Shown here: one piece after another, positions 1 through 64,000 of the stretch
Numbering within the stretch: the stretch's first letter is position 1
Layout of the letters: each line of letters starts with the position of its first letter
Source of the DNA: Astrocystis sublimbata
Taxonomy: Eukaryota > Ascomycota > Sordariomycetes > Xylariales > Xylariaceae
DNA: 64,000 bases
Reading direction: 5' to 3'
NCBI GenBank assembly: GCA_022453515.1
Contig: JAJNNY010000092.1
Coordinates: 49,381-113,380, forward strand
Position numbers and translations under genes: made by a program
Notes under the pieces: generated by a model
The model's database searches: none
Told to the model about the DNA's origin: nothing
Seen by the model: only the letters and a program-made list of their open reading frames with translations

Positions 1-150
1 CCCGCCACTGGCACCGATTCATCCGAGCCATCTGCCGAAAGCACCACATCTTCAAGCGCCGTCAGTCCCACGGAAACCGGTGCTGCAACCCGCGAGATCG
101 CCTACGGTGGTCTCTTCGCCGCGTTCGGAATCATGGCTTTAGTCTTTTAG
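1..150 (+). CDS. C-terminal end of a Ser/Thr-rich, probably GPI-anchored surface protein (partial)
   Basis: Frame 1 is open from the window edge to a TAG at 148-150, about 49 residues. It is rich in Ser, Thr, Ala and Glu and ends in a hydrophobic tail (around GGLFAAFGIMALVF) right before the stop. This is the layout of a fungal GPI-attachment signal: a small-residue cleavage site, then a hydrophobic C-terminus. The rest of the gene lies outside the window, so its function cannot be read; CFEM, cell-wall and lytic proteins all carry such tails. The GPI call is inference from composition. Confidence 0.6.
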   Translation, partial: PATGTDSSEPSAESTTSSSAVSPTETGAATREIAYGGLFAAFGIMALVF

Positions 151-328
151 ATAGGAACAGAAATGTGACATATTCAATATGGCCGAATACCAGATTATCC
201 TTCTACGTCAAGCCAGGTTTTCAAAACCAAAAGAATCGAGTGTGAAACATAGATGAGAGGGTATATAAGATCTAATAAGAGTGGCTAGTATATAATACAA
301 ACAAGACGCATTCGGCTCACGCCCCAGC

Positions 329-1332
329 TTAAATCAACTCTTTCGCCCTCATCGTCTCCTTAACCCAATTTTCCAGTCTCTCCGCAAGCTCATCGTCCAA
401 CGCCGCAGCGCTCTGCCGCGACGGTTCTCCGAAGCGATGGAAAATCTCCATATACGCGCCGCTCTGCTCCGGCTGCATATCCTGACTCGCCGCACAGAAC
501 AGACTTGTCCACGCGCCCTTGTCTGCGGGGTAGAAGAGGCCTATCATCATGAGTGGCGAGAAAATGCTAATCCAGCTCGAGTCTGCGCCGAGATTCGTCT
601 TGACCAAGCCCGGATGCACCGACGAGACCCAGATCTCGCCGTCTCCCTTTTGCGCACTGCGGGAGCCGGGTCCGTATGTCGTATGTAGAGTCTTGGTGTG
701 CAGAATGTTGGCGAGCTTGCTCTGCCCGTAGCGCGTCCAAGTGCTGCTGTTCTTGAGCGCCAAGTCGTCGAAGTGCACGCCGTCCTTGGGCGCGAGCAGG
801 TGACCCGACGAGGAGAGGTTGACTATGCGCACGGTGCCGGGCGGGAGAGACTTTGCGGTTTGCAGCATCAGGGGAAGAAGGTGTTCCGTCAAGACCCAAT
901 GCGCAATGTAGTTCGTCTGCCACTGGGCCTCGTGGCCGTCTTTGGTCACTTCGAAGGGTGTCGCCATGATGCCTGCGTTGTTGATCAGGCCGTGCAAGGC
1001 GGTTTCAGTGGAGAGAAAGCGCTTGGCGGCCGCGACAACGGTGCTGAGATCCATGAGGTCCATCTGCAGGAGGGCTATGTCGGCTGAGGGATGTGTTTTC
1101 TTGATACTGGCTATGGCTGCGGCGCCCTTCTCTGCTGATCGTGCGCACATGTAAACACGGGCGTTGCGCTCGGCTAGTTGTGCAACAGTGCTGTAGCCTC
1201 TGTGGTTAAAGTGAGATTAGATGCGGTCGTATTTGGCCTGAACTGAGTGAAAACTTACATGCCAGAGTTTCCGCCCGTGACTATAAACACTCTGCCCCTG
1301 AGGTCAGGAAGTGAGTCTGGATGGAACGTCAT
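329..1332 (-). CDS. short-chain dehydrogenase/reductase, retinol-dehydrogenase/WWOX-like
   Basis: Two exons, 1259-1332 and 329-1199 (intron 1200-1258, gtaagt...cacag), give 314 aa. The splice is supported because it rebuilds the cofactor motif TGGNSGIG near residues 19-26, split by the intron. Other SDR landmarks are NNAG (in INNAGIMA), the Ser region NLSSSGH, and the catalytic YGQSK with Tyr and Lys. The protein should be a cytosolic or membrane-associated NAD(P)-dependent oxidoreductase; substrate cannot be inferred. Closest in style to the extended SDRs of the RDH11-14/WWOX group common in fungi. It is convergent with the upstream surface-protein gene, with 178 bp between stops. The ATG at 1332 is the first in frame with the Rossmann strand. 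Confidence 0.88.
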
Positions 1333-2026
1333 CTTGAGATTCGCCAAAAAGAGTTTGAAAAGGGACACTGAGATATAGAATGTTGCTATTCAGCTGATAG
1401 TAGATTGGATTGAATTCTGTGTGGATGGCGATATGAAGAGTCATAAAACCAAGGACAGCGTAAAGGTATTTATATCATTCTTGTCTATCAACAGGCCCCG
1501 GAGTACCTAATAACCTGAGTCTTGAATGTTGCTCCGAGCACGAAGAATCGTGAGCAAGCTGTATGACACTTTAACCAATCGCGTTACATCGTTGAATACC
1601 TCTCTAACTAAGATAGGATTGATCAAAGAGAAAGCCGGTCTCGCGGGGTGCGAGAGCGACCCGACGGTGTCAAGCGTAGATCTTGCTCTCGCATTCGAGG
1701 CTATTTCCACTTTTAGTAGCTACTTACGAGGACAGTTACGCATGGAGAAATTGACCTCAGTTGCTACGCAACATAGGGCTGGGCCATCGGGCCAAAACCC
1801 TGGGAGGGTGAGCAGGTTGCATGACGCTAGACTTTCACGGGCTAGATAGATCACCACTGCTGACATCGTGCTAGATCGAGTATCAAGCGAGTTTAGTGCC
1901 TTGACGGCCTGAGCCCCTGTTTAGTGTCAGAGTCACGCTTGTGAGCAGACTGCATGAAACCAACGTGTTGGGTTGGTCGGGTCGGCGTCACTTAGACTTT
2001 TCATCACAAATCCATACGCAGTTCCA
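1333..2026. other. intergenic region between divergent SDR and bZIP genes
   Basis: About 690 bp between the divergent starts of the SDR and the bZIP gene, so it should hold both promoters. Short ORFs on both strands (for example 1526-1849) have no recognisable motif. No repeat or RNA gene is seen. Confidence 0.5.
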
Positions 2027-3104
2027 ATGTCTTCTAGAAGCACCGGCAATATGTATCACCCCGTCCAGGCAAAAGAGCCAATTATAGAACTTGCATTGAT
2101 GCCACAGTTGGCTGAGGTAAGTCTGTACTACGTCCCGGCCTGCCCAGCCACACAAGCCATCCGGAACTAAGAGGGCACTGCTTGCTAACCGTGTAAAGGC
2201 AAGGAATAGAGACGATGACTGGACAGGAAGGACGGATGCTGCTGCACGCAGAAGGGCACAGACTAGGCTAAACACAAGAGCATACCGTTAGTGAGATTCT
2301 GCGATCGTCCTTCCCAAGACAGGATCACTTTCAGAACTCCTCGCGTCTATGGCACCTAAGTTTCGAGACTGACATGCAACAGGGAAACGTAAAGCCGAAT
2401 CAAAGAAAGCCGAAGGATCTAGTCTTGTGAATAGGGCATCGGAGACATCAGAAGCACTAGTGGAATGCTGGGACGTTGAGCGACAAACCGTCTCCACCGT
2501 CAAAACACGCCTCAAGCAACGATACGATGCGAAAAGTCCTTTGCTAGCAGATAAACCCAAGACACGGAATTTCAATCTGGTCTTCCCTCTCTGTCCGGAT
2601 AATCTCATCACCCTTCTTCAATACAACGCCCTCCGCGCCCTAGCTGCCAACCGCACTCTGATGACGGGCATCTACACCACGCCGGCCGACTGTAACGAGG
2701 AGGTTGTGCACGTCCTCTCGTGCCCCCCGAACGACAGGATCCTCCCTCCCTCGCTACTGCCGACCGTCCTTCAGCAGACTGTGCTGCACGGCGACTGGAT
2801 CGACTGGTTTCCGTGTGCCGAGGCAAGAGACCGCCTGATACAAGCCGCCGGCACATACGACGAGGACGACCTGTGGCTCGACAGTATTGGGGGGCTTTTC
2901 GAAGGCTTCCCTGACGACCAGGTTGAGAAAAGCGGCATCATTGCATGGTCGCCACCCTGGGATATTACCGGTTGGGAAATGTCGGAGGGATTCTTGAAGA
3001 AATGGGGCTGGTTGTTTAAAGGAGTGCCGAGGGCGTTCGAGGCGACGAACAAGTGGCGAGTGCAGAGAGGCGAAGAGCCATTCAATGTTGATGATTATAT
3101 ATAA
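2027..3104 (+). CDS. bZIP transcription factor with DUF3425 C-terminal domain
   Basis: Three exons, 2027-2116, 2199-2286 and 2383-3104, give 299 aa. Both introns have GT-AG ends; the first has a gctaac branch site just before its acceptor. The exons join in frame to build a bZIP basic region at residues about 46-64 (ARRRAQTRLNTRAYRKRK, matching the fungal N-x-R-A-[YW]-R core) after an acidic DDDWTG stretch. The rest is a DUF3425-type domain (LVFPLCPDNLITLLQYNALR, then a Trp-rich C-terminus with WDITGWEMSEGFLKKWGWLF). Proteins of this type are nuclear regulators, often near secondary-metabolism or stress genes. There is no long leucine zipper, as is usual in this subfamily. Target genes are unknown; the GH43 gene downstream is the nearest neighbour. 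Confidence 0.87.
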
Positions 3105-3620
3105 ATTCCAGACAAAACTGTAATTGACGTCTGATCTTCTGCCCTATGTAGGTAGACCACCGAGCAACAGATCGGTTTTGCTGCTTGGCAACCCCGCAGC
3201 CCAATGAGCTCCAAACTACCTCTTCACATCTTCAGTCTCATGCCATACTAACAGCTAACTATCGTGATAGCCATCTAGGACTGGAGGCACGTGCAATTGA
3301 TGGCGAATGATCCCAGCCCTATGAATAGGTTGATTTATGTGCACGGTCCCGGGCCACAGCAGGGAACCAGCTAGATGCTGCAGACCCGTAGGTATCTATT
3401 GTCCAATCATCGCGCAGCTACCGGCCGCTTTAGGATTCGGATCTAGTTGGAGCGGCTCCCAGCAACCGACGCCGACCAATTGGTGGAAAATTGGCCATGA
3501 TGCAAGAGCTGTACATCTAGTCTCTTTTTATTTCATGCGATTCGTATGTAAACGATGTACTAGAAATACGCATGGAATCGGCGGTTCTCAATCTCCCAAC
3601 AGGTTCACTGCACAAACAAA
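3105..3620. other. intergenic region, bZIP 3' end to GH43 promoter
   Basis: About 515 bp. It should hold the bZIP terminator and the promoter of the GH43 gene. No motif stands out. Confidence 0.4.
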
Positions 3621-5304
3621 ATGATGCTTCACAACTTGATCGACTCATTATCGGCGCTAGGCTTGGTGTTTGTGGTGGGCATATGGGCCACCATTGCAGC
3701 GGCACAGACGACAGACGCAGTCGCCAGCACAAGAGATGTCGCCGCAGACACATTCACCAATCCCATTATATGGGAAGATTTGGCCGACTTGGACATCTTC
3801 CGGGTGGACGATGCGTGGTACTACACGGCCTCCACGATGCACTACAGCCCGGGTGCGCCCATCTTGCGGTCGTATGACCTTGTGAACTGGGAGTACATCA
3901 GTCATGCAGTGCCTTCACTGAGTTGGTCCTCGTCGTACGATCTAGCAGGGACGTCTCGAGCCTACGTGAAGGGCATCTGGGCCTCGACAATGCGCTATCG
4001 GAAGAGCAACGGAATGTGGTACTGGATAGGGTGCATCGAGTTTTCCAAGACCTACGTTTATACCGCCTCTTCTGCCACCGGACCTTGGAGTCTAGCCACC
4101 ACGCTAGATACATGTCTGTACGACTGCGGGTTGTTGGTTGACGATGACGATACGATGTACGTCGCCTATGGCAATTCGCAACTCACGGTTGCCGAACTCT
4201 CTTCGGACGCCAAGAGAATTGTGAAGAGCCAAGTGGTCTACAACACACCTGGAAACATCGGAACTCTCGAAGGTAGTCGCATGTACAAGAAGGACGGCCA
4301 GTACTACATCTTCGTGACTCGACCGGCCAACCAGGAATGGGTCCTCAAAGCCTCCAGCCCATTTGGATTTTACAGCATCAAGGTTCTCGCCGATTCCGTC
4401 TCACCTCCCGTTGGCGGGGGCGGCAACCCTCACCAGGGTGGCCTAGTCGACACCCCCGACGGCAAATGGTACTATGCAGCGTTCGAGGATGCCTATCCAG
4501 GTGGCCGCATTCCCGTCTTAGCCCCAGTAACCTGGGGATCCGACGGGTTCCCAGTCCTCACCACGAGCAACGGGGCATGGGGCAAGACATACCCCATGCC
4601 CGCGCCCGCGCACCCCTTGGGCTCCATGACAGGCACGGATTCCTTCGAAGGGACATCGTTAGGGGCAGCATGGGAATGGAACCACAACCCCGACACATCC
4701 AAATTCACCATCAACAACGGCCTGACGCTTTCGACAGCAACAGTGACGAACGACTTATACCAAGCCCGTAACACGCTAACCCATCGCATCCACGGGCCCA
4801 CATCGACAACAACAATCGTGCTCGACACATCGAACATGGCGGCAGGCGACCGAGCCGGTCTTTCGCTGCTGCGACACCAGTCAGCCTACATCGGCGTCAT
4901 TAACGACGGAGGGTCGTTTTCCGTCGCCATGGTGAACGGGATAAGTATGAGTTCGAACTGGGCGACGCGAAGCACGGGGTCGACGGCGGCGAGCAAGCCG
5001 ATCTCCAAGGGGAAGGTGTACCTGCGCGGAACCGTCAACATAAATCCTGGTGCGGGGCGGACGGGGTCTTTTAGCTATAGTACCGATGGGAATACCTACA
5101 CGCCGTTGGGGTCTTCGCTTACGCTGAACAACGACTGGCAGTTCTTCATGGGCTATCGCTGGGGCATCTTCAATGTGAGTCATCGGTGCTAATTACTTAC
5201 GAGCATATCTGTGTGTGATTTGATGAGGACATGACTGACATTGCCTTTAGTTTGCTACTTCGAAACTTGGGGGATCTGTTCATGTTGAGTCCTTCACTGA
5301 TTAA
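3621..5304 (+). CDS. secreted GH43 family glycosidase (beta-xylosidase/arabinofuranosidase-like)
   Basis: Two exons, 3621-5174 and 5251-5304 (intron 5175-5250), give 535 aa. A hydrophobic N-terminus with an AAAQ-type cleavage site (about residue 28) is a signal peptide. The five-bladed propeller of GH43 follows: NPIIWEDLADLDIFRV carries the catalytic-base Asp (about D56), YDCGLLVDDDD the pKa-modulating Asp region, and LEGSRMYKK the acid Glu. The C-terminal part (from about residue 335, DSFEGTSLGAAWEWNHNP) is the beta-sandwich found in two-domain GH43 xylosidases. The small second exon completes the last strand (FATSKLGGSVHVESFTD), which supports the splice. It is likely an extracellular enzyme trimming xylan or arabinan side chains; exact substrate not readable. 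Next to a bZIP regulator, but no link is shown. Confidence 0.92.
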
Positions 5305-6192
5305 TATGGCATGGGCTAAAGCCCGTTATCTGACTGTGTTAGGGTGATCACTCGTTGTTGTTGTCCACTAGGTAAAAACAGCAACGTGTACAGTCAGGAA
5401 GCGCAGAACATTGAAGCCAATTAGGATTCAATCAGCAAACAATCCCAATAATATTCGAAGCAAAGAAAGCATCATTGTGAGAGCCAGAAAGAGGTTCCAA
5501 AAGCACGCGAATACGTCACGGATGCACGTTGTAATGCCCCGAAACACTGCGAACATGAAGAGTTAATCTGTATTGCGTCAAACATACAACCCAATGTAGA
5601 CATTACCCTGCTGCTTTCACCAGACAAGTGGAGTTGGTCATATCATGCATAGTCGCAGCCCTACATAGTGAGTGGGTGGGCTGCCAGCCCAGAGAGTCAG
5701 GGGTTGACGATGGTGTCAAGACACATTAGAAGGCAGCTCTCCATCTACGCACACTAATTACTTACTGAAAATAGCAGCACTCTGTCTTTCAAGTGTAATG
5801 ATTCAACAGTTCCTGCATTAGTACTATGTAGCCGCGCGGAGCATCCTTGTGGGCGGCTCATTCGACTTATCCAACCCGTAAAGACTGCGCCGGGCTCCAT
5901 CTCCGCTACGACCGAGCAATATCCCCATCTTTCTATCAAGGTGGCAGACTTATAGTCTGGGCTATACATAGTATAATATCACGTAGTTCACCACGCGTGC
6001 TGGCCGTTATCATTACCTGCAAACCAAGAAGTCCCCTAAAATCACTGCCCCTACCTTACATATGATGAAGCGCGAGTGTGTTGTAGATTTGCAGTTCAGT
6101 TATCTCAGATGTATCCAATCTACCTATTCGTACTTACCCCTTCTATACCCAAAGCCGATAAACGAAACATCATTCTACTAGGAGAGAGTATG
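5305..6192. other. intergenic region between convergent GH43 and HET genes
   Basis: About 890 bp between the two 3' ends. Only short ORFs without recognisable domains are present. No repeat seen. Confidence 0.4.
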
Positions 6193-8606
6193 TCAAACCA
6201 GGGCGATCTCACGAAGACTGGATTCGCCACCCCAAAGATATAACACCCTAGACCTATATTCCTGGTCCAAAGTGTTAGAAAGAGTCCGCTCCGTCCAACT
6301 GGACGGACACCAACTCCCCTCAAAAATGATCTCCTTACTAACACTTCCCCATAGGCTCTGAGCCTCGAAATAACCAATACGACGATAAGTCCCATCTTCG
6401 TTTCTAGCAATGAGGAGCCCACAAGGCCCCCCAGCAGGTCCTGTCTCTGTTAGGCGCACCGCTGCATGATGGCCTACGATCAGGAGACTCAAGTCGACGT
6501 ATTTGCCGCGTGGAGGGTAATGATCCCTACTGCTCGGTACCTTCTCAGCGTTGTCCACCCCGATGTAGGAGGTTACCAGCATGCTAGACAGGTCATCCAC
6601 CCGACTGGCATTCTCGCGTTTAGTTCCCGCGACTAAGGCTTTCTGATCCCATGATTCAAAGAATCCAAACCGACCCCGAAGCCGATAGTCTGACGAGAAA
6701 GCGGACGGGGACTTCGATACCCCCAGTATATCTGCCCGGTGGTCATTGATAATCACCTCCGGCACGGAGGCTATCAACGCTCTTATGTGGAGGGTGGCCG
6801 ATTCCACTGCACCGTACTTATCCCCCTCTATCTTATGCTTTAGGTTATATTCGAATTCAAAATCGCTGTCTTTGAAGACACTCTCATGTGGGGTGTAGAT
6901 TGCTCGTCGGCTTGAAACCCAGCTCCACGACGGCTGGAAATTAGAAGGAATTTCGCTCATATCTTGAACGTCATGGAAGATATCTTCATGCCATAAGAGT
7001 CCCCGATATAGATCAGATCTCCAGAGGCCACAGACATAATCGTCTTTGAGAGCTTGGGCAAATCCCTTGGCAATACTAGCAATCGCAGGAAGTCGGTCAT
7101 CTTGGTACTTTATCCTACGCCGTGAATATTCTTGAAGTATGGTTGTCCAGATGTCCCAAATTTCTTCCAGGGTATTGTAACATGATATCACTTGATTCAC
7201 TATCTGGACTGCCTGGTCGTGAGATTTAGAGCTGATCACTGATTTGTTCTCTTCGAACCAAGTGGAGTCCAAACGGTCGTTATCCACGTAGTGGACTGTA
7301 GCATTACAGCAAGTCCACGTAGTATCTCGAAGGCCGAATTGCAGTCGCCTTCGAGAAACAATACTTTCTTGAAGTGTCCATGCTCGCTGAGACCAGGGCT
7401 CTATTGAGTGACCTTTCATTTCGTATTCGATAACTCCGGTTGGTATAAGTGTAACGGTGCCGTCTTGCAAAGGACTGTTCATGTTGAAATGTGGTAATTT
7501 GAAAATGAGGTGAGACTGCGAGCTACCGGCAGCCTCCCGTCTGGAAAGGAAACTTTCTTGCACACTCGCCGCTCTGGATGGTATCAGTGTTAAAGTAGCG
7601 TTGTGGTAAATTTCGTCCATACGTGCTATTTCAGTTGTTGTTATCTCTTTATCACTATCCCCATCTTTGTCACCCTGTATAATACAGAGAGAATCTATCC
7701 AGAGGTATTCAAATCCAATTTGTCTTGTGACGTGGATTGCTTCTTGAATAGCATTATCGAGCTCTGCTGATACGATACCCTTAAGCAGCTGTTGCTTGTT
7801 TTTTCGTGAAAGGAGAGTCTTTTGCGTGACCCCCCAACAATAAGATAGTGCCACATATCGTACTTTGGGCTTTCCGGTCGTATTGATAAGATGAATAGGA
7901 TCTTTTCCTATTGCCAAAAGAAGCGTCGGGAGTAGTAGTGGTAAACGTTCTATCCCGCATTCATGTTTATCCGAACATGCTTTGAGCCAGGAACAAACAA
8001 GCTGGATTGATTCGTTGGTTGCAGGGTTCGTATTGATTGGACACTTGAAGCTTAGTCCGTCTTGAGATTTCCTTCCATCTAGGCATCATGGGTGAGCGAT
8101 GTTCAAGTTCAACCATGGGGGATGAAGCATAAGATACCTGGTTGCTTGAAACAGCAAAAGTCTACGGTATGTTGTTTGTTTTTGTAGAAGAAACCAGCGC
8201 AAATGTAGATTTCGCTAAACCATAGTTTGAAACGTATGGAAATGGGAATGGTAGTTTGCTCCACGGCAGCTACGGAGTGCACTGAAATTTCAGATTGCGA
8301 AATGGAATGCCAAATATCCGATTCCTCGCTATCGATGCCTTGAAAGCGGTTGAGCCTCTTGCTAAATAAGGCAAACCAAAGACACCCCTCAGCGGCGAGA
8401 CGATGTATTTCGTCAATCTGCATCGAGATTTTGAAAAAAGTTTCATTCTCATCCCAGTCAAGAAGTAAAGTCTCTGGGACCACGAACTTTTGGCAATGGC
8501 AACATGAATGCGCTGAAGAGTACTCATCCGCCACAAGTTTCCGCTTCAGAGCGAGAACTTCGGCATTGCCATCTGTGAGGCAGACCGTGCCGATTCGTTT
8601 AGACAT
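6193..8606 (-). CDS. heterokaryon-incompatibility (HET) domain protein
   Basis: Two exons, 8138-8606 and 6193-8078 (intron 8079-8137, gtatct...cctag), give 784 aa. The splice joins an N-terminal Cys-rich segment (CCHCQKF) to the rest in frame. The HET domain starts near residue 230 with RYVALSYCWG, followed by YLWIDSLCIIQ and the MDEIYHNATLTLIPS block, the three classic signatures. The C-terminal half has the usual WAFQE-like block (RAWTLQESIVSRRRLQFG) and WSWVSS. HET proteins act in nonself recognition and cell death after hyphal fusion, often paired with a partner; no partner is seen here. The start at 8606 is the first ATG of the N-terminal exon. The gene sits 380 bp from the retrotransposon block, on the side of its promoter. 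Confidence 0.9.
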
Positions 8607-8986
8607 TAGGACCCCTTCGAGTAAGATCTCGTTTGAACCGCTCGGATGCCGAGAGTGAATGGAGTAAACAGGGCAATGACGTCAAGTCAGGCTTTGATGT
8701 CTCCTTCTGCCGGCACGGCGCTAGAGAGACAGCGACAGTGACGAGCGTGAGAATGCAATGCGAAAGGATCATGAAATGAACACAGGGTGTCGTGTCAGGA
8801 TCGATTGAGTAGCGTGAACAAGACGTGGGTTCCTGTGCGAGACTCTGCCAGCAGCCACCAAAACGGAAAGGAACGAGAACTCAGAAGGGAGCTGTATTGG
8901 GAGAGGTTACCGTGTGGACCGGGCGTGGCAGTAGAAAAGCCTCTAGTACGTGGAATCTAGGCTGCCATGCCTGCGCCTTCCCTATT
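8607..8986. other. HET promoter region up to retrotransposon insertion
   Basis: 380 bp of normal base composition between the HET start codon and the target-site copy cctat (8982-8986) of the outer retrotransposon. It should contain the HET promoter. Confidence 0.45.
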
Positions 8987-9316
8987 GTCACACGGGTCAC
9001 TTCCGGGCTACCCAAATAGGAAGCCTACGCGCCCTAAACCTCTGAATATATAGATGATTAGATCAGAGCTACGGATCTAGAAGGTCATAAGGACCTCCGT
9101 ATGCAGGCGACAACCAACAGGCATAAGTAAGGCGTTGCCGCAGACCCGAGGAAGGTCCGAAGCCGGCCTCAAGGGCTGCCAGAAGGAGCATAAATAGAAG
9201 GGATTCCTCCAGCCTAGAGTAGAGGCTTTAGGAGGACATGGACCCTTTTGTGCCCTAGAGAATTATTAGCTAAATCGAAGCCTATTCTAAGCCCTAGAAA
9301 TCTAGCCCTTATTACA
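8987..9316 (+). repeat. 5' LTR of outer retrotransposon
   Basis: 330 bp, about 90% identical by eye to 22971-23301; most differences are C/T or G/A. It retains more GC than the 3' LTR (for example gtcataaggacctcc versus gttataaaaacctcc), so the two LTRs were mutated to different degrees. Confidence 0.93.
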
Positions 9317-11829
9317 GATAATTCTCTATTACTAAAAAAGAACTCCAAACCACTTATATACTACCCTTTCTATATACTATCTATAAGCCTAAAAACTTTT
9401 ATAAATATAAAATACTCTAGTAAATCCATATATTAACTAAGGTTATAATAACTATCGCTAGTAATAAATCACTTTTATTCTTATTAATAAGTATAATATC
9501 TGTTACTAGCGATACCCCTTACCCAAGTATTAGTAATATCCCTAAGCTAATAGTAGAGATACTAGCTACTAGACCCTAGGAATCAAGCCCTAATACTAGC
9601 TTAAAAAAGTTTAGTTCTAAAGAATTAGAATCGGAGTTAGAAGAATCTAATAAATCGGAAAACAAAGAAGGAAGCCTTATACTTATACCTATTATTGTTA
9701 GTACCTAACAAATAAACAATATACTTCCAAACCTTCCATTTTTACTTTTACTACTATTAGGACCTATTATAGGTTCTATTGCTTTATTACAAGCCTAGTT
9801 ATTTATAGGATTAATACCTTTATTAACTATTATCCTACTAACTAAGACACTAGCGGAGCCTATTATATTAATAAAACTCGTATTACGTAACCCCGAGGCG
9901 CTACCTAACGCGTTTCCAACTAATATATTACCTCCCGTTAAACATATTCTCGCACTTATTAATTATATCGGTAGGCCTAAGCCTACCTAGTACTAACGCT
10001 AATAATCCCTACGTAGGCGTTTCCTGATCAAAAGCATATCTACCTCTAATATACCATAAGTACCCAGTAGGGAAGCCACCCCGGCAGGCCCTATTATTAA
10101 TCCTATACCCAACGGATCCTTAACGCTCTACTATACCCCGCTGTTTACTACCATCTTATAAAGCCAAACGGTAGATAAGGAAATGTCTAATATCACCCTA
10201 TTTTACCTTAACCTATAGATAATTACCCTATATAACCAGATATAGTAAAATATTGAGCTCGGTTATATATTAGTTAAAAGTATAGCTAATTTAAATAACG
10301 ATAGGAAGTAGGAACTCTAGGACTATTATAAGAAAGTCCAAAATACTTATAATATTTTCTATAATATATATAAATAAAGTCTCTAGCTAAACAAAAAGCA
10401 AGCTTAATAACTAGAAACCCATATATAGGAAGCTAGTACGTTATTTATACGCGAAGTTTAGGCTACTATAGCCTCTTTTACCCAAAATATAGAAACCTAG
10501 AATAAGGCTATTATAAGCCTTTAGGAAATAGTAAAACTCTACTATAATATATTCTATATCTTTAATAATAAAATTACGACCTAAGAAAACCTAATCTAAA
10601 CTTAATAAATAAACTATAGTAACCTAATAAACAAATTAAATTAGTAGGGATATAAAAAGAACTAACGCTTTAACTACTTAGAAGAATAACTATATATAGA
10701 TCCTACCCAAATTAAAAAAATACGCCGGTATACAAAAGCTATAGTTACTAAAATACAACGCTAGCTATAGACTAATTAATAAATCGATATTAATTTAGTA
10801 ATATATAATATAAAAGCATAAACCCCGTCCAGCGCCTTTATTAACCAACCCCAGTTACGCCCTTACACCAAGTACTCCAGCTTAGAAGCTCGGATCAAAA
10901 ACCAACTAACCTCGGAAGCACTATAAGCCTTACAAATAAAAGGGGTCTCCAAAGCAGCTCAAGCCTAGTACCAAGCAACCAAAATGCAAGCCTCCCTTAT
11001 TAGAGCACTTGGCGGACTAAAAAATAACCCAAATAACTCTAACAATAATTTCAAGGGTTACCGCCCTTTTCAACCACCTTATAGACCTCCTAGGGGGCTA
11101 TTACAAAAACCACCTAAATAATCCGGTAGGGATAGTAACAATAATAATAACTCGCTACCCCGGAATAATACAAAAAACCGCTTAATTAAAACGCTAGAAC
11201 GTCTAATCTAACCCCTAACAATAGTAATAATTAACCCTATATAACTTAATAAACTTAGTATATATAATAGAAAAAATAAATCAAAGTTTATACTATAGTA
11301 GGCTAAGGTATAATTATATATATAGTTATACTTAGATAGTTTCCCTAAAGACTATTATCGTATTAACTAAATAGAATTGCTACTAACAGACCTAGCTTAA
11401 ACTTGGCATTAGCAGTGCCTAGGCCAACTACGGCGCATAGGCCTGCGGGACTAATAGAATACGTATAAAGTAGCGCTAAAGGAGCGATTCTAGGACTCCT
11501 TAGAAAAACACCGGAATTACCGCAAAATAAAGGAGCTACGCTATTATAGAAATATAGTCCAGTATATTACGGAAATAATAGATCTTAATAAGGCAGTTAA
11601 ATAGTTTGGAATAATATTCTAGACCTATATATTAAAAACCTTACCTAATAAAATTACTAAATTAGTATACTCTAGGCAAGGTATTATACCTAAAGATAAT
11701 AACGAGTTCCTGGATATAATTCGTAAAGCAGGATCGATCTACGAAAATATACTTACGAACCTAGGCCTAATAATACTATTATTAAAAAGCGGGTCCGCTT
11801 CGATAATAAAATACTCGAAGTCGGGCTAA
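9317..11829 (+). pseudogene. gag-like region of outer retrotransposon, destroyed
   Basis: AT-rich sequence between the 5' LTR and the inner element. Broken frames toward its end (about 11500-11760) give short gag-like peptides with stops between. No continuous ORF over about 190 nt remains. The gag assignment rests mainly on position between LTR and pol, so it is inference. Confidence 0.6.
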
Positions 11830-11834
11830 CCTAA

Positions 11835-12323
11835 TGTAACGACTGCTCTATCCGGAACACTGAGTATAGGGTAGAGTAGGGGTCTTAGTGGGTATATGTT
11901 CTTAAAATAAGGGCTAAGCTTATAACAAAGGATCGCTGAGCAATATAAGGTATTGTTTACTAAGTTGTCAGGAGGTTACTCCCATTCCAAGAACTGTTCG
12001 TATGTTTAGATTAAATAGTAAAGTAAGGAAAGACTAGATATATAGGAATACTATCGAGGCTATATAGTATTTCCTTTTTTATATAACTGTTAGATCACTG
12101 TTGCTTCCGTAATCCTGGATTACTAGGATTACTGTGATCCAAGTGAGCCTGGCTTTATTGGATCACTATTCCTTTCGTGATCCCTAAGGTTCTTTGTTAC
12201 GTGACCTTTTGACCTTTTTTTCCCGCATATTCTTTTATCTATAGTGAGCCCTACTTGACCCCGCTGGGATATGCTTCTGTGCTAGGCCTTTCTAACTGGT
12301 CTGTACGTTATTAGTCCGTAATA
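11835..12323 (-). repeat. LTR of inner retrotransposon (left in window, 3' in its own sense)
   Basis: 489 bp, matching 18352-18842 with mostly transition differences. Ends and flanking cctaa duplication define it to the base. Confidence 0.92.
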
Positions 12324-12999
12324 TTATCCCTTTCCTTCTGTTTTTATTATCCTTAATAATCTTTCTTCCTATAAATTATTTTCTCCTCCTTCTTACGATG
12401 CTTAATCGTGTAACGAAATTGTGCAAATCTTGCGAGCGGTTTTCTTTCCGTGCTTTTGCTGAAGCTAATGGGGTGGTAGCTGATATGCCGTATACCTACT
12501 GTTTTAACACAGCTTTTCCTCTTTTTGTTATATTCTTAAAAATTCTTTTCGTTATTAGGAGTATATTTGTTATAGGCGATCGTATAATGGTGTCCTAGTG
12601 GTTTCTTTTTGTTTTGTATTATTAAATAATAAAAGAGATTGGATACAGAAGAGTCCAAGGCTAGTAATTAACTACTAGCTTTTTACGAATAGCTAGCAGT
12701 TTTTTAGTTTTAACTAGCCTTTGCTACTGGTCGGTTATCTCGGATTCGTAAAATTCGTATAAGAGTAAAGGATCGTGGTGCTAAGCTTTTTTAGCGTGGA
12801 ATGATTAAACTTAATCGGGAGAACAATATCCTCCCTGCTTTAGACAGTTATAAGCGCTGTTTTATTTCTGACCTTTAGGATGCTAGGGTTGCTCCTAGTA
12901 TTAATTGGTCTTTTTTCGGCTTGGGCGAGGATTTCTTGGGTGACTTCTTTGGCCCTCTGGTTGTGGTTGGTTAGGGTGCTATCGGTGAAACTGGTTCAC

Positions 13000-13709
13000 C
13001 TTCTGGCTAGCCTTCTGTAAGTGTTTTTAGGTTCCCACGTGTTTTCCGTATGTGAGTACTCTTTTTATTTTACTAGGTATTCGAACGTGTTTTTGTTCTG
13101 ATATAAATCTAGTATTTTTTTGACTTCGAATTCTTTATGATCGGGTTTTGTTTCGAGCTTGGTTTTGAGCTTGGCGTTATCGGGTGTTTTTTTTAGTAAG
13201 GAGATGTGGAATACCGGGTGTCTCCTTATTCCTTTGGGTAGTTTGAGCAGGTAGTTTAATTTTGATCTGATTTCCTTAATCTCGAATGGTCTAATCTATT
13301 TAAAATCTAATTTTTCGCTTGGTTTTTTTGTTTCGATGTTTCGTTTTAAAAGATAGACCTTATCCTCCTCTTTTAAGGTTAGCTCTAATAACCTGTTTTT
13401 ATTATAGTAGGCTTTTATTTGTTCCTGGATAAACGTGAGTTTTTGTTATAGTTTCTGTTGTAGGCCTAAGGCTATTTTGGCTTGATTTTCTGCTTGAGGT
13501 GCCGTGATTCCTGGAATCGCGGTTCTTTCTTCTGGGTCGAACCCATAGTTCGCCTTAAAGGGTAACATTTTTATAGACTTGTTGATTGAGCTATTGTAGG
13601 CATATTCCGCTGCTAGTAATAATTCAACCCAATTGTCTTGTTGTTTATTGAGGTAGTATCGGAGGTACTGCTCTAGTGTTTGATTCAGCCTTTCTGTCTG
13701 TCCGTCTAT
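13000..13709 (-). pseudogene. integrase C-terminus and chromodomain remnant of inner element
   Basis: Minus-strand frames downstream of the integrase core still give a VFHISLLKK-like block and then EFEVKKILDLYQNKN...YLVK, the start of an integrase-linked chromodomain. This marks the element as a chromovirus. Stops interrupt the rest. Confidence 0.7.
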
Positions 13710-14279
13710 CTAAGGGTAGTAAGCTGTAGATATTCTGTGCTTAACCCCTAATGCTTTTATAAGTGATTGCCAGTATTTGGAAGCTATCGTGCTTCCTCGA
13801 TTAGTAATAATCTCTTTTGGGAATCCGTGCTTACTAAAAATATGCTTTAGAATAGCGTATCCAAGTTCTTCTGTAGTGCTTGCTTCTTTATAAGGTATAA
13901 AAAGCCCATACTTAGTAAGTCTTTCTACTATAACTAAGATAGAGTTGAACTCTACTCCTATTATTGGTTTTTTGGACTTGGGTAGCTTTATAATAAAGTC
14001 GAATACGATTATCTTCCATGCGCTATTTGGTAGTTTAATCGGGTTTAATAGTCCGTATAGCTTATATTGTAATATTTTTGCTTTTTGATATATATCGCAT
14101 TTCTTAATAACTTGTTTAATATGGTCTTTTATACCTAAGAATCCGTAGTATTGTTTTAATCTTTGATGGGTTTTGAAAACTCCCTGGTGTCCTGCTAAGG
14201 GGTGCTTATGTATTTCTTGTACTAGTTCTGTACGGAATTCGTCTAGTACGTATAATTTCCCTTTATAGTTTTCGTACAT
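13710..14279 (-). pseudogene. integrase core fragment of inner retrotransposon
   Basis: An open frame of 189 codons with an H2C2-type zinc-binding region (HKHPLAGHQG ... CDIYQKAK, second Cys read as Tyr) followed by the integrase catalytic core: the first Asp in IVFDFIIKLPKS, the second in a TNRGS block where Asp is expected instead of Asn, and the region up to the AYYP motif. Loss of Cys and Asp by single G-to-A changes fits RIP. Stops occur beyond both ends. Confidence 0.85.
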
Positions 14280-16400
14280 CTGATTATTATGATCTGGGGA
14301 TTGATTTTAACTCTTGAGGAATTCTCTGATTTATTGTGTCTATTTGTTATAATTAATCCTTATAGCTACACTAATCTGTAGTATACGGTTGTTGTTTTTT
14401 TTGAACATTTGTATAGCTTCTACTACTGTAAGTCTATCTTCCTTATTGCCCTGTAATAGGATCTGGCTTTTTTTTTCTCCCGTTTGTTTATAGTTACTTC
14501 TTTGACTTAGAATGTCGGCCCGGATATTTTTTTACTTTTGACATAGATGATTTTAAAGTTAAACTGTGATAGGAATTCTGCCTATTATATTTATTGTTTG
14601 TTTAATATTTTAGTGGTTATAAAGGTTGTGAGGTTTTTATGATCCGAATAGACCTTTACTGGTTGTTCTAAGCCGTAGAGGTAGTGCTCCCACTCTTCGA
14701 ATGCTCGAATAATAGCCATAAGTTCTTTGTCTGGGATTGGGTAGTTTATTTGTAGTTTTAAGAACTTTGTTGAGAAAAATACTACTGGGTATAGTTTTCC
14801 ATTCTTATTTCGTTAACCTAGTTGTCTACCTATTGTGTTGTTGTATATGTTAACTTCGATTTTAAATTCCTTGTTTAGATCAGGTAATTGTAATACTGGA
14901 TCTGATAGTACTTTCTTTTTTAGTGTATTAAACGCTTGTTGTTCTACCTTTGTCTATCGGAATTTGTTGTTTTTTTTCGTAAGGTTCGTAAAAGGTATGG
15001 CGATTTTCCCAAATCTAGCAATAAGAGCTCGGATGTAGTTCGTAAATCCTATGAACGCCTGTATGTCTGTAATGCTTTTTGGTACTGGCTAATTCCTTAC
15101 TGCTTCGATCTTTGCGTCTTGGATTCGTACTTCTCCTGGAGTAATCGTGAATCCCAGAAAGTCCACTTTCTGCTTGTAAAATTCGCTTTTTTTAGCGTTC
15201 ACTTTCAATTTGGCGTCTCGTAGTACCGTAAGCACTTGTTGGACATATCCCTCGTGTTCTTCCATGGTTTCTGAATAGATTAAGATGTTATTAAGGTATA
15301 CTATTACGAATTTATTGAGAAATTCGCGTAGTACATCCGTAATTATGGCTTAGAAGCTTGCTAGTGTATTAGTAAGCCCGAATAGTATTACTAAGTATTC
15401 GTATAACCCGTAAGGTGTTCCGAATGCCGTTTTTTCTTTGTTGCTTTTAGCGATTTATAGTTCGTGATATAATTTTGGTAAGTCTAAAGCGGTGAACCAT
15501 CTGGCCTTATATAATCTATCTCGTAGGTTATTGATTTTTAGTAATGGTCCTACGAATTTTTTGGTTTTTGTATTTATATCTCTATAATTGACGCATAGCC
15601 TCTATTTAGGCTTGCCGTTTTTGCCTGGTTTCTTAGGTACCTATAGAATCGGTGATCTCGCTAATGATTCTGACTTTCGTATATACCCCCTGGCTAGGTT
15701 TTTTTACAGATATTCGTCCAATTCTTGCAGTTATTTATGGTTTATATAGTATAATGCTTAGTGTTTTAGGGTCTCGCTTTCCTTGATTAGAATATGGTAA
15801 TCCTATTTACTGTACTTTAGTAATCCTGTTTCCGTTAGTTGTGCTTTAAATAGGTCGCTAAATTCTTGGTACTATTCTGGTAATTCATCCGTTAGTATCG
15901 GCTTAGGCTCTTTGATTAATAAACAAATGCTAAGTGCCTTTATAGATTTGCGTGAGTTTTTTCTAATAAACTCCTTAGAGGCTAAATCTCTTTTTAGTAT
16001 ATCCTATTAAAGCTGGCTAGTGTTCTAATTCATTTTGGGATTGCTTACCCGCAACTAGGGTATCCTTAAAATAATATTATGCCTGGATATTTCCGTAATA
16101 TCGAGCTTAAGCCGTTCTTTGTAACCCTGGATATCAAAAGGAAGTTCTGTAGTTTCCCTTCTAATAATCCCTTAATTATACGCTATATAACTACTATTAA
16201 CGGTCGTGAGTGGGTAGGGGTTGTCTTTAAGCTTCCATTCTAGGTCAAGCTTATTGACAATTTTTAGTGAGATAAAGTTTATTTGCGCGCCTATATCGAT
16301 TATAGCTGCTAACTTCTTTCCTTTATATCGTAACTCTATCGTGAGTTATATAGATATTTCTATATTTGTAGCGCATAACGACTTTTCGATGCTTTAAGTT
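14280..16400 (-). pseudogene. reverse transcriptase/RNase H remnant of inner element
   Basis: Minus-strand frames show the RT active-site block near 15270-15310 as VYLNNILIYS (normally YxDD, both Asp read as Asn), then EEHEGYVQQVLTVLRDAKLK, FLGFTITPGEV and the RNase H stretch PDKELMAIIRAFEEWEHYL ... VYSDHKNL. Many stops separate these blocks. A protease-like region should lie toward 16400. Confidence 0.82.
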
Positions 16401-18351
16401 AGTTATTATCGCTTTATAACTACTTTTTGTTGTTTTTTGATTATTGTACTATATGTTGTTGGTTTTTGCCCTTTGTAGCCTGGACTTTTTCTGCGTGGTT
16501 CCGTAGTTCCTTTTCGGACTATATTGGTTTTCTATCTAGTATCGCTATGACTGGTGGTTCGGAGTCCTGACTCCCTTGTATAGGTGTCTTATACGTGAGT
16601 CGTTTCTGTTGAGCTTTTTTATTAGCTTTGTTCTTTTTTCTTTAGTTCCTCGCTTTCTTATATGCGTGGATTTTATAGTGGTTGCTAGTACACTTTTTTA
16701 ACTTATCTCCCCCTAGAAAGCATTCTTTAGGCCATATGGGGTCTAATTCAAATAAACAAAATCCTCTGGGGTTGTAGTGAGTAACTACCAGTTGTTCTAT
16801 TTCGTTTTCTCGGTATAGTCTATCTATTAGTTTTCTATTAATCCGTTTTAAAAACCAATTATTCTAGATTTTCTTAACTATATATTCGTTATATTGATAC
16901 ACTATATAGGATACCCAGGAGATTTTTTCGTGTTTTAGATTCTTTAGTACTAGTATCTCTTCTCCATTTATTATAGTTCTATTGTATAAGTAGCTTTATG
17001 ATACATATCCTACTATATATCGTAGCGTCTTAAGAGTATTGGTTCCTATCCCTATAATTAGTAAATAGTTTCTTATTTATTATACTTCCCAAAGTCGATC
17101 TTATAATCTATATTCAGGTATTACTTCTAGAGTTATTAGTTCAGTCTTTTTAACTTTTTATTCTTTTTGTCCTTAATTGGTTATAAAAGTATCTCCCTAT
17201 CGTATAGATTTAGCTATTAAGTGTTCAATTCTTTCGAACTTAGTCTAGTATCCATACCAATCGTATATGCAGCCCATGTCTTTGGGACATAACTCGCCTT
17301 CCGGCTAGTCCCTATTCTTGATTATTAATATACTGCTTATGCGCATTATCGCGATCTATCGCGTACCGTTTTCAGCTACTAATGCTTATCTTCCCTCGGG
17401 TACTTTTCTGTTCTTTCGTTCCCTTTAGGGTTTAGGGCATTTTTATACATAATGTCCCATTTGTTAGCAATTGTAACATTTGACTTACTTAAGGTCTTTT
17501 TCTGTAGTATCAACCTCCATTGGGCCTAGGTGTATTCCTGTGGCTATAGATTGGTTCCTTCGTGCCTTCTTGGTATTAGCTATATATATGGCTCCTTTCC
17601 CTCGTTTTTACATACGTTTTTTATACAGACGATTATCGATTTTGATTGCCGATACAATATAGTTATATAGTTCCTTTGGTCGTTTGATTCGGAATAACTC
17701 GTCTTGGACTTCGTCCTTTAGTCCTTTATAGAATATAAACATTAGGTTATTGTTATTATTCCAAGTTATAAATGCGAGCATCTTTTTAAACTCGGTAGCG
17801 TACTTGCTAGCTAACCCAGTCTATTATAGGTCTAGCAGCCTTTGTTCTGCTCGTCTTTCGGCTTCTAGATTACTATATATATCCGTAAAAGCCTTTTCGA
17901 ATCCTTTCATATCGGCAAATACTTCTTTAGTATCTTTTAACCAATCCTTTTCCTCGTTTTTAATAAATTCTTTCATTTTTGGCTCGAACTATTCTAGTGC
18001 TTCTCTAGTAAGGAATCCTGCCATATAGAGGATCTTCTCTCCTTCCGAAGGAAAGTCCTCTCCGAAGTGCCGTATATAGGCCTTAGCCTGGGTTAGGAAC
18101 CCCTTCAACTAGTCTTGTTTCCTATTAAATATAGTTAGTTGAGTTAGCTTATAATACTTTAGCTTAAATATCGCAAGTAGTTGGTTTTCGAACTGTTTAT
18201 TAGCTTCGTCCAACTGATTAATTCTTCCGTACAACTGGTTAATAATTTTTAGGACTTATTCTTAAGTTATATTAAGTGTCTAAGCTTGCGTAGCTATTAC
18301 GTCCTATTACTTAACTTATTTCGTAGCTTAATTAAACAAGACTATTCAAAA
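16401..18351 (-). pseudogene. gag/protease-side region of inner element, destroyed
   Basis: The part between RT and the 5' LTR (18352-18842) of the inner element. Only short broken frames are present. Assigned to gag and protease from its place in the element. Confidence 0.55.
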
Positions 18352-18842
18352 TATAACGATTGCTCTATCTAGAACACTAAGTATAGGGTAGAGTAGGGGT
18401 CTTAATAGATATATATTCCTAAAGATAAGGGCTAAGCTTATAACAAAGGATCGCTAAGCAATATAAAGTATTATTTACTAAGTTATTAAAAGGTTACTCC
18501 TATTTTAAAAACTATTAATATGCTTAAATTAAATAGTAAAATAAAGAAAGACTAGATATATAGGAATGCCGTCGAGGCTATATAGTATTTCCTTCCTTTA
18601 TACAACTGTTAGATCACTGTTACTTCCGTGATCCTGGATCACTGGGATCACTATAATCCAAGTAAGCCTGGCTCCACTGAATCACTATTCCTTTCGTAAT
18701 CCCTAAGGTTCTTTGTTACGTGACCTCTTAACCTCTTTTTCCCGCATATTCTTCTATCCATAGTGAGCCCTACTTGACCCCGCTGGGATGTGCTTCTGTG
18801 CTAGGCCTTTCCAACTGGTCCGTACGTTGTTGGTCCGTAACA
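18352..18842 (-). repeat. LTR of inner retrotransposon (right in window, 5' in its own sense)
   Basis: 491 bp, the direct partner of 11835-12323. Followed by the target duplication cctaa at 18843-18847. Confidence 0.92.
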
Positions 18843-18847
18843 CCTAA

Positions 18848-21800
18848 AAAAGGAGATCGCTCTAACTCCAGCCCAAATCGATCCTTAAAACAGAACGAAG
18901 GCAAAAAAGCTAGCTAATCCAGACCTAGGATCGAGGCGAAGGATAAACGTTGGGGTTCTAATAAAAAGGCCCTATAAGGGATAACGCAGGACACTATTGA
19001 CCAATAAAAACGCGATAAGAAAGCGTATTGGCGATATAGCCGCGATAACTATTAGACCCTTGCTTGCTTTGCTAAGAAAGATCAAAAGGGCAAGGACCTG
19101 CCGCCAGCCCCGGAGAAAATCTCCTTTATAAAACAAAAAGCTAAAGATAATCCAATTTATAATATAAAAAAAGCACGGGTAGATATAATAGTAATAGAAA
19201 TAATATATTTAAAAAATAAACCTATAATAAAAACAGTACCCCTAACCTATTTTAAAAACAAAAACTCTAAATCGGATTTTTAAATGGTTTTTATACGATA
19301 TTTTATAGAACTAATAGACCGTATTAAAATAAAGCGATTATAGTTTTAAGCCTAAAAAGATCACGAGACACCGAGGCAATAATAAAAAGGGTTATACCTA
19401 AGCCGAAATTAGGTACTAGATTTATTATACCTATAACCCTGCTTTATAATAATAATAAATACAAAATCAGGATTCTTTTAAACACTAGTAGTTCGGTACT
19501 AGTCCTTTTATTACTTTTTATATAAAAATAGAAGCTATTAATATATAAGCGTATTTCGCTGCGGCTAATAATAGTATTCGATACTTCTATAGTATAGGAA
19601 GGAGGGAGATACTATACGGATAGCCTGGTATTATAATACTAGGATGATTATTATACGCGGTTAAACTTTGAGCTTACTGCCTTAGATAACCAGTATAACG
19701 CTATCCTACCCTAGTAGTGGTTAGAACAATATACTCCGGCCAATTTCTTTAGCATAATAAAGAAGGTCCGGTTCATATTGTATTATTATTAATAGAACTA
19801 CACAAGCTAAGCGGTTCTATCACAAGACAAGGCTCGCGTCATACCCTACAACATAGCTTCCTTACAGACTATTATACAAGCAGCACTAGGGGAAGTACCC
19901 AAGAAGTTCCGCAGCTACTTTCCTATTATAAGCAAGGAAGCTATGACCCGACTGCCCGATTACTAGCTATAGGATTATAGTATTAATTTTTAAAAAGGGA
20001 AGTCACCCCTATGGGGGCCCCTATATACTATAAACACAAGAGAACTCGATACTTTAAAACTATAGTTAAAGGAAATACTTAATAACAAGCGTATTAGGAA
20101 ATCCACCTCTTCCTATAGCGCCCCGTTAATATTTATAAAAAAAAAGGACCTTAATAATCCTTTCCGCCCCATAGTTAATTATAAGGGTTTTAATAGTATA
20201 ACTATATTTATTTAGTATCTAATCCTATTAATTACTAAACTATAAGCCCGGTTTAATATAACTAAATGGTTTATTAAAATAGATCTTAAATTAGGGTTTT
20301 ATTTAGTTTATATTAAAAAAAGCTATAAATAAAAAACTGTTTTTAGATATAAGTACGGACTTTTTAAATATATAGTTATATTATTTAGGTTTATTAACGC
20401 CCCGGCTATATTTTAATTAATAATAAATAACATTTTCCGAGATCTTATTAATACTAGCTTATTAATATACCTTAATAATCTGCTTATCTATATAGATATT
20501 ATCAAAAAATACAACCGCTTTATAAAGGAAGTACTCCGTTAGCTAACCAACTATTACCTTACTATTATTCCATAGAAGTACAAATAGCAGGTGTAAAAAG
20601 TAGAGTTCCTTAGCTATATTATCAGTGCGCAGGGCGTAGCAATAGCTAAGGACAAAATTAACTATATTACTAAATAGGAAACACCTCGAAGCCTTAAAGA
20701 ATACCAGTAGTTTATAGGGTTTGTAAACTTCTATAAAAGATTTATTAAGAACTTCTTGTTTATTATTAAACCACTAATAGATACAAACAAGGGAGAAAAA
20801 AAGAACTAGAAATGGTCTGACGCTATAGGAGAAGCCTTCAGAGTACTAAAGCACTACTTTACTATAGCGCCCATCCTAGTCCACTTTAACCCGGACGAAA
20901 CTACGTTTATCGAAACTAATACTTTTGATTTCGCCCTAGGAGCGGTTATATCCCAAAAAAATAAGGACGGAAAGCTACAACTAGTAGCCTTTTACTCTAG
21001 AAAACTAATACCAGCGGAAATAAACTACGAGATCTATAATAAAGAACTCTTCGCTATTATTAACGGCTTAGATCGTTAGTAATAATACCTGGAGGGAGCC
21101 AAATACTATATTAAGATCTTTTCAAACTATTAAAACCTAGCCTACTTTATAACAGCCAAAGTACTAAATCGATAATAAGCCCGGTAGGCTTAATAACTGT
21201 CCAATTACTAGTTTATTATTAACTACCGCCCTAGCAGGCAGAATAAAAAAACCGATATTTTGTTAAAATTACCCTAATATCGGCCTAAAAAAAAAAAAGC
21301 TAAGGACCAGCCGATAATATCGGTCCTATAGGAGAAACATTTTTCACACTCGAAAGGTCTCCTAGCAGAATTACTAAAGGACTCGGCCGTAGTACTACTA
21401 TCTTTTACACAACTATACAGTCTAACCGTACTTAAATGGGCTCCAGAGTTTATATAAAAGGTTAAAAAAGCAGGGCCAAAGGATCCAAAATATATTCTGG
21501 GGCTCTAAAACATAGAACCTCGGGAGGATAATACCCGCACAACAAAAACAAGGAAACACCTAACCCTGGACAACGGAATACTATACCGAAAAAAACAATT
21601 ATAGGTACCTAAGGAACTCCAAAAAGAAATAATAAGATCGGAACACAATATACTAGTAGCCGGTTATATAAATATAAACAAAACCCTTGAGCTGATTACC
21701 TGCAACTTTTAGTAGCCCAGTATAAAAAGGATCGTAAGAAGCTTCGTAAGTAGATGCCTCGAATGCCAACGCAACAAGGCTCCTAGACACGCCTCACACG

Positions 21801-22970
21801 GACTCCTACAGCCTATAAAGCTCCATTACAAACTATAGAACACTATAGCAATAGACTTCATCACAAACCTCCCCCTCTCTAATAGATACAACTCTATTTG
21901 GGTAATAGTAAACCCCTTTACTAAAATAGGACACTTTATACCTTTTAAAATAGGGGAAAAAAAAACCGAAGATCTAATAAAAATCTTTACGAAAACCTAT
22001 TAGAAGTATTATAGCACCCCCCTAGATATTATTTCTAACAGAAACTCTAAATTCACGGCCTATATATAAAAGGACTTCCTTAAGCTAGTAGGTATTAAGC
22101 CCCGTATAAACATAGCCTTCTACCCACAAACCGACGGGCAGACCGAGCAGCTAAATCAGACCCTCGAGATTTACCTCCGTACCTTCGTAAATTATAAAAT
22201 ATCGAACTAAAAGGACTTACTACCCACTACAGAGTTTGCTTATAATAACTCCACTTCCACCTCTATACATATAACTCCCTTTTATACTAACTACGGCTAC
22301 TACCCTATAGCACATAATCCGCCGACGGGAGCACCCAAAAACCCAAGTAGCCGCCTATACGCTCACTAGATAACCCAGGTACACAAAAAAGCCAAAAAGC
22401 ACCTATAAATCAGCCGTCAACAGATAAAAAAATAGGCCAACAAACAACGTCTCAAGCCACCCGTCTATAAAAAAAATCAACTAGTAATACTAAACGCTAA
22501 ACATATTAAAACCAAACGTCCCGCTAAAAAATTCGATAGTAAGCTTTTTAGTCCTTTCCAGATTCAGAAGGTTATCTTTCCTACTATGGTAAGACTCGTT
22601 CTACTAAAGGGCTAAAGAATATACAACTCTTTTTACGTCTCCCTTATAGAACCACATTGGGTTAGAAAAAGGCAGGCACCGCCTAACCCTAACCAGGTCC
22701 TACGGGACACGCCCGCTATAAAAGCCAAGGAATACTACATAAACAAAATTATTAACTCTATAATAGTCCAAAGTAACATAAAATACCTTATCAAGTAGGA
22801 AAACTACCCTAAAAAAAAGGACTAGACCTAGGAACCTTACAACCACTTGCTCGGCGACCTCGCAAAAAACATAGTTAGACAATTCTAATAACAGTATCCA
22901 AACAAGCCCTACGATCCTCGAGTAACAGCGATATAGCGCCCGGAACAGGCTTTAAAAAAAAAGGAAATAA
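18848..22970 (+). pseudogene. pol region of outer retrotransposon (protease-RT-RNase H-integrase-chromodomain), destroyed
   Basis: In order on the + strand: a zinc-knuckle/protease part (about 19000-19520; ILLNTSSSVLVL where a DSGSS-type site is expected), RT (about 20140-20700, with YLNNLLIY in place of YxDDxxxY), tether and RNase H (about 20800-21180, FIETNTFDFALGAVISQ), zinc-binding and integrase (about 21590-22330, CLECQRNKAPRH and FYPQTDGQTEQLNQ), and a chromodomain (about 22730-22880, NKIINSIIVQSNIKYLIK). In-frame stops are frequent and key Asp residues read as Asn. RNase H and integrase blocks are still clear enough for a firm family call. Confidence 0.88.
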
Positions 22971-23301
22971 TATCACACGGGTCACTTCCAGGCTACCCAA
23001 ATAGGAAGCTTACGCACCTTAAACCTCTAAATATATAGATAATTAGATCAGAGCTACGGATCTAAAAGGTTATAAAAACCTCCGTATACAGGCGACAACC
23101 AACAGGCATAAGTAAGGCGTTACTGCAGACCCGAAGAAGGTCCGAAGCCGGCCTTAAGGGCTGCCAGAAAGAGCATAAATAGAAAGGATTCCTCCAGCCT
23201 AGAGTAGAGGCTTTAGGAGGACATGGACCCTTTTGTGCCCTAGAGAATTATTAGCTGAATCAAAGCCTATTCCAAGCCCTAGAAATCTAGCCCTTGTTAC
23301 A
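22971..23301 (+). repeat. 3' LTR of outer retrotransposon
   Basis: 331 bp, partner of 8987-9316, followed by the cctat target duplication. More AT-rich than its partner. Confidence 0.93.
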
Positions 23302-23857
23302 CCTATCGACGCTCCTTTTACCTCAACAGAGCCTCGGTACGGCTTATGACCATTCAAGACATCCAGTAATAACTGCCGAAGATGAGGGGTAATCACTGCC
23401 ACGTAGCTAGATGGCGCTCCAGCGAGAGGGGAGGGTTGCAGGGGGCGTGCAGCAGAAGTTGGAAAAAGGCCCCTGAGTGGTCGCCACCACGAAAGTGCAC
23501 ATTGCTTTTGCCACGAAGGCGCATAGCGTGCTGATGCATTATTACTAGCTCATCATCAAGTCGTGAACAGGCGTTTTCCCTTTGCGTATCACCTACTGCG
23601 AGGGAAGTTTTATTTTCAATATAGCTGACATGTCTGCTTTATTGTGTATCTAGGTATCTATTACATAGTATTACAATGTACTTGGATTTCATCTACTAGA
23701 AGATCCAAGCTTGGCGTCCCATTTCCTGACTATTGCTTATAGGACGTTTGAGCTTACTACATCTCTTCATGGATGTGCAAACACGACCCAACAATCCTTC
23801 GGCAATAAGCTCGGCGCCCAGTGCTCACTGCTCTTATGTCATGGAGATCACCTTCGC
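23302..23857. other. intergenic region, retrotransposon to dynamin 3' end
   Basis: About 555 bp of normal composition on the 3' side of the dynamin-like gene. Nothing recognisable apart from the target duplication at 23302-23306. Confidence 0.4.
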
Positions 23858-26478
23858 CTATTTCTTCCTTCGCTGATTCTTTTGGGCCGGGGATGCCCTC
23901 AATTCAGCCCGAGGGCTCTCCAATGGTTTATTGAATGTAAAAACCGAGGACGGCGGGGCACCAAACGGCACAGGATCTTTGCGGGACCCGAAACCCCTGA
24001 AAACCCCAAAATTGAGGTCTTCATCGGACTTTTGCTGTTTGTTCTCCGAACGACGAGGGGCTTCCTCCGGCCCTTGCTCTTCACTGTCCGACTGAGAAGT
24101 AGTTCCATCAGACGAAGGCTCCTCATTGTCTGAATGTTCAGAGGGTTCATCAGGCTCTTGCTCTTCGTCATCTGAGTGATGAGAGGTTTCATCATCAAAC
24201 ACCTCAACGACCACTGTAGTCTCCTCTTTGGTGTTGGCGTGATCTGTTTCATAAGTTAGCTCTTCACAGATCGTTAAGCAAATATGCGTCTCGCTAGCTC
24301 TTACTGAAGACAGTGTGGTGTTTCTCGCCCAGACGTTTCAAGTCTCTCTGTCCGCTGAGTAGGATGGCCAACTTCTCCCTGATCTCGCTCCTCTCAACTA
24401 CTTTCGACTCACTCTCGCCTGCAATTCTGTTGATAACGTCGTCTGGAAGATCCAACACCTTGTCGGGGGTCCACAGTGTAGGCAGTTGCGAGACAAGGGA
24501 ATCCTCTATCGCCAGAGTGTCGAAGTCATGAACAACGTCCTTGAGAGCGACCTATGAATGGTTAGTAAGTTACTGGTTTCGCAACTCACACCTGTGCGAC
24601 CAGCTTCAATTCTCCTACCTTGTAATATGCCTGCATCATGTCCGTGACATTTGAGCATGCGAGCAGCTCCATGTCAGCCTCTGTCTGTTGGGTCAATGCA
24701 TTTAAGATCGCTTCGGGTGTTGCCAGGATTCTGCCACCGCTGTCCAAATGAAACTGACTCAGGGATGTCTCGAATTGGGCCCTCTGCCGGCGGGCCTGTA
24801 TCTTCTGAAAATTCTCAGTGAAGTAATGATTACTTGTGATGGGATGGCCCGACTCGTGAGGCTTTAAGATCTCGGACATTTTCATGTGGAGGCTCTGCTC
24901 GAGCACTTCGAGGGCTGGGAGGATGAGCCTTGCCCATAACGTGGTCATGCTGTCGTCGTCGACAACTTCCGAGAGAGCTTCCTTGACAGACACATGGGCA
25001 GCGTCTAAAATGTTTTGGGCATACTTCTCGAGGATGCCTCGCCAAGGGCGACATTGCTGACGGAACAAATCACCGATGATGAGGGGATTGTACGTTCCAG
25101 GCAACTCTCGACCTCTTGTCCGCCTCATCAGCGCCCGAACCTCCTTCAAGTAATCGGCCCGCATGACATGATCTCTAAGTGCTGATCCAGATCCGGTTTC
25201 AACAATCAGTCTTTCTTCACCCTTGCGCCTCATGGTATCTGCACAGTCCGTCAATTCGTTTTGTACAACAGCACGAAGACGTTTGCTGTAGTCCTTGTCC
25301 ACGTGAGCATCGCCGAAGAACTTGTCTCGGTATATCCCATCGACCGCTTCTTGTATCAAGTTCGAGAAGCGATGACTTGCTGTCACAAGATACTTACGCT
25401 GATGGTTGACGGTGGCTCGTGGGTCTCCCATTCTCTGAAGTCTTGTAGAGCAATGATCGATCTCTTGCTCGATGTCGCGTAGGAGGTGTTGAAGTTGGTC
25501 AAGAATGTGGCTTGTTAGGACCTCACTTAGCCGCTCCTGGAGAGCTGCGGCGCCTTTCACCTTGTGCGGCAAGGCCGACCAGATACCTTGGGCGAGGAAC
25601 TGTCTTTCTGCCTGATCCCTCTCCTCGTTGGTGGAATCTCGGGACTTGAAGTCTCGATTCCGCACCACATGCCAGCCAAGACGGAAGACGATGTTGTTGT
25701 TCTGCGCCATTTCGAAGTACTTGCGCTCTTCTTCGGAACCGATGTCAAGAGTATCAGGCTTGGTGATGAGCCCCATTGTGCGCTGCCCGTGGGGATCGAC
25801 CTCGCGGGTGAGCTCCGTGACGTCCTGCAAGACGGACTCGCTCTTTGCCGAGACCACTGCCAGAATGATGCTGCGCGGGCCTTTGATGTAGTCGTATACC
25901 TGGGAGCGTACCATGCGAGCGGACTCTGCCGACTGCTCCTTGTTGCTGGCGCGGAAGAGGCCGGGAAGATCGACGATGGTGAGATGTGGTTGAGCAGGTC
26001 CAGATAGCTCGATGCGCAGGATATCGCTGCTTAGAGACTTGCTCTGATTGCCGGTCGCAGCGCCCTCGTTCAGTTGATCAGCCAATCCCATGACGCTCTT
26101 GGCCTCTTCGATGATCAGCCCGATGTTGTTTTGATCAGGGGTCTCGGAGAAGGTAAAATTTCTCGATCGTTCGCAATCTTCTGGTGATCTGTCATTGCCT
26201 GGCTGGATGGAGACGCGACAGGCCTCGGTAGTCTGTTCGGGCGTGTGGCGGAGGATGAGCTCGGTCGCGAATCGCGTGCCGAGACCGTCTTTGACGGGGA
26301 ATGACATGCCCGAGATGGCCTGCAAGACGGAGCTCTTGCCCGAGGACTGGTCTCCGCAGACGACGATCTGGGGAAGGTCGACATGTTGACTGATTCCAGT
26401 AGAACGTAGCTTGTCGATGATGTCCATGAGCAGCCTCCTGTCCTTGGACTGCAGCGAGAGGACCGGGGGATCTGCCAT
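23858..26478 (-). CDS. dynamin-like large GTPase with acidic C-terminal tail
   Basis: Three exons, 24619-26478, 24305-24551 and 23858-24243 (introns 24552-24618 and 24244-24304), give 830 aa. P-loop GDQSSGKSS lies at residues 42-50, the G3 motif is DLPGL, and G4 is TKPD. A stalk/middle region and a GED-like segment follow; the GED is completed by exon 2 (ALKDVVHDFDTLAIEDSLV). Exon 3 adds a tail of about 130 residues with repeated acidic Ser/Asp/Glu units (HSDDEEQEP, HSDNEEPSS, QSDSEEQGP) and a basic KKNQRRKK-like end. This is the Mx/vacuolar-sorting type of fungal dynamin, not the canonical Vps1/Dnm1. ATG at 26478 is preferred because the frame upstream has only a TTG. It may act in membrane remodelling or stress response; fungal members are poorly characterised. 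Confidence 0.9.
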
Positions 26479-27491
26479 TTTCACAAATGCCAATGGGTCA
26501 CTGTGGTCGTAGGTCGTCCGTCCTCAGCAATTGCGGGAGTTATGATGCTGATGATGCCCAAGTTGGCCCAAAGTCCAATGGTTGAGTCGGAGTGTGAAGG
26601 AGAGGAGAGCGAGCGAGCGTCTCAAGGGCAGCGGTTTCGGTTGGTGGCATGTATCTGCATCCAACAGCGTGGCGTATGCAATGTGATACATTCACTCACC
26701 TGCAGCCTGCTGCTCAGGTCATAACTAAACCAACCTTACCCTTACGCATTGCTCATTCACTACCTCTGTTGCCCTGCTCTTTATTGGTCGCAATGCTGAA
26801 CGTTCTGGGCGCGAGACCACTGAGAACCGTCATGGAACTGAAGGAGCTTTATCATATATGCATAAACTGAGGGCAGCGTAATTGAGCTCCCGTCTGTTCT
26901 GTATGAAAAGCAAATGCAGAAGGAAGAAATGATGGAAGGCGGCCAGTCACTGCCGAGTGGGCCCATTGCAAGCTGTAGGTACATGATGGGCTATTTGCCA
27001 ACTGGCATTGGCCCGACAACATAAGTACCATGTATCACACATCACATATCGCATCACACATGGAATCGTTTTTCAGGCGCTGTTAGGCAGGTACGAGTCA
27101 CAGTGTACTATAAGAGACTCCCACGGCTAGGGCCAGGTCACTAGATCCCTCCCTTCTACATCCCACCTTTTAGGTGTGGCAATCAACCCCATTACAGCGC
27201 GTCAAACTGTAGTAGCCCATTAGTGATTCAGACAGTATCATAATATCATATTCAACCTAGATGGCGAATATCACCTAGATACAAGCAAATAAACATACTG
27301 TATTAATTTCTCTTGCCCAAACCAAGCCCAATGACCCGATAAATACGCCCTACCCCCTTGTCTATTGAATAAAGGGTCGACCTACATAACAGTATTGGAC
27401 CTGCTAGAAAGTAAGAGTCGAGCTTGCCTAGGTAGTGCTCCTCACAGCTCAGGCATGGTTTCCAGGGCGGCGCTGTGGGGGATGGCTGGGG
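26479..27491. other. intergenic region, dynamin promoter to hypothetical gene 3' end
   Basis: About 1 kb. The part from about 27000 to 27480 resembles 28850-29220 in order of short blocks (tagtagcccat, tattcaacct, aatgacccga, aatacgcc), showing that the duplication of the next two genes includes 3' flanking DNA. Confidence 0.55.
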
Positions 27492-28256
27492 CTACCACCC
27501 CCCATCTTCGATGTCCTTCCATTCTAACACGTCTGTTCCGTGATACGGCTCTTCTTCGACATCCTTCCATTCTAACACGTCTGTTTCGGAAAACGCCCAT
27601 GGGAACCCATCACTTGGGTGATCGCAGGGCCATTTCTTTTCCACCCCCCTTGGTACTGTCGGCGCCCTAGGTCTGTCGGAAAATGGGTGGGGCCCGTTGG
27701 CGGTAGTGGGACTGGGACTGCGGCCGCGACTACAATCGGGATCGGGCAGCAGGGCATGGGGAACGGTTGGCTCGGATGACAAAGCTGGCAATACTGGTGA
27801 GCGTTTGAGTGTTTCTGCCGTATTTTCATCGCCCGGGGTTGTGTGAGACGGAGGATGCGGAGTAACCAGCCTAGACTCCTTGTCTTTCTTATCCAGCTGA
27901 GATCGAGGAGGAGCTTGCTCCAAATGGATGGGATCATAGTAGTCCCGAGGGAGCTCGCGTGGCTGATTTGGCATAACAACCATATCGAGCCAACGATCGA
28001 GCCAACGATCGAGCCAAAGATCGAGTTCTGACTTTGACGAATGGGCGCGGTGACAGGTTTTCCCAGATTCTGTACTGACTGGGGCGAAGTCCCCAGAGCC
28101 TTCGTGAAACTGGGAAAGCAATCGCCCTTCCTCGGATTTGGGCGTTACGATGGAGGAAGAGGGGGGTGGAGCACGACGAGGCCGATGAGCCAGTCCGACG
28201 GTCTTGGTGCAGTCGGGATCGGCCTCACGCGAGGACTGTACCTTGGAGGCGGGCAT
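27492..28256 (-). CDS. low-complexity hypothetical protein, paralog 1
   Basis: A single-exon frame of 254 aa from ATG at 28256 (a TTG start further up at 28280 is less likely). No known domain. It is Pro/Ser/Glu/Asp-rich and probably disordered. It contains WLDR repeats (coded by an about 12-bp repeat at 27983-28020) and two copies of TDVLEWKD at the C-terminus (27506-27540 and 27554-27589). It shares the start MPAS-VQS, a GDE-T-TL-RSPV block, and a CSRGRS-TTAN-PFSDRPRAP block with the gene at 29224-30090, so the two are a tandem pair. Expression and function unknown; it could be a decaying locus. Confidence 0.5.
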   Translation of the reverse strand: MPASKVQSSREADPDCTKTVGLAHRPRRAPPPSSSIVTPKSEEGRLLSQFHEGSGDFAPVSTESGKTCHRAHSSKSELDLWLDRWLDRWLDMVVMPNQPRELPRDYYDPIHLEQAPPRSQLDKKDKESRLVTPHPPSHTTPGDENTAETLKRSPVLPALSSEPTVPHALLPDPDCSRGRSPSPTTANGPHPFSDRPRAPTVPRGVEKKWPCDHPSDGFPWAFSETDVLEWKDVEEEPYHGTDVLEWKDIEDGGW

Positions 28257-29223
28257 GTTCAGTATGGAATAGCTTCGCAAGCGATACTGCGCGTAAGTGA
28301 GTTGTTGGAATGTTGCTGTATTGATGTGGTGAGAGTTTGAGTGTGGGTGTGGGTGTGGGTATGGGTGCCAGAAGATCAGAGAGAGATGGCGAGATGAAGG
28401 TGGAAATCAGGTAGGTATATACAGAGGGTGAGAGTGGAGGGGAACACGAGAGCATGTCAATACGAACAGCGACCTAGGTAGCAGAAGTAGAGTCGAACTC
28501 AAAACCACAGACACAAGCCACAGTTTGCACCTGTTTCGAAGTAAGTAATATGAGAGCAGGTCAATACGAACAGCGGGCGGCGGCAAGGTCAAACTTAAAC
28601 CACACGAGCCACAGCTTGCACCTGCTTCTAAGCAATATGAGTATCTACCACGGCGTTGTGAATTGGGAGATTTTTGTTGAATGGGAGAAACAGGATCAAA
28701 TGATGGTGGAGGATCAGGTTAAAGTGAGTATAGCAGGTGCGAGAGGTCGTTGATGTAAACCGGTTTCACGCTCCGTCGGTGGCAGGTCTGGTAGGCTTAA
28801 GGGAACTGGAAGTCCAGGACCATGTGATGCTAAACTGTGGCTAGATATACTCGTAACGTTATCGTGACACCAGAAGGTTGCCAAACTTAGGCCTTACCTA
28901 CCTACTTAAGTATCATGTATCACGTTTACAACGGCCATTCTAGCGAGTGAAGGTGTAGTAGCCCATGAGTAAATCAAATGGTATCATGATGTCGTATCTA
29001 GGTATTCAACCTACGTAGACACCAGGCGCTACACGCTGAACAGTAGCCTATCGCCTATGAAAGCCACGCTTAAAGCAAACAAACATGTGGTATCAGTTCT
29101 TATCCCAGACCCCCTAATGAATGACCCGAACAATACGCCGTAACCCCTCGTCCATGAAATGAAGGCTAGACCTGCTGGAAAGCGGAAATAAGATCTGACT
29201 AGCTGGTGCTCTTCATAGGTAGC
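28257..29223. other. intergenic region with 100-bp tandem duplication
   Basis: It holds the promoter side of paralog 1 and the 3' flank of paralog 2. Two adjacent copies of a roughly 90-104-bp unit (28448-28551 and 28552-28638) share gtcaatacgaacagcg, ccacag-ttgcacctg and a taatat/caatat end. The second unit has deletions and point changes. Confidence 0.6.
28448..28638. repeat. imperfect tandem duplication, two units
   Basis: Units 28448-28551 and 28552-28638 align over most of their length. They lie between the two paralogous low-complexity genes. Confidence 0.7.
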
Positions 29224-30090
29224 TCAGGCATGCTTTCCAGGGCGGCGCTGTGGAAGACGGCGGAGGGTACCACTGTCGTCGAGCTCCAACAAATGTGACA
29301 TGCCTCCTTCCCGTCGTCCTTTCTGGCGCGTCTGTTTCCTGATACGATCGGCGCCCTGGGTCTGTCGGAGAATGGCCGGGGTTCGTTGGCGGTGGTGTGA
29401 CTGCGACTGCGGCCGCGACTGCAATCGTGTTCGGGCGGTAGGGTGTGGGGACAGGGTTGGCGAGGATGACGAAGATGGTGGCGATACTGGTGAGCGTCCA
29501 AGTGTCCTTTGCGTACGTTCATCGCCCGGGGACGCGTGACGCTCAGCAGCCAACGCACGCTCCTTGTTCATCTCATACCGTTGAGATAGGGTGGGGATTT
29601 GCTCCAAGTCGAGGACATAGCTGTCGTCGCATTGAGAATAGGACGGGCGTTGCTCCAGATTCTCCTCGTAGTAGGGGTCCTTCTCTTCGATGTGTGAATA
29701 TTCTGACCAGGGGATGACGCCAGGTGATATGCCCTTCAACTCGGGCCAAGCGTCATAGCAGTAGGGATTGAAGTTCCGCAAGGCCTCCTCCGCCTCGGCC
29801 CACAACGCCTCCTCGAACGAGGACTCGTCGCTAAATGAAGAAGGTGAGAGGTGACGGCAAGGCTGATTAGCCTGTGATTCCGAGCAAGGGACGCCGCCAT
29901 AGAGTCCTTCGAATGCCTGGCACTGAGGCCAAGCGTTGTAGTTGCCGATGGGATCGAAGTTGCGCAAGGCCTCTTTCGCCTCGGCAAGCAAGGCCTCCTC
30001 GGACAAGGACGTATCCGTCTCGGTAGACGAAGAAGAGGGAGAGACGGTCGCACGTGGGGACTGTACCACGGAGGCGGGCATGGTCGACAT
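29224..30090 (-). CDS. low-complexity hypothetical protein, paralog 2 (frame change relative to paralog 1)
   Basis: A frame of 288 aa from ATG at 30090; a second in-frame Met at 30081 matches the start of paralog 1. It contains two copies of an EEAL-AEA-EALRNF unit (about residues 31-46 and 93-108), each followed by a WP motif (YNAWPQ, YDAWPE), and long Ser/Pro stretches. The conserved CSRGRS-TTAN-PFSDRPRAP block of paralog 1 is present at the DNA level but in another minus-strand frame (29199-29558), so a frameshift separates the two genes in their last third. No known domain. One of the two may be a pseudogene. Confidence 0.5.
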   Translation of the reverse strand: MSTMPASVVQSPRATVSPSSSSTETDTSLSEEALLAEAKEALRNFDPIGNYNAWPQCQAFEGLYGGVPCSESQANQPCRHLSPSSFSDESSFEEALWAEAEEALRNFNPYCYDAWPELKGISPGVIPWSEYSHIEEKDPYYEENLEQRPSYSQCDDSYVLDLEQIPTLSQRYEMNKERALAAERHASPGDERTQRTLGRSPVSPPSSSSSPTLSPHPTARTRLQSRPQSQSHHRQRTPAILRQTQGADRIRKQTRQKGRREGGMSHLLELDDSGTLRRLPQRRPGKHA

Positions 30091-30672
30091 AGAATAGCGT
30101 CACAAGAAATGGTAGTCGTGAGCAGAGGTTCGTTGTGATGAGGCGAGCAGGTGAAGATGCAGGTGAAGATGAATCTGATGGAAATGATGGATGGATTGGG
30201 ATGGATGGAGGCGAGGGACCGAAGTGGAATGGGTCGGGATGAGCCAAGGCGGAACTGAATGGGTCGGAGGGCTAGGTCAGGTAGCCACCTAGGCTGGTCG
30301 CTGGGCTAGCCATTTGCAGGTATCCCTGTGGCTGCCGCGGTGGATACTGTGCGACACACTGTATTCATTACGTGTATACCTAATTTCCATACTAGGTTAG
30401 GTACATGAGTGAATGTAGTTACCCCGCCACTCAAGGGCCTCAGTCATGTACCTAATGTACAAGACAGCATCTAGGGTAAACATCAATAATACAATGTCAC
30501 ACAGCAGTAGTATTTACAAATGCTATTTTCCTAGCGTTGCGATTTCCCTTTTTTCCCTCAAGTCTATACCCAGGGATGCCAACATATTCTGTCAATAATA
30601 CGGACGACCCGAAGCTCCGGATCTTACCCACAACACAACCCCCCATCCAGCCCGCCCCCGGGCTTGGTCTGC
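30091..30672. other. divergent promoter region
   Basis: About 580 bp between the start of paralog 2 (-) and the kinase gene (+). G-rich gatggatgg-type tracts at 30170-30215. No other feature seen. Confidence 0.4.
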
Positions 30673-32742
30673 ATGTCGCACCTGGAGGTAGCAGCGGACC
30701 GCGATGGGGCCGTTGACCGTGGCAGTCTCGGCAGCGACACCGGCCGTACTAGCCCCACGAATCCCTTCAGTCGCTCTTTGGCAGCTGAAGCAGAAGAGGC
30801 AGGCGATGACGACATAGCAGACAATGCAACCCAAGAGAAAGGCAAGGGCAAAGCCAGAGCTACAGCCGACAACTTGTCAACATCGGTCAGGTTCCTGACC
30901 TTGTCACCCAACAACACCCTCGCCCGCCGCGTCGTCGCCGAAAGTGCTCAGTTCATCTTCGCAGCCGAGACAGATCTTGACGACCGCTTTGCCCATCATC
31001 GAAAGTTCCTCGAGGTGGTAGACACTACAGCAGAAACTAACAACAACCTCAAACCCGTCGACAATGGTTTCGAAGACCGCCTCAATCAGTGGCTCAACCT
31101 GCACAATAGCGGACCACATAACGTGTCGGATAACGTGTCGGATAACGTGTCGGATAACATGCTAAATCACCCCTCGCATAACGTGTTAGATGCAGGTCTA
31201 GACAAAGACAATGACGGCGCTGATGGCAAGGAAACAATATATCGATATGTCCTCGATCTATCCAAAGAACCTGCTAGCCCGCAACGCACCTGGATCATTG
31301 GCAGAGGCAACTCCAAGTTGCCGAATGAAGGTGTCGATGTTCTGCTCAAGGCTAGCGGCAGTCTTGTGCCACCATACACCATCGCCCTAATCTGGATACA
31401 CCCGAGGTCCGGCGCTTTCATGCTCCAGGCCATCTCCTCATCATGTCCCATCCGGTACCTGTCCGGCTTGGGCGCTGACGGGGACTTGACCTTGCAAGCA
31501 GGCGAGAAGACCGTCCTATGGATGCGGCGTAACCACCTACGTTTCGGGCTGGAACCGCTTGACTTTGTGTTGGATGTTGCTGTCGAGCAAGGACCATCCG
31601 ACTTCATCTTGCATCGCAATCGATTCCTTCGAGCCGGTGGAAGTGGGCAGGAACCTGTACCTCTTCCTAGCAAGCACCTAGTTGCTTACCCAGACGGATC
31701 CCAAATCCGTATGCACGATCTCATCATCCAGAGAGCCGACATGGCTACTGGCGGCTTCGGCCGTGTAAGTGCAGGCCTTCACGCCGCCACTGGCCTTCCC
31801 ATCGCCGTCAAGGTAGCGCATACTGCGAACGAGGGCCAGATACCGTATCTGAAGGACGAGATCACCATCGCCAACCTCCTATCACCCCATCCCAACATCG
31901 TGCCCTTCCTAGACACGTGGTGTGACCACGGCTCTCCACCTCCGTGCTTTGCCTGTCCCATCGACAAGTACTACATGTCCATGCCCCTAGCTGTGTGCAG
32001 TTTTGAATCCTTTTTCAAGCCCGCTTCTCCTTCATCTCATCCCCACGACGCCGCGGTGCGCTTGCGTCTCTTCCGCGACATCACCAACGGCTTGGCTCGC
32101 ATGCACGCTTGCGGCATCATGCACCGCGACATATCCCCCAAAAACCTGCTCGTCTTGCTCGCGCCCGTCGCAGAAGTGGCGCGCGGATATCCTTTTCGCG
32201 CGTCCATCTGCGACTTTGGCAAAGCCATCGAGGCGAGTCGCGCTACTGACACTGCAATCGGACCCATTCACACCGTGGCGCCCGAAGTATGGACCATGCC
32301 CAAGAACCCGCACGCGGATCGCGCCTCCCAATACACCAATGCTGTCGACATGTGGTCGCTCGGCTACGCGCACCTCTACATTCTCCGCCGGCCGCAGCAG
32401 CTGGGCAAGACGGACCGAAGACGTCACGGGGAACTCGTGGGTCTTCTAGAGGAGGTCTGTGCGGAGGGGCAGATCAGTGAAATCGAGAAGGAACACGTGC
32501 GATCTCTCCTGACGTTGGATCCTGCGCAAAGGCCTTCCGCCACGAAAGCGCTAAAGCACCCTGTTTGGGAGCTGTGTGGCCCGAGCAAGAAGCCGGTCTC
32601 TGAGCATCCCAGGAAACGGAGGGCGTTGGAGGGACCTAGGAAGGAACCGGCAACACTCCATATGGCTGGTGGTGGTGGTCACAATGATCTGCCAGATGAG
32701 CTGCCAGACACGGAATCTTTTCATGAGCCTAAGTCGAGTTGA
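30673..32742 (+). CDS. protein kinase with N-terminal FHA-like domain
   Basis: A single exon of 689 aa from ATG at 30673. Residues 1-165 are disordered and hold three to four NVSD repeats (12-bp unit, 31117-31160). An FHA-like region starts near residue 207 (WIIGRGNSK) and runs to about 310. The kinase domain starts at about residue 355 with a glycine-loop TGGFGRV, VAVK-like IAVKV, catalytic HRDISPKNLL (about 484), DFG in CDFGKA (about 514), and an APE-like VAPEVW. The kinase core has the main catalytic residues, so activity is plausible. The C-terminus is basic (RKRRALEG), perhaps nuclear. FHA-kinases of this type resemble Rad53/Chk2 in layout, but fungi have many lineage-specific ones, so a checkpoint role is not claimed. 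Confidence 0.87.
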   Translation: MSHLEVAADRDGAVDRGSLGSDTGRTSPTNPFSRSLAAEAEEAGDDDIADNATQEKGKGKARATADNLSTSVRFLTLSPNNTLARRVVAESAQFIFAAETDLDDRFAHHRKFLEVVDTTAETNNNLKPVDNGFEDRLNQWLNLHNSGPHNVSDNVSDNVSDNMLNHPSHNVLDAGLDKDNDGADGKETIYRYVLDLSKEPASPQRTWIIGRGNSKLPNEGVDVLLKASGSLVPPYTIALIWIHPRSGAFMLQAISSSCPIRYLSGLGADGDLTLQAGEKTVLWMRRNHLRFGLEPLDFVLDVAVEQGPSDFILHRNRFLRAGGSGQEPVPLPSKHLVAYPDGSQIRMHDLIIQRADMATGGFGRVSAGLHAATGLPIAVKVAHTANEGQIPYLKDEITIANLLSPHPNIVPFLDTWCDHGSPPPCFACPIDKYYMSMPLAVCSFESFFKPASPSSHPHDAAVRLRLFRDITNGLARMHACGIMHRDISPKNLLVLLAPVAEVARGYPFRASICDFGKAIEASRATDTAIGPIHTVAPEVWTMPKNPHADRASQYTNAVDMWSLGYAHLYILRRPQQLGKTDRRRHGELVGLLEEVCAEGQISEIEKEHVRSLLTLDPAQRPSATKALKHPVWELCGPSKKPVSEHPRKRRALEGPRKEPATLHMAGGGGHNDLPDELPDTESFHEPKSS

Positions 32743-32956
32743 ATTTATTGCCTCGGCGGCATTGGCCGCTAGGGCGAGGTTGTACTTTGTCAAGACGTAG
32801 ACATAGCACTTGTAACCTTATACGCCATTTCGCACTTTGTAGTAATAGCAGGACATAGAAACAAGCGTATAGATAGGATGTTCACACGTGCCTTAGATCT
32901 ATATAATCACACGATAATCATGATTTGACCTATGTATAATATTTAAATACGTTTTA
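32743..32956. other. intergenic DNA at the outer edge of the palindrome
   Basis: Unique sequence between the kinase gene and the first base of arm A. It becomes AT-rich from about 32920. The edge lies at a quasi-palindrome (atttaaatacgttttaaat, 32941-32959). Confidence 0.6.
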
Positions 32957-33458
32957 AATAAACAGGAAATAATTATAAAATAATAAAAAAATAAATATCT
33001 ATTTTTTATTTTTAACCCATTATCCTATCACTATATTATTCTATGTGTTATTTATATACCTCTCTTATCTAAGGGGACAAAGGGGTTGAATGCTAAGCAA
33101 TCGGTATTGTTTTTAAATCACCCGACGTTGATTACAAACGTCTTATATTACATGCGTCACATTACAATAGGCACAATAGCATTGTTTCATAATAGACATT
33201 GATATATAAATTATTGTAACCGCACCCTCACACTTCCCGGAGGGTCGGAGCTGCCACCGAGGTCTTGGTCAGGGCTATGCATGACAGAAGAAACTCTCAA
33301 ATGAAGCTCCAGTACAGGACCATTTTCTCCTACTTCCATCTCTAGCTGTCCTATGTCCTGTCCTGCTCAATATCTCCCAGTAATCTTCCCAAATAACAGA
33401 GATCCTCCCCATGACCACAAGTCGTCCACACCTAATCCACCTATGCTCATGCCCTTCC
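32957..33458. other. AT-rich intergenic start of arm A
   Basis: About 500 bp; 32957-33060 is nearly all A/T. The block gcaccctcacacttcccggagggtcgg (33224-33250) recurs in altered form at about 35142-35170, as part of a duplicated 3' flank shared with the relic at 34885-35215. Confidence 0.55.
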
Positions 33459-34397
33459 CTACATCCAGGGACGACGAGGCTCGAAAGGAGCAGCTTGACA
33501 TATTTGTTTGACCGTCTTCGCATTGTAGCGGGGGCATGGCCTGGTGCTGCGGATGGGAACATGTGAATTTGAAAAATGAGCCCCATTCCGCACACTGGGC
33601 TGACCTGGGATTTTGGCACCCAGTCTGCGGCGCGGGCGGGCGGTGTGCAGGATGGGTGTGATAGGCGAGTTCCCAAAATACATCCCATTGGAAGCACCGG
33701 CGGACTGTTTGGGTATTTTCGGGTGGTGTAGTGTTGGCAGAGCTCGTGACGAATGCTCTTTCTTGCCACATGGAGGCAGGGCTTTCAATAGCGACCCCAT
33801 TCCGAAGGGACAGACAGTATTGTTCTTTTCGTCCAGTCGGTTGACTTTTTGTTGCATGGGTTGTATAGATTTTGTTGGCGGCATTGACTGATTAGATGTA
33901 AACAGCCACTTCTTCCCAAAGACACCGACGGTCTCGAAGCTTCCGTCAAATTGGTCGTTGCGTTCCGCCCAATAATTCGCCACAAGCTCATAGGCTTTCC
34001 ATTTAACCTCGTTTGTGAGTTCTTCCATGGTCTTTGCTCGCTTGGGCCGAGGAATCTCATAGTCGTATTCCTCTGCGTATTCGCCGTCGGCTTGTCGCTT
34101 GCGAGCGTTAGGAATTGAATCTCTCTCGATATATATGATGTCATTATCATCATCGGAACTCGTTGCCTTTGAGCCTGAGGGCTGAGGTGAGCCTAGCTCT
34201 TGAACCACACGGTGTGGTGGCTTATTGTGGGCGAGACGAGATAGTGCTCGGGTTGTTTTGACAAGAGCGGTGCAAGCATTGAGCACGGAGTTGGAGTTAA
34301 TGTCCTGGCCTTCGGTGACGAACCCAGCGCTCATCATCTTCTGTCCCGCCTGGTTGACGGGGGTTTCGTTGATATCACGCATGTTCGCGGAATCCAT
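33459..34397 (-). CDS. disordered basic hypothetical protein, family P2
   Basis: A single frame of 312 aa, with a likely 5'UTR intron upstream (gtaagt...gatag, mirrored at 62124-62205). No known domain. It has an acidic DDDNDIIYIE block followed by a Lys/Arg-rich segment (RPKRAKT) that looks like a nuclear signal, a helix-prone VKWKAYELVANYWAERND region, and an Arg/Pro-rich C-terminus. The D-rich/IYIE/KR pattern, the promoter and the 5'UTR intron are shared with the PWSW protein at 35362-36531, so the two are distant paralogs. An identical copy is at 62246-63184. Function unknown; nuclear location is inference. Confidence 0.6.
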   Translation of the reverse strand: MDSANMRDINETPVNQAGQKMMSAGFVTEGQDINSNSVLNACTALVKTTRALSRLAHNKPPHRVVQELGSPQPSGSKATSSDDDNDIIYIERDSIPNARKRQADGEYAEEYDYEIPRPKRAKTMEELTNEVKWKAYELVANYWAERNDQFDGSFETVGVFGKKWLFTSNQSMPPTKSIQPMQQKVNRLDEKNNTVCPFGMGSLLKALPPCGKKEHSSRALPTLHHPKIPKQSAGASNGMYFGNSPITPILHTARPRRRLGAKIPGQPSVRNGAHFSNSHVPIRSTRPCPRYNAKTVKQICQAAPFEPRRPWM

Positions 34398-34884
34398 CTT
34401 GACAACGAGGTGACTTGTGTGAATGTGGAGAGTCAGACTATCGGAGTGAGATCGTGATTAGCCGGGCACTTGATGAAGTGACGTGCATATGCCTGTATCA
34501 AGGAAAGGTGGCAGACTTACAGAATGTGAGGCAACTGCGGGCGAATAGACGACAGTATTACTTTCGTATTAGAAGTAATAGTGTGTAATGATTGAGAGTG
34601 CAGCCAGAAGTATGTAGCAATCAAGTGATGCTTGTGTGTGTATGTGGAGGCAAGTCTCGAGTTTTCCTTTAGATTTGTTTTGGTATGTGGTCCAAGTTGA
34701 TGATGTAGAAGGAAAGAAAAAGATAAGACGAAGGGTGGAGGGAAGGGCTCCTTATATAGCCATGAGGTGAGCCCAAGTAATGAATGCAGACTGGTTGCCT
34801 TCTATAGCCGCGAGGTGAGCCCAAGTAGCGAATGCAGGCAAGTAGTGAATGCAGGCATGTAGTGAATGCAGACTAGTTGCCTTC
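34398..34884 (-). promoter_or_regulatory. promoter and 5'UTR intron of P2 gene, with internal repeats
   Basis: On the minus strand this region has a TATA-like ctatataagg and a repeated tgcattcactacttgggct unit, followed by ccttccctccacc and a pyrimidine-rich tract. The same order occurs in the promoter of the PWSW gene (about 36842-36960). A 5'UTR intron with a gctaat branch site lies before the ATG. Confidence 0.6.
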
Positions 34885-35215
34885 TATATAGGTCGTGGAC
34901 GAATTCTTTCTATTGCCACATGTAGGAAGTGCTGTGAATAGTGACCCTATTTCGAAGAGACCGATAGTATTCAATCGGTTAACTGTACGTTGCGAGGAGT
35001 GTGTAGATCATATCGGGGGATTTGAGTGAAGATAGGCTTTATATAACGACCCCTTTCCCAAGGGGCCAATGGCGTCTTGCGCATAATTATCACATCATAA
35101 TAAGGACATCGGTATATAGGAGCAAATGAGGTAATATATTGAGCACCCTCGCATTCGCGGAGGGATCGAAACGCCACTAAAGTGAAGCAAAGTCTCAAGG
35201 TAGGTGAAGTAGGTA
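34885..35215 (-). pseudogene. relic of a third P2-family copy
   Basis: DNA at 34900-35020 matches part of the P2 coding region at 33745-33885 (shared gacgaat-ct-tcttgccacatg, aatagcgaccc/aatagtgaccc, cagtattgtt/tagtattcaa), and 35095-35170 matches the P2 3' flank (gcaccctcgcattcgcggaggg). Frames are broken and the middle of the gene is missing. So a third copy was once inserted between the two live ones. Confidence 0.65.
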
Positions 35216-35361
35216 GATACATGAACCATTGTCAAAATATCATTCCTCCCATGGCACGTGGCCCGATCTTCTCAGCCCGCCCTGCCTTTAAGGCATATAT
35301 ATCGCGCAGTGATGACAAATCCCCTCGCATCCAGCCTCGCAGTGTACAGTGCACCGGGCTC

Positions 35362-36531
35362 CTACAAGAACGGAGTGCGTTGAGATCGAGACGCACCCTT
35401 GGCCTGGGCCTGAGCAATCTCGCGTCTGGCTTGATACGGCATGGTATCCTCCCAGCTCCAGGGGCGCTCACCGTCCAGTTGGAACGATGCGGCTGAACGC
35501 TTAGATGTGGCTGCGCCATCGGCTTTGGCTGCGTCGCGTGTGGTATTCTTAGTGCCGGTCATCTCTGATGAACGGGGCCGCTCGTCTCGACGTGGGAACA
35601 TGGCCGACGGAGGTGCGGGGGTGGGTTTTGTTTGGGTGGTGGAGGGCTTTCCAAACATTGGTCTTTTGTTCTTGGGGATCTCATGCCAAGACCAGGGTCT
35701 CTCGTCCCGGAGCTTCATTATGGCGGGCGGAGATGTGTTTGTAGGTTTTTTCTGGATTGGCGAGCTACCGTCCAGAGGCTGTCCCATGGCCGACGGAGAT
35801 GCGGGTGTGGTTTTTTTGGTAATCGCGGGACTCGCGACAGGCATCGGTCTCTTCACCTCAGGACTAGCGTCCCGAAGCTGCACCGCGGCCGGCGACTTTG
35901 TGAATGTGGTGTTTTTCTGGTTTGTAGAGTTTGCTCCGAACCTTGGTCTTTTGTCTTCGGGAATACTGTCCCAAGACCAAGGTCGCTCTCCTCGAAGCTG
36001 CACCATGGAGGACAAAGGCTCGCATGCAGGCTTCTTGTTGATTGTTGGCTCTGTGGTGTTCACCATTGCTGGTTTTGCTGGCTGGCTGTGAACATCGCTC
36101 CAGGACCAAGGTTTTTCATCTCCAAGTTGGATCAATGGAGATCTTGATGTGCCTGTCTTTTTGGCTGCATCTTGTTCGGCCCAAAGCAGTTTCAAGCGTA
36201 AAAGCTCCAGTGCGGCCACGTCTTGGGCTGGTGGTGTTCCCATACGATTCGGCCGCTTCTGCGGAGGCGTCTCGACGTTGCAATTGTTTGCCTCCGAGCT
36301 TTCAGCCCGGCGCTTGAGGTTCTTTTGAACAGGCCGTGTCTCAATGTAAATGAGATCATCGTCCTTGTCGCCGCCACTCGCTGTCTTCGAGTTGGACAGT
36401 TGCCGAGCAGGTTGCTTTCCTGCTGCACGGCTAGGCACTGGTTTTTTGGAGACAAGAGTCGGCAGTGCTCGGCGTTTGGCGACACTCGAGGCAAAGGGAG
36501 AGGGCTTATCGGTTGATCCGAAGTAGGCCAT
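35362..36531 (-). CDS. PWSW-repeat disordered protein, family P1
   Basis: 389 aa in one exon, with a 5'UTR intron upstream (mirrored at 59973-60049). After a DKDDDLIYIE block and a basic segment (LKRRAE, QKRPNR), the protein consists of about seven degenerate units of about 30-45 residues. The best units read L-R-[DG]-E-[RK]-P-W-S-W-x-x-I-P-x-x-K-R-P-x-F-G; PWSW itself occurs four times and three units have lost it. Ser/Pro/Lys/Thr linkers separate them. No known domain is recognised. It may be a nuclear binding platform in which the PWSW box is a short linear motif; that is inference. The copy in arm A' (60112-61282) has a frameshift. Confidence 0.65.
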   Translation of the reverse strand: MAYFGSTDKPSPFASSVAKRRALPTLVSKKPVPSRAAGKQPARQLSNSKTASGGDKDDDLIYIETRPVQKNLKRRAESSEANNCNVETPPQKRPNRMGTPPAQDVAALELLRLKLLWAEQDAAKKTGTSRSPLIQLGDEKPWSWSDVHSQPAKPAMVNTTEPTINKKPACEPLSSMVQLRGERPWSWDSIPEDKRPRFGANSTNQKNTTFTKSPAAVQLRDASPEVKRPMPVASPAITKKTTPASPSAMGQPLDGSSPIQKKPTNTSPPAIMKLRDERPWSWHEIPKNKRPMFGKPSTTQTKPTPAPPSAMFPRRDERPRSSEMTGTKNTTRDAAKADGAATSKRSAASFQLDGERPWSWEDTMPYQARREIAQAQAKGASRSQRTPFL

Positions 36532-38091
36532 ATTCGCGAAGATGCAGCGACGTCACAGTGTATGTGAAGATAGGCTCAAGGATTGCTAGCAACTGCGAGA
36601 TCGTAATCAGCTGGGCGCCCAGGAATGTGATGTCCATATCTTACGATCAGGCGGCGATGCTTGACTTACGGAGCATAAGGCAGACGCCGGTGACAGTGAC
36701 GGTGAGTCAACAGGACTGTCACAACCTTAATAGCAGTAAGAGTTTATCAAGATCAAGACTGTGTCGAGATCTAGAGCGTAGTAATGTATATAGAGCGATG
36801 GAGTAATACAGTCTTGAGTGTGAAGTCAAGATGGCAGTTACTCAGATGTGCGGCTCTTTTTGATGATGTAGAAGGAAAGAAAACGAAAAGGCCAATGGTG
36901 GAGGGAAGGGCTCCTGATATAGCCATGAGGTGAGCCCAAGTAGTGAATGCAGACTAGTTTGCCCCGCGATACAAATCGAAGATGGTTTCGCAGCAGCCAT
37001 ATTCAGTGTACCGTTGCCCATTGCCCATTGCCCATTGCGTACTAGGCACTCACTACCTGCGCGCCGTTTAGGCCAATGGTGGTTGCCCGGCATTCACTAT
37101 CCCATTGCCCATCCCCCATTACCCATTGTCTATTCACTATCTCGAAGCAAACACGTGATTGGAGCTGTATCGTCACTTGAGAGATAGAGGTGCCCCGAGC
37201 TTCGGACGCGTCGTATCTGGCGCGTAATCACGCGAGACGAACTGAGGTCTTGTCGGGTGGGCTGTTGGCTTGAGACTGGTGCTTACCGCGTATAGGTCTC
37301 GGTCCAACAGACTCTCTTTGTCCTCCCATCGTTTAAGCATTTTGTTGAGGCGTCACAATGGTATTGTTGGCATTTCATTCATTGGAGAACTGGCACTGGG
37401 GGTTGAGGCGCACATGCCATGTCTCGAGATCAGTTCTTCAATAAACTCTTTAAGTCCAGTTCACTTTAAATAAGAGGGTTGGCGTTTCCTCACGGGAATG
37501 GGGAATAAAGATAATAGCCGGCACGAAGCGAAGGACTGCAGTTTGAGTTGCTTTATTTTTAAGCATCCCTCAGTTGTGAGACACTTAGCTCTTATATATT
37601 TCTTTGGTTTGCGTTTTAGAAGGAAGTCCCCTGCTCAACCACAGGTTTGTATCCTGGGGCTTGATCCAGCCTGTGTAAAACCATCAAACTCACTCATCGA
37701 TGCAAAAGAGCATAGCAAATTATCAGAACAAATATATGGAAAACTAACTACTTGTTATGTGTGTGTGTGTGTGTGTTGTGTTGGTGGTATTCATGCATAC
37801 CTAGTGAGTAAAAGGGTAACGTTTTTAGCCTAGAAACCGAGGGTGACATGGAATTTGAGTATGAACAACTTTCCCTACATCGAGACTAAACAATGTATCT
37901 AGAAACTAGAGGATCACTTGAAAAGAGTTATGATTGAGAGCTCTCGGCCTCTAGTTGTTGTCCAACAAGTATCCCATACGACGTAACATCAACCGTCAAG
38001 CACAACATGCGCGCTTGGACATATGCATCTTAACTTCAATCAAGCACTTTCCCATCTCCATCCGAACCAAGTTTGGCCCAACTAGCAATTT
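36532..38091. other. P1 promoter and long intergenic region with short repeats
   Basis: About 1.56 kb. Next to P1 lies its 5'UTR intron and a promoter homologous to that of P2 (36842-36960). At 37013-37135 several copies of cccattg are spaced irregularly. A (gt)n microsatellite of about nine units is at 37759-37777. The rest holds nothing recognised, up to the 3' end of the epoxide hydrolase. Confidence 0.6.
37013..37135. repeat. cccattg short repeats
   Basis: At least six cccattg or near-identical heptamers in about 120 bp, some adjacent, plus two cattcactat blocks. Mirrored at 59507-59629. Confidence 0.7.
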
Positions 38092-39486
38092 CTAGCTCTT
38101 TATCACACCATGAGCACCTCCTCCCTTTCCAAACATCACACGGAGATCGCCGACTAGAAGTTCAGGTACCTCCCAAGCAGCAAAGTGACCGCCACGGTCG
38201 TGCTCTTGTTCTAAGACTACGTCTCCAAGACGGCGATTCCACGCGCGCGGTGTGCTGAACATCTCCCTGGGAAAGTATGAGAACCCCTGTCAAGATGATA
38301 ACTCGTTAGTTCAGTCTCACACAATATTCAGAGAGCGATTTATCATACCATCTTTGCCCCTGGCACAGCAACGCCAGGTCTTGCTGTCCAGTCGCCTCTG
38401 GTAGCTTCGTGGTATATGACGACGCTGGCAGCTGGGCCGGCACGACTGAACCAGTACAAGCTCACCCACTCACAGACCTCCTGTTCTGTCCAAGCATAGT
38501 TGTCTGTCCAAGAGACGAGCTTGTCATAGATCCAAGCCAGCAAGCCGACTGGGCTGTCTGCCAGTGCCACACCGATCGTATTAGGTCGCGTGTTCTGAAT
38601 CTTGAAGTAGCCCGAGCCATTCTCTTGATAGTCTTGGGCTGCCTTCAGGCCTGCGCTCTCCTTCTCAGTGTAGAGCCCCAAGAAGTGCGTCGCCAGGAAT
38701 GGTATGAATGAAAATGGAGATGTCACGGGTGGCGGAAGGGCAGCAATCAGGTTGAGATGAATGGCCCGTAGCGACTCGGGATAGAAGTTACCGATCGCGA
38801 GGGAAATCTGACTACCCTGAGAACAGATCAGGATGTGAGGAGGCTTTTCATGAAGGGATGTTACTCGATGATCAGACTTACCCAGTCTCCGCCCTGTGAG
38901 GCGTATTGCGTGTATCCCAGAAGCTGCATGAGTCGGTGACAAGTGTCGGCATACTGTCTAATTCCGAATCCGGGACCATCAACCCGGCTCGAGAATCCGA
39001 AGTTCGGCAATGATGGTGCGACAACATGGAATGCAGGCCCGCCATTCTTTTCGCTGTCTCTAAGCAGTGGCAGTATACGGGTCACTTCGTAGAAGCTTCC
39101 GGGCCCTGTGATGATTGATTTAGCTGTTGATTCTCATACGAATTTCAATTGGGGAACTGCTCGCACTCACAGCCATGAACAAAGAGTAATGGGATAGCAT
39201 CGGCAGACTTGCTACGCTGATGGACGAAGTGAATTTGGAGAGGGTCGAAGCCGTCGACGTTCACGGTCGCTTCATATTGCGGCAGCTCATTCAAGCGCTT
39301 CTCAAAAGCCCGCCAATTGAACTCGTCGGCCCAATACTTGGCGATGCGCTTGATGTCGTCGCTCGGCGGACCGCGTTCCCAGCTAGTCTCGAACAGCTCG
39401 GGTATTCTGGAAGATCGTAACCTCTGCTGCAGACCCTCTACATCGGATGAGGGGACATCGATCTGAAAGGGACGTACACTCTCCAT
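38092..39486 (-). CDS. epoxide hydrolase, alpha/beta-hydrolase with EHN domain
   Basis: Four exons, 39171-39486, 38882-39105, 38349-38816 and 38092-38286, give 400 aa. The N-terminal EHN domain starts at PFQIDVPSSDVEGLQQRL. The HGWPG oxyanion motif (about residue 104) is rebuilt across intron 1 and the nucleophile motif GGDWGS (Asp about 179) across intron 2. The catalytic His is in EHDRGGHFAAWE (about 370). This is the microsomal-epoxide-hydrolase-type fold common in fungi, about 400 aa. The enzyme opens epoxides to diols, in detoxification or in secondary metabolism. It is divergent from the SDR at 40723. An identical twin lies at 57156-58550. Confidence 0.93.
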
Positions 39487-40722
39487 GGGCAAAAAATTAC
39501 CCGAACATAAAAGATACAGTATGTTGAATGATGAAGCGAGAACAATTGAATTGTTCTCCCGGGCGCCCGCCTCTAATTCCAGGGCCAACGGGACAGGGAC
39601 AGGGGCAAGTTGGTGCGTGCTCTAGTTGGATGGGTCTCTGTACAGCCACCGGATCGGTTAAGAGTGCCCGCAGGTCAGCTTTGATCGCCAAAGTAGCACC
39701 CAGCTGAAGATTGGCTAGGGTTGAGGCAATCAGAGATAGCCACTTCAGTGATTTGGAAAGCTGCCTCATCACCATGAAGTAGGTAAATTGAGGACTCTTG
39801 AGATTTTAACAAAGCTCTTATGACCCAAGTGACGGATGTTATATTTTCTACGAGCAAAATAGCCTTCAATAAGAATATTTTTAACACTGATAAGCTCATA
39901 AGAGCTGAAATGTTTGTTTAGCTCGGTGTCTACATCGCCTCACACAAGAATCCTTCCCTCGATGTCTTGCTTCCTAGAGGAGCCTAACCGAGGAACATGA
40001 GAATAGCAGCTGAGGGTATTCATGGGTGATGGAATCTAGGCAGGAATTGGCTTCCAGAAAGTACACTGATTCGATGTCCATTTCATTACGCGCAGTCCGC
40101 GCTTACAACGCCGTCATCGATGAGTGGCTGAGGGATGCGCACGCCGTATGCAAACATGCCTCGTCAATATCGCCGCCTCGAGGTCAGACTTCCCCTAGAG
40201 AGAACACCCTCGGTGTGCAAAGAACCAAAAGACCTGCAGCCAACTGCACCCCCGCCGGGCGAGTTCGAGCCGCACGACGCCGCATGAGTGCCTTATCTAT
40301 AAGCCCGGTACGTATCCGTGTCTCACCTGCATCATATCATAGCCGCCGCAATATGTCGTGAATCGGAGCTGAGGCTCATATGTTATGCCGAACCGTGATA
40401 AATCCCCGAGCTCGGGCTAATTTTGGGCCGACTGGTGTTGCCCTCGATGCTACCCTAGTCTTAGACAAGGGCGCCACATTGATCCCTTTATGATCATTGG
40501 CAAAAAGCAACACTAGATGTTTCCGATACACATCCTAGCCTCGTCGGGTTGCCCGCATCTAGGGCGCGACATCATGACCGAAAGGCACTCCCTTCTTTCG
40601 ATTTTACCACATTCCCGCAAAGAATACTGCTGAATGTGGAAACACTAGATCGAGTACTCCTAAAGTTATCATAGCCTTCACAAACGTCGTCCAACTGTTC
40701 CTGCCTTATCTTTACAGCAGTC
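39487..40722. other. divergent promoter region, epoxide hydrolase / SDR
   Basis: About 1.24 kb between two divergent genes, so it can serve both. Only short motif-free ORFs are present. A near-palindrome ccgggcgcccgcc lies at 39560-39572. Confidence 0.45.
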
Positions 40723-41812
40723 ATGGTTAGAGCGGCGCCTGATTTCGGACTCACCCCTGAGAAAGAGGCCACCTTCCCCCAGTACCTGTATCGCCAATTC
40801 ATTGCGAAGACACCCGCATTGACGCGGCGCGATGCCGTCCTACATGGGATGACCGCCATCGTCACCGGGTCTAACACCGGACTTGGGTTGGAAGTGTCCC
40901 GCCAGCTTCTCGACCTTGGCCTGAGCAGACCCATTCTCGCCGTGCGCAGCACATCAAAGGGCAAGGCAGCCCGAAAAGAGCTCCTCTCAGGGTATACAAA
41001 TACCTGTGAGATTGAGATATGGACTTTGGATCTATCAGATTATGACTCCGTCGTCGGATTTGGCCAACAAGCCCACACCCTCCCTCGGCTCGACATAGCC
41101 GTGCTGAACGCCGGCGTCTTCAAAGTCACCGAGGAGTTCAACCCCAAAACCGGCATCGAGCAAGCCATTCAAATCAACTACTTGTCCAACGCCCTTCTCA
41201 TGTTGGTGCTACTCCCTGTTCTGCGCGCCAAGAAGCAACCATCGGCACCTACTCGGCTCGTCCTAGTCTCATCCGACGTCGCTGGCTGGGCCAAGTTTCC
41301 CGAACAAGGCGCAACACCCCTTCTCCCTGTCTTCAAGAAGTCTATGGACAAGTGGGACATGCACGAGCGCTACGCGACGTCTAAATTGCCTGGCCAGCTC
41401 TTCCTGACGGAACTCGCTGAGCGCGTGCCCCCCTCTGAGGTTATCATCGATGCGACGAACCCGGGGCTGTGTTACGGCTCGGAATTCCAACGGGAGGGCA
41501 ACGGGAAACTCCTGGGCTACATCTTCAAGACGTTCACACGGCTAGTGGGCAACTCTTGCAGCTTGGGTGCACGTACCATCACCCATGCTGCGGTCAAATT
41601 CGGGGAGGAGGCCCATGGGCAGTACATTGAGTGTGGAAAGCTACGGCCGTAAGTTCCCATCACATATCATCATGTGTAGTGAAGATTACTGATATAAGAA
41701 CTACAGTAAAGCAGCGATCATCTACAAGCCAGAGGGGGAGAGGCTCTCGAAGCAGTTGTGGGATGAGACTATGGCGAGTTTCTCATCTTTAGGGGTGGCG
41801 CAATCATTTTAG
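40723..41812 (+). CDS. short-chain dehydrogenase/reductase (SDR 1 of arm)
   Basis: Exons 40723-41648 and 41707-41812 (intron 41649-41706) give 343 aa. Cofactor motif TGSNTGLG (about residues 48-55), NAG in VLNAGVF, Ser block LVLVSSD, and a catalytic YATSK. The short exon 2 adds KAAIIYKPEGERLSKQLWDET, the usual C-terminal end of this fungal group. It is closely related in layout to the SDR at 45826, with the same intron place near the C-terminus, so the two probably share ancestry. Substrate unknown; neighbours suggest modification of a small metabolite. Confidence 0.9.
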
Positions 41813-42508
41813 GATGCTTGGCAGATACTTACAGCATGCTTGTATCAGAACAGAATCTTGTAACTAGGTGGTGATTGTTTCCATTTGGGGGGTTGAAAGG
41901 GGTAGGCTAGAATATCAACAAGTAAAATCACTTCACTTCATAAGTCTCTTATTACCACTTTACTCAACAGGCAAAGCGAAAGAAGCAGTTGACTTCATGC
42001 TCGGACGAGTGGGAGAGTTGGCTGAGTGACAGAGCGCTAAGTTAGACAAAATACTCATCCACTGACTACACTACGACTGTGGGCGGGCTCCAAAAACAAT
42101 ATATCAAGGATCACCGATACTTATTACGTAATCAACACACACTCAACTGTTATAACAGCGTTTGCATAACTGGCGATGAGAATGTAAAAACCGCACCGAC
42201 ACGTACGCAAACATATGATTTGCTAGGGTTGATGATTTTAAGCTACCTAACTATCGTAATACCAACTACCAACAACACAGATTGGTCTCAATCTGACTTC
42301 ACCCTTATGTCCACCTTCCTAGTATACTCTGGATAACTGGCTTCGTAACTACACAGCGTCGATTCGTCAGCTATCACAGATGCGTGTTTATGCTCCGAAA
42401 GTAACTCACCCAAGTAAGGCTGCCGCCACCCAGTACGCTAGTATATAGTGCACCACTTTCAACAGCCATAATGGAACCCAAAAGTCCGGAGTAGACACAG
42501 TCGAGCTG
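41813..42508. other. intergenic region between convergent SDR and cupin genes
   Basis: About 700 bp, both 3' ends point into it. No feature seen. Confidence 0.4.
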
Positions 42509-43114
42509 TCATAGCTCATGAGAAATGAGTTGAAAGGTCGACGGCTTCAAATTCGCCCTCCGACAGTCGCGTTGGTAGCCTACGAAGTTGCGCAGGAAGT
42601 TCTCGTCGAAGGAGTTGTCGAGGTCTTGGGGCTCAGCCCAGACTTTGAAGACGAGATCTTCGCTCGAAGTTGCGTGGGCCCAGAACCGATGTCTATAGTG
42701 TGAATGCTCAGTATGTGTGTGGATGATGAACATTTTCTGCAGGAGATGCGAGAGCTAACCTAGTCCCAGCGGGTATCTCGATGGTTCCGGAGCCCTTGGT
42801 GGCAGCTAGACGCTGCCCATTTCTCACCAAACCGAGGAGGCCTTTTTCCACTTGAAAGAACTCATTTTGCTGCCAGTGAATATGCCTGTGATGCACCACA
42901 TTTAGCATCCACCACTTTTCAGTTGTCATCGAGTTGGTTTCTTGAGGAACGTCGACGGTTAAGTCAGATGGTCTTACAATGGCGGGCCAGAGAGGCCGTC
43001 TCTGACGATCGGGTTATTGACAAAATGGGTTTCTCTCACGATCCATCGTCCATTCTCGTGAAGGAACTCAAAGAAGGCAGAGTCGTACACAGCAAGAAAG
43101 GTCGCATCATTTGC
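42509..43114 (-). pseudogene. cupin-domain protein, 3' part in normal order; start region inverted
   Basis: Minus-strand exons 42978-43114, 42760-42885 and 42509-42692 join in frame. They read ANDATFLAVYDSAFFEFL, the WIVRETHFVNNPIV block, then SGPPLHIHWQQNEFFQVEKG (cupin motif 1 with HxH and Glu), IEIPAGTRHRFWAH (motif 2 with His), and a C-terminal WAEPQDLD-FDENFLRN block. This is a one-cupin metal-binding fold of a fungal family. The frame closes at a TAA just upstream of exon 1, and no ATG exon is seen on this strand. The missing N-terminal segment appears on the + strand at 43111-43248. So the gene looks broken by a small inversion. Confidence 0.75.
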
Positions 43115-43248
43115 GACCACACTGCGGTGCTGGGGACGCCGTTATCATCACAGAATACGGCAATATCATGCGGTTTCGGTTATCTCCGAAGTTGGCGGTC
43201 GGGGATTCGCAGCTAGGCGTGAAGCCGATGATAGACAGTGCCGCCGCC
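43115..43248 (+). pseudogene. inverted N-terminal segment of the cupin gene
   Basis: On the + strand this stretch reads GDAVIITEYGNIMRF, then SPKLAVGDSQLGVKPMID with no ATG before it. It abuts, head to head, the first minus-strand cupin exon. Such a segment would fit directly before ANDATFLAVYD, where cupin proteins of this family have their N-terminal strand. Both arms carry the same arrangement. Confidence 0.55.
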
Positions 43249-43483
43249 ATTATCTTCAGGGTACATGTCATTACCATGATCTCTGGTTCCCCGGTTCCAG
43301 CCCTGTCGCACGGTGGAGATTCCTGTTTTGGGAGTTGCACCCTGGGAGTCTGAATAGAATGGAAGGAGGCACTACCTAACTGTACGGATACGGTAGAACT
43401 AACAGCGGCGCGGTACGGCACACGGTGCGGGTCTTATGCAGGTGATACCAGAGGGGGACCAGACCCCTGGTACCCTGGACCCA
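43249..43483. other. former cupin 5' flank
   Basis: About 235 bp between the inverted segment and the TIR element. On the minus strand it holds an ATG (at about 43277) that may have been the original start. This is inference. Confidence 0.35.
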
Positions 43484-43939
43484 GCTCAGCCACGTCGGTT
43501 ACTAGAACCTTAGGCCCGAACTATTCGAACCTTAACTAGTACCCAGAAAGGCAACTTATGGGGCAAAAGGCCTCTAAAAGCCTAACAATTAGCTGTTTAA
43601 AGCGGCAGACAAATACCGCTAGAAATACTACCTAGATATAGCCTAAAAGTAGATCTACTTAAAGGCTTAAATATATAAAATATATAAAAATAAAGCTATT
43701 AAAAAATAAGCTTAATAAAGGTTTATATTTTTTAACCCTATATATTTTATAAATATTTAATATTTACTTTTTTTTCTTTTAAAATAACTATTTTACTTAA
43801 AAGTTTTAACTTTATATATATACTAGCCTATTAAGATCTATCTTCTATAAAAATATAGAGAAATCATTACCTAAAGCATACTAGTTTAAGGTTCGTATAG
43901 TTCGGGCCTAAGGTTCCAGAAACCAACGTGCAGCTCAGC
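43484..43939. mobile_element. small AT-rich element with terminal inverted repeats (MITE-like)
   Basis: 456 bp flanked by inverted repeats of about 55-60 bp. Left 43484-43541 and right 43879-43939 share, on opposite strands, gctcagc/gctgagc, then gaaccttaggcccgaacta, tcgaacctta and ctagta. The interior (43590-43870) is almost pure A/T, like RIP-mutated DNA. No coding capacity. The precise ends and a target duplication are not clear, so the class (DNA transposon relic) is inference. Confidence 0.7.
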
Positions 43940-44364
43940 CGCACATAGCCTATTAGCCGGGGCCAAAAAACCCCTGCCAGTATACAACTTTCGCCATGGT
44001 CTCGAGCTTTCCAAAGTCCCTGAGTTGCGGCACATACGTCGGGCAGAGATGAAAGACATTTGCCCGCCGGTCTGTGGTCGGAAACTTTTACAATGACACG
44101 TGATACCGACCGGACAAACAGATAGCCCGAATGATGTAGGTACCTAGACCCTGCGGCTGAATATTATGTGTAACCTTAGCCAGTTGGAGCATAATTATCC
44201 CATAATTATCCCACAGTCACTTGAATGGTGCATTGTCCAAGCAAACAACCAGATATTCTCAAATCATCTTTGACAAGGAGCAAACCAAAGTTGTCATTTG
44301 ATCCTCATTTTGTATTCCCCAAATCTTTTACAGCTTCTGTATCTGGCCATCATTGTCCGTCGAA
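43940..44364. other. promoter region of the NAD(P)-binding gene
   Basis: About 425 bp, contains two copies of cataattatccca at 44189-44214 just upstream of the gene. Confidence 0.45.
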
Positions 44365-45365
44365 ATGCCCTCCTTCGTGATCACCGGGGTGTCCAGGAGC
44401 TTGGGTGTAAGTACGGCCTTTGATTCAGAGAAGAACATTTTATGCTGATTGTTGTGTGAGCCAGTTCGAGTTCCTTCGTCAGTACTCGGCCAAGCCGGAG
44501 AACGCCGTCATCGGCATTGTTCGTGACAAGGCCTCGACGGACAAGAAGGTGTCCGAGGAGTTGGGTGATCGATCCAACATCCATATCATCGAGGCCGATA
44601 TCACCAAGTACGATGACCTCAAGGTAGGTCACTCTATCTCAACGCGCCGTGGTCTTGCAAAGGAGTCTAACAATTGTACAGAGAGCTGCCGATGTGGCTG
44701 GCAAAATCAACGGCGGTCGCCTTAACTATCTGATTGCCAACGCCGGCTATGTTTCCCAGTTTGATGCGTACGATGGCATCGGAACACTGTAGGAGTCACC
44801 ATTGTGCGGGGTCGCGGGGTTGTGTGCTTCTCATCCGCTGACACGTTTTCTTCATAGAGGTCAATACCCGCAGGAACTCGAGGCAGATCTGCTGAAGTGT
44901 TTCACCACAAACGTTGTTGCGAACGTTCATCTCATCAACCTGTTCCTGCCGCAAATCCTCAAAGGCGACGTCAAGAAGGTCATTGCGCTCTCCTCTGGTC
45001 TAGCCGACCTTGACCCCATCAACAAGTTCGACCTCGAGATTGGTCCCAACTACACCATCAGCAAAGCAGGCCTGAATGCGGCTATCGCCAAGTTTAGCGC
45101 GCAGTACAAGAAGGATGGTGTTCTCTTCATGGCCATTGGCCCTGGACTCATCGAGGTCGGCCAGTACAGCACTGCCACACCGGAACAGCTACAGAGAATG
45201 GGTGGCATGCTCCAGAAGTTCTTGCAATATGAGCCCAGCTTCAAAGGTCCCGTCACCCCCGAGGTAGGAATTCATAAGGTCATCTCGGTCATTGAGAGGG
45301 CCACCATTGAGGATGGGTTCGGTGGCTCTTTCGTGTCCCAGAACGGAAACAAGCAAAGGCTCTAG
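44365..45365 (+). CDS. short-chain dehydrogenase-like NAD(P)-binding protein (SDR 2 of arm)
   Basis: Four exons, 44365-44406, 44465-44623, 44682-44788 and 44858-45365, give 271 aa. The start is MPSFVITGVSRSLG, a Rossmann TGxxxxxG with Ser-Arg that suggests NADPH; then ADIT, IANAGY (NAG motif), ALSSGLAD and YTISKAGLN with catalytic Tyr and Lys. This is the short (about 250-270 aa) fungal SDR type. All splice sites are GT-AG and joins are in frame. The reaction is a carbonyl/alcohol redox step on an unknown substrate. Confidence 0.9.
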
Positions 45366-45825
45366 TCAGCTTGTCCAGCCCGGGGGTTTTAGTCGAAACG
45401 AGCGATTCAAGAGAATTAAAAGTCTAAAGATAAAATAGTGTGATTTCCAAAGCAAGAATTCACCTTCTGAAAGTATCTAAGCCTTTCTCCGTGCTTGCAT
45501 GCCCACCCTAGAAAAGAAAGTAGAGCATGTAAGATCATCAGCTTGGATTCCTTTCTCAAAAATTGGTTTATTCTGGAGAAATGGGACCATGTTCGATCTG
45601 AATAGGAATATGGGAGCAAGAAAGCTGCCAGAAAGTCCATAGTAACAACAGCTAAAGCTTATGCAGCTCGATGCCGTGCACCATAATTAACTCGCATATT
45701 AAAGTCAGACGCAACGCAATCTGCGATCTTTTTAATCATTACCCTCGCTAGCTCTGTTCCAGCTACCACCACACCAAGCCACCCCCCAAGCTGTTGTCCC
45801 CATTCCTCATAAGTTAGATTCAGCA
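45366..45825. other. intergenic, SDR 2 to SDR 3
   Basis: 460 bp between two genes read in the same direction. No feature seen apart from the likely SDR 3 promoter. Confidence 0.4.
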
Positions 45826-46915
45826 ATGTCGCTACATCTTGAATCCCGTGCAAGCTTCGAGGCTACCATTGTTGGGTTTCTGTGTCGCCAGTTCACGAGG
45901 CCCAAGTCGCTACCTGCAGGCATCGGGCTATCAGGCCAAACCGCAGTTGTGACTGGCAGCAACGTGGGTCTCGGACTCGAAACATGTCGACAGCTCCTGG
46001 AGAAGGGCCTTTCCTGCTTGGTCATGGGCGTGCGCTTACAAGCCAAAGGTGAAGCTGCCGCATCAGAGCTGCGCAATCAGTTTCCCGACTCAAAGATTAT
46101 CGTCTGGACACTCGACATGGAGTCGTATGACTCTATTCGAATCTTCTCAGAGCATTGCGACGGCCTAGATCACCTCGACATCGTCATACTTAATGCTGGC
46201 TTGATCTCAACGTCCTATGTCACGGTGTCAGCCACGGGCAACGAACTCACCACACAAGTCAACTATCTATCTACGGTCCTCTTGACACTGTATCTGCTTC
46301 CTGTCCTGAAGGCCAAGGGGAAGGCCAGTCCGAGCGGGAGACCTCCGGTTCTCACCGTTGTGAACTCCGACCGCGCTTATCAGGTAGGCATGGAGACACA
46401 TGGGCCGGTTCTATCTCAATTGAATAGCTCTGATCGCTTCAACTCTTTCGATTGGTACGGCAAGTCAAAGTTACTCCTGACCATGTTCATCTTCCACCTA
46501 TCGACAATCACGAATCCCGAAGATACGATCTTGAACATGGTCAACCCCGGTATGACGAAGAGCACGCAGTTCTTTCGTCAACTGCCATCTGTGGTCATGC
46601 GTCTTGTGGAAGTGGGACAATGGATACTTGCTCGCGACGTTCAAACTGCTGCCTCTACATATCTCGATGCGATCTTCGCCCATGGGAAGGAGAGTTACGG
46701 ATCTTTCCTCAGTGACTGGGAAATCAAACCGTAAGAAGCCTCCGCCCTCGCTTGTTTTTCTATGAAAGTGTAATCATACTAATGAAACCAGATATCCCGC
46801 CATTTGTTGCACGGGGGACGGCCGAGAGATGAAAGCTCGACTTTGGGATGAGACTTTGGAAGAGGTAAGGTTTGCGGGCGTGTCGAAGATTGTAGCAGAT
46901 CTCACGAGTCACTGA
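45826..46915 (+). CDS. short-chain dehydrogenase/reductase (SDR 3 of arm)
   Basis: Exons 45826-46730 and 46792-46915 (intron 46731-46791) give 342 aa. Motifs: TGSNVGLG (about residues 42-49), LDMESYDSI, LNAGLIS, TVVNSD and WYGKSK with catalytic Tyr/Lys. It resembles the SDR at 40723 in length, intron place and a C-terminal GDGREMKARLWDET like the GERLSKQLWDET there; the two are likely paralogs. Substrate unknown. Confidence 0.9.
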
Positions 46916-47793
46916 GTATCAGGCGATGTGGGAAGTCGATCGAAAATTGATAGGTAGTACATGAGAAGGCGGGCTCTGCCTCATCCTGACCGGATGTTCC
47001 ATCTTCAGTATTATTGAAATAGCAAGGGCTCAGAAGCTGTAAGTCACTATGACAGAGCAATACGGCGCCAATCTGGTATGATGTTTCCAATGCCTTCCTC
47101 CGCTGCGCCTGGCCAGCCTTGTTGCTCGAGAGGTGTGTCATTCCCAGGCCTGACTAGGTGAGTACCAAAATTCATCTCGTTCTCTCTTCAAAGAGCGAAA
47201 AGGCGCGAGAAGGATTTTGGTCAACCCGGTGGCTTCTGACAGTCGACACACATCTCGAAGAGATCATGCAGCTTGGCATTTTCATATGTCCCATGCATAA
47301 AAAGTACGCCGGAATCACGTCAGATTGAGCTAAATCCAGGATTGATGCTGGGCATGGATGGAATATGGACCAGTCGACTCATGATAGGCGCCACGCTCCC
47401 AGGGTCCAGATCACGTCGTATTTGCCTCGTAACATCGGACATGTTGCTGGTACAAGGCAGAGTGGTCTTTTGTACATGGGCGATTCATCTGGAAAATCAG
47501 CAAATATTGATTCACACATGTCATACAATAAGCCTGTGTCACCTCCTGCTTGTGGCTCGAATATCGATTTTCGTTCAGCTGGCGCCCCATCGCTCAAAAT
47601 AGAACAAACAATCATGGTCGGGCGGGCTGTTCAATAAGAGTAGTACTGTGGGGGGAAAGCACAACCTGATGTTTGCTAAACGTGTATTAGAGTGTAGTGC
47701 TCTATCTCGTTGATCATCACGCTCAGGATAGACAACCACGTTTGTACCGACACCACGTCATCCTATCAAGTCAACACCGCATCACCCGCAAAC
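46916..47793. other. intergenic region, SDR 3 to FAD oxidase
   Basis: About 880 bp. Several short ORFs but none with a recognisable domain. The last few hundred bp should be the FAD oxidase promoter. Confidence 0.4.
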
Positions 47794-48188
47794 ATGCTCA
47801 CCACAGTCTTGGCCTTTGGCCTCCCCCTTTTACTCAGCCTGGTATCCAGCACTCCGGCACCAGCTGTAGATACACCGCATTATTTCAGTCGTCATCCAAT
47901 CACTCGCCGTGATCTACCTGTGCATCAGGTGCAGCTGGAGCTTGGCAAGCTACTGTCTAAAGGATCGCTGATCTTCGGACCGAAGGACCCCGCGTACCCC
48001 GAAGCAGTGCAGCGATGGAACACACGATCCGAGGGAGATGTTGAAGTTGTTGTTGTTCCGAAGCAAGAATCGGACGTGTCGGTGATTGTAAGTCTCTGTG
48101 TCGTGCTAGATTTCATGCAGGCAGCTAACGGGAATACTAGGTGAAATACTATAACTATAATAGTATTAACTTTTTAATAGTTAAGTAA
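47794..48188 (+). pseudogene. 5' part of a secreted FAD-linked oxidase, cut off by AT-rich DNA at the palindrome centre
   Basis: Exon 1 (47794-48087, 98 codons) has a signal peptide (LLLSLVSSTPAPA) and the N-terminal block of FAD_binding_4/BBE-type oxidases (LLSKGSLIFGPKDPAY ... RWNTRSEGDVEVVVVP). A normal intron (48088-48140, gtaagt, gctaac branch, tactag) follows. Exon 2 opens as VKYYNYNSINFLIVK then a stop; family members read VKYCxxNSIxFL here. The differences are Cys-to-Tyr type G-to-A changes, and the following codons look like transition-mutated Gly-Gly-His. So the gene continued into DNA that has since been RIP-mutated, and only 180 bp remain before the mirror point. Confidence 0.8.
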
Positions 48189-48502
48189 AGTAACTATTAT
48201 AAAAAAACGATATTATTGGTTTATAAAGCAAACTAATAATATATATAGCTATTTTATTTTTATATAATTTTTTTTAAAAATAACTAGCTTAAAAATATAA
48301 GTTTAATTATATAGTTTAATATATATTAACTATATAATTAAACTTATATTTTTAAGCTAGTTATTTTTAAAAAAATTATATAAAAATAAAATAGCTATAT
48401 ATATTATTAGTTTGCTTTATAAACCAATAATATCGTTTTTTTATAATAGTTACTTTACTTAACTATTAAAAAGTTAATACTATTATAGTTATAGTATTTC
48501 AC
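48141..48502. other. AT-rich palindrome core
   Basis: 362 bp of nearly pure A/T, symmetric around 48321/48322, where agtttaatatatattaact forms a perfect palindrome. The change from normal DNA to A/T is abrupt, at the 3' end of the FAD-oxidase intron. Confidence 0.9.
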
Positions 48503-48849
48503 CTAGTATTCCCGTTAGCTGCCTGCATGAAATCTAGCACGACACAGAGACTTACAATCACCGACACGTCCGATTCTTGCTTCGGAACAACAACAACTTC
48601 AACATCTCCCTCGGATCGTGTGTTCCATCGCTGCACTGCTTCGGGGTACGCGGGGTCCTTCGGTCCGAAGATCAGCGATCCTTTAGACAGTAGCTTGCCA
48701 AGCTCCAGCTGCACCTGATGCACAGGTAGATCACGGCGAGTGATTGGATGACGACTGAAATAATGCGGTGTATCTACAGCTGGTGCCGGAGTGCTGGATA
48801 CCAGGCTGAGTAAAAGGGGGAGGCCAAAGGCCAAGACTGTGGTGAGCAT
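48455..48849 (-). pseudogene. FAD-linked oxidase 5' part, arm A' copy
   Basis: Exons 48556-48849 and 48455-48502, identical to 47794-48188. Two truncated gene starts therefore face each other across the palindrome centre. Confidence 0.8.
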
Positions 48850-49727
48850 GTTTGCGGGTGATGCGGTGTTGACTTGATAGGATGACGTGGTGTCGGTACA
48901 AACGTGGTTGTCTATCCTGAGCGTGATGATCAACGAGATAGAGCACTACACTCTAATACACGTTTAGCAAACATCAGGTTGTGCTTTCCCCCCACAGTAC
49001 TACTCTTATTGAACAGCCCGCCCGACCATGATTGTTTGTTCTATTTTGAGCGATGGGGCGCCAGCTGAACGAAAATCGATATTCGAGCCACAAGCAGGAG
49101 GTGACACAGGCTTATTGTATGACATGTGTGAATCAATATTTGCTGATTTTCCAGATGAATCGCCCATGTACAAAAGACCACTCTGCCTTGTACCAGCAAC
49201 ATGTCCGATGTTACGAGGCAAATACGACGTGATCTGGACCCTGGGAGCGTGGCGCCTATCATGAGTCGACTGGTCCATATTCCATCCATGCCCAGCATCA
49301 ATCCTGGATTTAGCTCAATCTGACGTGATTCCGGCGTACTTTTTATGCATGGGACATATGAAAATGCCAAGCTGCATGATCTCTTCGAGATGTGTGTCGA
49401 CTGTCAGAAGCCACCGGGTTGACCAAAATCCTTCTCGCGCCTTTTCGCTCTTTGAAGAGAGAACGAGATGAATTTTGGTACTCACCTAGTCAGGCCTGGG
49501 AATGACACACCTCTCGAGCAACAAGGCTGGCCAGGCGCAGCGGAGGAAGGCATTGGAAACATCATACCAGATTGGCGCCGTATTGCTCTGTCATAGTGAC
49601 TTACAGCTTCTGAGCCCTTGCTATTTCAATAATACTGAAGATGGAACATCCGGTCAGGATGAGGCAGAGCCCGCCTTCTCATGTACTACCTATCAATTTT
49701 CGATCGACTTCCCACATCGCCTGATAC
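48850..49727. other. intergenic, arm A' mirror of 46916-47793
   Basis: Same content as its mirror; nothing more seen. Confidence 0.4.
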
Positions 49728-50817
49728 TCAGTGACTCGTGAGATCTGCTACAATCTTCGACACGCCCGCAAACCTTACCTCTTCCAAAGTCTCATCCCAA
49801 AGTCGAGCTTTCATCTCTCGGCCGTCCCCCGTGCAACAAATGGCGGGATATCTGGTTTCATTAGTATGATTACACTTTCATAGAAAAACAAGCGAGGGCG
49901 GAGGCTTCTTACGGTTTGATTTCCCAGTCACTGAGGAAAGATCCGTAACTCTCCTTCCCATGGGCGAAGATCGCATCGAGATATGTAGAGGCAGCAGTTT
50001 GAACGTCGCGAGCAAGTATCCATTGTCCCACTTCCACAAGACGCATGACCACAGATGGCAGTTGACGAAAGAACTGCGTGCTCTTCGTCATACCGGGGTT
50101 GACCATGTTCAAGATCGTATCTTCGGGATTCGTGATTGTCGATAGGTGGAAGATGAACATGGTCAGGAGTAACTTTGACTTGCCGTACCAATCGAAAGAG
50201 TTGAAGCGATCAGAGCTATTCAATTGAGATAGAACCGGCCCATGTGTCTCCATGCCTACCTGATAAGCGCGGTCGGAGTTCACAACGGTGAGAACCGGAG
50301 GTCTCCCGCTCGGACTGGCCTTCCCCTTGGCCTTCAGGACAGGAAGCAGATACAGTGTCAAGAGGACCGTAGATAGATAGTTGACTTGTGTGGTGAGTTC
50401 GTTGCCCGTGGCTGACACCGTGACATAGGACGTTGAGATCAAGCCAGCATTAAGTATGACGATGTCGAGGTGATCTAGGCCGTCGCAATGCTCTGAGAAG
50501 ATTCGAATAGAGTCATACGACTCCATGTCGAGTGTCCAGACGATAATCTTTGAGTCGGGAAACTGATTGCGCAGCTCTGATGCGGCAGCTTCACCTTTGG
50601 CTTGTAAGCGCACGCCCATGACCAAGCAGGAAAGGCCCTTCTCCAGGAGCTGTCGACATGTTTCGAGTCCGAGACCCACGTTGCTGCCAGTCACAACTGC
50701 GGTTTGGCCTGATAGCCCGATGCCTGCAGGTAGCGACTTGGGCCTCGTGAACTGGCGACACAGAAACCCAACAATGGTAGCCTCGAAGCTTGCACGGGAT
50801 TCAAGATGTAGCGACAT
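49728..50817 (-). CDS. SDR 3, arm A' copy
   Basis: Exons 49913-50817 and 49728-49851; protein identical to the copy at 45826-46915. Confidence 0.88.
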
Positions 50818-51277
50818 TGCTGAATCTAACTTATGAGGAATGGGGACAACAGCTTGGGGGGTGGCTTGGTGTGGTGGTAGCTGGAACAGAGCTAGCGAGG
50901 GTAATGATTAAAAAGATCGCAGATTGCGTTGCGTCTGACTTTAATATGCGAGTTAATTATGGTGCACGGCATCGAGCTGCATAAGCTTTAGCTGTTGTTA
51001 CTATGGACTTTCTGGCAGCTTTCTTGCTCCCATATTCCTATTCAGATCGAACATGGTCCCATTTCTCCAGAATAAACCAATTTTTGAGAAAGGAATCCAA
51101 GCTGATGATCTTACATGCTCTACTTTCTTTTCTAGGGTGGGCATGCAAGCACGGAGAAAGGCTTAGATACTTTCAGAAGGTGAATTCTTGCTTTGGAAAT
51201 CACACTATTTTATCTTTAGACTTTTAATTCTCTTGAATCGCTCGTTTCGACTAAAACCCCCGGGCTGGACAAGCTGA
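50818..51277. other. intergenic, arm A' mirror of 45366-45825
   Basis: Same content as its mirror. Confidence 0.4.
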
Positions 51278-52278
51278 CTAGAGCCTTTGCTTGTTTCCGT
51301 TCTGGGACACGAAAGAGCCACCGAACCCATCCTCAATGGTGGCCCTCTCAATGACCGAGATGACCTTATGAATTCCTACCTCGGGGGTGACGGGACCTTT
51401 GAAGCTGGGCTCATATTGCAAGAACTTCTGGAGCATGCCACCCATTCTCTGTAGCTGTTCCGGTGTGGCAGTGCTGTACTGGCCGACCTCGATGAGTCCA
51501 GGGCCAATGGCCATGAAGAGAACACCATCCTTCTTGTACTGCGCGCTAAACTTGGCGATAGCCGCATTCAGGCCTGCTTTGCTGATGGTGTAGTTGGGAC
51601 CAATCTCGAGGTCGAACTTGTTGATGGGGTCAAGGTCGGCTAGACCAGAGGAGAGCGCAATGACCTTCTTGACGTCGCCTTTGAGGATTTGCGGCAGGAA
51701 CAGGTTGATGAGATGAACGTTCGCAACAACGTTTGTGGTGAAACACTTCAGCAGATCTGCCTCGAGTTCCTGCGGGTATTGACCTCTATGAAGAAAACGT
51801 GTCAGCGGATGAGAAGCACACAACCCCGCGACCCCGCACAATGGTGACTCCTACAGTGTTCCGATGCCATCGTACGCATCAAACTGGGAAACATAGCCGG
51901 CGTTGGCAATCAGATAGTTAAGGCGACCGCCGTTGATTTTGCCAGCCACATCGGCAGCTCTCTGTACAATTGTTAGACTCCTTTGCAAGACCACGGCGCG
52001 TTGAGATAGAGTGACCTACCTTGAGGTCATCGTACTTGGTGATATCGGCCTCGATGATATGGATGTTGGATCGATCACCCAACTCCTCGGACACCTTCTT
52101 GTCCGTCGAGGCCTTGTCACGAACAATGCCGATGACGGCGTTCTCCGGCTTGGCCGAGTACTGACGAAGGAACTCGAACTGGCTCACACAACAATCAGCA
52201 TAAAATGTTCTTCTCTGAATCAAAGGCCGTACTTACACCCAAGCTCCTGGACACCCCGGTGATCACGAAGGAGGGCAT
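51278..52278 (-). CDS. SDR 2, arm A' copy
   Basis: Exons 52237-52278, 52020-52178, 51855-51961 and 51278-51785; protein identical to that at 44365-45365. Confidence 0.88.
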
Positions 52279-52703
52279 TTCGACGGACAATGATGGCCAG
52301 ATACAGAAGCTGTAAAAGATTTGGGGAATACAAAATGAGGATCAAATGACAACTTTGGTTTGCTCCTTGTCAAAGATGATTTGAGAATATCTGGTTGTTT
52401 GCTTGGACAATGCACCATTCAAGTGACTGTGGGATAATTATGGGATAATTATGCTCCAACTGGCTAAGGTTACACATAATATTCAGCCGCAGGGTCTAGG
52501 TACCTACATCATTCGGGCTATCTGTTTGTCCGGTCGGTATCACGTGTCATTGTAAAAGTTTCCGACCACAGACCGGCGGGCAAATGTCTTTCATCTCTGC
52601 CCGACGTATGTGCCGCAACTCAGGGACTTTGGAAAGCTCGAGACCATGGCGAAAGTTGTATACTGGCAGGGGTTTTTTGGCCCCGGCTAATAGGCTATGT
52701 GCG
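52279..52703. other. SDR 2 promoter region, arm A' mirror
   Basis: Mirror of 43940-44364. Confidence 0.4.
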
Positions 52704-53158
52704 GCTGAGCTGCACGTTGGTTTCTGGAACCTTAGGCCCGAACTATACGAACCTTAAACTAGTATGCTTTAGGTAATGATTTCTCTATATTTTTATAGAA
52801 GATAGATCTTAATAGGCTAGTATATATATAAAGTTAAAACTTTTAAGTAAAATAGTTATTTTAAAAGAAAAAAAAGTAAATATTAAATATTTATAAAATA
52901 TATAGGGTTAAAAAATATAAACCTTTATTAAGCTTATTTTTTAATAGCTTTATTTTATATATTTTATATATTTAAGCCTTTAAGTAGATCTACTTTTAGG
53001 CTATATCTAGGTAGTATTTCTAGCGGTATTTGTCTGCCGCTTTAAACAGCTAATTGTTAGGCTTTTAGAGGCCTTTTGCCCCATAAGTTGCCTTTCTGGG
53101 TACTAGTTAAGGTTCGAATAGTTCGGGCCTAAGGTTCTAGTAACCGACGTGGCTGAGC
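52704..53158. mobile_element. MITE-like TIR element, arm A' copy
   Basis: Mirror of 43484-43939, one A shorter in a homopolymer of the AT-rich interior (near 52956). Confidence 0.7.
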
Positions 53159-53393
53159 TGGGTCCAGGGTACCAGGGGTCTGGTCCCCCTCTGGTATCAC
53201 CTGCATAAGACCCGCACCGTGTGCCGTACCGCGCCGCTGTTAGTTCTACCGTATCCGTACAGTTAGGTAGTGCCTCCTTCCATTCTATTCAGACTCCCAG
53301 GGTGCAACTCCCAAAACAGGAATCTCCACCGTGCGACAGGGCTGGAACCGGGGAACCAGAGATCATGGTAATGACATGTACCCTGAAGATAAT

Positions 53394-53527
53394 GGCGGCG
53401 GCACTGTCTATCATCGGCTTCACGCCTAGCTGCGAATCCCCGACCGCCAACTTCGGAGATAACCGAAACCGCATGATATTGCCGTATTCTGTGATGATAA
53501 CGGCGTCCCCAGCACCGCAGTGTGGTC
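53394..53527 (-). pseudogene. inverted N-terminal cupin segment, arm A' copy
   Basis: Mirror of 43115-43248, same opposite orientation to the rest of the cupin gene. Confidence 0.55.
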
Positions 53528-54133
53528 GCAAATGATGCGACCTTTCTTGCTGTGTACGACTCTGCCTTCTTTGAGTTCCTTCACGAGAATGGACGATGGA
53601 TCGTGAGAGAAACCCATTTTGTCAATAACCCGATCGTCAGAGACGGCCTCTCTGGCCCGCCATTGTAAGACCATCTGACTTAACCGTCGACGTTCCTCAA
53701 GAAACCAACTCGATGACAACTGAAAAGTGGTGGATGCTAAATGTGGTGCATCACAGGCATATTCACTGGCAGCAAAATGAGTTCTTTCAAGTGGAAAAAG
53801 GCCTCCTCGGTTTGGTGAGAAATGGGCAGCGTCTAGCTGCCACCAAGGGCTCCGGAACCATCGAGATACCCGCTGGGACTAGGTTAGCTCTCGCATCTCC
53901 TGCAGAAAATGTTCATCATCCACACACATACTGAGCATTCACACTATAGACATCGGTTCTGGGCCCACGCAACTTCGAGCGAAGATCTCGTCTTCAAAGT
54001 CTGGGCTGAGCCCCAAGACCTCGACAACTCCTTCGACGAGAACTTCCTGCGCAACTTCGTAGGCTACCAACGCGACTGTCGGAGGGCGAATTTGAAGCCG
54101 TCGACCTTTCAACTCATTTCTCATGAGCTATGA
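53528..54133 (+). pseudogene. cupin gene 3' part, arm A' copy
   Basis: Exons 53528-53664, 53757-53882 and 53950-54133. Intron ends here are easy to read on the + strand (gtaaga...atcacag; gttagc...ctatag). Identical coding content to 42509-43114. Confidence 0.75.
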
Positions 54134-54829
54134 CAGCTCGACTGTGTCTACTCCGGACTTTTGGGTTCCATTATGGCTGTTGAAAGTGGTGCACTATATA
54201 CTAGCGTACTGGGTGGCGGCAGCCTTACTTGGGTGAGTTACTTTCGGAGCATAAACACGCATCTGTGATAGCTGACGAATCGACGCTGTGTAGTTACGAA
54301 GCCAGTTATCCAGAGTATACTAGGAAGGTGGACATAAGGGTGAAGTCAGATTGAGACCAATCTGTGTTGTTGGTAGTTGGTATTACGATAGTTAGGTAGC
54401 TTAAAATCATCAACCCTAGCAAATCATATGTTTGCGTACGTGTCGGTGCGGTTTTTACATTCTCATCGCCAGTTATGCAAACGCTGTTATAACAGTTGAG
54501 TGTGTGTTGATTACGTAATAAGTATCGGTGATCCTTGATATATTGTTTTTGGAGCCCGCCCACAGTCGTAGTGTAGTCAGTGGATGAGTATTTTGTCTAA
54601 CTTAGCGCTCTGTCACTCAGCCAACTCTCCCACTCGTCCGAGCATGAAGTCAACTGCTTCTTTCGCTTTGCCTGTTGAGTAAAGTGGTAATAAGAGACTT
54701 ATGAAGTGAAGTGATTTTACTTGTTGATATTCTAGCCTACCCCTTTCAACCCCCCAAATGGAAACAATCACCACCTAGTTACAAGATTCTGTTCTGATAC
54801 AAGCATGCTGTAAGTATCTGCCAAGCATC
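54134..54829. other. intergenic, arm A' mirror of 41813-42508
   Basis: Same content as its mirror. Confidence 0.4.
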
Positions 54830-55919
54830 CTAAAATGATTGCGCCACCCCTAAAGATGAGAAACTCGCCATAGTCTCATCCCACAACTGCTTCGAGAGCC
54901 TCTCCCCCTCTGGCTTGTAGATGATCGCTGCTTTACTGTAGTTCTTATATCAGTAATCTTCACTACACATGATGATATGTGATGGGAACTTACGGCCGTA
55001 GCTTTCCACACTCAATGTACTGCCCATGGGCCTCCTCCCCGAATTTGACCGCAGCATGGGTGATGGTACGTGCACCCAAGCTGCAAGAGTTGCCCACTAG
55101 CCGTGTGAACGTCTTGAAGATGTAGCCCAGGAGTTTCCCGTTGCCCTCCCGTTGGAATTCCGAGCCGTAACACAGCCCCGGGTTCGTCGCATCGATGATA
55201 ACCTCAGAGGGGGGCACGCGCTCAGCGAGTTCCGTCAGGAAGAGCTGGCCAGGCAATTTAGACGTCGCGTAGCGCTCGTGCATGTCCCACTTGTCCATAG
55301 ACTTCTTGAAGACAGGGAGAAGGGGTGTTGCGCCTTGTTCGGGAAACTTGGCCCAGCCAGCGACGTCGGATGAGACTAGGACGAGCCGAGTAGGTGCCGA
55401 TGGTTGCTTCTTGGCGCGCAGAACAGGGAGTAGCACCAACATGAGAAGGGCGTTGGACAAGTAGTTGATTTGAATGGCTTGCTCGATGCCGGTTTTGGGG
55501 TTGAACTCCTCGGTGACTTTGAAGACGCCGGCGTTCAGCACGGCTATGTCGAGCCGAGGGAGGGTGTGGGCTTGTTGGCCAAATCCGACGACGGAGTCAT
55601 AATCTGATAGATCCAAAGTCCATATCTCAATCTCACAGGTATTTGTATACCCTGAGAGGAGCTCTTTTCGGGCTGCCTTGCCCTTTGATGTGCTGCGCAC
55701 GGCGAGAATGGGTCTGCTCAGGCCAAGGTCGAGAAGCTGGCGGGACACTTCCAACCCAAGTCCGGTGTTAGACCCGGTGACGATGGCGGTCATCCCATGT
55801 AGGACGGCATCGCGCCGCGTCAATGCGGGTGTCTTCGCAATGAATTGGCGATACAGGTACTGGGGGAAGGTGGCCTCTTTCTCAGGGGTGAGTCCGAAAT
55901 CAGGCGCCGCTCTAACCAT
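54830..55919 (-). CDS. SDR 1, arm A' copy
   Basis: Exons 54994-55919 and 54830-54935; protein identical to that at 40723-41812. Confidence 0.88.
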
Positions 55920-57155
55920 GACTGCTGTAAAGATAAGGCAGGAACAGTTGGACGACGTTTGTGAAGGCTATGATAACTTTAGGAGTACTCGATCTAGTGT
56001 TTCCACATTCAGCAGTATTCTTTGCGGGAATGTGGTAAAATCGAAAGAAGGGAGTGCCTTTCGGTCATGATGTCGCGCCCTAGATGCGGGCAACCCGACG
56101 AGGCTAGGATGTGTATCGGAAACATCTAGTGTTGCTTTTTGCCAATGATCATAAAGGGATCAATGTGGCGCCCTTGTCTAAGACTAGGGTAGCATCGAGG
56201 GCAACACCAGTCGGCCCAAAATTAGCCCGAGCTCGGGGATTTATCACGGTTCGGCATAACATATGAGCCTCAGCTCCGATTCACGACATATTGCGGCGGC
56301 TATGATATGATGCAGGTGAGACACGGATACGTACCGGGCTTATAGATAAGGCACTCATGCGGCGTCGTGCGGCTCGAACTCGCCCGGCGGGGGTGCAGTT
56401 GGCTGCAGGTCTTTTGGTTCTTTGCACACCGAGGGTGTTCTCTCTAGGGGAAGTCTGACCTCGAGGCGGCGATATTGACGAGGCATGTTTGCATACGGCG
56501 TGCGCATCCCTCAGCCACTCATCGATGACGGCGTTGTAAGCGCGGACTGCGCGTAATGAAATGGACATCGAATCAGTGTACTTTCTGGAAGCCAATTCCT
56601 GCCTAGATTCCATCACCCATGAATACCCTCAGCTGCTATTCTCATGTTCCTCGGTTAGGCTCCTCTAGGAAGCAAGACATCGAGGGAAGGATTCTTGTGT
56701 GAGGCGATGTAGACACCGAGCTAAACAAACATTTCAGCTCTTATGAGCTTATCAGTGTTAAAAATATTCTTATTGAAGGCTATTTTGCTCGTAGAAAATA
56801 TAACATCCGTCACTTGGGTCATAAGAGCTTTGTTAAAATCTCAAGAGTCCTCAATTTACCTACTTCATGGTGATGAGGCAGCTTTCCAAATCACTGAAGT
56901 GGCTATCTCTGATTGCCTCAACCCTAGCCAATCTTCAGCTGGGTGCTACTTTGGCGATCAAAGCTGACCTGCGGGCACTCTTAACCGATCCGGTGGCTGT
57001 ACAGAGACCCATCCAACTAGAGCACGCACCAACTTGCCCCTGTCCCTGTCCCGTTGGCCCTGGAATTAGAGGCGGGCGCCCGGGAGAACAATTCAATTGT
57101 TCTCGCTTCATCATTCAACATACTGTATCTTTTATGTTCGGGTAATTTTTTGCCC
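55920..57155. other. divergent promoter region, arm A' mirror of 39487-40722
   Basis: Same content as its mirror. Confidence 0.4.
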
Positions 57156-58550
57156 ATGGAGAGTGTACGTCCCTTTCAGATCGATGTCCCCTCATCCGAT
57201 GTAGAGGGTCTGCAGCAGAGGTTACGATCTTCCAGAATACCCGAGCTGTTCGAGACTAGCTGGGAACGCGGTCCGCCGAGCGACGACATCAAGCGCATCG
57301 CCAAGTATTGGGCCGACGAGTTCAATTGGCGGGCTTTTGAGAAGCGCTTGAATGAGCTGCCGCAATATGAAGCGACCGTGAACGTCGACGGCTTCGACCC
57401 TCTCCAAATTCACTTCGTCCATCAGCGTAGCAAGTCTGCCGATGCTATCCCATTACTCTTTGTTCATGGCTGTGAGTGCGAGCAGTTCCCCAATTGAAAT
57501 TCGTATGAGAATCAACAGCTAAATCAATCATCACAGGGCCCGGAAGCTTCTACGAAGTGACCCGTATACTGCCACTGCTTAGAGACAGCGAAAAGAATGG
57601 CGGGCCTGCATTCCATGTTGTCGCACCATCATTGCCGAACTTCGGATTCTCGAGCCGGGTTGATGGTCCCGGATTCGGAATTAGACAGTATGCCGACACT
57701 TGTCACCGACTCATGCAGCTTCTGGGATACACGCAATACGCCTCACAGGGCGGAGACTGGGTAAGTCTGATCATCGAGTAACATCCCTTCATGAAAAGCC
57801 TCCTCACATCCTGATCTGTTCTCAGGGTAGTCAGATTTCCCTCGCGATCGGTAACTTCTATCCCGAGTCGCTACGGGCCATTCATCTCAACCTGATTGCT
57901 GCCCTTCCGCCACCCGTGACATCTCCATTTTCATTCATACCATTCCTGGCGACGCACTTCTTGGGGCTCTACACTGAGAAGGAGAGCGCAGGCCTGAAGG
58001 CAGCCCAAGACTATCAAGAGAATGGCTCGGGCTACTTCAAGATTCAGAACACGCGACCTAATACGATCGGTGTGGCACTGGCAGACAGCCCAGTCGGCTT
58101 GCTGGCTTGGATCTATGACAAGCTCGTCTCTTGGACAGACAACTATGCTTGGACAGAACAGGAGGTCTGTGAGTGGGTGAGCTTGTACTGGTTCAGTCGT
58201 GCCGGCCCAGCTGCCAGCGTCGTCATATACCACGAAGCTACCAGAGGCGACTGGACAGCAAGACCTGGCGTTGCTGTGCCAGGGGCAAAGATGGTATGAT
58301 AAATCGCTCTCTGAATATTGTGTGAGACTGAACTAACGAGTTATCATCTTGACAGGGGTTCTCATACTTTCCCAGGGAGATGTTCAGCACACCGCGCGCG
58401 TGGAATCGCCGTCTTGGAGACGTAGTCTTAGAACAAGAGCACGACCGTGGCGGTCACTTTGCTGCTTGGGAGGTACCTGAACTTCTAGTCGGCGATCTCC
58501 GTGTGATGTTTGGAAAGGGAGGAGGTGCTCATGGTGTGATAAAGAGCTAG
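57156..58550 (+). CDS. epoxide hydrolase, arm A' copy
   Basis: Exons 57156-57471, 57537-57760, 57826-58293 and 58356-58550; 400 aa, identical to the copy at 38092-39486. HGWPG and GGDWGS motifs both arise by splicing, which supports the intron calls. Confidence 0.9.
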
Positions 58551-60111
58551 AAATTGCTAGTTGGGCCAAACTTGGTTCGGATGGAGATGGGAAAGTGCTT
58601 GATTGAAGTTAAGATGCATATGTCCAAGCGCGCATGTTGTGCTTGACGGTTGATGTTACGTCGTATGGGATACTTGTTGGACAACAACTAGAGGCCGAGA
58701 GCTCTCAATCATAACTCTTTTCAAGTGATCCTCTAGTTTCTAGATACATTGTTTAGTCTCGATGTAGGGAAAGTTGTTCATACTCAAATTCCATGTCACC
58801 CTCGGTTTCTAGGCTAAAAACGTTACCCTTTTACTCACTAGGTATGCATGAATACCACCAACACAACACACACACACACACACATAACAAGTAGTTAGTT
58901 TTCCATATATTTGTTCTGATAATTTGCTATGCTCTTTTGCATCGATGAGTGAGTTTGATGGTTTTACACAGGCTGGATCAAGCCCCAGGATACAAACCTG
59001 TGGTTGAGCAGGGGACTTCCTTCTAAAACGCAAACCAAAGAAATATATAAGAGCTAAGTGTCTCACAACTGAGGGATGCTTAAAAATAAAGCAACTCAAA
59101 CTGCAGTCCTTCGCTTCGTGCCGGCTATTATCTTTATTCCCCATTCCCGTGAGGAAACGCCAACCCTCTTATTTAAAGTGAACTGGACTTAAAGAGTTTA
59201 TTGAAGAACTGATCTCGAGACATGGCATGTGCGCCTCAACCCCCAGTGCCAGTTCTCCAATGAATGAAATGCCAACAATACCATTGTGACGCCTCAACAA
59301 AATGCTTAAACGATGGGAGGACAAAGAGAGTCTGTTGGACCGAGACCTATACGCGGTAAGCACCAGTCTCAAGCCAACAGCCCACCCGACAAGACCTCAG
59401 TTCGTCTCGCGTGATTACGCGCCAGATACGACGCGTCCGAAGCTCGGGGCACCTCTATCTCTCAAGTGACGATACAGCTCCAATCACGTGTTTGCTTCGA
59501 GATAGTGAATAGACAATGGGTAATGGGGGATGGGCAATGGGATAGTGAATGCCGGGCAACCACCATTGGCCTAAACGGCGCGCAGGTAGTGAGTGCCTAG
59601 TACGCAATGGGCAATGGGCAATGGGCAACGGTACACTGAATATGGCTGCTGCGAAACCATCTTCGATTTGTATCGCGGGGCAAACTAGTCTGCATTCACT
59701 ACTTGGGCTCACCTCATGGCTATATCAGGAGCCCTTCCCTCCACCATTGGCCTTTTCGTTTTCTTTCCTTCTACATCATCAAAAAGAGCCGCACATCTGA
59801 GTAACTGCCATCTTGACTTCACACTCAAGACTGTATTACTCCATCGCTCTATATACATTACTACGCTCTAGATCTCGACACAGTCTTGATCTTGATAAAC
59901 TCTTACTGCTATTAAGGTTGTGACAGTCCTGTTGACTCACCGTCACTGTCACCGGCGTCTGCCTTATGCTCCGTAAGTCAAGCATCGCCGCCTGATCGTA
60001 AGATATGGACATCACATTCCTGGGCGCCCAGCTGATTACGATCTCGCAGTTTGCTAGCAATCCTTGAGCCTATCTTCACATACACTGTGACGTCGCTGCA
60101 TCTTCGCGAAT
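58551..60111. other. intergenic and P1 promoter, arm A' mirror of 36532-38091
   Basis: Contains the (ac)n microsatellite at 58865-58883, cccattg-type repeats (as caatggg) at 59507-59629, and the P1 5'UTR intron at 59973-60049 (gtaagt...cgcag), followed by an extra A at about 60051 relative to arm A. Confidence 0.6.
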
Positions 60112-61282
60112 ATGGCCTACTTCGGATCAACCGATAAGCCCTCTCCCTTTGCCTCGAGTGTCGCCAAACGCCGAGCACTGCCGACTCTTGTCTCCAAAAA
60201 ACCAGTGCCTAGCCGTGCAGCAGGAAAGCAACCTGCTCGGCAACTGTCCAACTCGAAGACAGCGAGTGGCGGCGACAAGGACGATGATCTCATTTACATT
60301 GAGACACGGCCTGTTCAAAAGAACCTCAAGCGCCGGGCTGAAAGCTCGGAGGCAAACAATTGCAACGTCGAGACGCCTCCGCAGAAGCGGCCGAATCGTA
60401 TGGGAACACCACCAGCCCAAGACGTGGCCGCACTGGAGCTTTTACGCTTGAAACTGCTTTGGGCCGAACAAGATGCAGCCAAAAAGACAGGCACATCAAG
60501 ATCTCCATTGATCCAACTTGGAGATGAAAAACCTTGGTCCTGGAGCGATGTTCACAGCCAGCCAGCAAAACCAGCAATGGTGAACACCACAGAGCCAACC
60601 ATCAACAAGAAGCCTGCATGCGAGCCTTTGTCCTCCATGGTGCAGCTTCGAGGAGAGCGACCTTGGTCTTGGGACAGTATTCCCGAAGACAAAAGACCAA
60701 GGTTCGGAGCAAACTCTACAAACCAGAAAAACACCACATTCACAAAGTCGCCGGCCGCGGTGCAGCTTCGGGACGCTAGTCCTGAGGTGAAGAGACCGAT
60801 GCCTGTCGCGAGTCCCGCGATTACCAAAAAAACCACACCCGCATCTCCGTCGGCCATGGGACAGCCTCTGGACGGTAGCTCGCCAATCCAGAAAAAACCT
60901 ACAAACACATCTCCGCCCGCCATAATGAAGCTCCGGGACGAGAGACCCTGGTCTTGGCATGAGATCCCCAAGAACAAAAGACCAATGTTTGGAAAGCCCT
61001 CCACCACCCAAACAAAACCCACCCCCGCACCTCCGTCGGCCATGTTCCCACGTCGAGACGAGCGGCCCCGTTCATCAGAGATGACCGGCACTAAGAATAC
61101 CACACGCGACGCAGCCAAAGCCGATGGCGCAGGCCACATCTAAGCGTTCAGCCGCATCGTTCCAACTGGACGGTGAGCGCCCCTGGAGCTGGGAGGATAC
61201 CATGCCGTATCAAGCCAGACGCGAGATTGCTCAGGCCCAGGCCAAGGGTGCGTCTCGATCTCAACGCACTCCGTTCTTGTAG
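60112..61282 (+). pseudogene. PWSW-repeat protein P1, arm A' copy with a one-base frameshift
   Basis: The frame matches the 389-aa protein of arm A for about 340 residues, then one extra G (gcaggcc versus gcagcc, near 61132) shifts it to a stop at 61143. The lost part holds the last PWSW unit and the old stop lies at 61280-61282. The silent substitution at 60600 is the only other coding change. The shift could be a consensus error. Confidence 0.75.
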
Positions 61283-61427
61283 GAGCCCGGTGCACTGTAC
61301 ACTGCGAGGCTGGATGCGAGGGGATTTGTCATCACTGCGCGATATATATGCCTTAAAGGCAGGGCGGGCTGAGAAGATCGGGCCACGTGCCATGGGAGGA
61401 ATGATATTTTGACAATGGTTCATGTAT
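61283..61427. other. P1 3' flank, arm A'
   Basis: Short mirror of 35216-35361. Confidence 0.4.
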
Positions 61428-61758
61428 CTACCTACTTCACCTACCTTGAGACTTTGCTTCACTTTAGTGGCGTTTCGATCCCTCCGCGAATGCGAGGGTG
61501 CTCAATATATTACCTCATTTGCTCCTATATACCGATGTCCTTATTATGATGTGATAATTATGCGCAAGACGCCATTGGCCCCTTGGGAAAGGGGTCGTTA
61601 TATAAAGCCTATCTTCACTCAAATCCCCGATATGATCTACACACTCCTCGCAACGTACAGTTAACCGATTGAATACTATCGGTCTCTTCGAAATAGGGTC
61701 ACTATTCACAGCACTTCCTACATGTGGCAATAGAAAGAATTCGTCCACGACCTATATA
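61428..61758 (+). pseudogene. relic of third P2-family copy, arm A'
   Basis: Mirror of 34885-35215, with G4 instead of G5 near 61628. Confidence 0.6.
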
Positions 61759-62245
61759 GAAGGCAACTAGTCTGCATTCACTACATGCCTGCATTCACTA
61801 CTTGCCTGCATTCGCTACTTGGGCTCACCTCGCGGCTATAGAAGGCAACCAGTCCTGCATTCATTACTTGGGCTCACCTCATGGCTATATAAGGAGCCCT
61901 TCCCTCCACCCTTCGTCTTATCTTTTTCTTTCCTTCTACATCATCAACTTGGACCACATACCAAAACAAATCTAAAGGAAAACTCGAGACTTGCCTCCAC
62001 ATACACACACAAGCATCACTTGATTGCTACATACTTCTGGCTGCACTCTCAATCATTACACACTATTACTTCTAATACGAAAGTAATACTGTCGTCTATT
62101 CGCCCGCAGTTGCCTCACATTCTGTAAGTCTGCCACCTTTCCTGATACAGGCATATGCACGTCACTTCATCAAGTGCCCGGCTAATCACGATCTCACTCC
62201 GATAGTCTGACTCTCCACATTCACACAAGTCACCTCGTTGTCAAG
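61759..62245 (+). promoter_or_regulatory. P2 promoter and 5'UTR intron, arm A'
   Basis: TATA-like ctatataagg at 61884-61893, preceded by repeated tgcattcactacttg units (61783-61870). 5'UTR intron at 62124-62205 (gtaagt...gatag). Two one-base differences from arm A (extra C near 61853; T missing at 62143). Confidence 0.6.
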
Positions 62246-63184
62246 ATGGATTCCGCGAACATGCGTGATATCAACGAAACCCCCGTCAACCAGGCGGGAC
62301 AGAAGATGATGAGCGCTGGGTTCGTCACCGAAGGCCAGGACATTAACTCCAACTCCGTGCTCAATGCTTGCACCGCTCTTGTCAAAACAACCCGAGCACT
62401 ATCTCGTCTCGCCCACAATAAGCCACCACACCGTGTGGTTCAAGAGCTAGGCTCACCTCAGCCCTCAGGCTCAAAGGCAACGAGTTCCGATGATGATAAT
62501 GACATCATATATATCGAGAGAGATTCAATTCCTAACGCTCGCAAGCGACAAGCCGACGGCGAATACGCAGAGGAATACGACTATGAGATTCCTCGGCCCA
62601 AGCGAGCAAAGACCATGGAAGAACTCACAAACGAGGTTAAATGGAAAGCCTATGAGCTTGTGGCGAATTATTGGGCGGAACGCAACGACCAATTTGACGG
62701 AAGCTTCGAGACCGTCGGTGTCTTTGGGAAGAAGTGGCTGTTTACATCTAATCAGTCAATGCCGCCAACAAAATCTATACAACCCATGCAACAAAAAGTC
62801 AACCGACTGGACGAAAAGAACAATACTGTCTGTCCCTTCGGAATGGGGTCGCTATTGAAAGCCCTGCCTCCATGTGGCAAGAAAGAGCATTCGTCACGAG
62901 CTCTGCCAACACTACACCACCCGAAAATACCCAAACAGTCCGCCGGTGCTTCCAATGGGATGTATTTTGGGAACTCGCCTATCACACCCATCCTGCACAC
63001 CGCCCGCCCGCGCCGCAGACTGGGTGCCAAAATCCCAGGTCAGCCCAGTGTGCGGAATGGGGCTCATTTTTCAAATTCACATGTTCCCATCCGCAGCACC
63101 AGGCCATGCCCCCGCTACAATGCGAAGACGGTCAAACAAATATGTCAAGCTGCTCCTTTCGAGCCTCGTCGTCCCTGGATGTAG
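62246..63184 (+). CDS. disordered basic protein P2, arm A' copy
   Basis: 312 aa, identical to the copy at 33459-34397. Confidence 0.6.
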   Translation: MDSANMRDINETPVNQAGQKMMSAGFVTEGQDINSNSVLNACTALVKTTRALSRLAHNKPPHRVVQELGSPQPSGSKATSSDDDNDIIYIERDSIPNARKRQADGEYAEEYDYEIPRPKRAKTMEELTNEVKWKAYELVANYWAERNDQFDGSFETVGVFGKKWLFTSNQSMPPTKSIQPMQQKVNRLDEKNNTVCPFGMGSLLKALPPCGKKEHSSRALPTLHHPKIPKQSAGASNGMYFGNSPITPILHTARPRRRLGAKIPGQPSVRNGAHFSNSHVPIRSTRPCPRYNAKTVKQICQAAPFEPRRPWM

Positions 63185-63686
63185 GGAAGGGCATGAGCAT
63201 AGGTGGATTAGGTGTGGACGACTTGTGGTCATGGGGAGGATCTCTGTTATTTGGGAAGATTACTGGGAGATATTGAGCAGGACAGGACATAGGACAGCTA
63301 GAGATGGAAGTAGGAGAAAATGGTCCTGTACTGGAGCTTCATTTGAGAGTTTCTTCTGTCATGCATAGCCCTGACCAAGACCTCGGTGGCAGCTCCGACC
63401 CTCCGGGAAGTGTGAGGGTGCGGTTACAATAATTTATATATCAATGTCTATTATGAAACAATGCTATTGTGCCTATTGTAATGTGACGCATGTAATATAA
63501 GACGTTTGTAATCAACGTCGGGTGATTTAAAAACAATACCGATTGCTTAGCATTCAACCCCTTTGTCCCCTTAGATAAGAGAGGTATATAAATAACACAT
63601 AGAATAATATAGTGATAGGATAATGGGTTAAAAATAAAAAATAGATATTTATTTTTTTATTATTTTATAATTATTTCCTGTTTATT
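63185..63686. other. AT-rich intergenic end of arm A'
   Basis: Mirror of 32957-33458. Confidence 0.5.
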
Positions 63687-64000
63687 AATACGTTTTAAAT
63701 AAACAGGAAATAATTATAAAATAATAAAAATAATATCTATTTTTTATTTTAACCCATTATCCTATCACTATATTATTCTATGTGTTATTTATATACCTCT
63801 CTTATCTAAGGGGACAAAGGGGTTGAATGCTAAGCATCGGTATTGTTTTTAAATCACCCGACGTTTGATTACAAACGTCTTATATTACATGCGTCACATT
63901 ACAATAGGCCAATGCATTGTTTCATAATAGACATTGATATATAAATATTGTAACCGCACCCTCACACTTCCCGGAGGGTCGGAGCTGCCCCGAGGTCTTG
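63687..64000 (+). repeat. start of a third, inverted-again copy of the arm
   Basis: From 63687 the sequence repeats 32946 onward in + orientation. The turn is cctgtttatt, 11-base loop aatacgtttta, aataaacagg. Over about 310 bp it differs from arm A at seven sites, all indels (such as gcatcgg for gcaatcgg, ggccaatgcattg for ggcacaatagcattg), with no substitution outside them. Arm A' equals arm A at all seven sites. Confidence 0.93.

What the first reader, a model, noticed from the sequence alone, without database searches (positions are those of the whole stretch)
32957..63686. Giant 2 x 15.4-kb palindrome with no spacer
Two arms of 15,365 bp meet head to head at 48321/48322 and differ at about seven positions, six of them one-base indels. 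Every gene in the right half is a mirror copy. A zero-spacer palindrome of this size is very rare in nature, since it is unstable in replication. Possible origins: sister-chromatid fusion after a break, fold-back replication, a hairpin-ended replicating molecule, or a long-read fold-back artefact. The turn lies in a small perfect AT palindrome, which favours fold-back priming, in the cell or in the library.
Basis: partly seen in the sequence, partly recalled or inferred. Interest (0 to 1): 0.88.

Follow-up and report, generated by a model that had tools for sequence, protein, structure and literature searches.

The report
Fold-back sequencing artefact at contig end
The giant mirror-image stretch is really in the assembled letters, but similar mirror turns sit at many other contig ends of this fungal assembly, so it is almost certainly a long-read fold-back artefact and not a chromosome feature.

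Summary
The palindrome is in the letters: arms 32957-48321 and 48322-63686, 15,365 bp each, no spacer. The window's end is the contig's end (C182, 113,380 bp). And the sequence turns again at 63686/63687 and starts a noisy third copy, so the order is A-A'-A. The genome is Astrocystis sublimbata (42.6 Mb, 189 contigs). Base rate: 10 of 58 sampled contig ends have an inverted copy in their own contig (5 of 39, a lower bound; 5 of 19). Three contigs show copies in +,-,+ order. Ten turns besides turn 1 were read at the centre. Two of them are contradicted by long contigs that run straight through (C126, C179). Turn 2 sits on a pre-existing hairpin whose loop is kept. Best explanation: fold-back chimeric molecules in the long-read library, which the assembler followed. 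Whole-genome amplification is the likeliest source, but I could not read how the library was made. An in-vivo inverted amplicon is not excluded (about 4%).

The parts
32957..48321 (+). Arm A, 15,365 bp, joined on its left to unique sequence
   Evidence: Inverted self-match 32940-63701 at 99.92%; arm comparison
48322..63686 (-). Arm A', mirror copy of A
   Evidence: six of its differences from A are not shared by contig C100
63687..64000 (+). Start of a third copy of A, 314 bases, raw-read-like quality, ends at the contig end
   Evidence: Direct match to 32946-33267 at 96.6%; contig length 113,380
48316..48329 (.). Turn 1: short palindrome TTAATATATATTAA
32940..32960 (.). Unfolded hairpin used at turn 2: TATTTAAA-TACGT-TTTAAATA (8-bp stem, 5-base loop)
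   Evidence: 29 of 48,150 tested window positions centre a hairpin of stem 7 or more and loop 5 or less
63677..63707 (.). Turn 2 in folded form, loop bases of the unfolded hairpin kept, two bases short of it
   Evidence: same turn in contig C100
47794..48144 (+). First reading frame of a gene resembling a FAD-linked oxidase (name recalled, no database match), running into AT-rich DNA; mirrored in A'
   Evidence: Frame; no Pfam, protein or PDB match for its first 98 residues

Best explanation
The palindrome is an assembly of fold-back chimeric molecules made during library preparation, not the structure of the chromosome. A strand's 3' end folded back on a short nearby inverted repeat, primed on itself and copied the strand it had come from, giving A-A'. 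The same event at the other end gave A-A'-A. Near 48.3 kb, where the DNA turns AT-rich, such molecules carried contig C182 on, and the assembler followed them to the contig end. SHOWN: A-A'-A at the contig end; turns of the same kind at many other contig ends; straight contigs that contradict two of them; turn 2 on a pre-existing hairpin with the loop kept. INFERRED: that it happened in vitro; that a strand-displacing amplification step was the source (likelier than missed adapters); that straight reads were lacking at 48.3 kb.
For: 10 of 58 sampled contig ends have an inverted copy in their own contig: 5 of 39 (only 40 of 147 candidates scored) and 5 of 19 (all 37 scored). By contig: 9 of 19 under 100 kb, 1 of 20 larger. 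C63, C81 and C30 hold +,-,+ copies like C182. Centres read and palindromic: C59, C23, C14, C41, C32, C13 (95.4-99.9%), C68 and C171 (96.0%, 96.7%), C132 (2 x 18.5 kb to the contig end), C100. C59 equals C126 for 403 of 403 bases, then snaps back, while C126 runs straight; C32 folds where C179 runs straight. Third pass is of low quality. Literature: 44-48% of PacBio reads after amplification held palindromes, up to 15 in one read, 0.5% in the control (PMC6218980).
Against: Turn 2 occurs in two contigs, so probably in more than one read; amplified copies or repeated passes of one molecule would explain it, but so would a real structure. No contig shows the straight form at turn 1. An amplification step is not documented to me: the likely source paper is not held. 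The MDA paper holds plain hairpin self-priming to be a minor route in MDA (PMC1855051). 1 of 20 large contigs only was positive, so long contigs with such an end, like C182, are a minority.
Confidence: 0.93

Rival explanations
1. Same artefact class, other cause: PacBio molecules whose hairpin adapters were missing or not recognised, so that successive passes of one 15.4-kb insert were read as A-A'-A, without amplification. (A sub-version of the best explanation; its confidence is the share of that 0.93 that I give to this cause.)
For: A-A'-A order and an insert of library-like size; two contigs with the same turn 2 could be passes of one molecule. PMC6218980 names missed or missing SMRTbell adapters as a source of palindromic reads in unamplified data, 0.5% of reads there.
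Against: Turn 2 and the C59 turn keep loop bases of the unfolded sequence, which a blunt insert end would not give; no inserted adapter-like sequence lies at the turns read by eye. The many turns at contig ends are more than a rare failure would suggest.
Confidence: 0.2
2. Real inverted amplicon by ODIRA: template switches at two short interrupted inverted repeats released a hairpin-capped molecule that became an inverted dimer circle or an A-A'-A triplication in the chromosome.
For: A-A'-A order; turn 2 on a pre-existing interrupted inverted repeat, loop kept, seen in two contigs.
Against: No right flank behind a third copy anywhere. Yeast ODIRA junctions favour spans of 40-80 bp (PMC10766183, passages); here 14 and 21 bp. 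Similar turns sit all over the assembly, which one adaptive event cannot explain.
Confidence: 0.03
3. A natural chromosome end without a telomere: a broken end or covalently closed hairpin that is read round the corner, or a sister-chromatid fusion with later breakage.
For: C182 holds no TTAGGGTTAGGG on either strand and no right flank was found. C132 also ends in a mirror whose turn has no telomere array.
Against: The turn at 32946 is at an inner point that the same contig passes straight. C59 and C32 turn in the middle of long straight contigs, which an end-specific process does not explain. The arm carries ordinary genes such as two short-chain dehydrogenases.
Confidence: 0.02

Closest known systems
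Palindromic chimeric reads after whole-genome amplification (PMC6218980; MDA chimeras, PMC1855051)
   Same: Inverted copies of one fragment joined head to head, sometimes several times over; short complementary stretches at the joins; spread over the genome
   Different: There seen in reads; here carried into assembled contigs. Amplification of this library is inferred, not documented
Hairpin products of strand-displacement synthesis at short inverted repeats (PMC9484634)
   Same: Turns at short inverted repeats of the template
   Different: There a T7 enzyme mix on lambda DNA
Fold-back read artefacts in long-read data (PMC12870357)
   Same: Second half maps to the same place on the other strand, often without bases in between
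   Different: Reported at about 0.55-0.6% of Nanopore genomic reads and virtually none in PacBio HiFi; here far more visible, because seen at contig ends
ODIRA inverted triplication in yeast (PMC10766183)
   Same: A-A'-A order; junction at a pre-existing short interrupted inverted repeat
   Different: No right flank behind the third copy; shorter spans at the turns; many other turns in the same assembly
Fold-back inversions at short-loop hairpins in yeast (PMC7467729)
   Same: Short stem, loop of a few bases
   Different: There selected rearrangements, short loops mainly where Mre11 or Sae2 is defective; here many in one unselected assembly

Membership tests
Fold-back (palindromic) long-read artefact | Second half is the reverse complement of the first, with little or no spacer | tested here: met
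Fold-back (palindromic) long-read artefact | Turns occur at many unrelated places of the same data set | tested here: met
   10 of 58 sampled contig ends; centres read
Fold-back (palindromic) long-read artefact | Straight form of the same place coexists | tested here: inconclusive
   Met at turn 2 (C182's own first pass), C59 (C126), C32 (C179); not found at turn 1 and, not for C14, C23, C41
Fold-back (palindromic) long-read artefact | Raw reads are palindromic, depth over the arm is 1x | not testable with these tools
   No reads held
Whole-genome amplification chimera | Several fold-backs in one molecule | tested here: met
   A-A'-A in C182; +,-,+ copies in C63, C81, C30 (copies only)
Whole-genome amplification chimera | Library was amplified | not testable with these tools
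   Method paper not found or not held
[quoted passage not shown]
   Met at turn 2; unfolded form of turn 1 unknown
ODIRA inverted triplication | Three full copies, middle one inverted, distal flank intact | tested here: not met
   Third copy is 314 bases to the contig end; no right flank found
ODIRA inverted triplication | Amplified segment contains a replication origin | not testable with these tools
   No origin map for this fungus in the tools

The most novel reading that the evidence does not exclude
The strain really carried a hairpin-capped or circular inverted amplicon (A-A')n of 15.4 kb, released at two short AT-rich hairpins. The many other mirror ends of the assembly would then mean that this fungus fold-back-amplifies its genome broadly.
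Probability: 0.04. Interest if true: 0.7.

Novelty: not a real feature. Interest (0 to 1): 0.08.

Why it matters
It is a warning more than a discovery. This public assembly holds mirror copies at many contig ends, so gene counts, duplicated genes and inverted repeats taken from it are inflated there; the genes of 32957-63686 should be counted once. A simple screen, contig ends against their own contig, finds such cases without the reads. If the in-vivo reading were true it would be a striking case of broad fold-back amplification in a fungus.

Tried and rejected
A sister-chromatid fusion or hairpin-ended replicon was considered first. ODIRA then looked attractive: A-A'-A order, turn 2 on a pre-existing interrupted inverted repeat, the same turn in two contigs. 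The base-rate screen turned this round. A blunt turn (missed adapter) does not reproduce the kept loop bases at turn 2. C100's perfectly symmetric centre (TACGTA, where the unfolded copy reads TACGT) may be a consensus of both strands of an asymmetric loop; that is inference. No right flank of A was found. The first 98 residues of the oxidase-like gene gave no Pfam or PDB match, and a protein search scored none of its 4 candidates; that search only considers proteins of similar length, so it does not test full-length relatives. Rfam gave no match at gathering scores.

Limits of the screen. In one search only 40 of 147 candidates were scored, and by my recount 12 of the 39 ends did not list even themselves, so only 27 were effectively seen; among the larger contigs C176 was not seen at either end. 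C32's start (700 bases of poly-A) and C26's start (reads N) were left out. A 63-base inverted match at 94% near C41's start was not counted. The five positives and contig C30 were not read at their centres. C68, C13, C171, C30, C132, C100 and C182 are extra finds and are not in the 10 of 58. The loops at the C32 and C68 turns were judged by eye, not computed.

Full report
WHAT IS IN THE SEQUENCE. The window is G000:C182:49381-113380 and C182 is 113,380 bp long, so base 64000 is the contig end. Self-comparison finds one inverted match, 32940-63701, at 99.92%. The arms, 32957-48321 and 48322-63686, are each 15,365 bp. Outside the last few bases at the centre they differ at eight places, seven one-base indels and one substitution.

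The sequence turns again. From 63687 it is a direct copy of 32946-33267 at 96.6%, and the contig stops 314 bases into this third pass. The order is flank-A-A'-A. A separate contig of 11,979 bp, C100, is A' (43689 down to 32940) followed by A (32940 to 34195): it crosses the same second turn. At the six arm differences between 34.5 and 36.6 kb C100 agrees with the left arm each time, so the right arm is probably the one in error.

THE TWO TURNS. Turn 1 lies in TTAATATATATTAA, 48316-48329. No other place in the genome holds the right end of A, so its unfolded form is unknown. Turn 2 can be compared with the straight first pass, which carries the hairpin TATTTAAA-TACGT-TTTAAATA at 32940-32960. 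Only 29 of 48,150 tested window positions centre a hairpin of stem 7 or more and loop 5 or less. C182's folded form keeps the loop bases (63677-63707, two bases short of the straight form); C100's has one base more. A strand that folds on itself and is extended would look like this; a blunt end closed by an unseen adapter would not.

THE ORGANISM. A GH43 protein of the window is identical over 96% of the query to one named Astrocystis sublimbata, on a contig of exactly 113,380 bp. It is a fungus of the Xylariaceae.

THE BASE RATE, WHICH DECIDES. I took both ends of 20 contigs and searched 39 of these 40 ends as 90-mers against the same genome (one poly-A end left out). Only 40 of 147 candidates were scored, and 27 of the 39 ends listed at least themselves. 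Five have an inverted copy in their own contig: C14, C23, C32, C41, C59. A second set, 19 of 20 contig starts (one reads N), was fully scored, 37 of 37: five again, C54, C63, C72, C81, C135. Together 10 of 58. By contig: 9 of 19 under 100 kb and 1 of 20 larger ones (C135, 1.29 Mb). C63, C81 and C30 hold copies in +,-,+ order, as C182 does.

CHECK OF THE CENTRES. The predicted centres of C59, C23, C14, C41, C32 and C13 were read: all six stretches of 731-801 bases are palindromic at 95.4-99.9%, and the C126 stretch read with them is not. C68 (96.0%) and C171 (96.7%) are too. C132 ends in a 2 x 18.5-kb mirror, 259224-296260, at 98.9%; its right end is the contig end.

STRAIGHT CONTIGS. C59 equals C126 for 403 of 403 bases and then snaps back on GGC/GCC with 16 loop bases kept, whereas C126 (332 kb) runs straight on. 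C32 folds where C179 (978 kb) runs straight. C13 turns on TTATTAATAA, which C68 carries and passes before turning further on (read by eye). C54's end has one single copy in C110 (listing only). For C14, C23 and C41 one search found no straight copy beside the turn, as for turn 1. Many such rearrangements, some beside their straight forms, are not expected in the chromosomes of one strain; they are expected of chimeric molecules in a library.

HOW IT LIKELY AROSE. After amplification, 43.6 and 47.8% of Arabidopsis PacBio reads held palindromes, some up to 15, against 0.5% without (PMC6218980, background and one results section read). In MDA, 85% of 475 chimeras were inverted, most primed at 2-21 complementary bases; the same paper holds plain hairpin self-priming to be minor (PMC1855051, passages). 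Strand-displacing synthesis makes hairpins at short inverted repeats (PMC9484634, passages). Fold-back reads occur in about 0.55-0.6% of Nanopore genomic reads and virtually not in PacBio HiFi reads (PMC12870357, results section). I infer an amplification or strand-displacement step; I could not confirm it, for the paper that I recall as the likely source is not held.

WHY C182 FOLLOWED IT. From about 48141 the DNA is AT-rich. The gene that starts at 47794 has a good first exon, and the next stretch reads like a mutated continuation (VKYYNYNSINFLIVK; the likeness to FAD-linked oxidases is recalled). Eight of 20 sampled right contig ends have a G+C of 36% or less. Contigs of this assembly thus often stop in AT-rich DNA, perhaps a product of RIP (inference). 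Where straight reads give out, an assembler can follow fold-back reads (inference).

WHAT SPEAKS AGAINST. Turn 2 is in two contigs, so probably in more than one read; amplified copies or repeated passes of one molecule would give that too. Turn 1 has no straight counterpart. ODIRA would also give A-A'-A at short inverted repeats, but its yeast junctions favour spans of 40-80 bp (PMC10766183, passages), and a third copy should lead to a right flank, which was not found. Short-loop fold-backs in yeast were characteristic of mre11 and sae2 defects (PMC7467729, passages).

VERDICT. This is an artefact of library and assembly (0.93). An in-vivo amplicon stays possible at about 0.04.

Noticed in passing
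G000:C132:259224-296260 (loci L021-L024, L029): Second giant mirror at a contig end, 2 x 18.5 kb, centre 277747. Within 3 kb of the centre the arms differ at 156 places, 154 of them transitions; from 3 to 9.5 kb they have no substitution and three one-base gaps; 9.5-11.3 kb shows mixed errors. Short TTAGGG arrays are mirrored in it. The transitions near the centre are not explained by a simple fold-back; cross-mapped copies of a repeat or RIP are guesses.
   Followed up: partly
window 8988-23301: AT-rich block (30-40% G+C for much of 9-23 kb) with two pairs of direct repeats, one inside the other: 8988-9316 / 22973-23301 (93.6%) and 11833-12321 / 18350-18840 (88.2%). It looks like one LTR element nested in another; no target-site duplication was seen in the 12 flanking bases by eye.
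   Followed up: partly
window 43491-43930 (mirror 52713-53151): A 440-bp element with inverted ends of about 52 bp; part of it has copies of 86-87% in contigs C88 and C157. Contig C100 begins inside it.
   Followed up: partly
window 48141-48321: AT-rich stretch behind the first exon of the oxidase-like gene; the frame resembles a mutated continuation of the gene, as RIP leaking out of a neighbouring block might leave (resemblance recalled).
   Followed up: no
G000:C32:1-700 (L033): The first 700 bases of this contig are all A, another sign that contig ends of this assembly carry read-level junk.
   Followed up: no
G000:C171, centre near 27.7 kb (L079): A 129-kb contig whose start seems to be one palindrome of about 55 kb: 600 bases at the centre read at 96.7%, the extent inferred from mirrored repeat copies.
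   Followed up: partly
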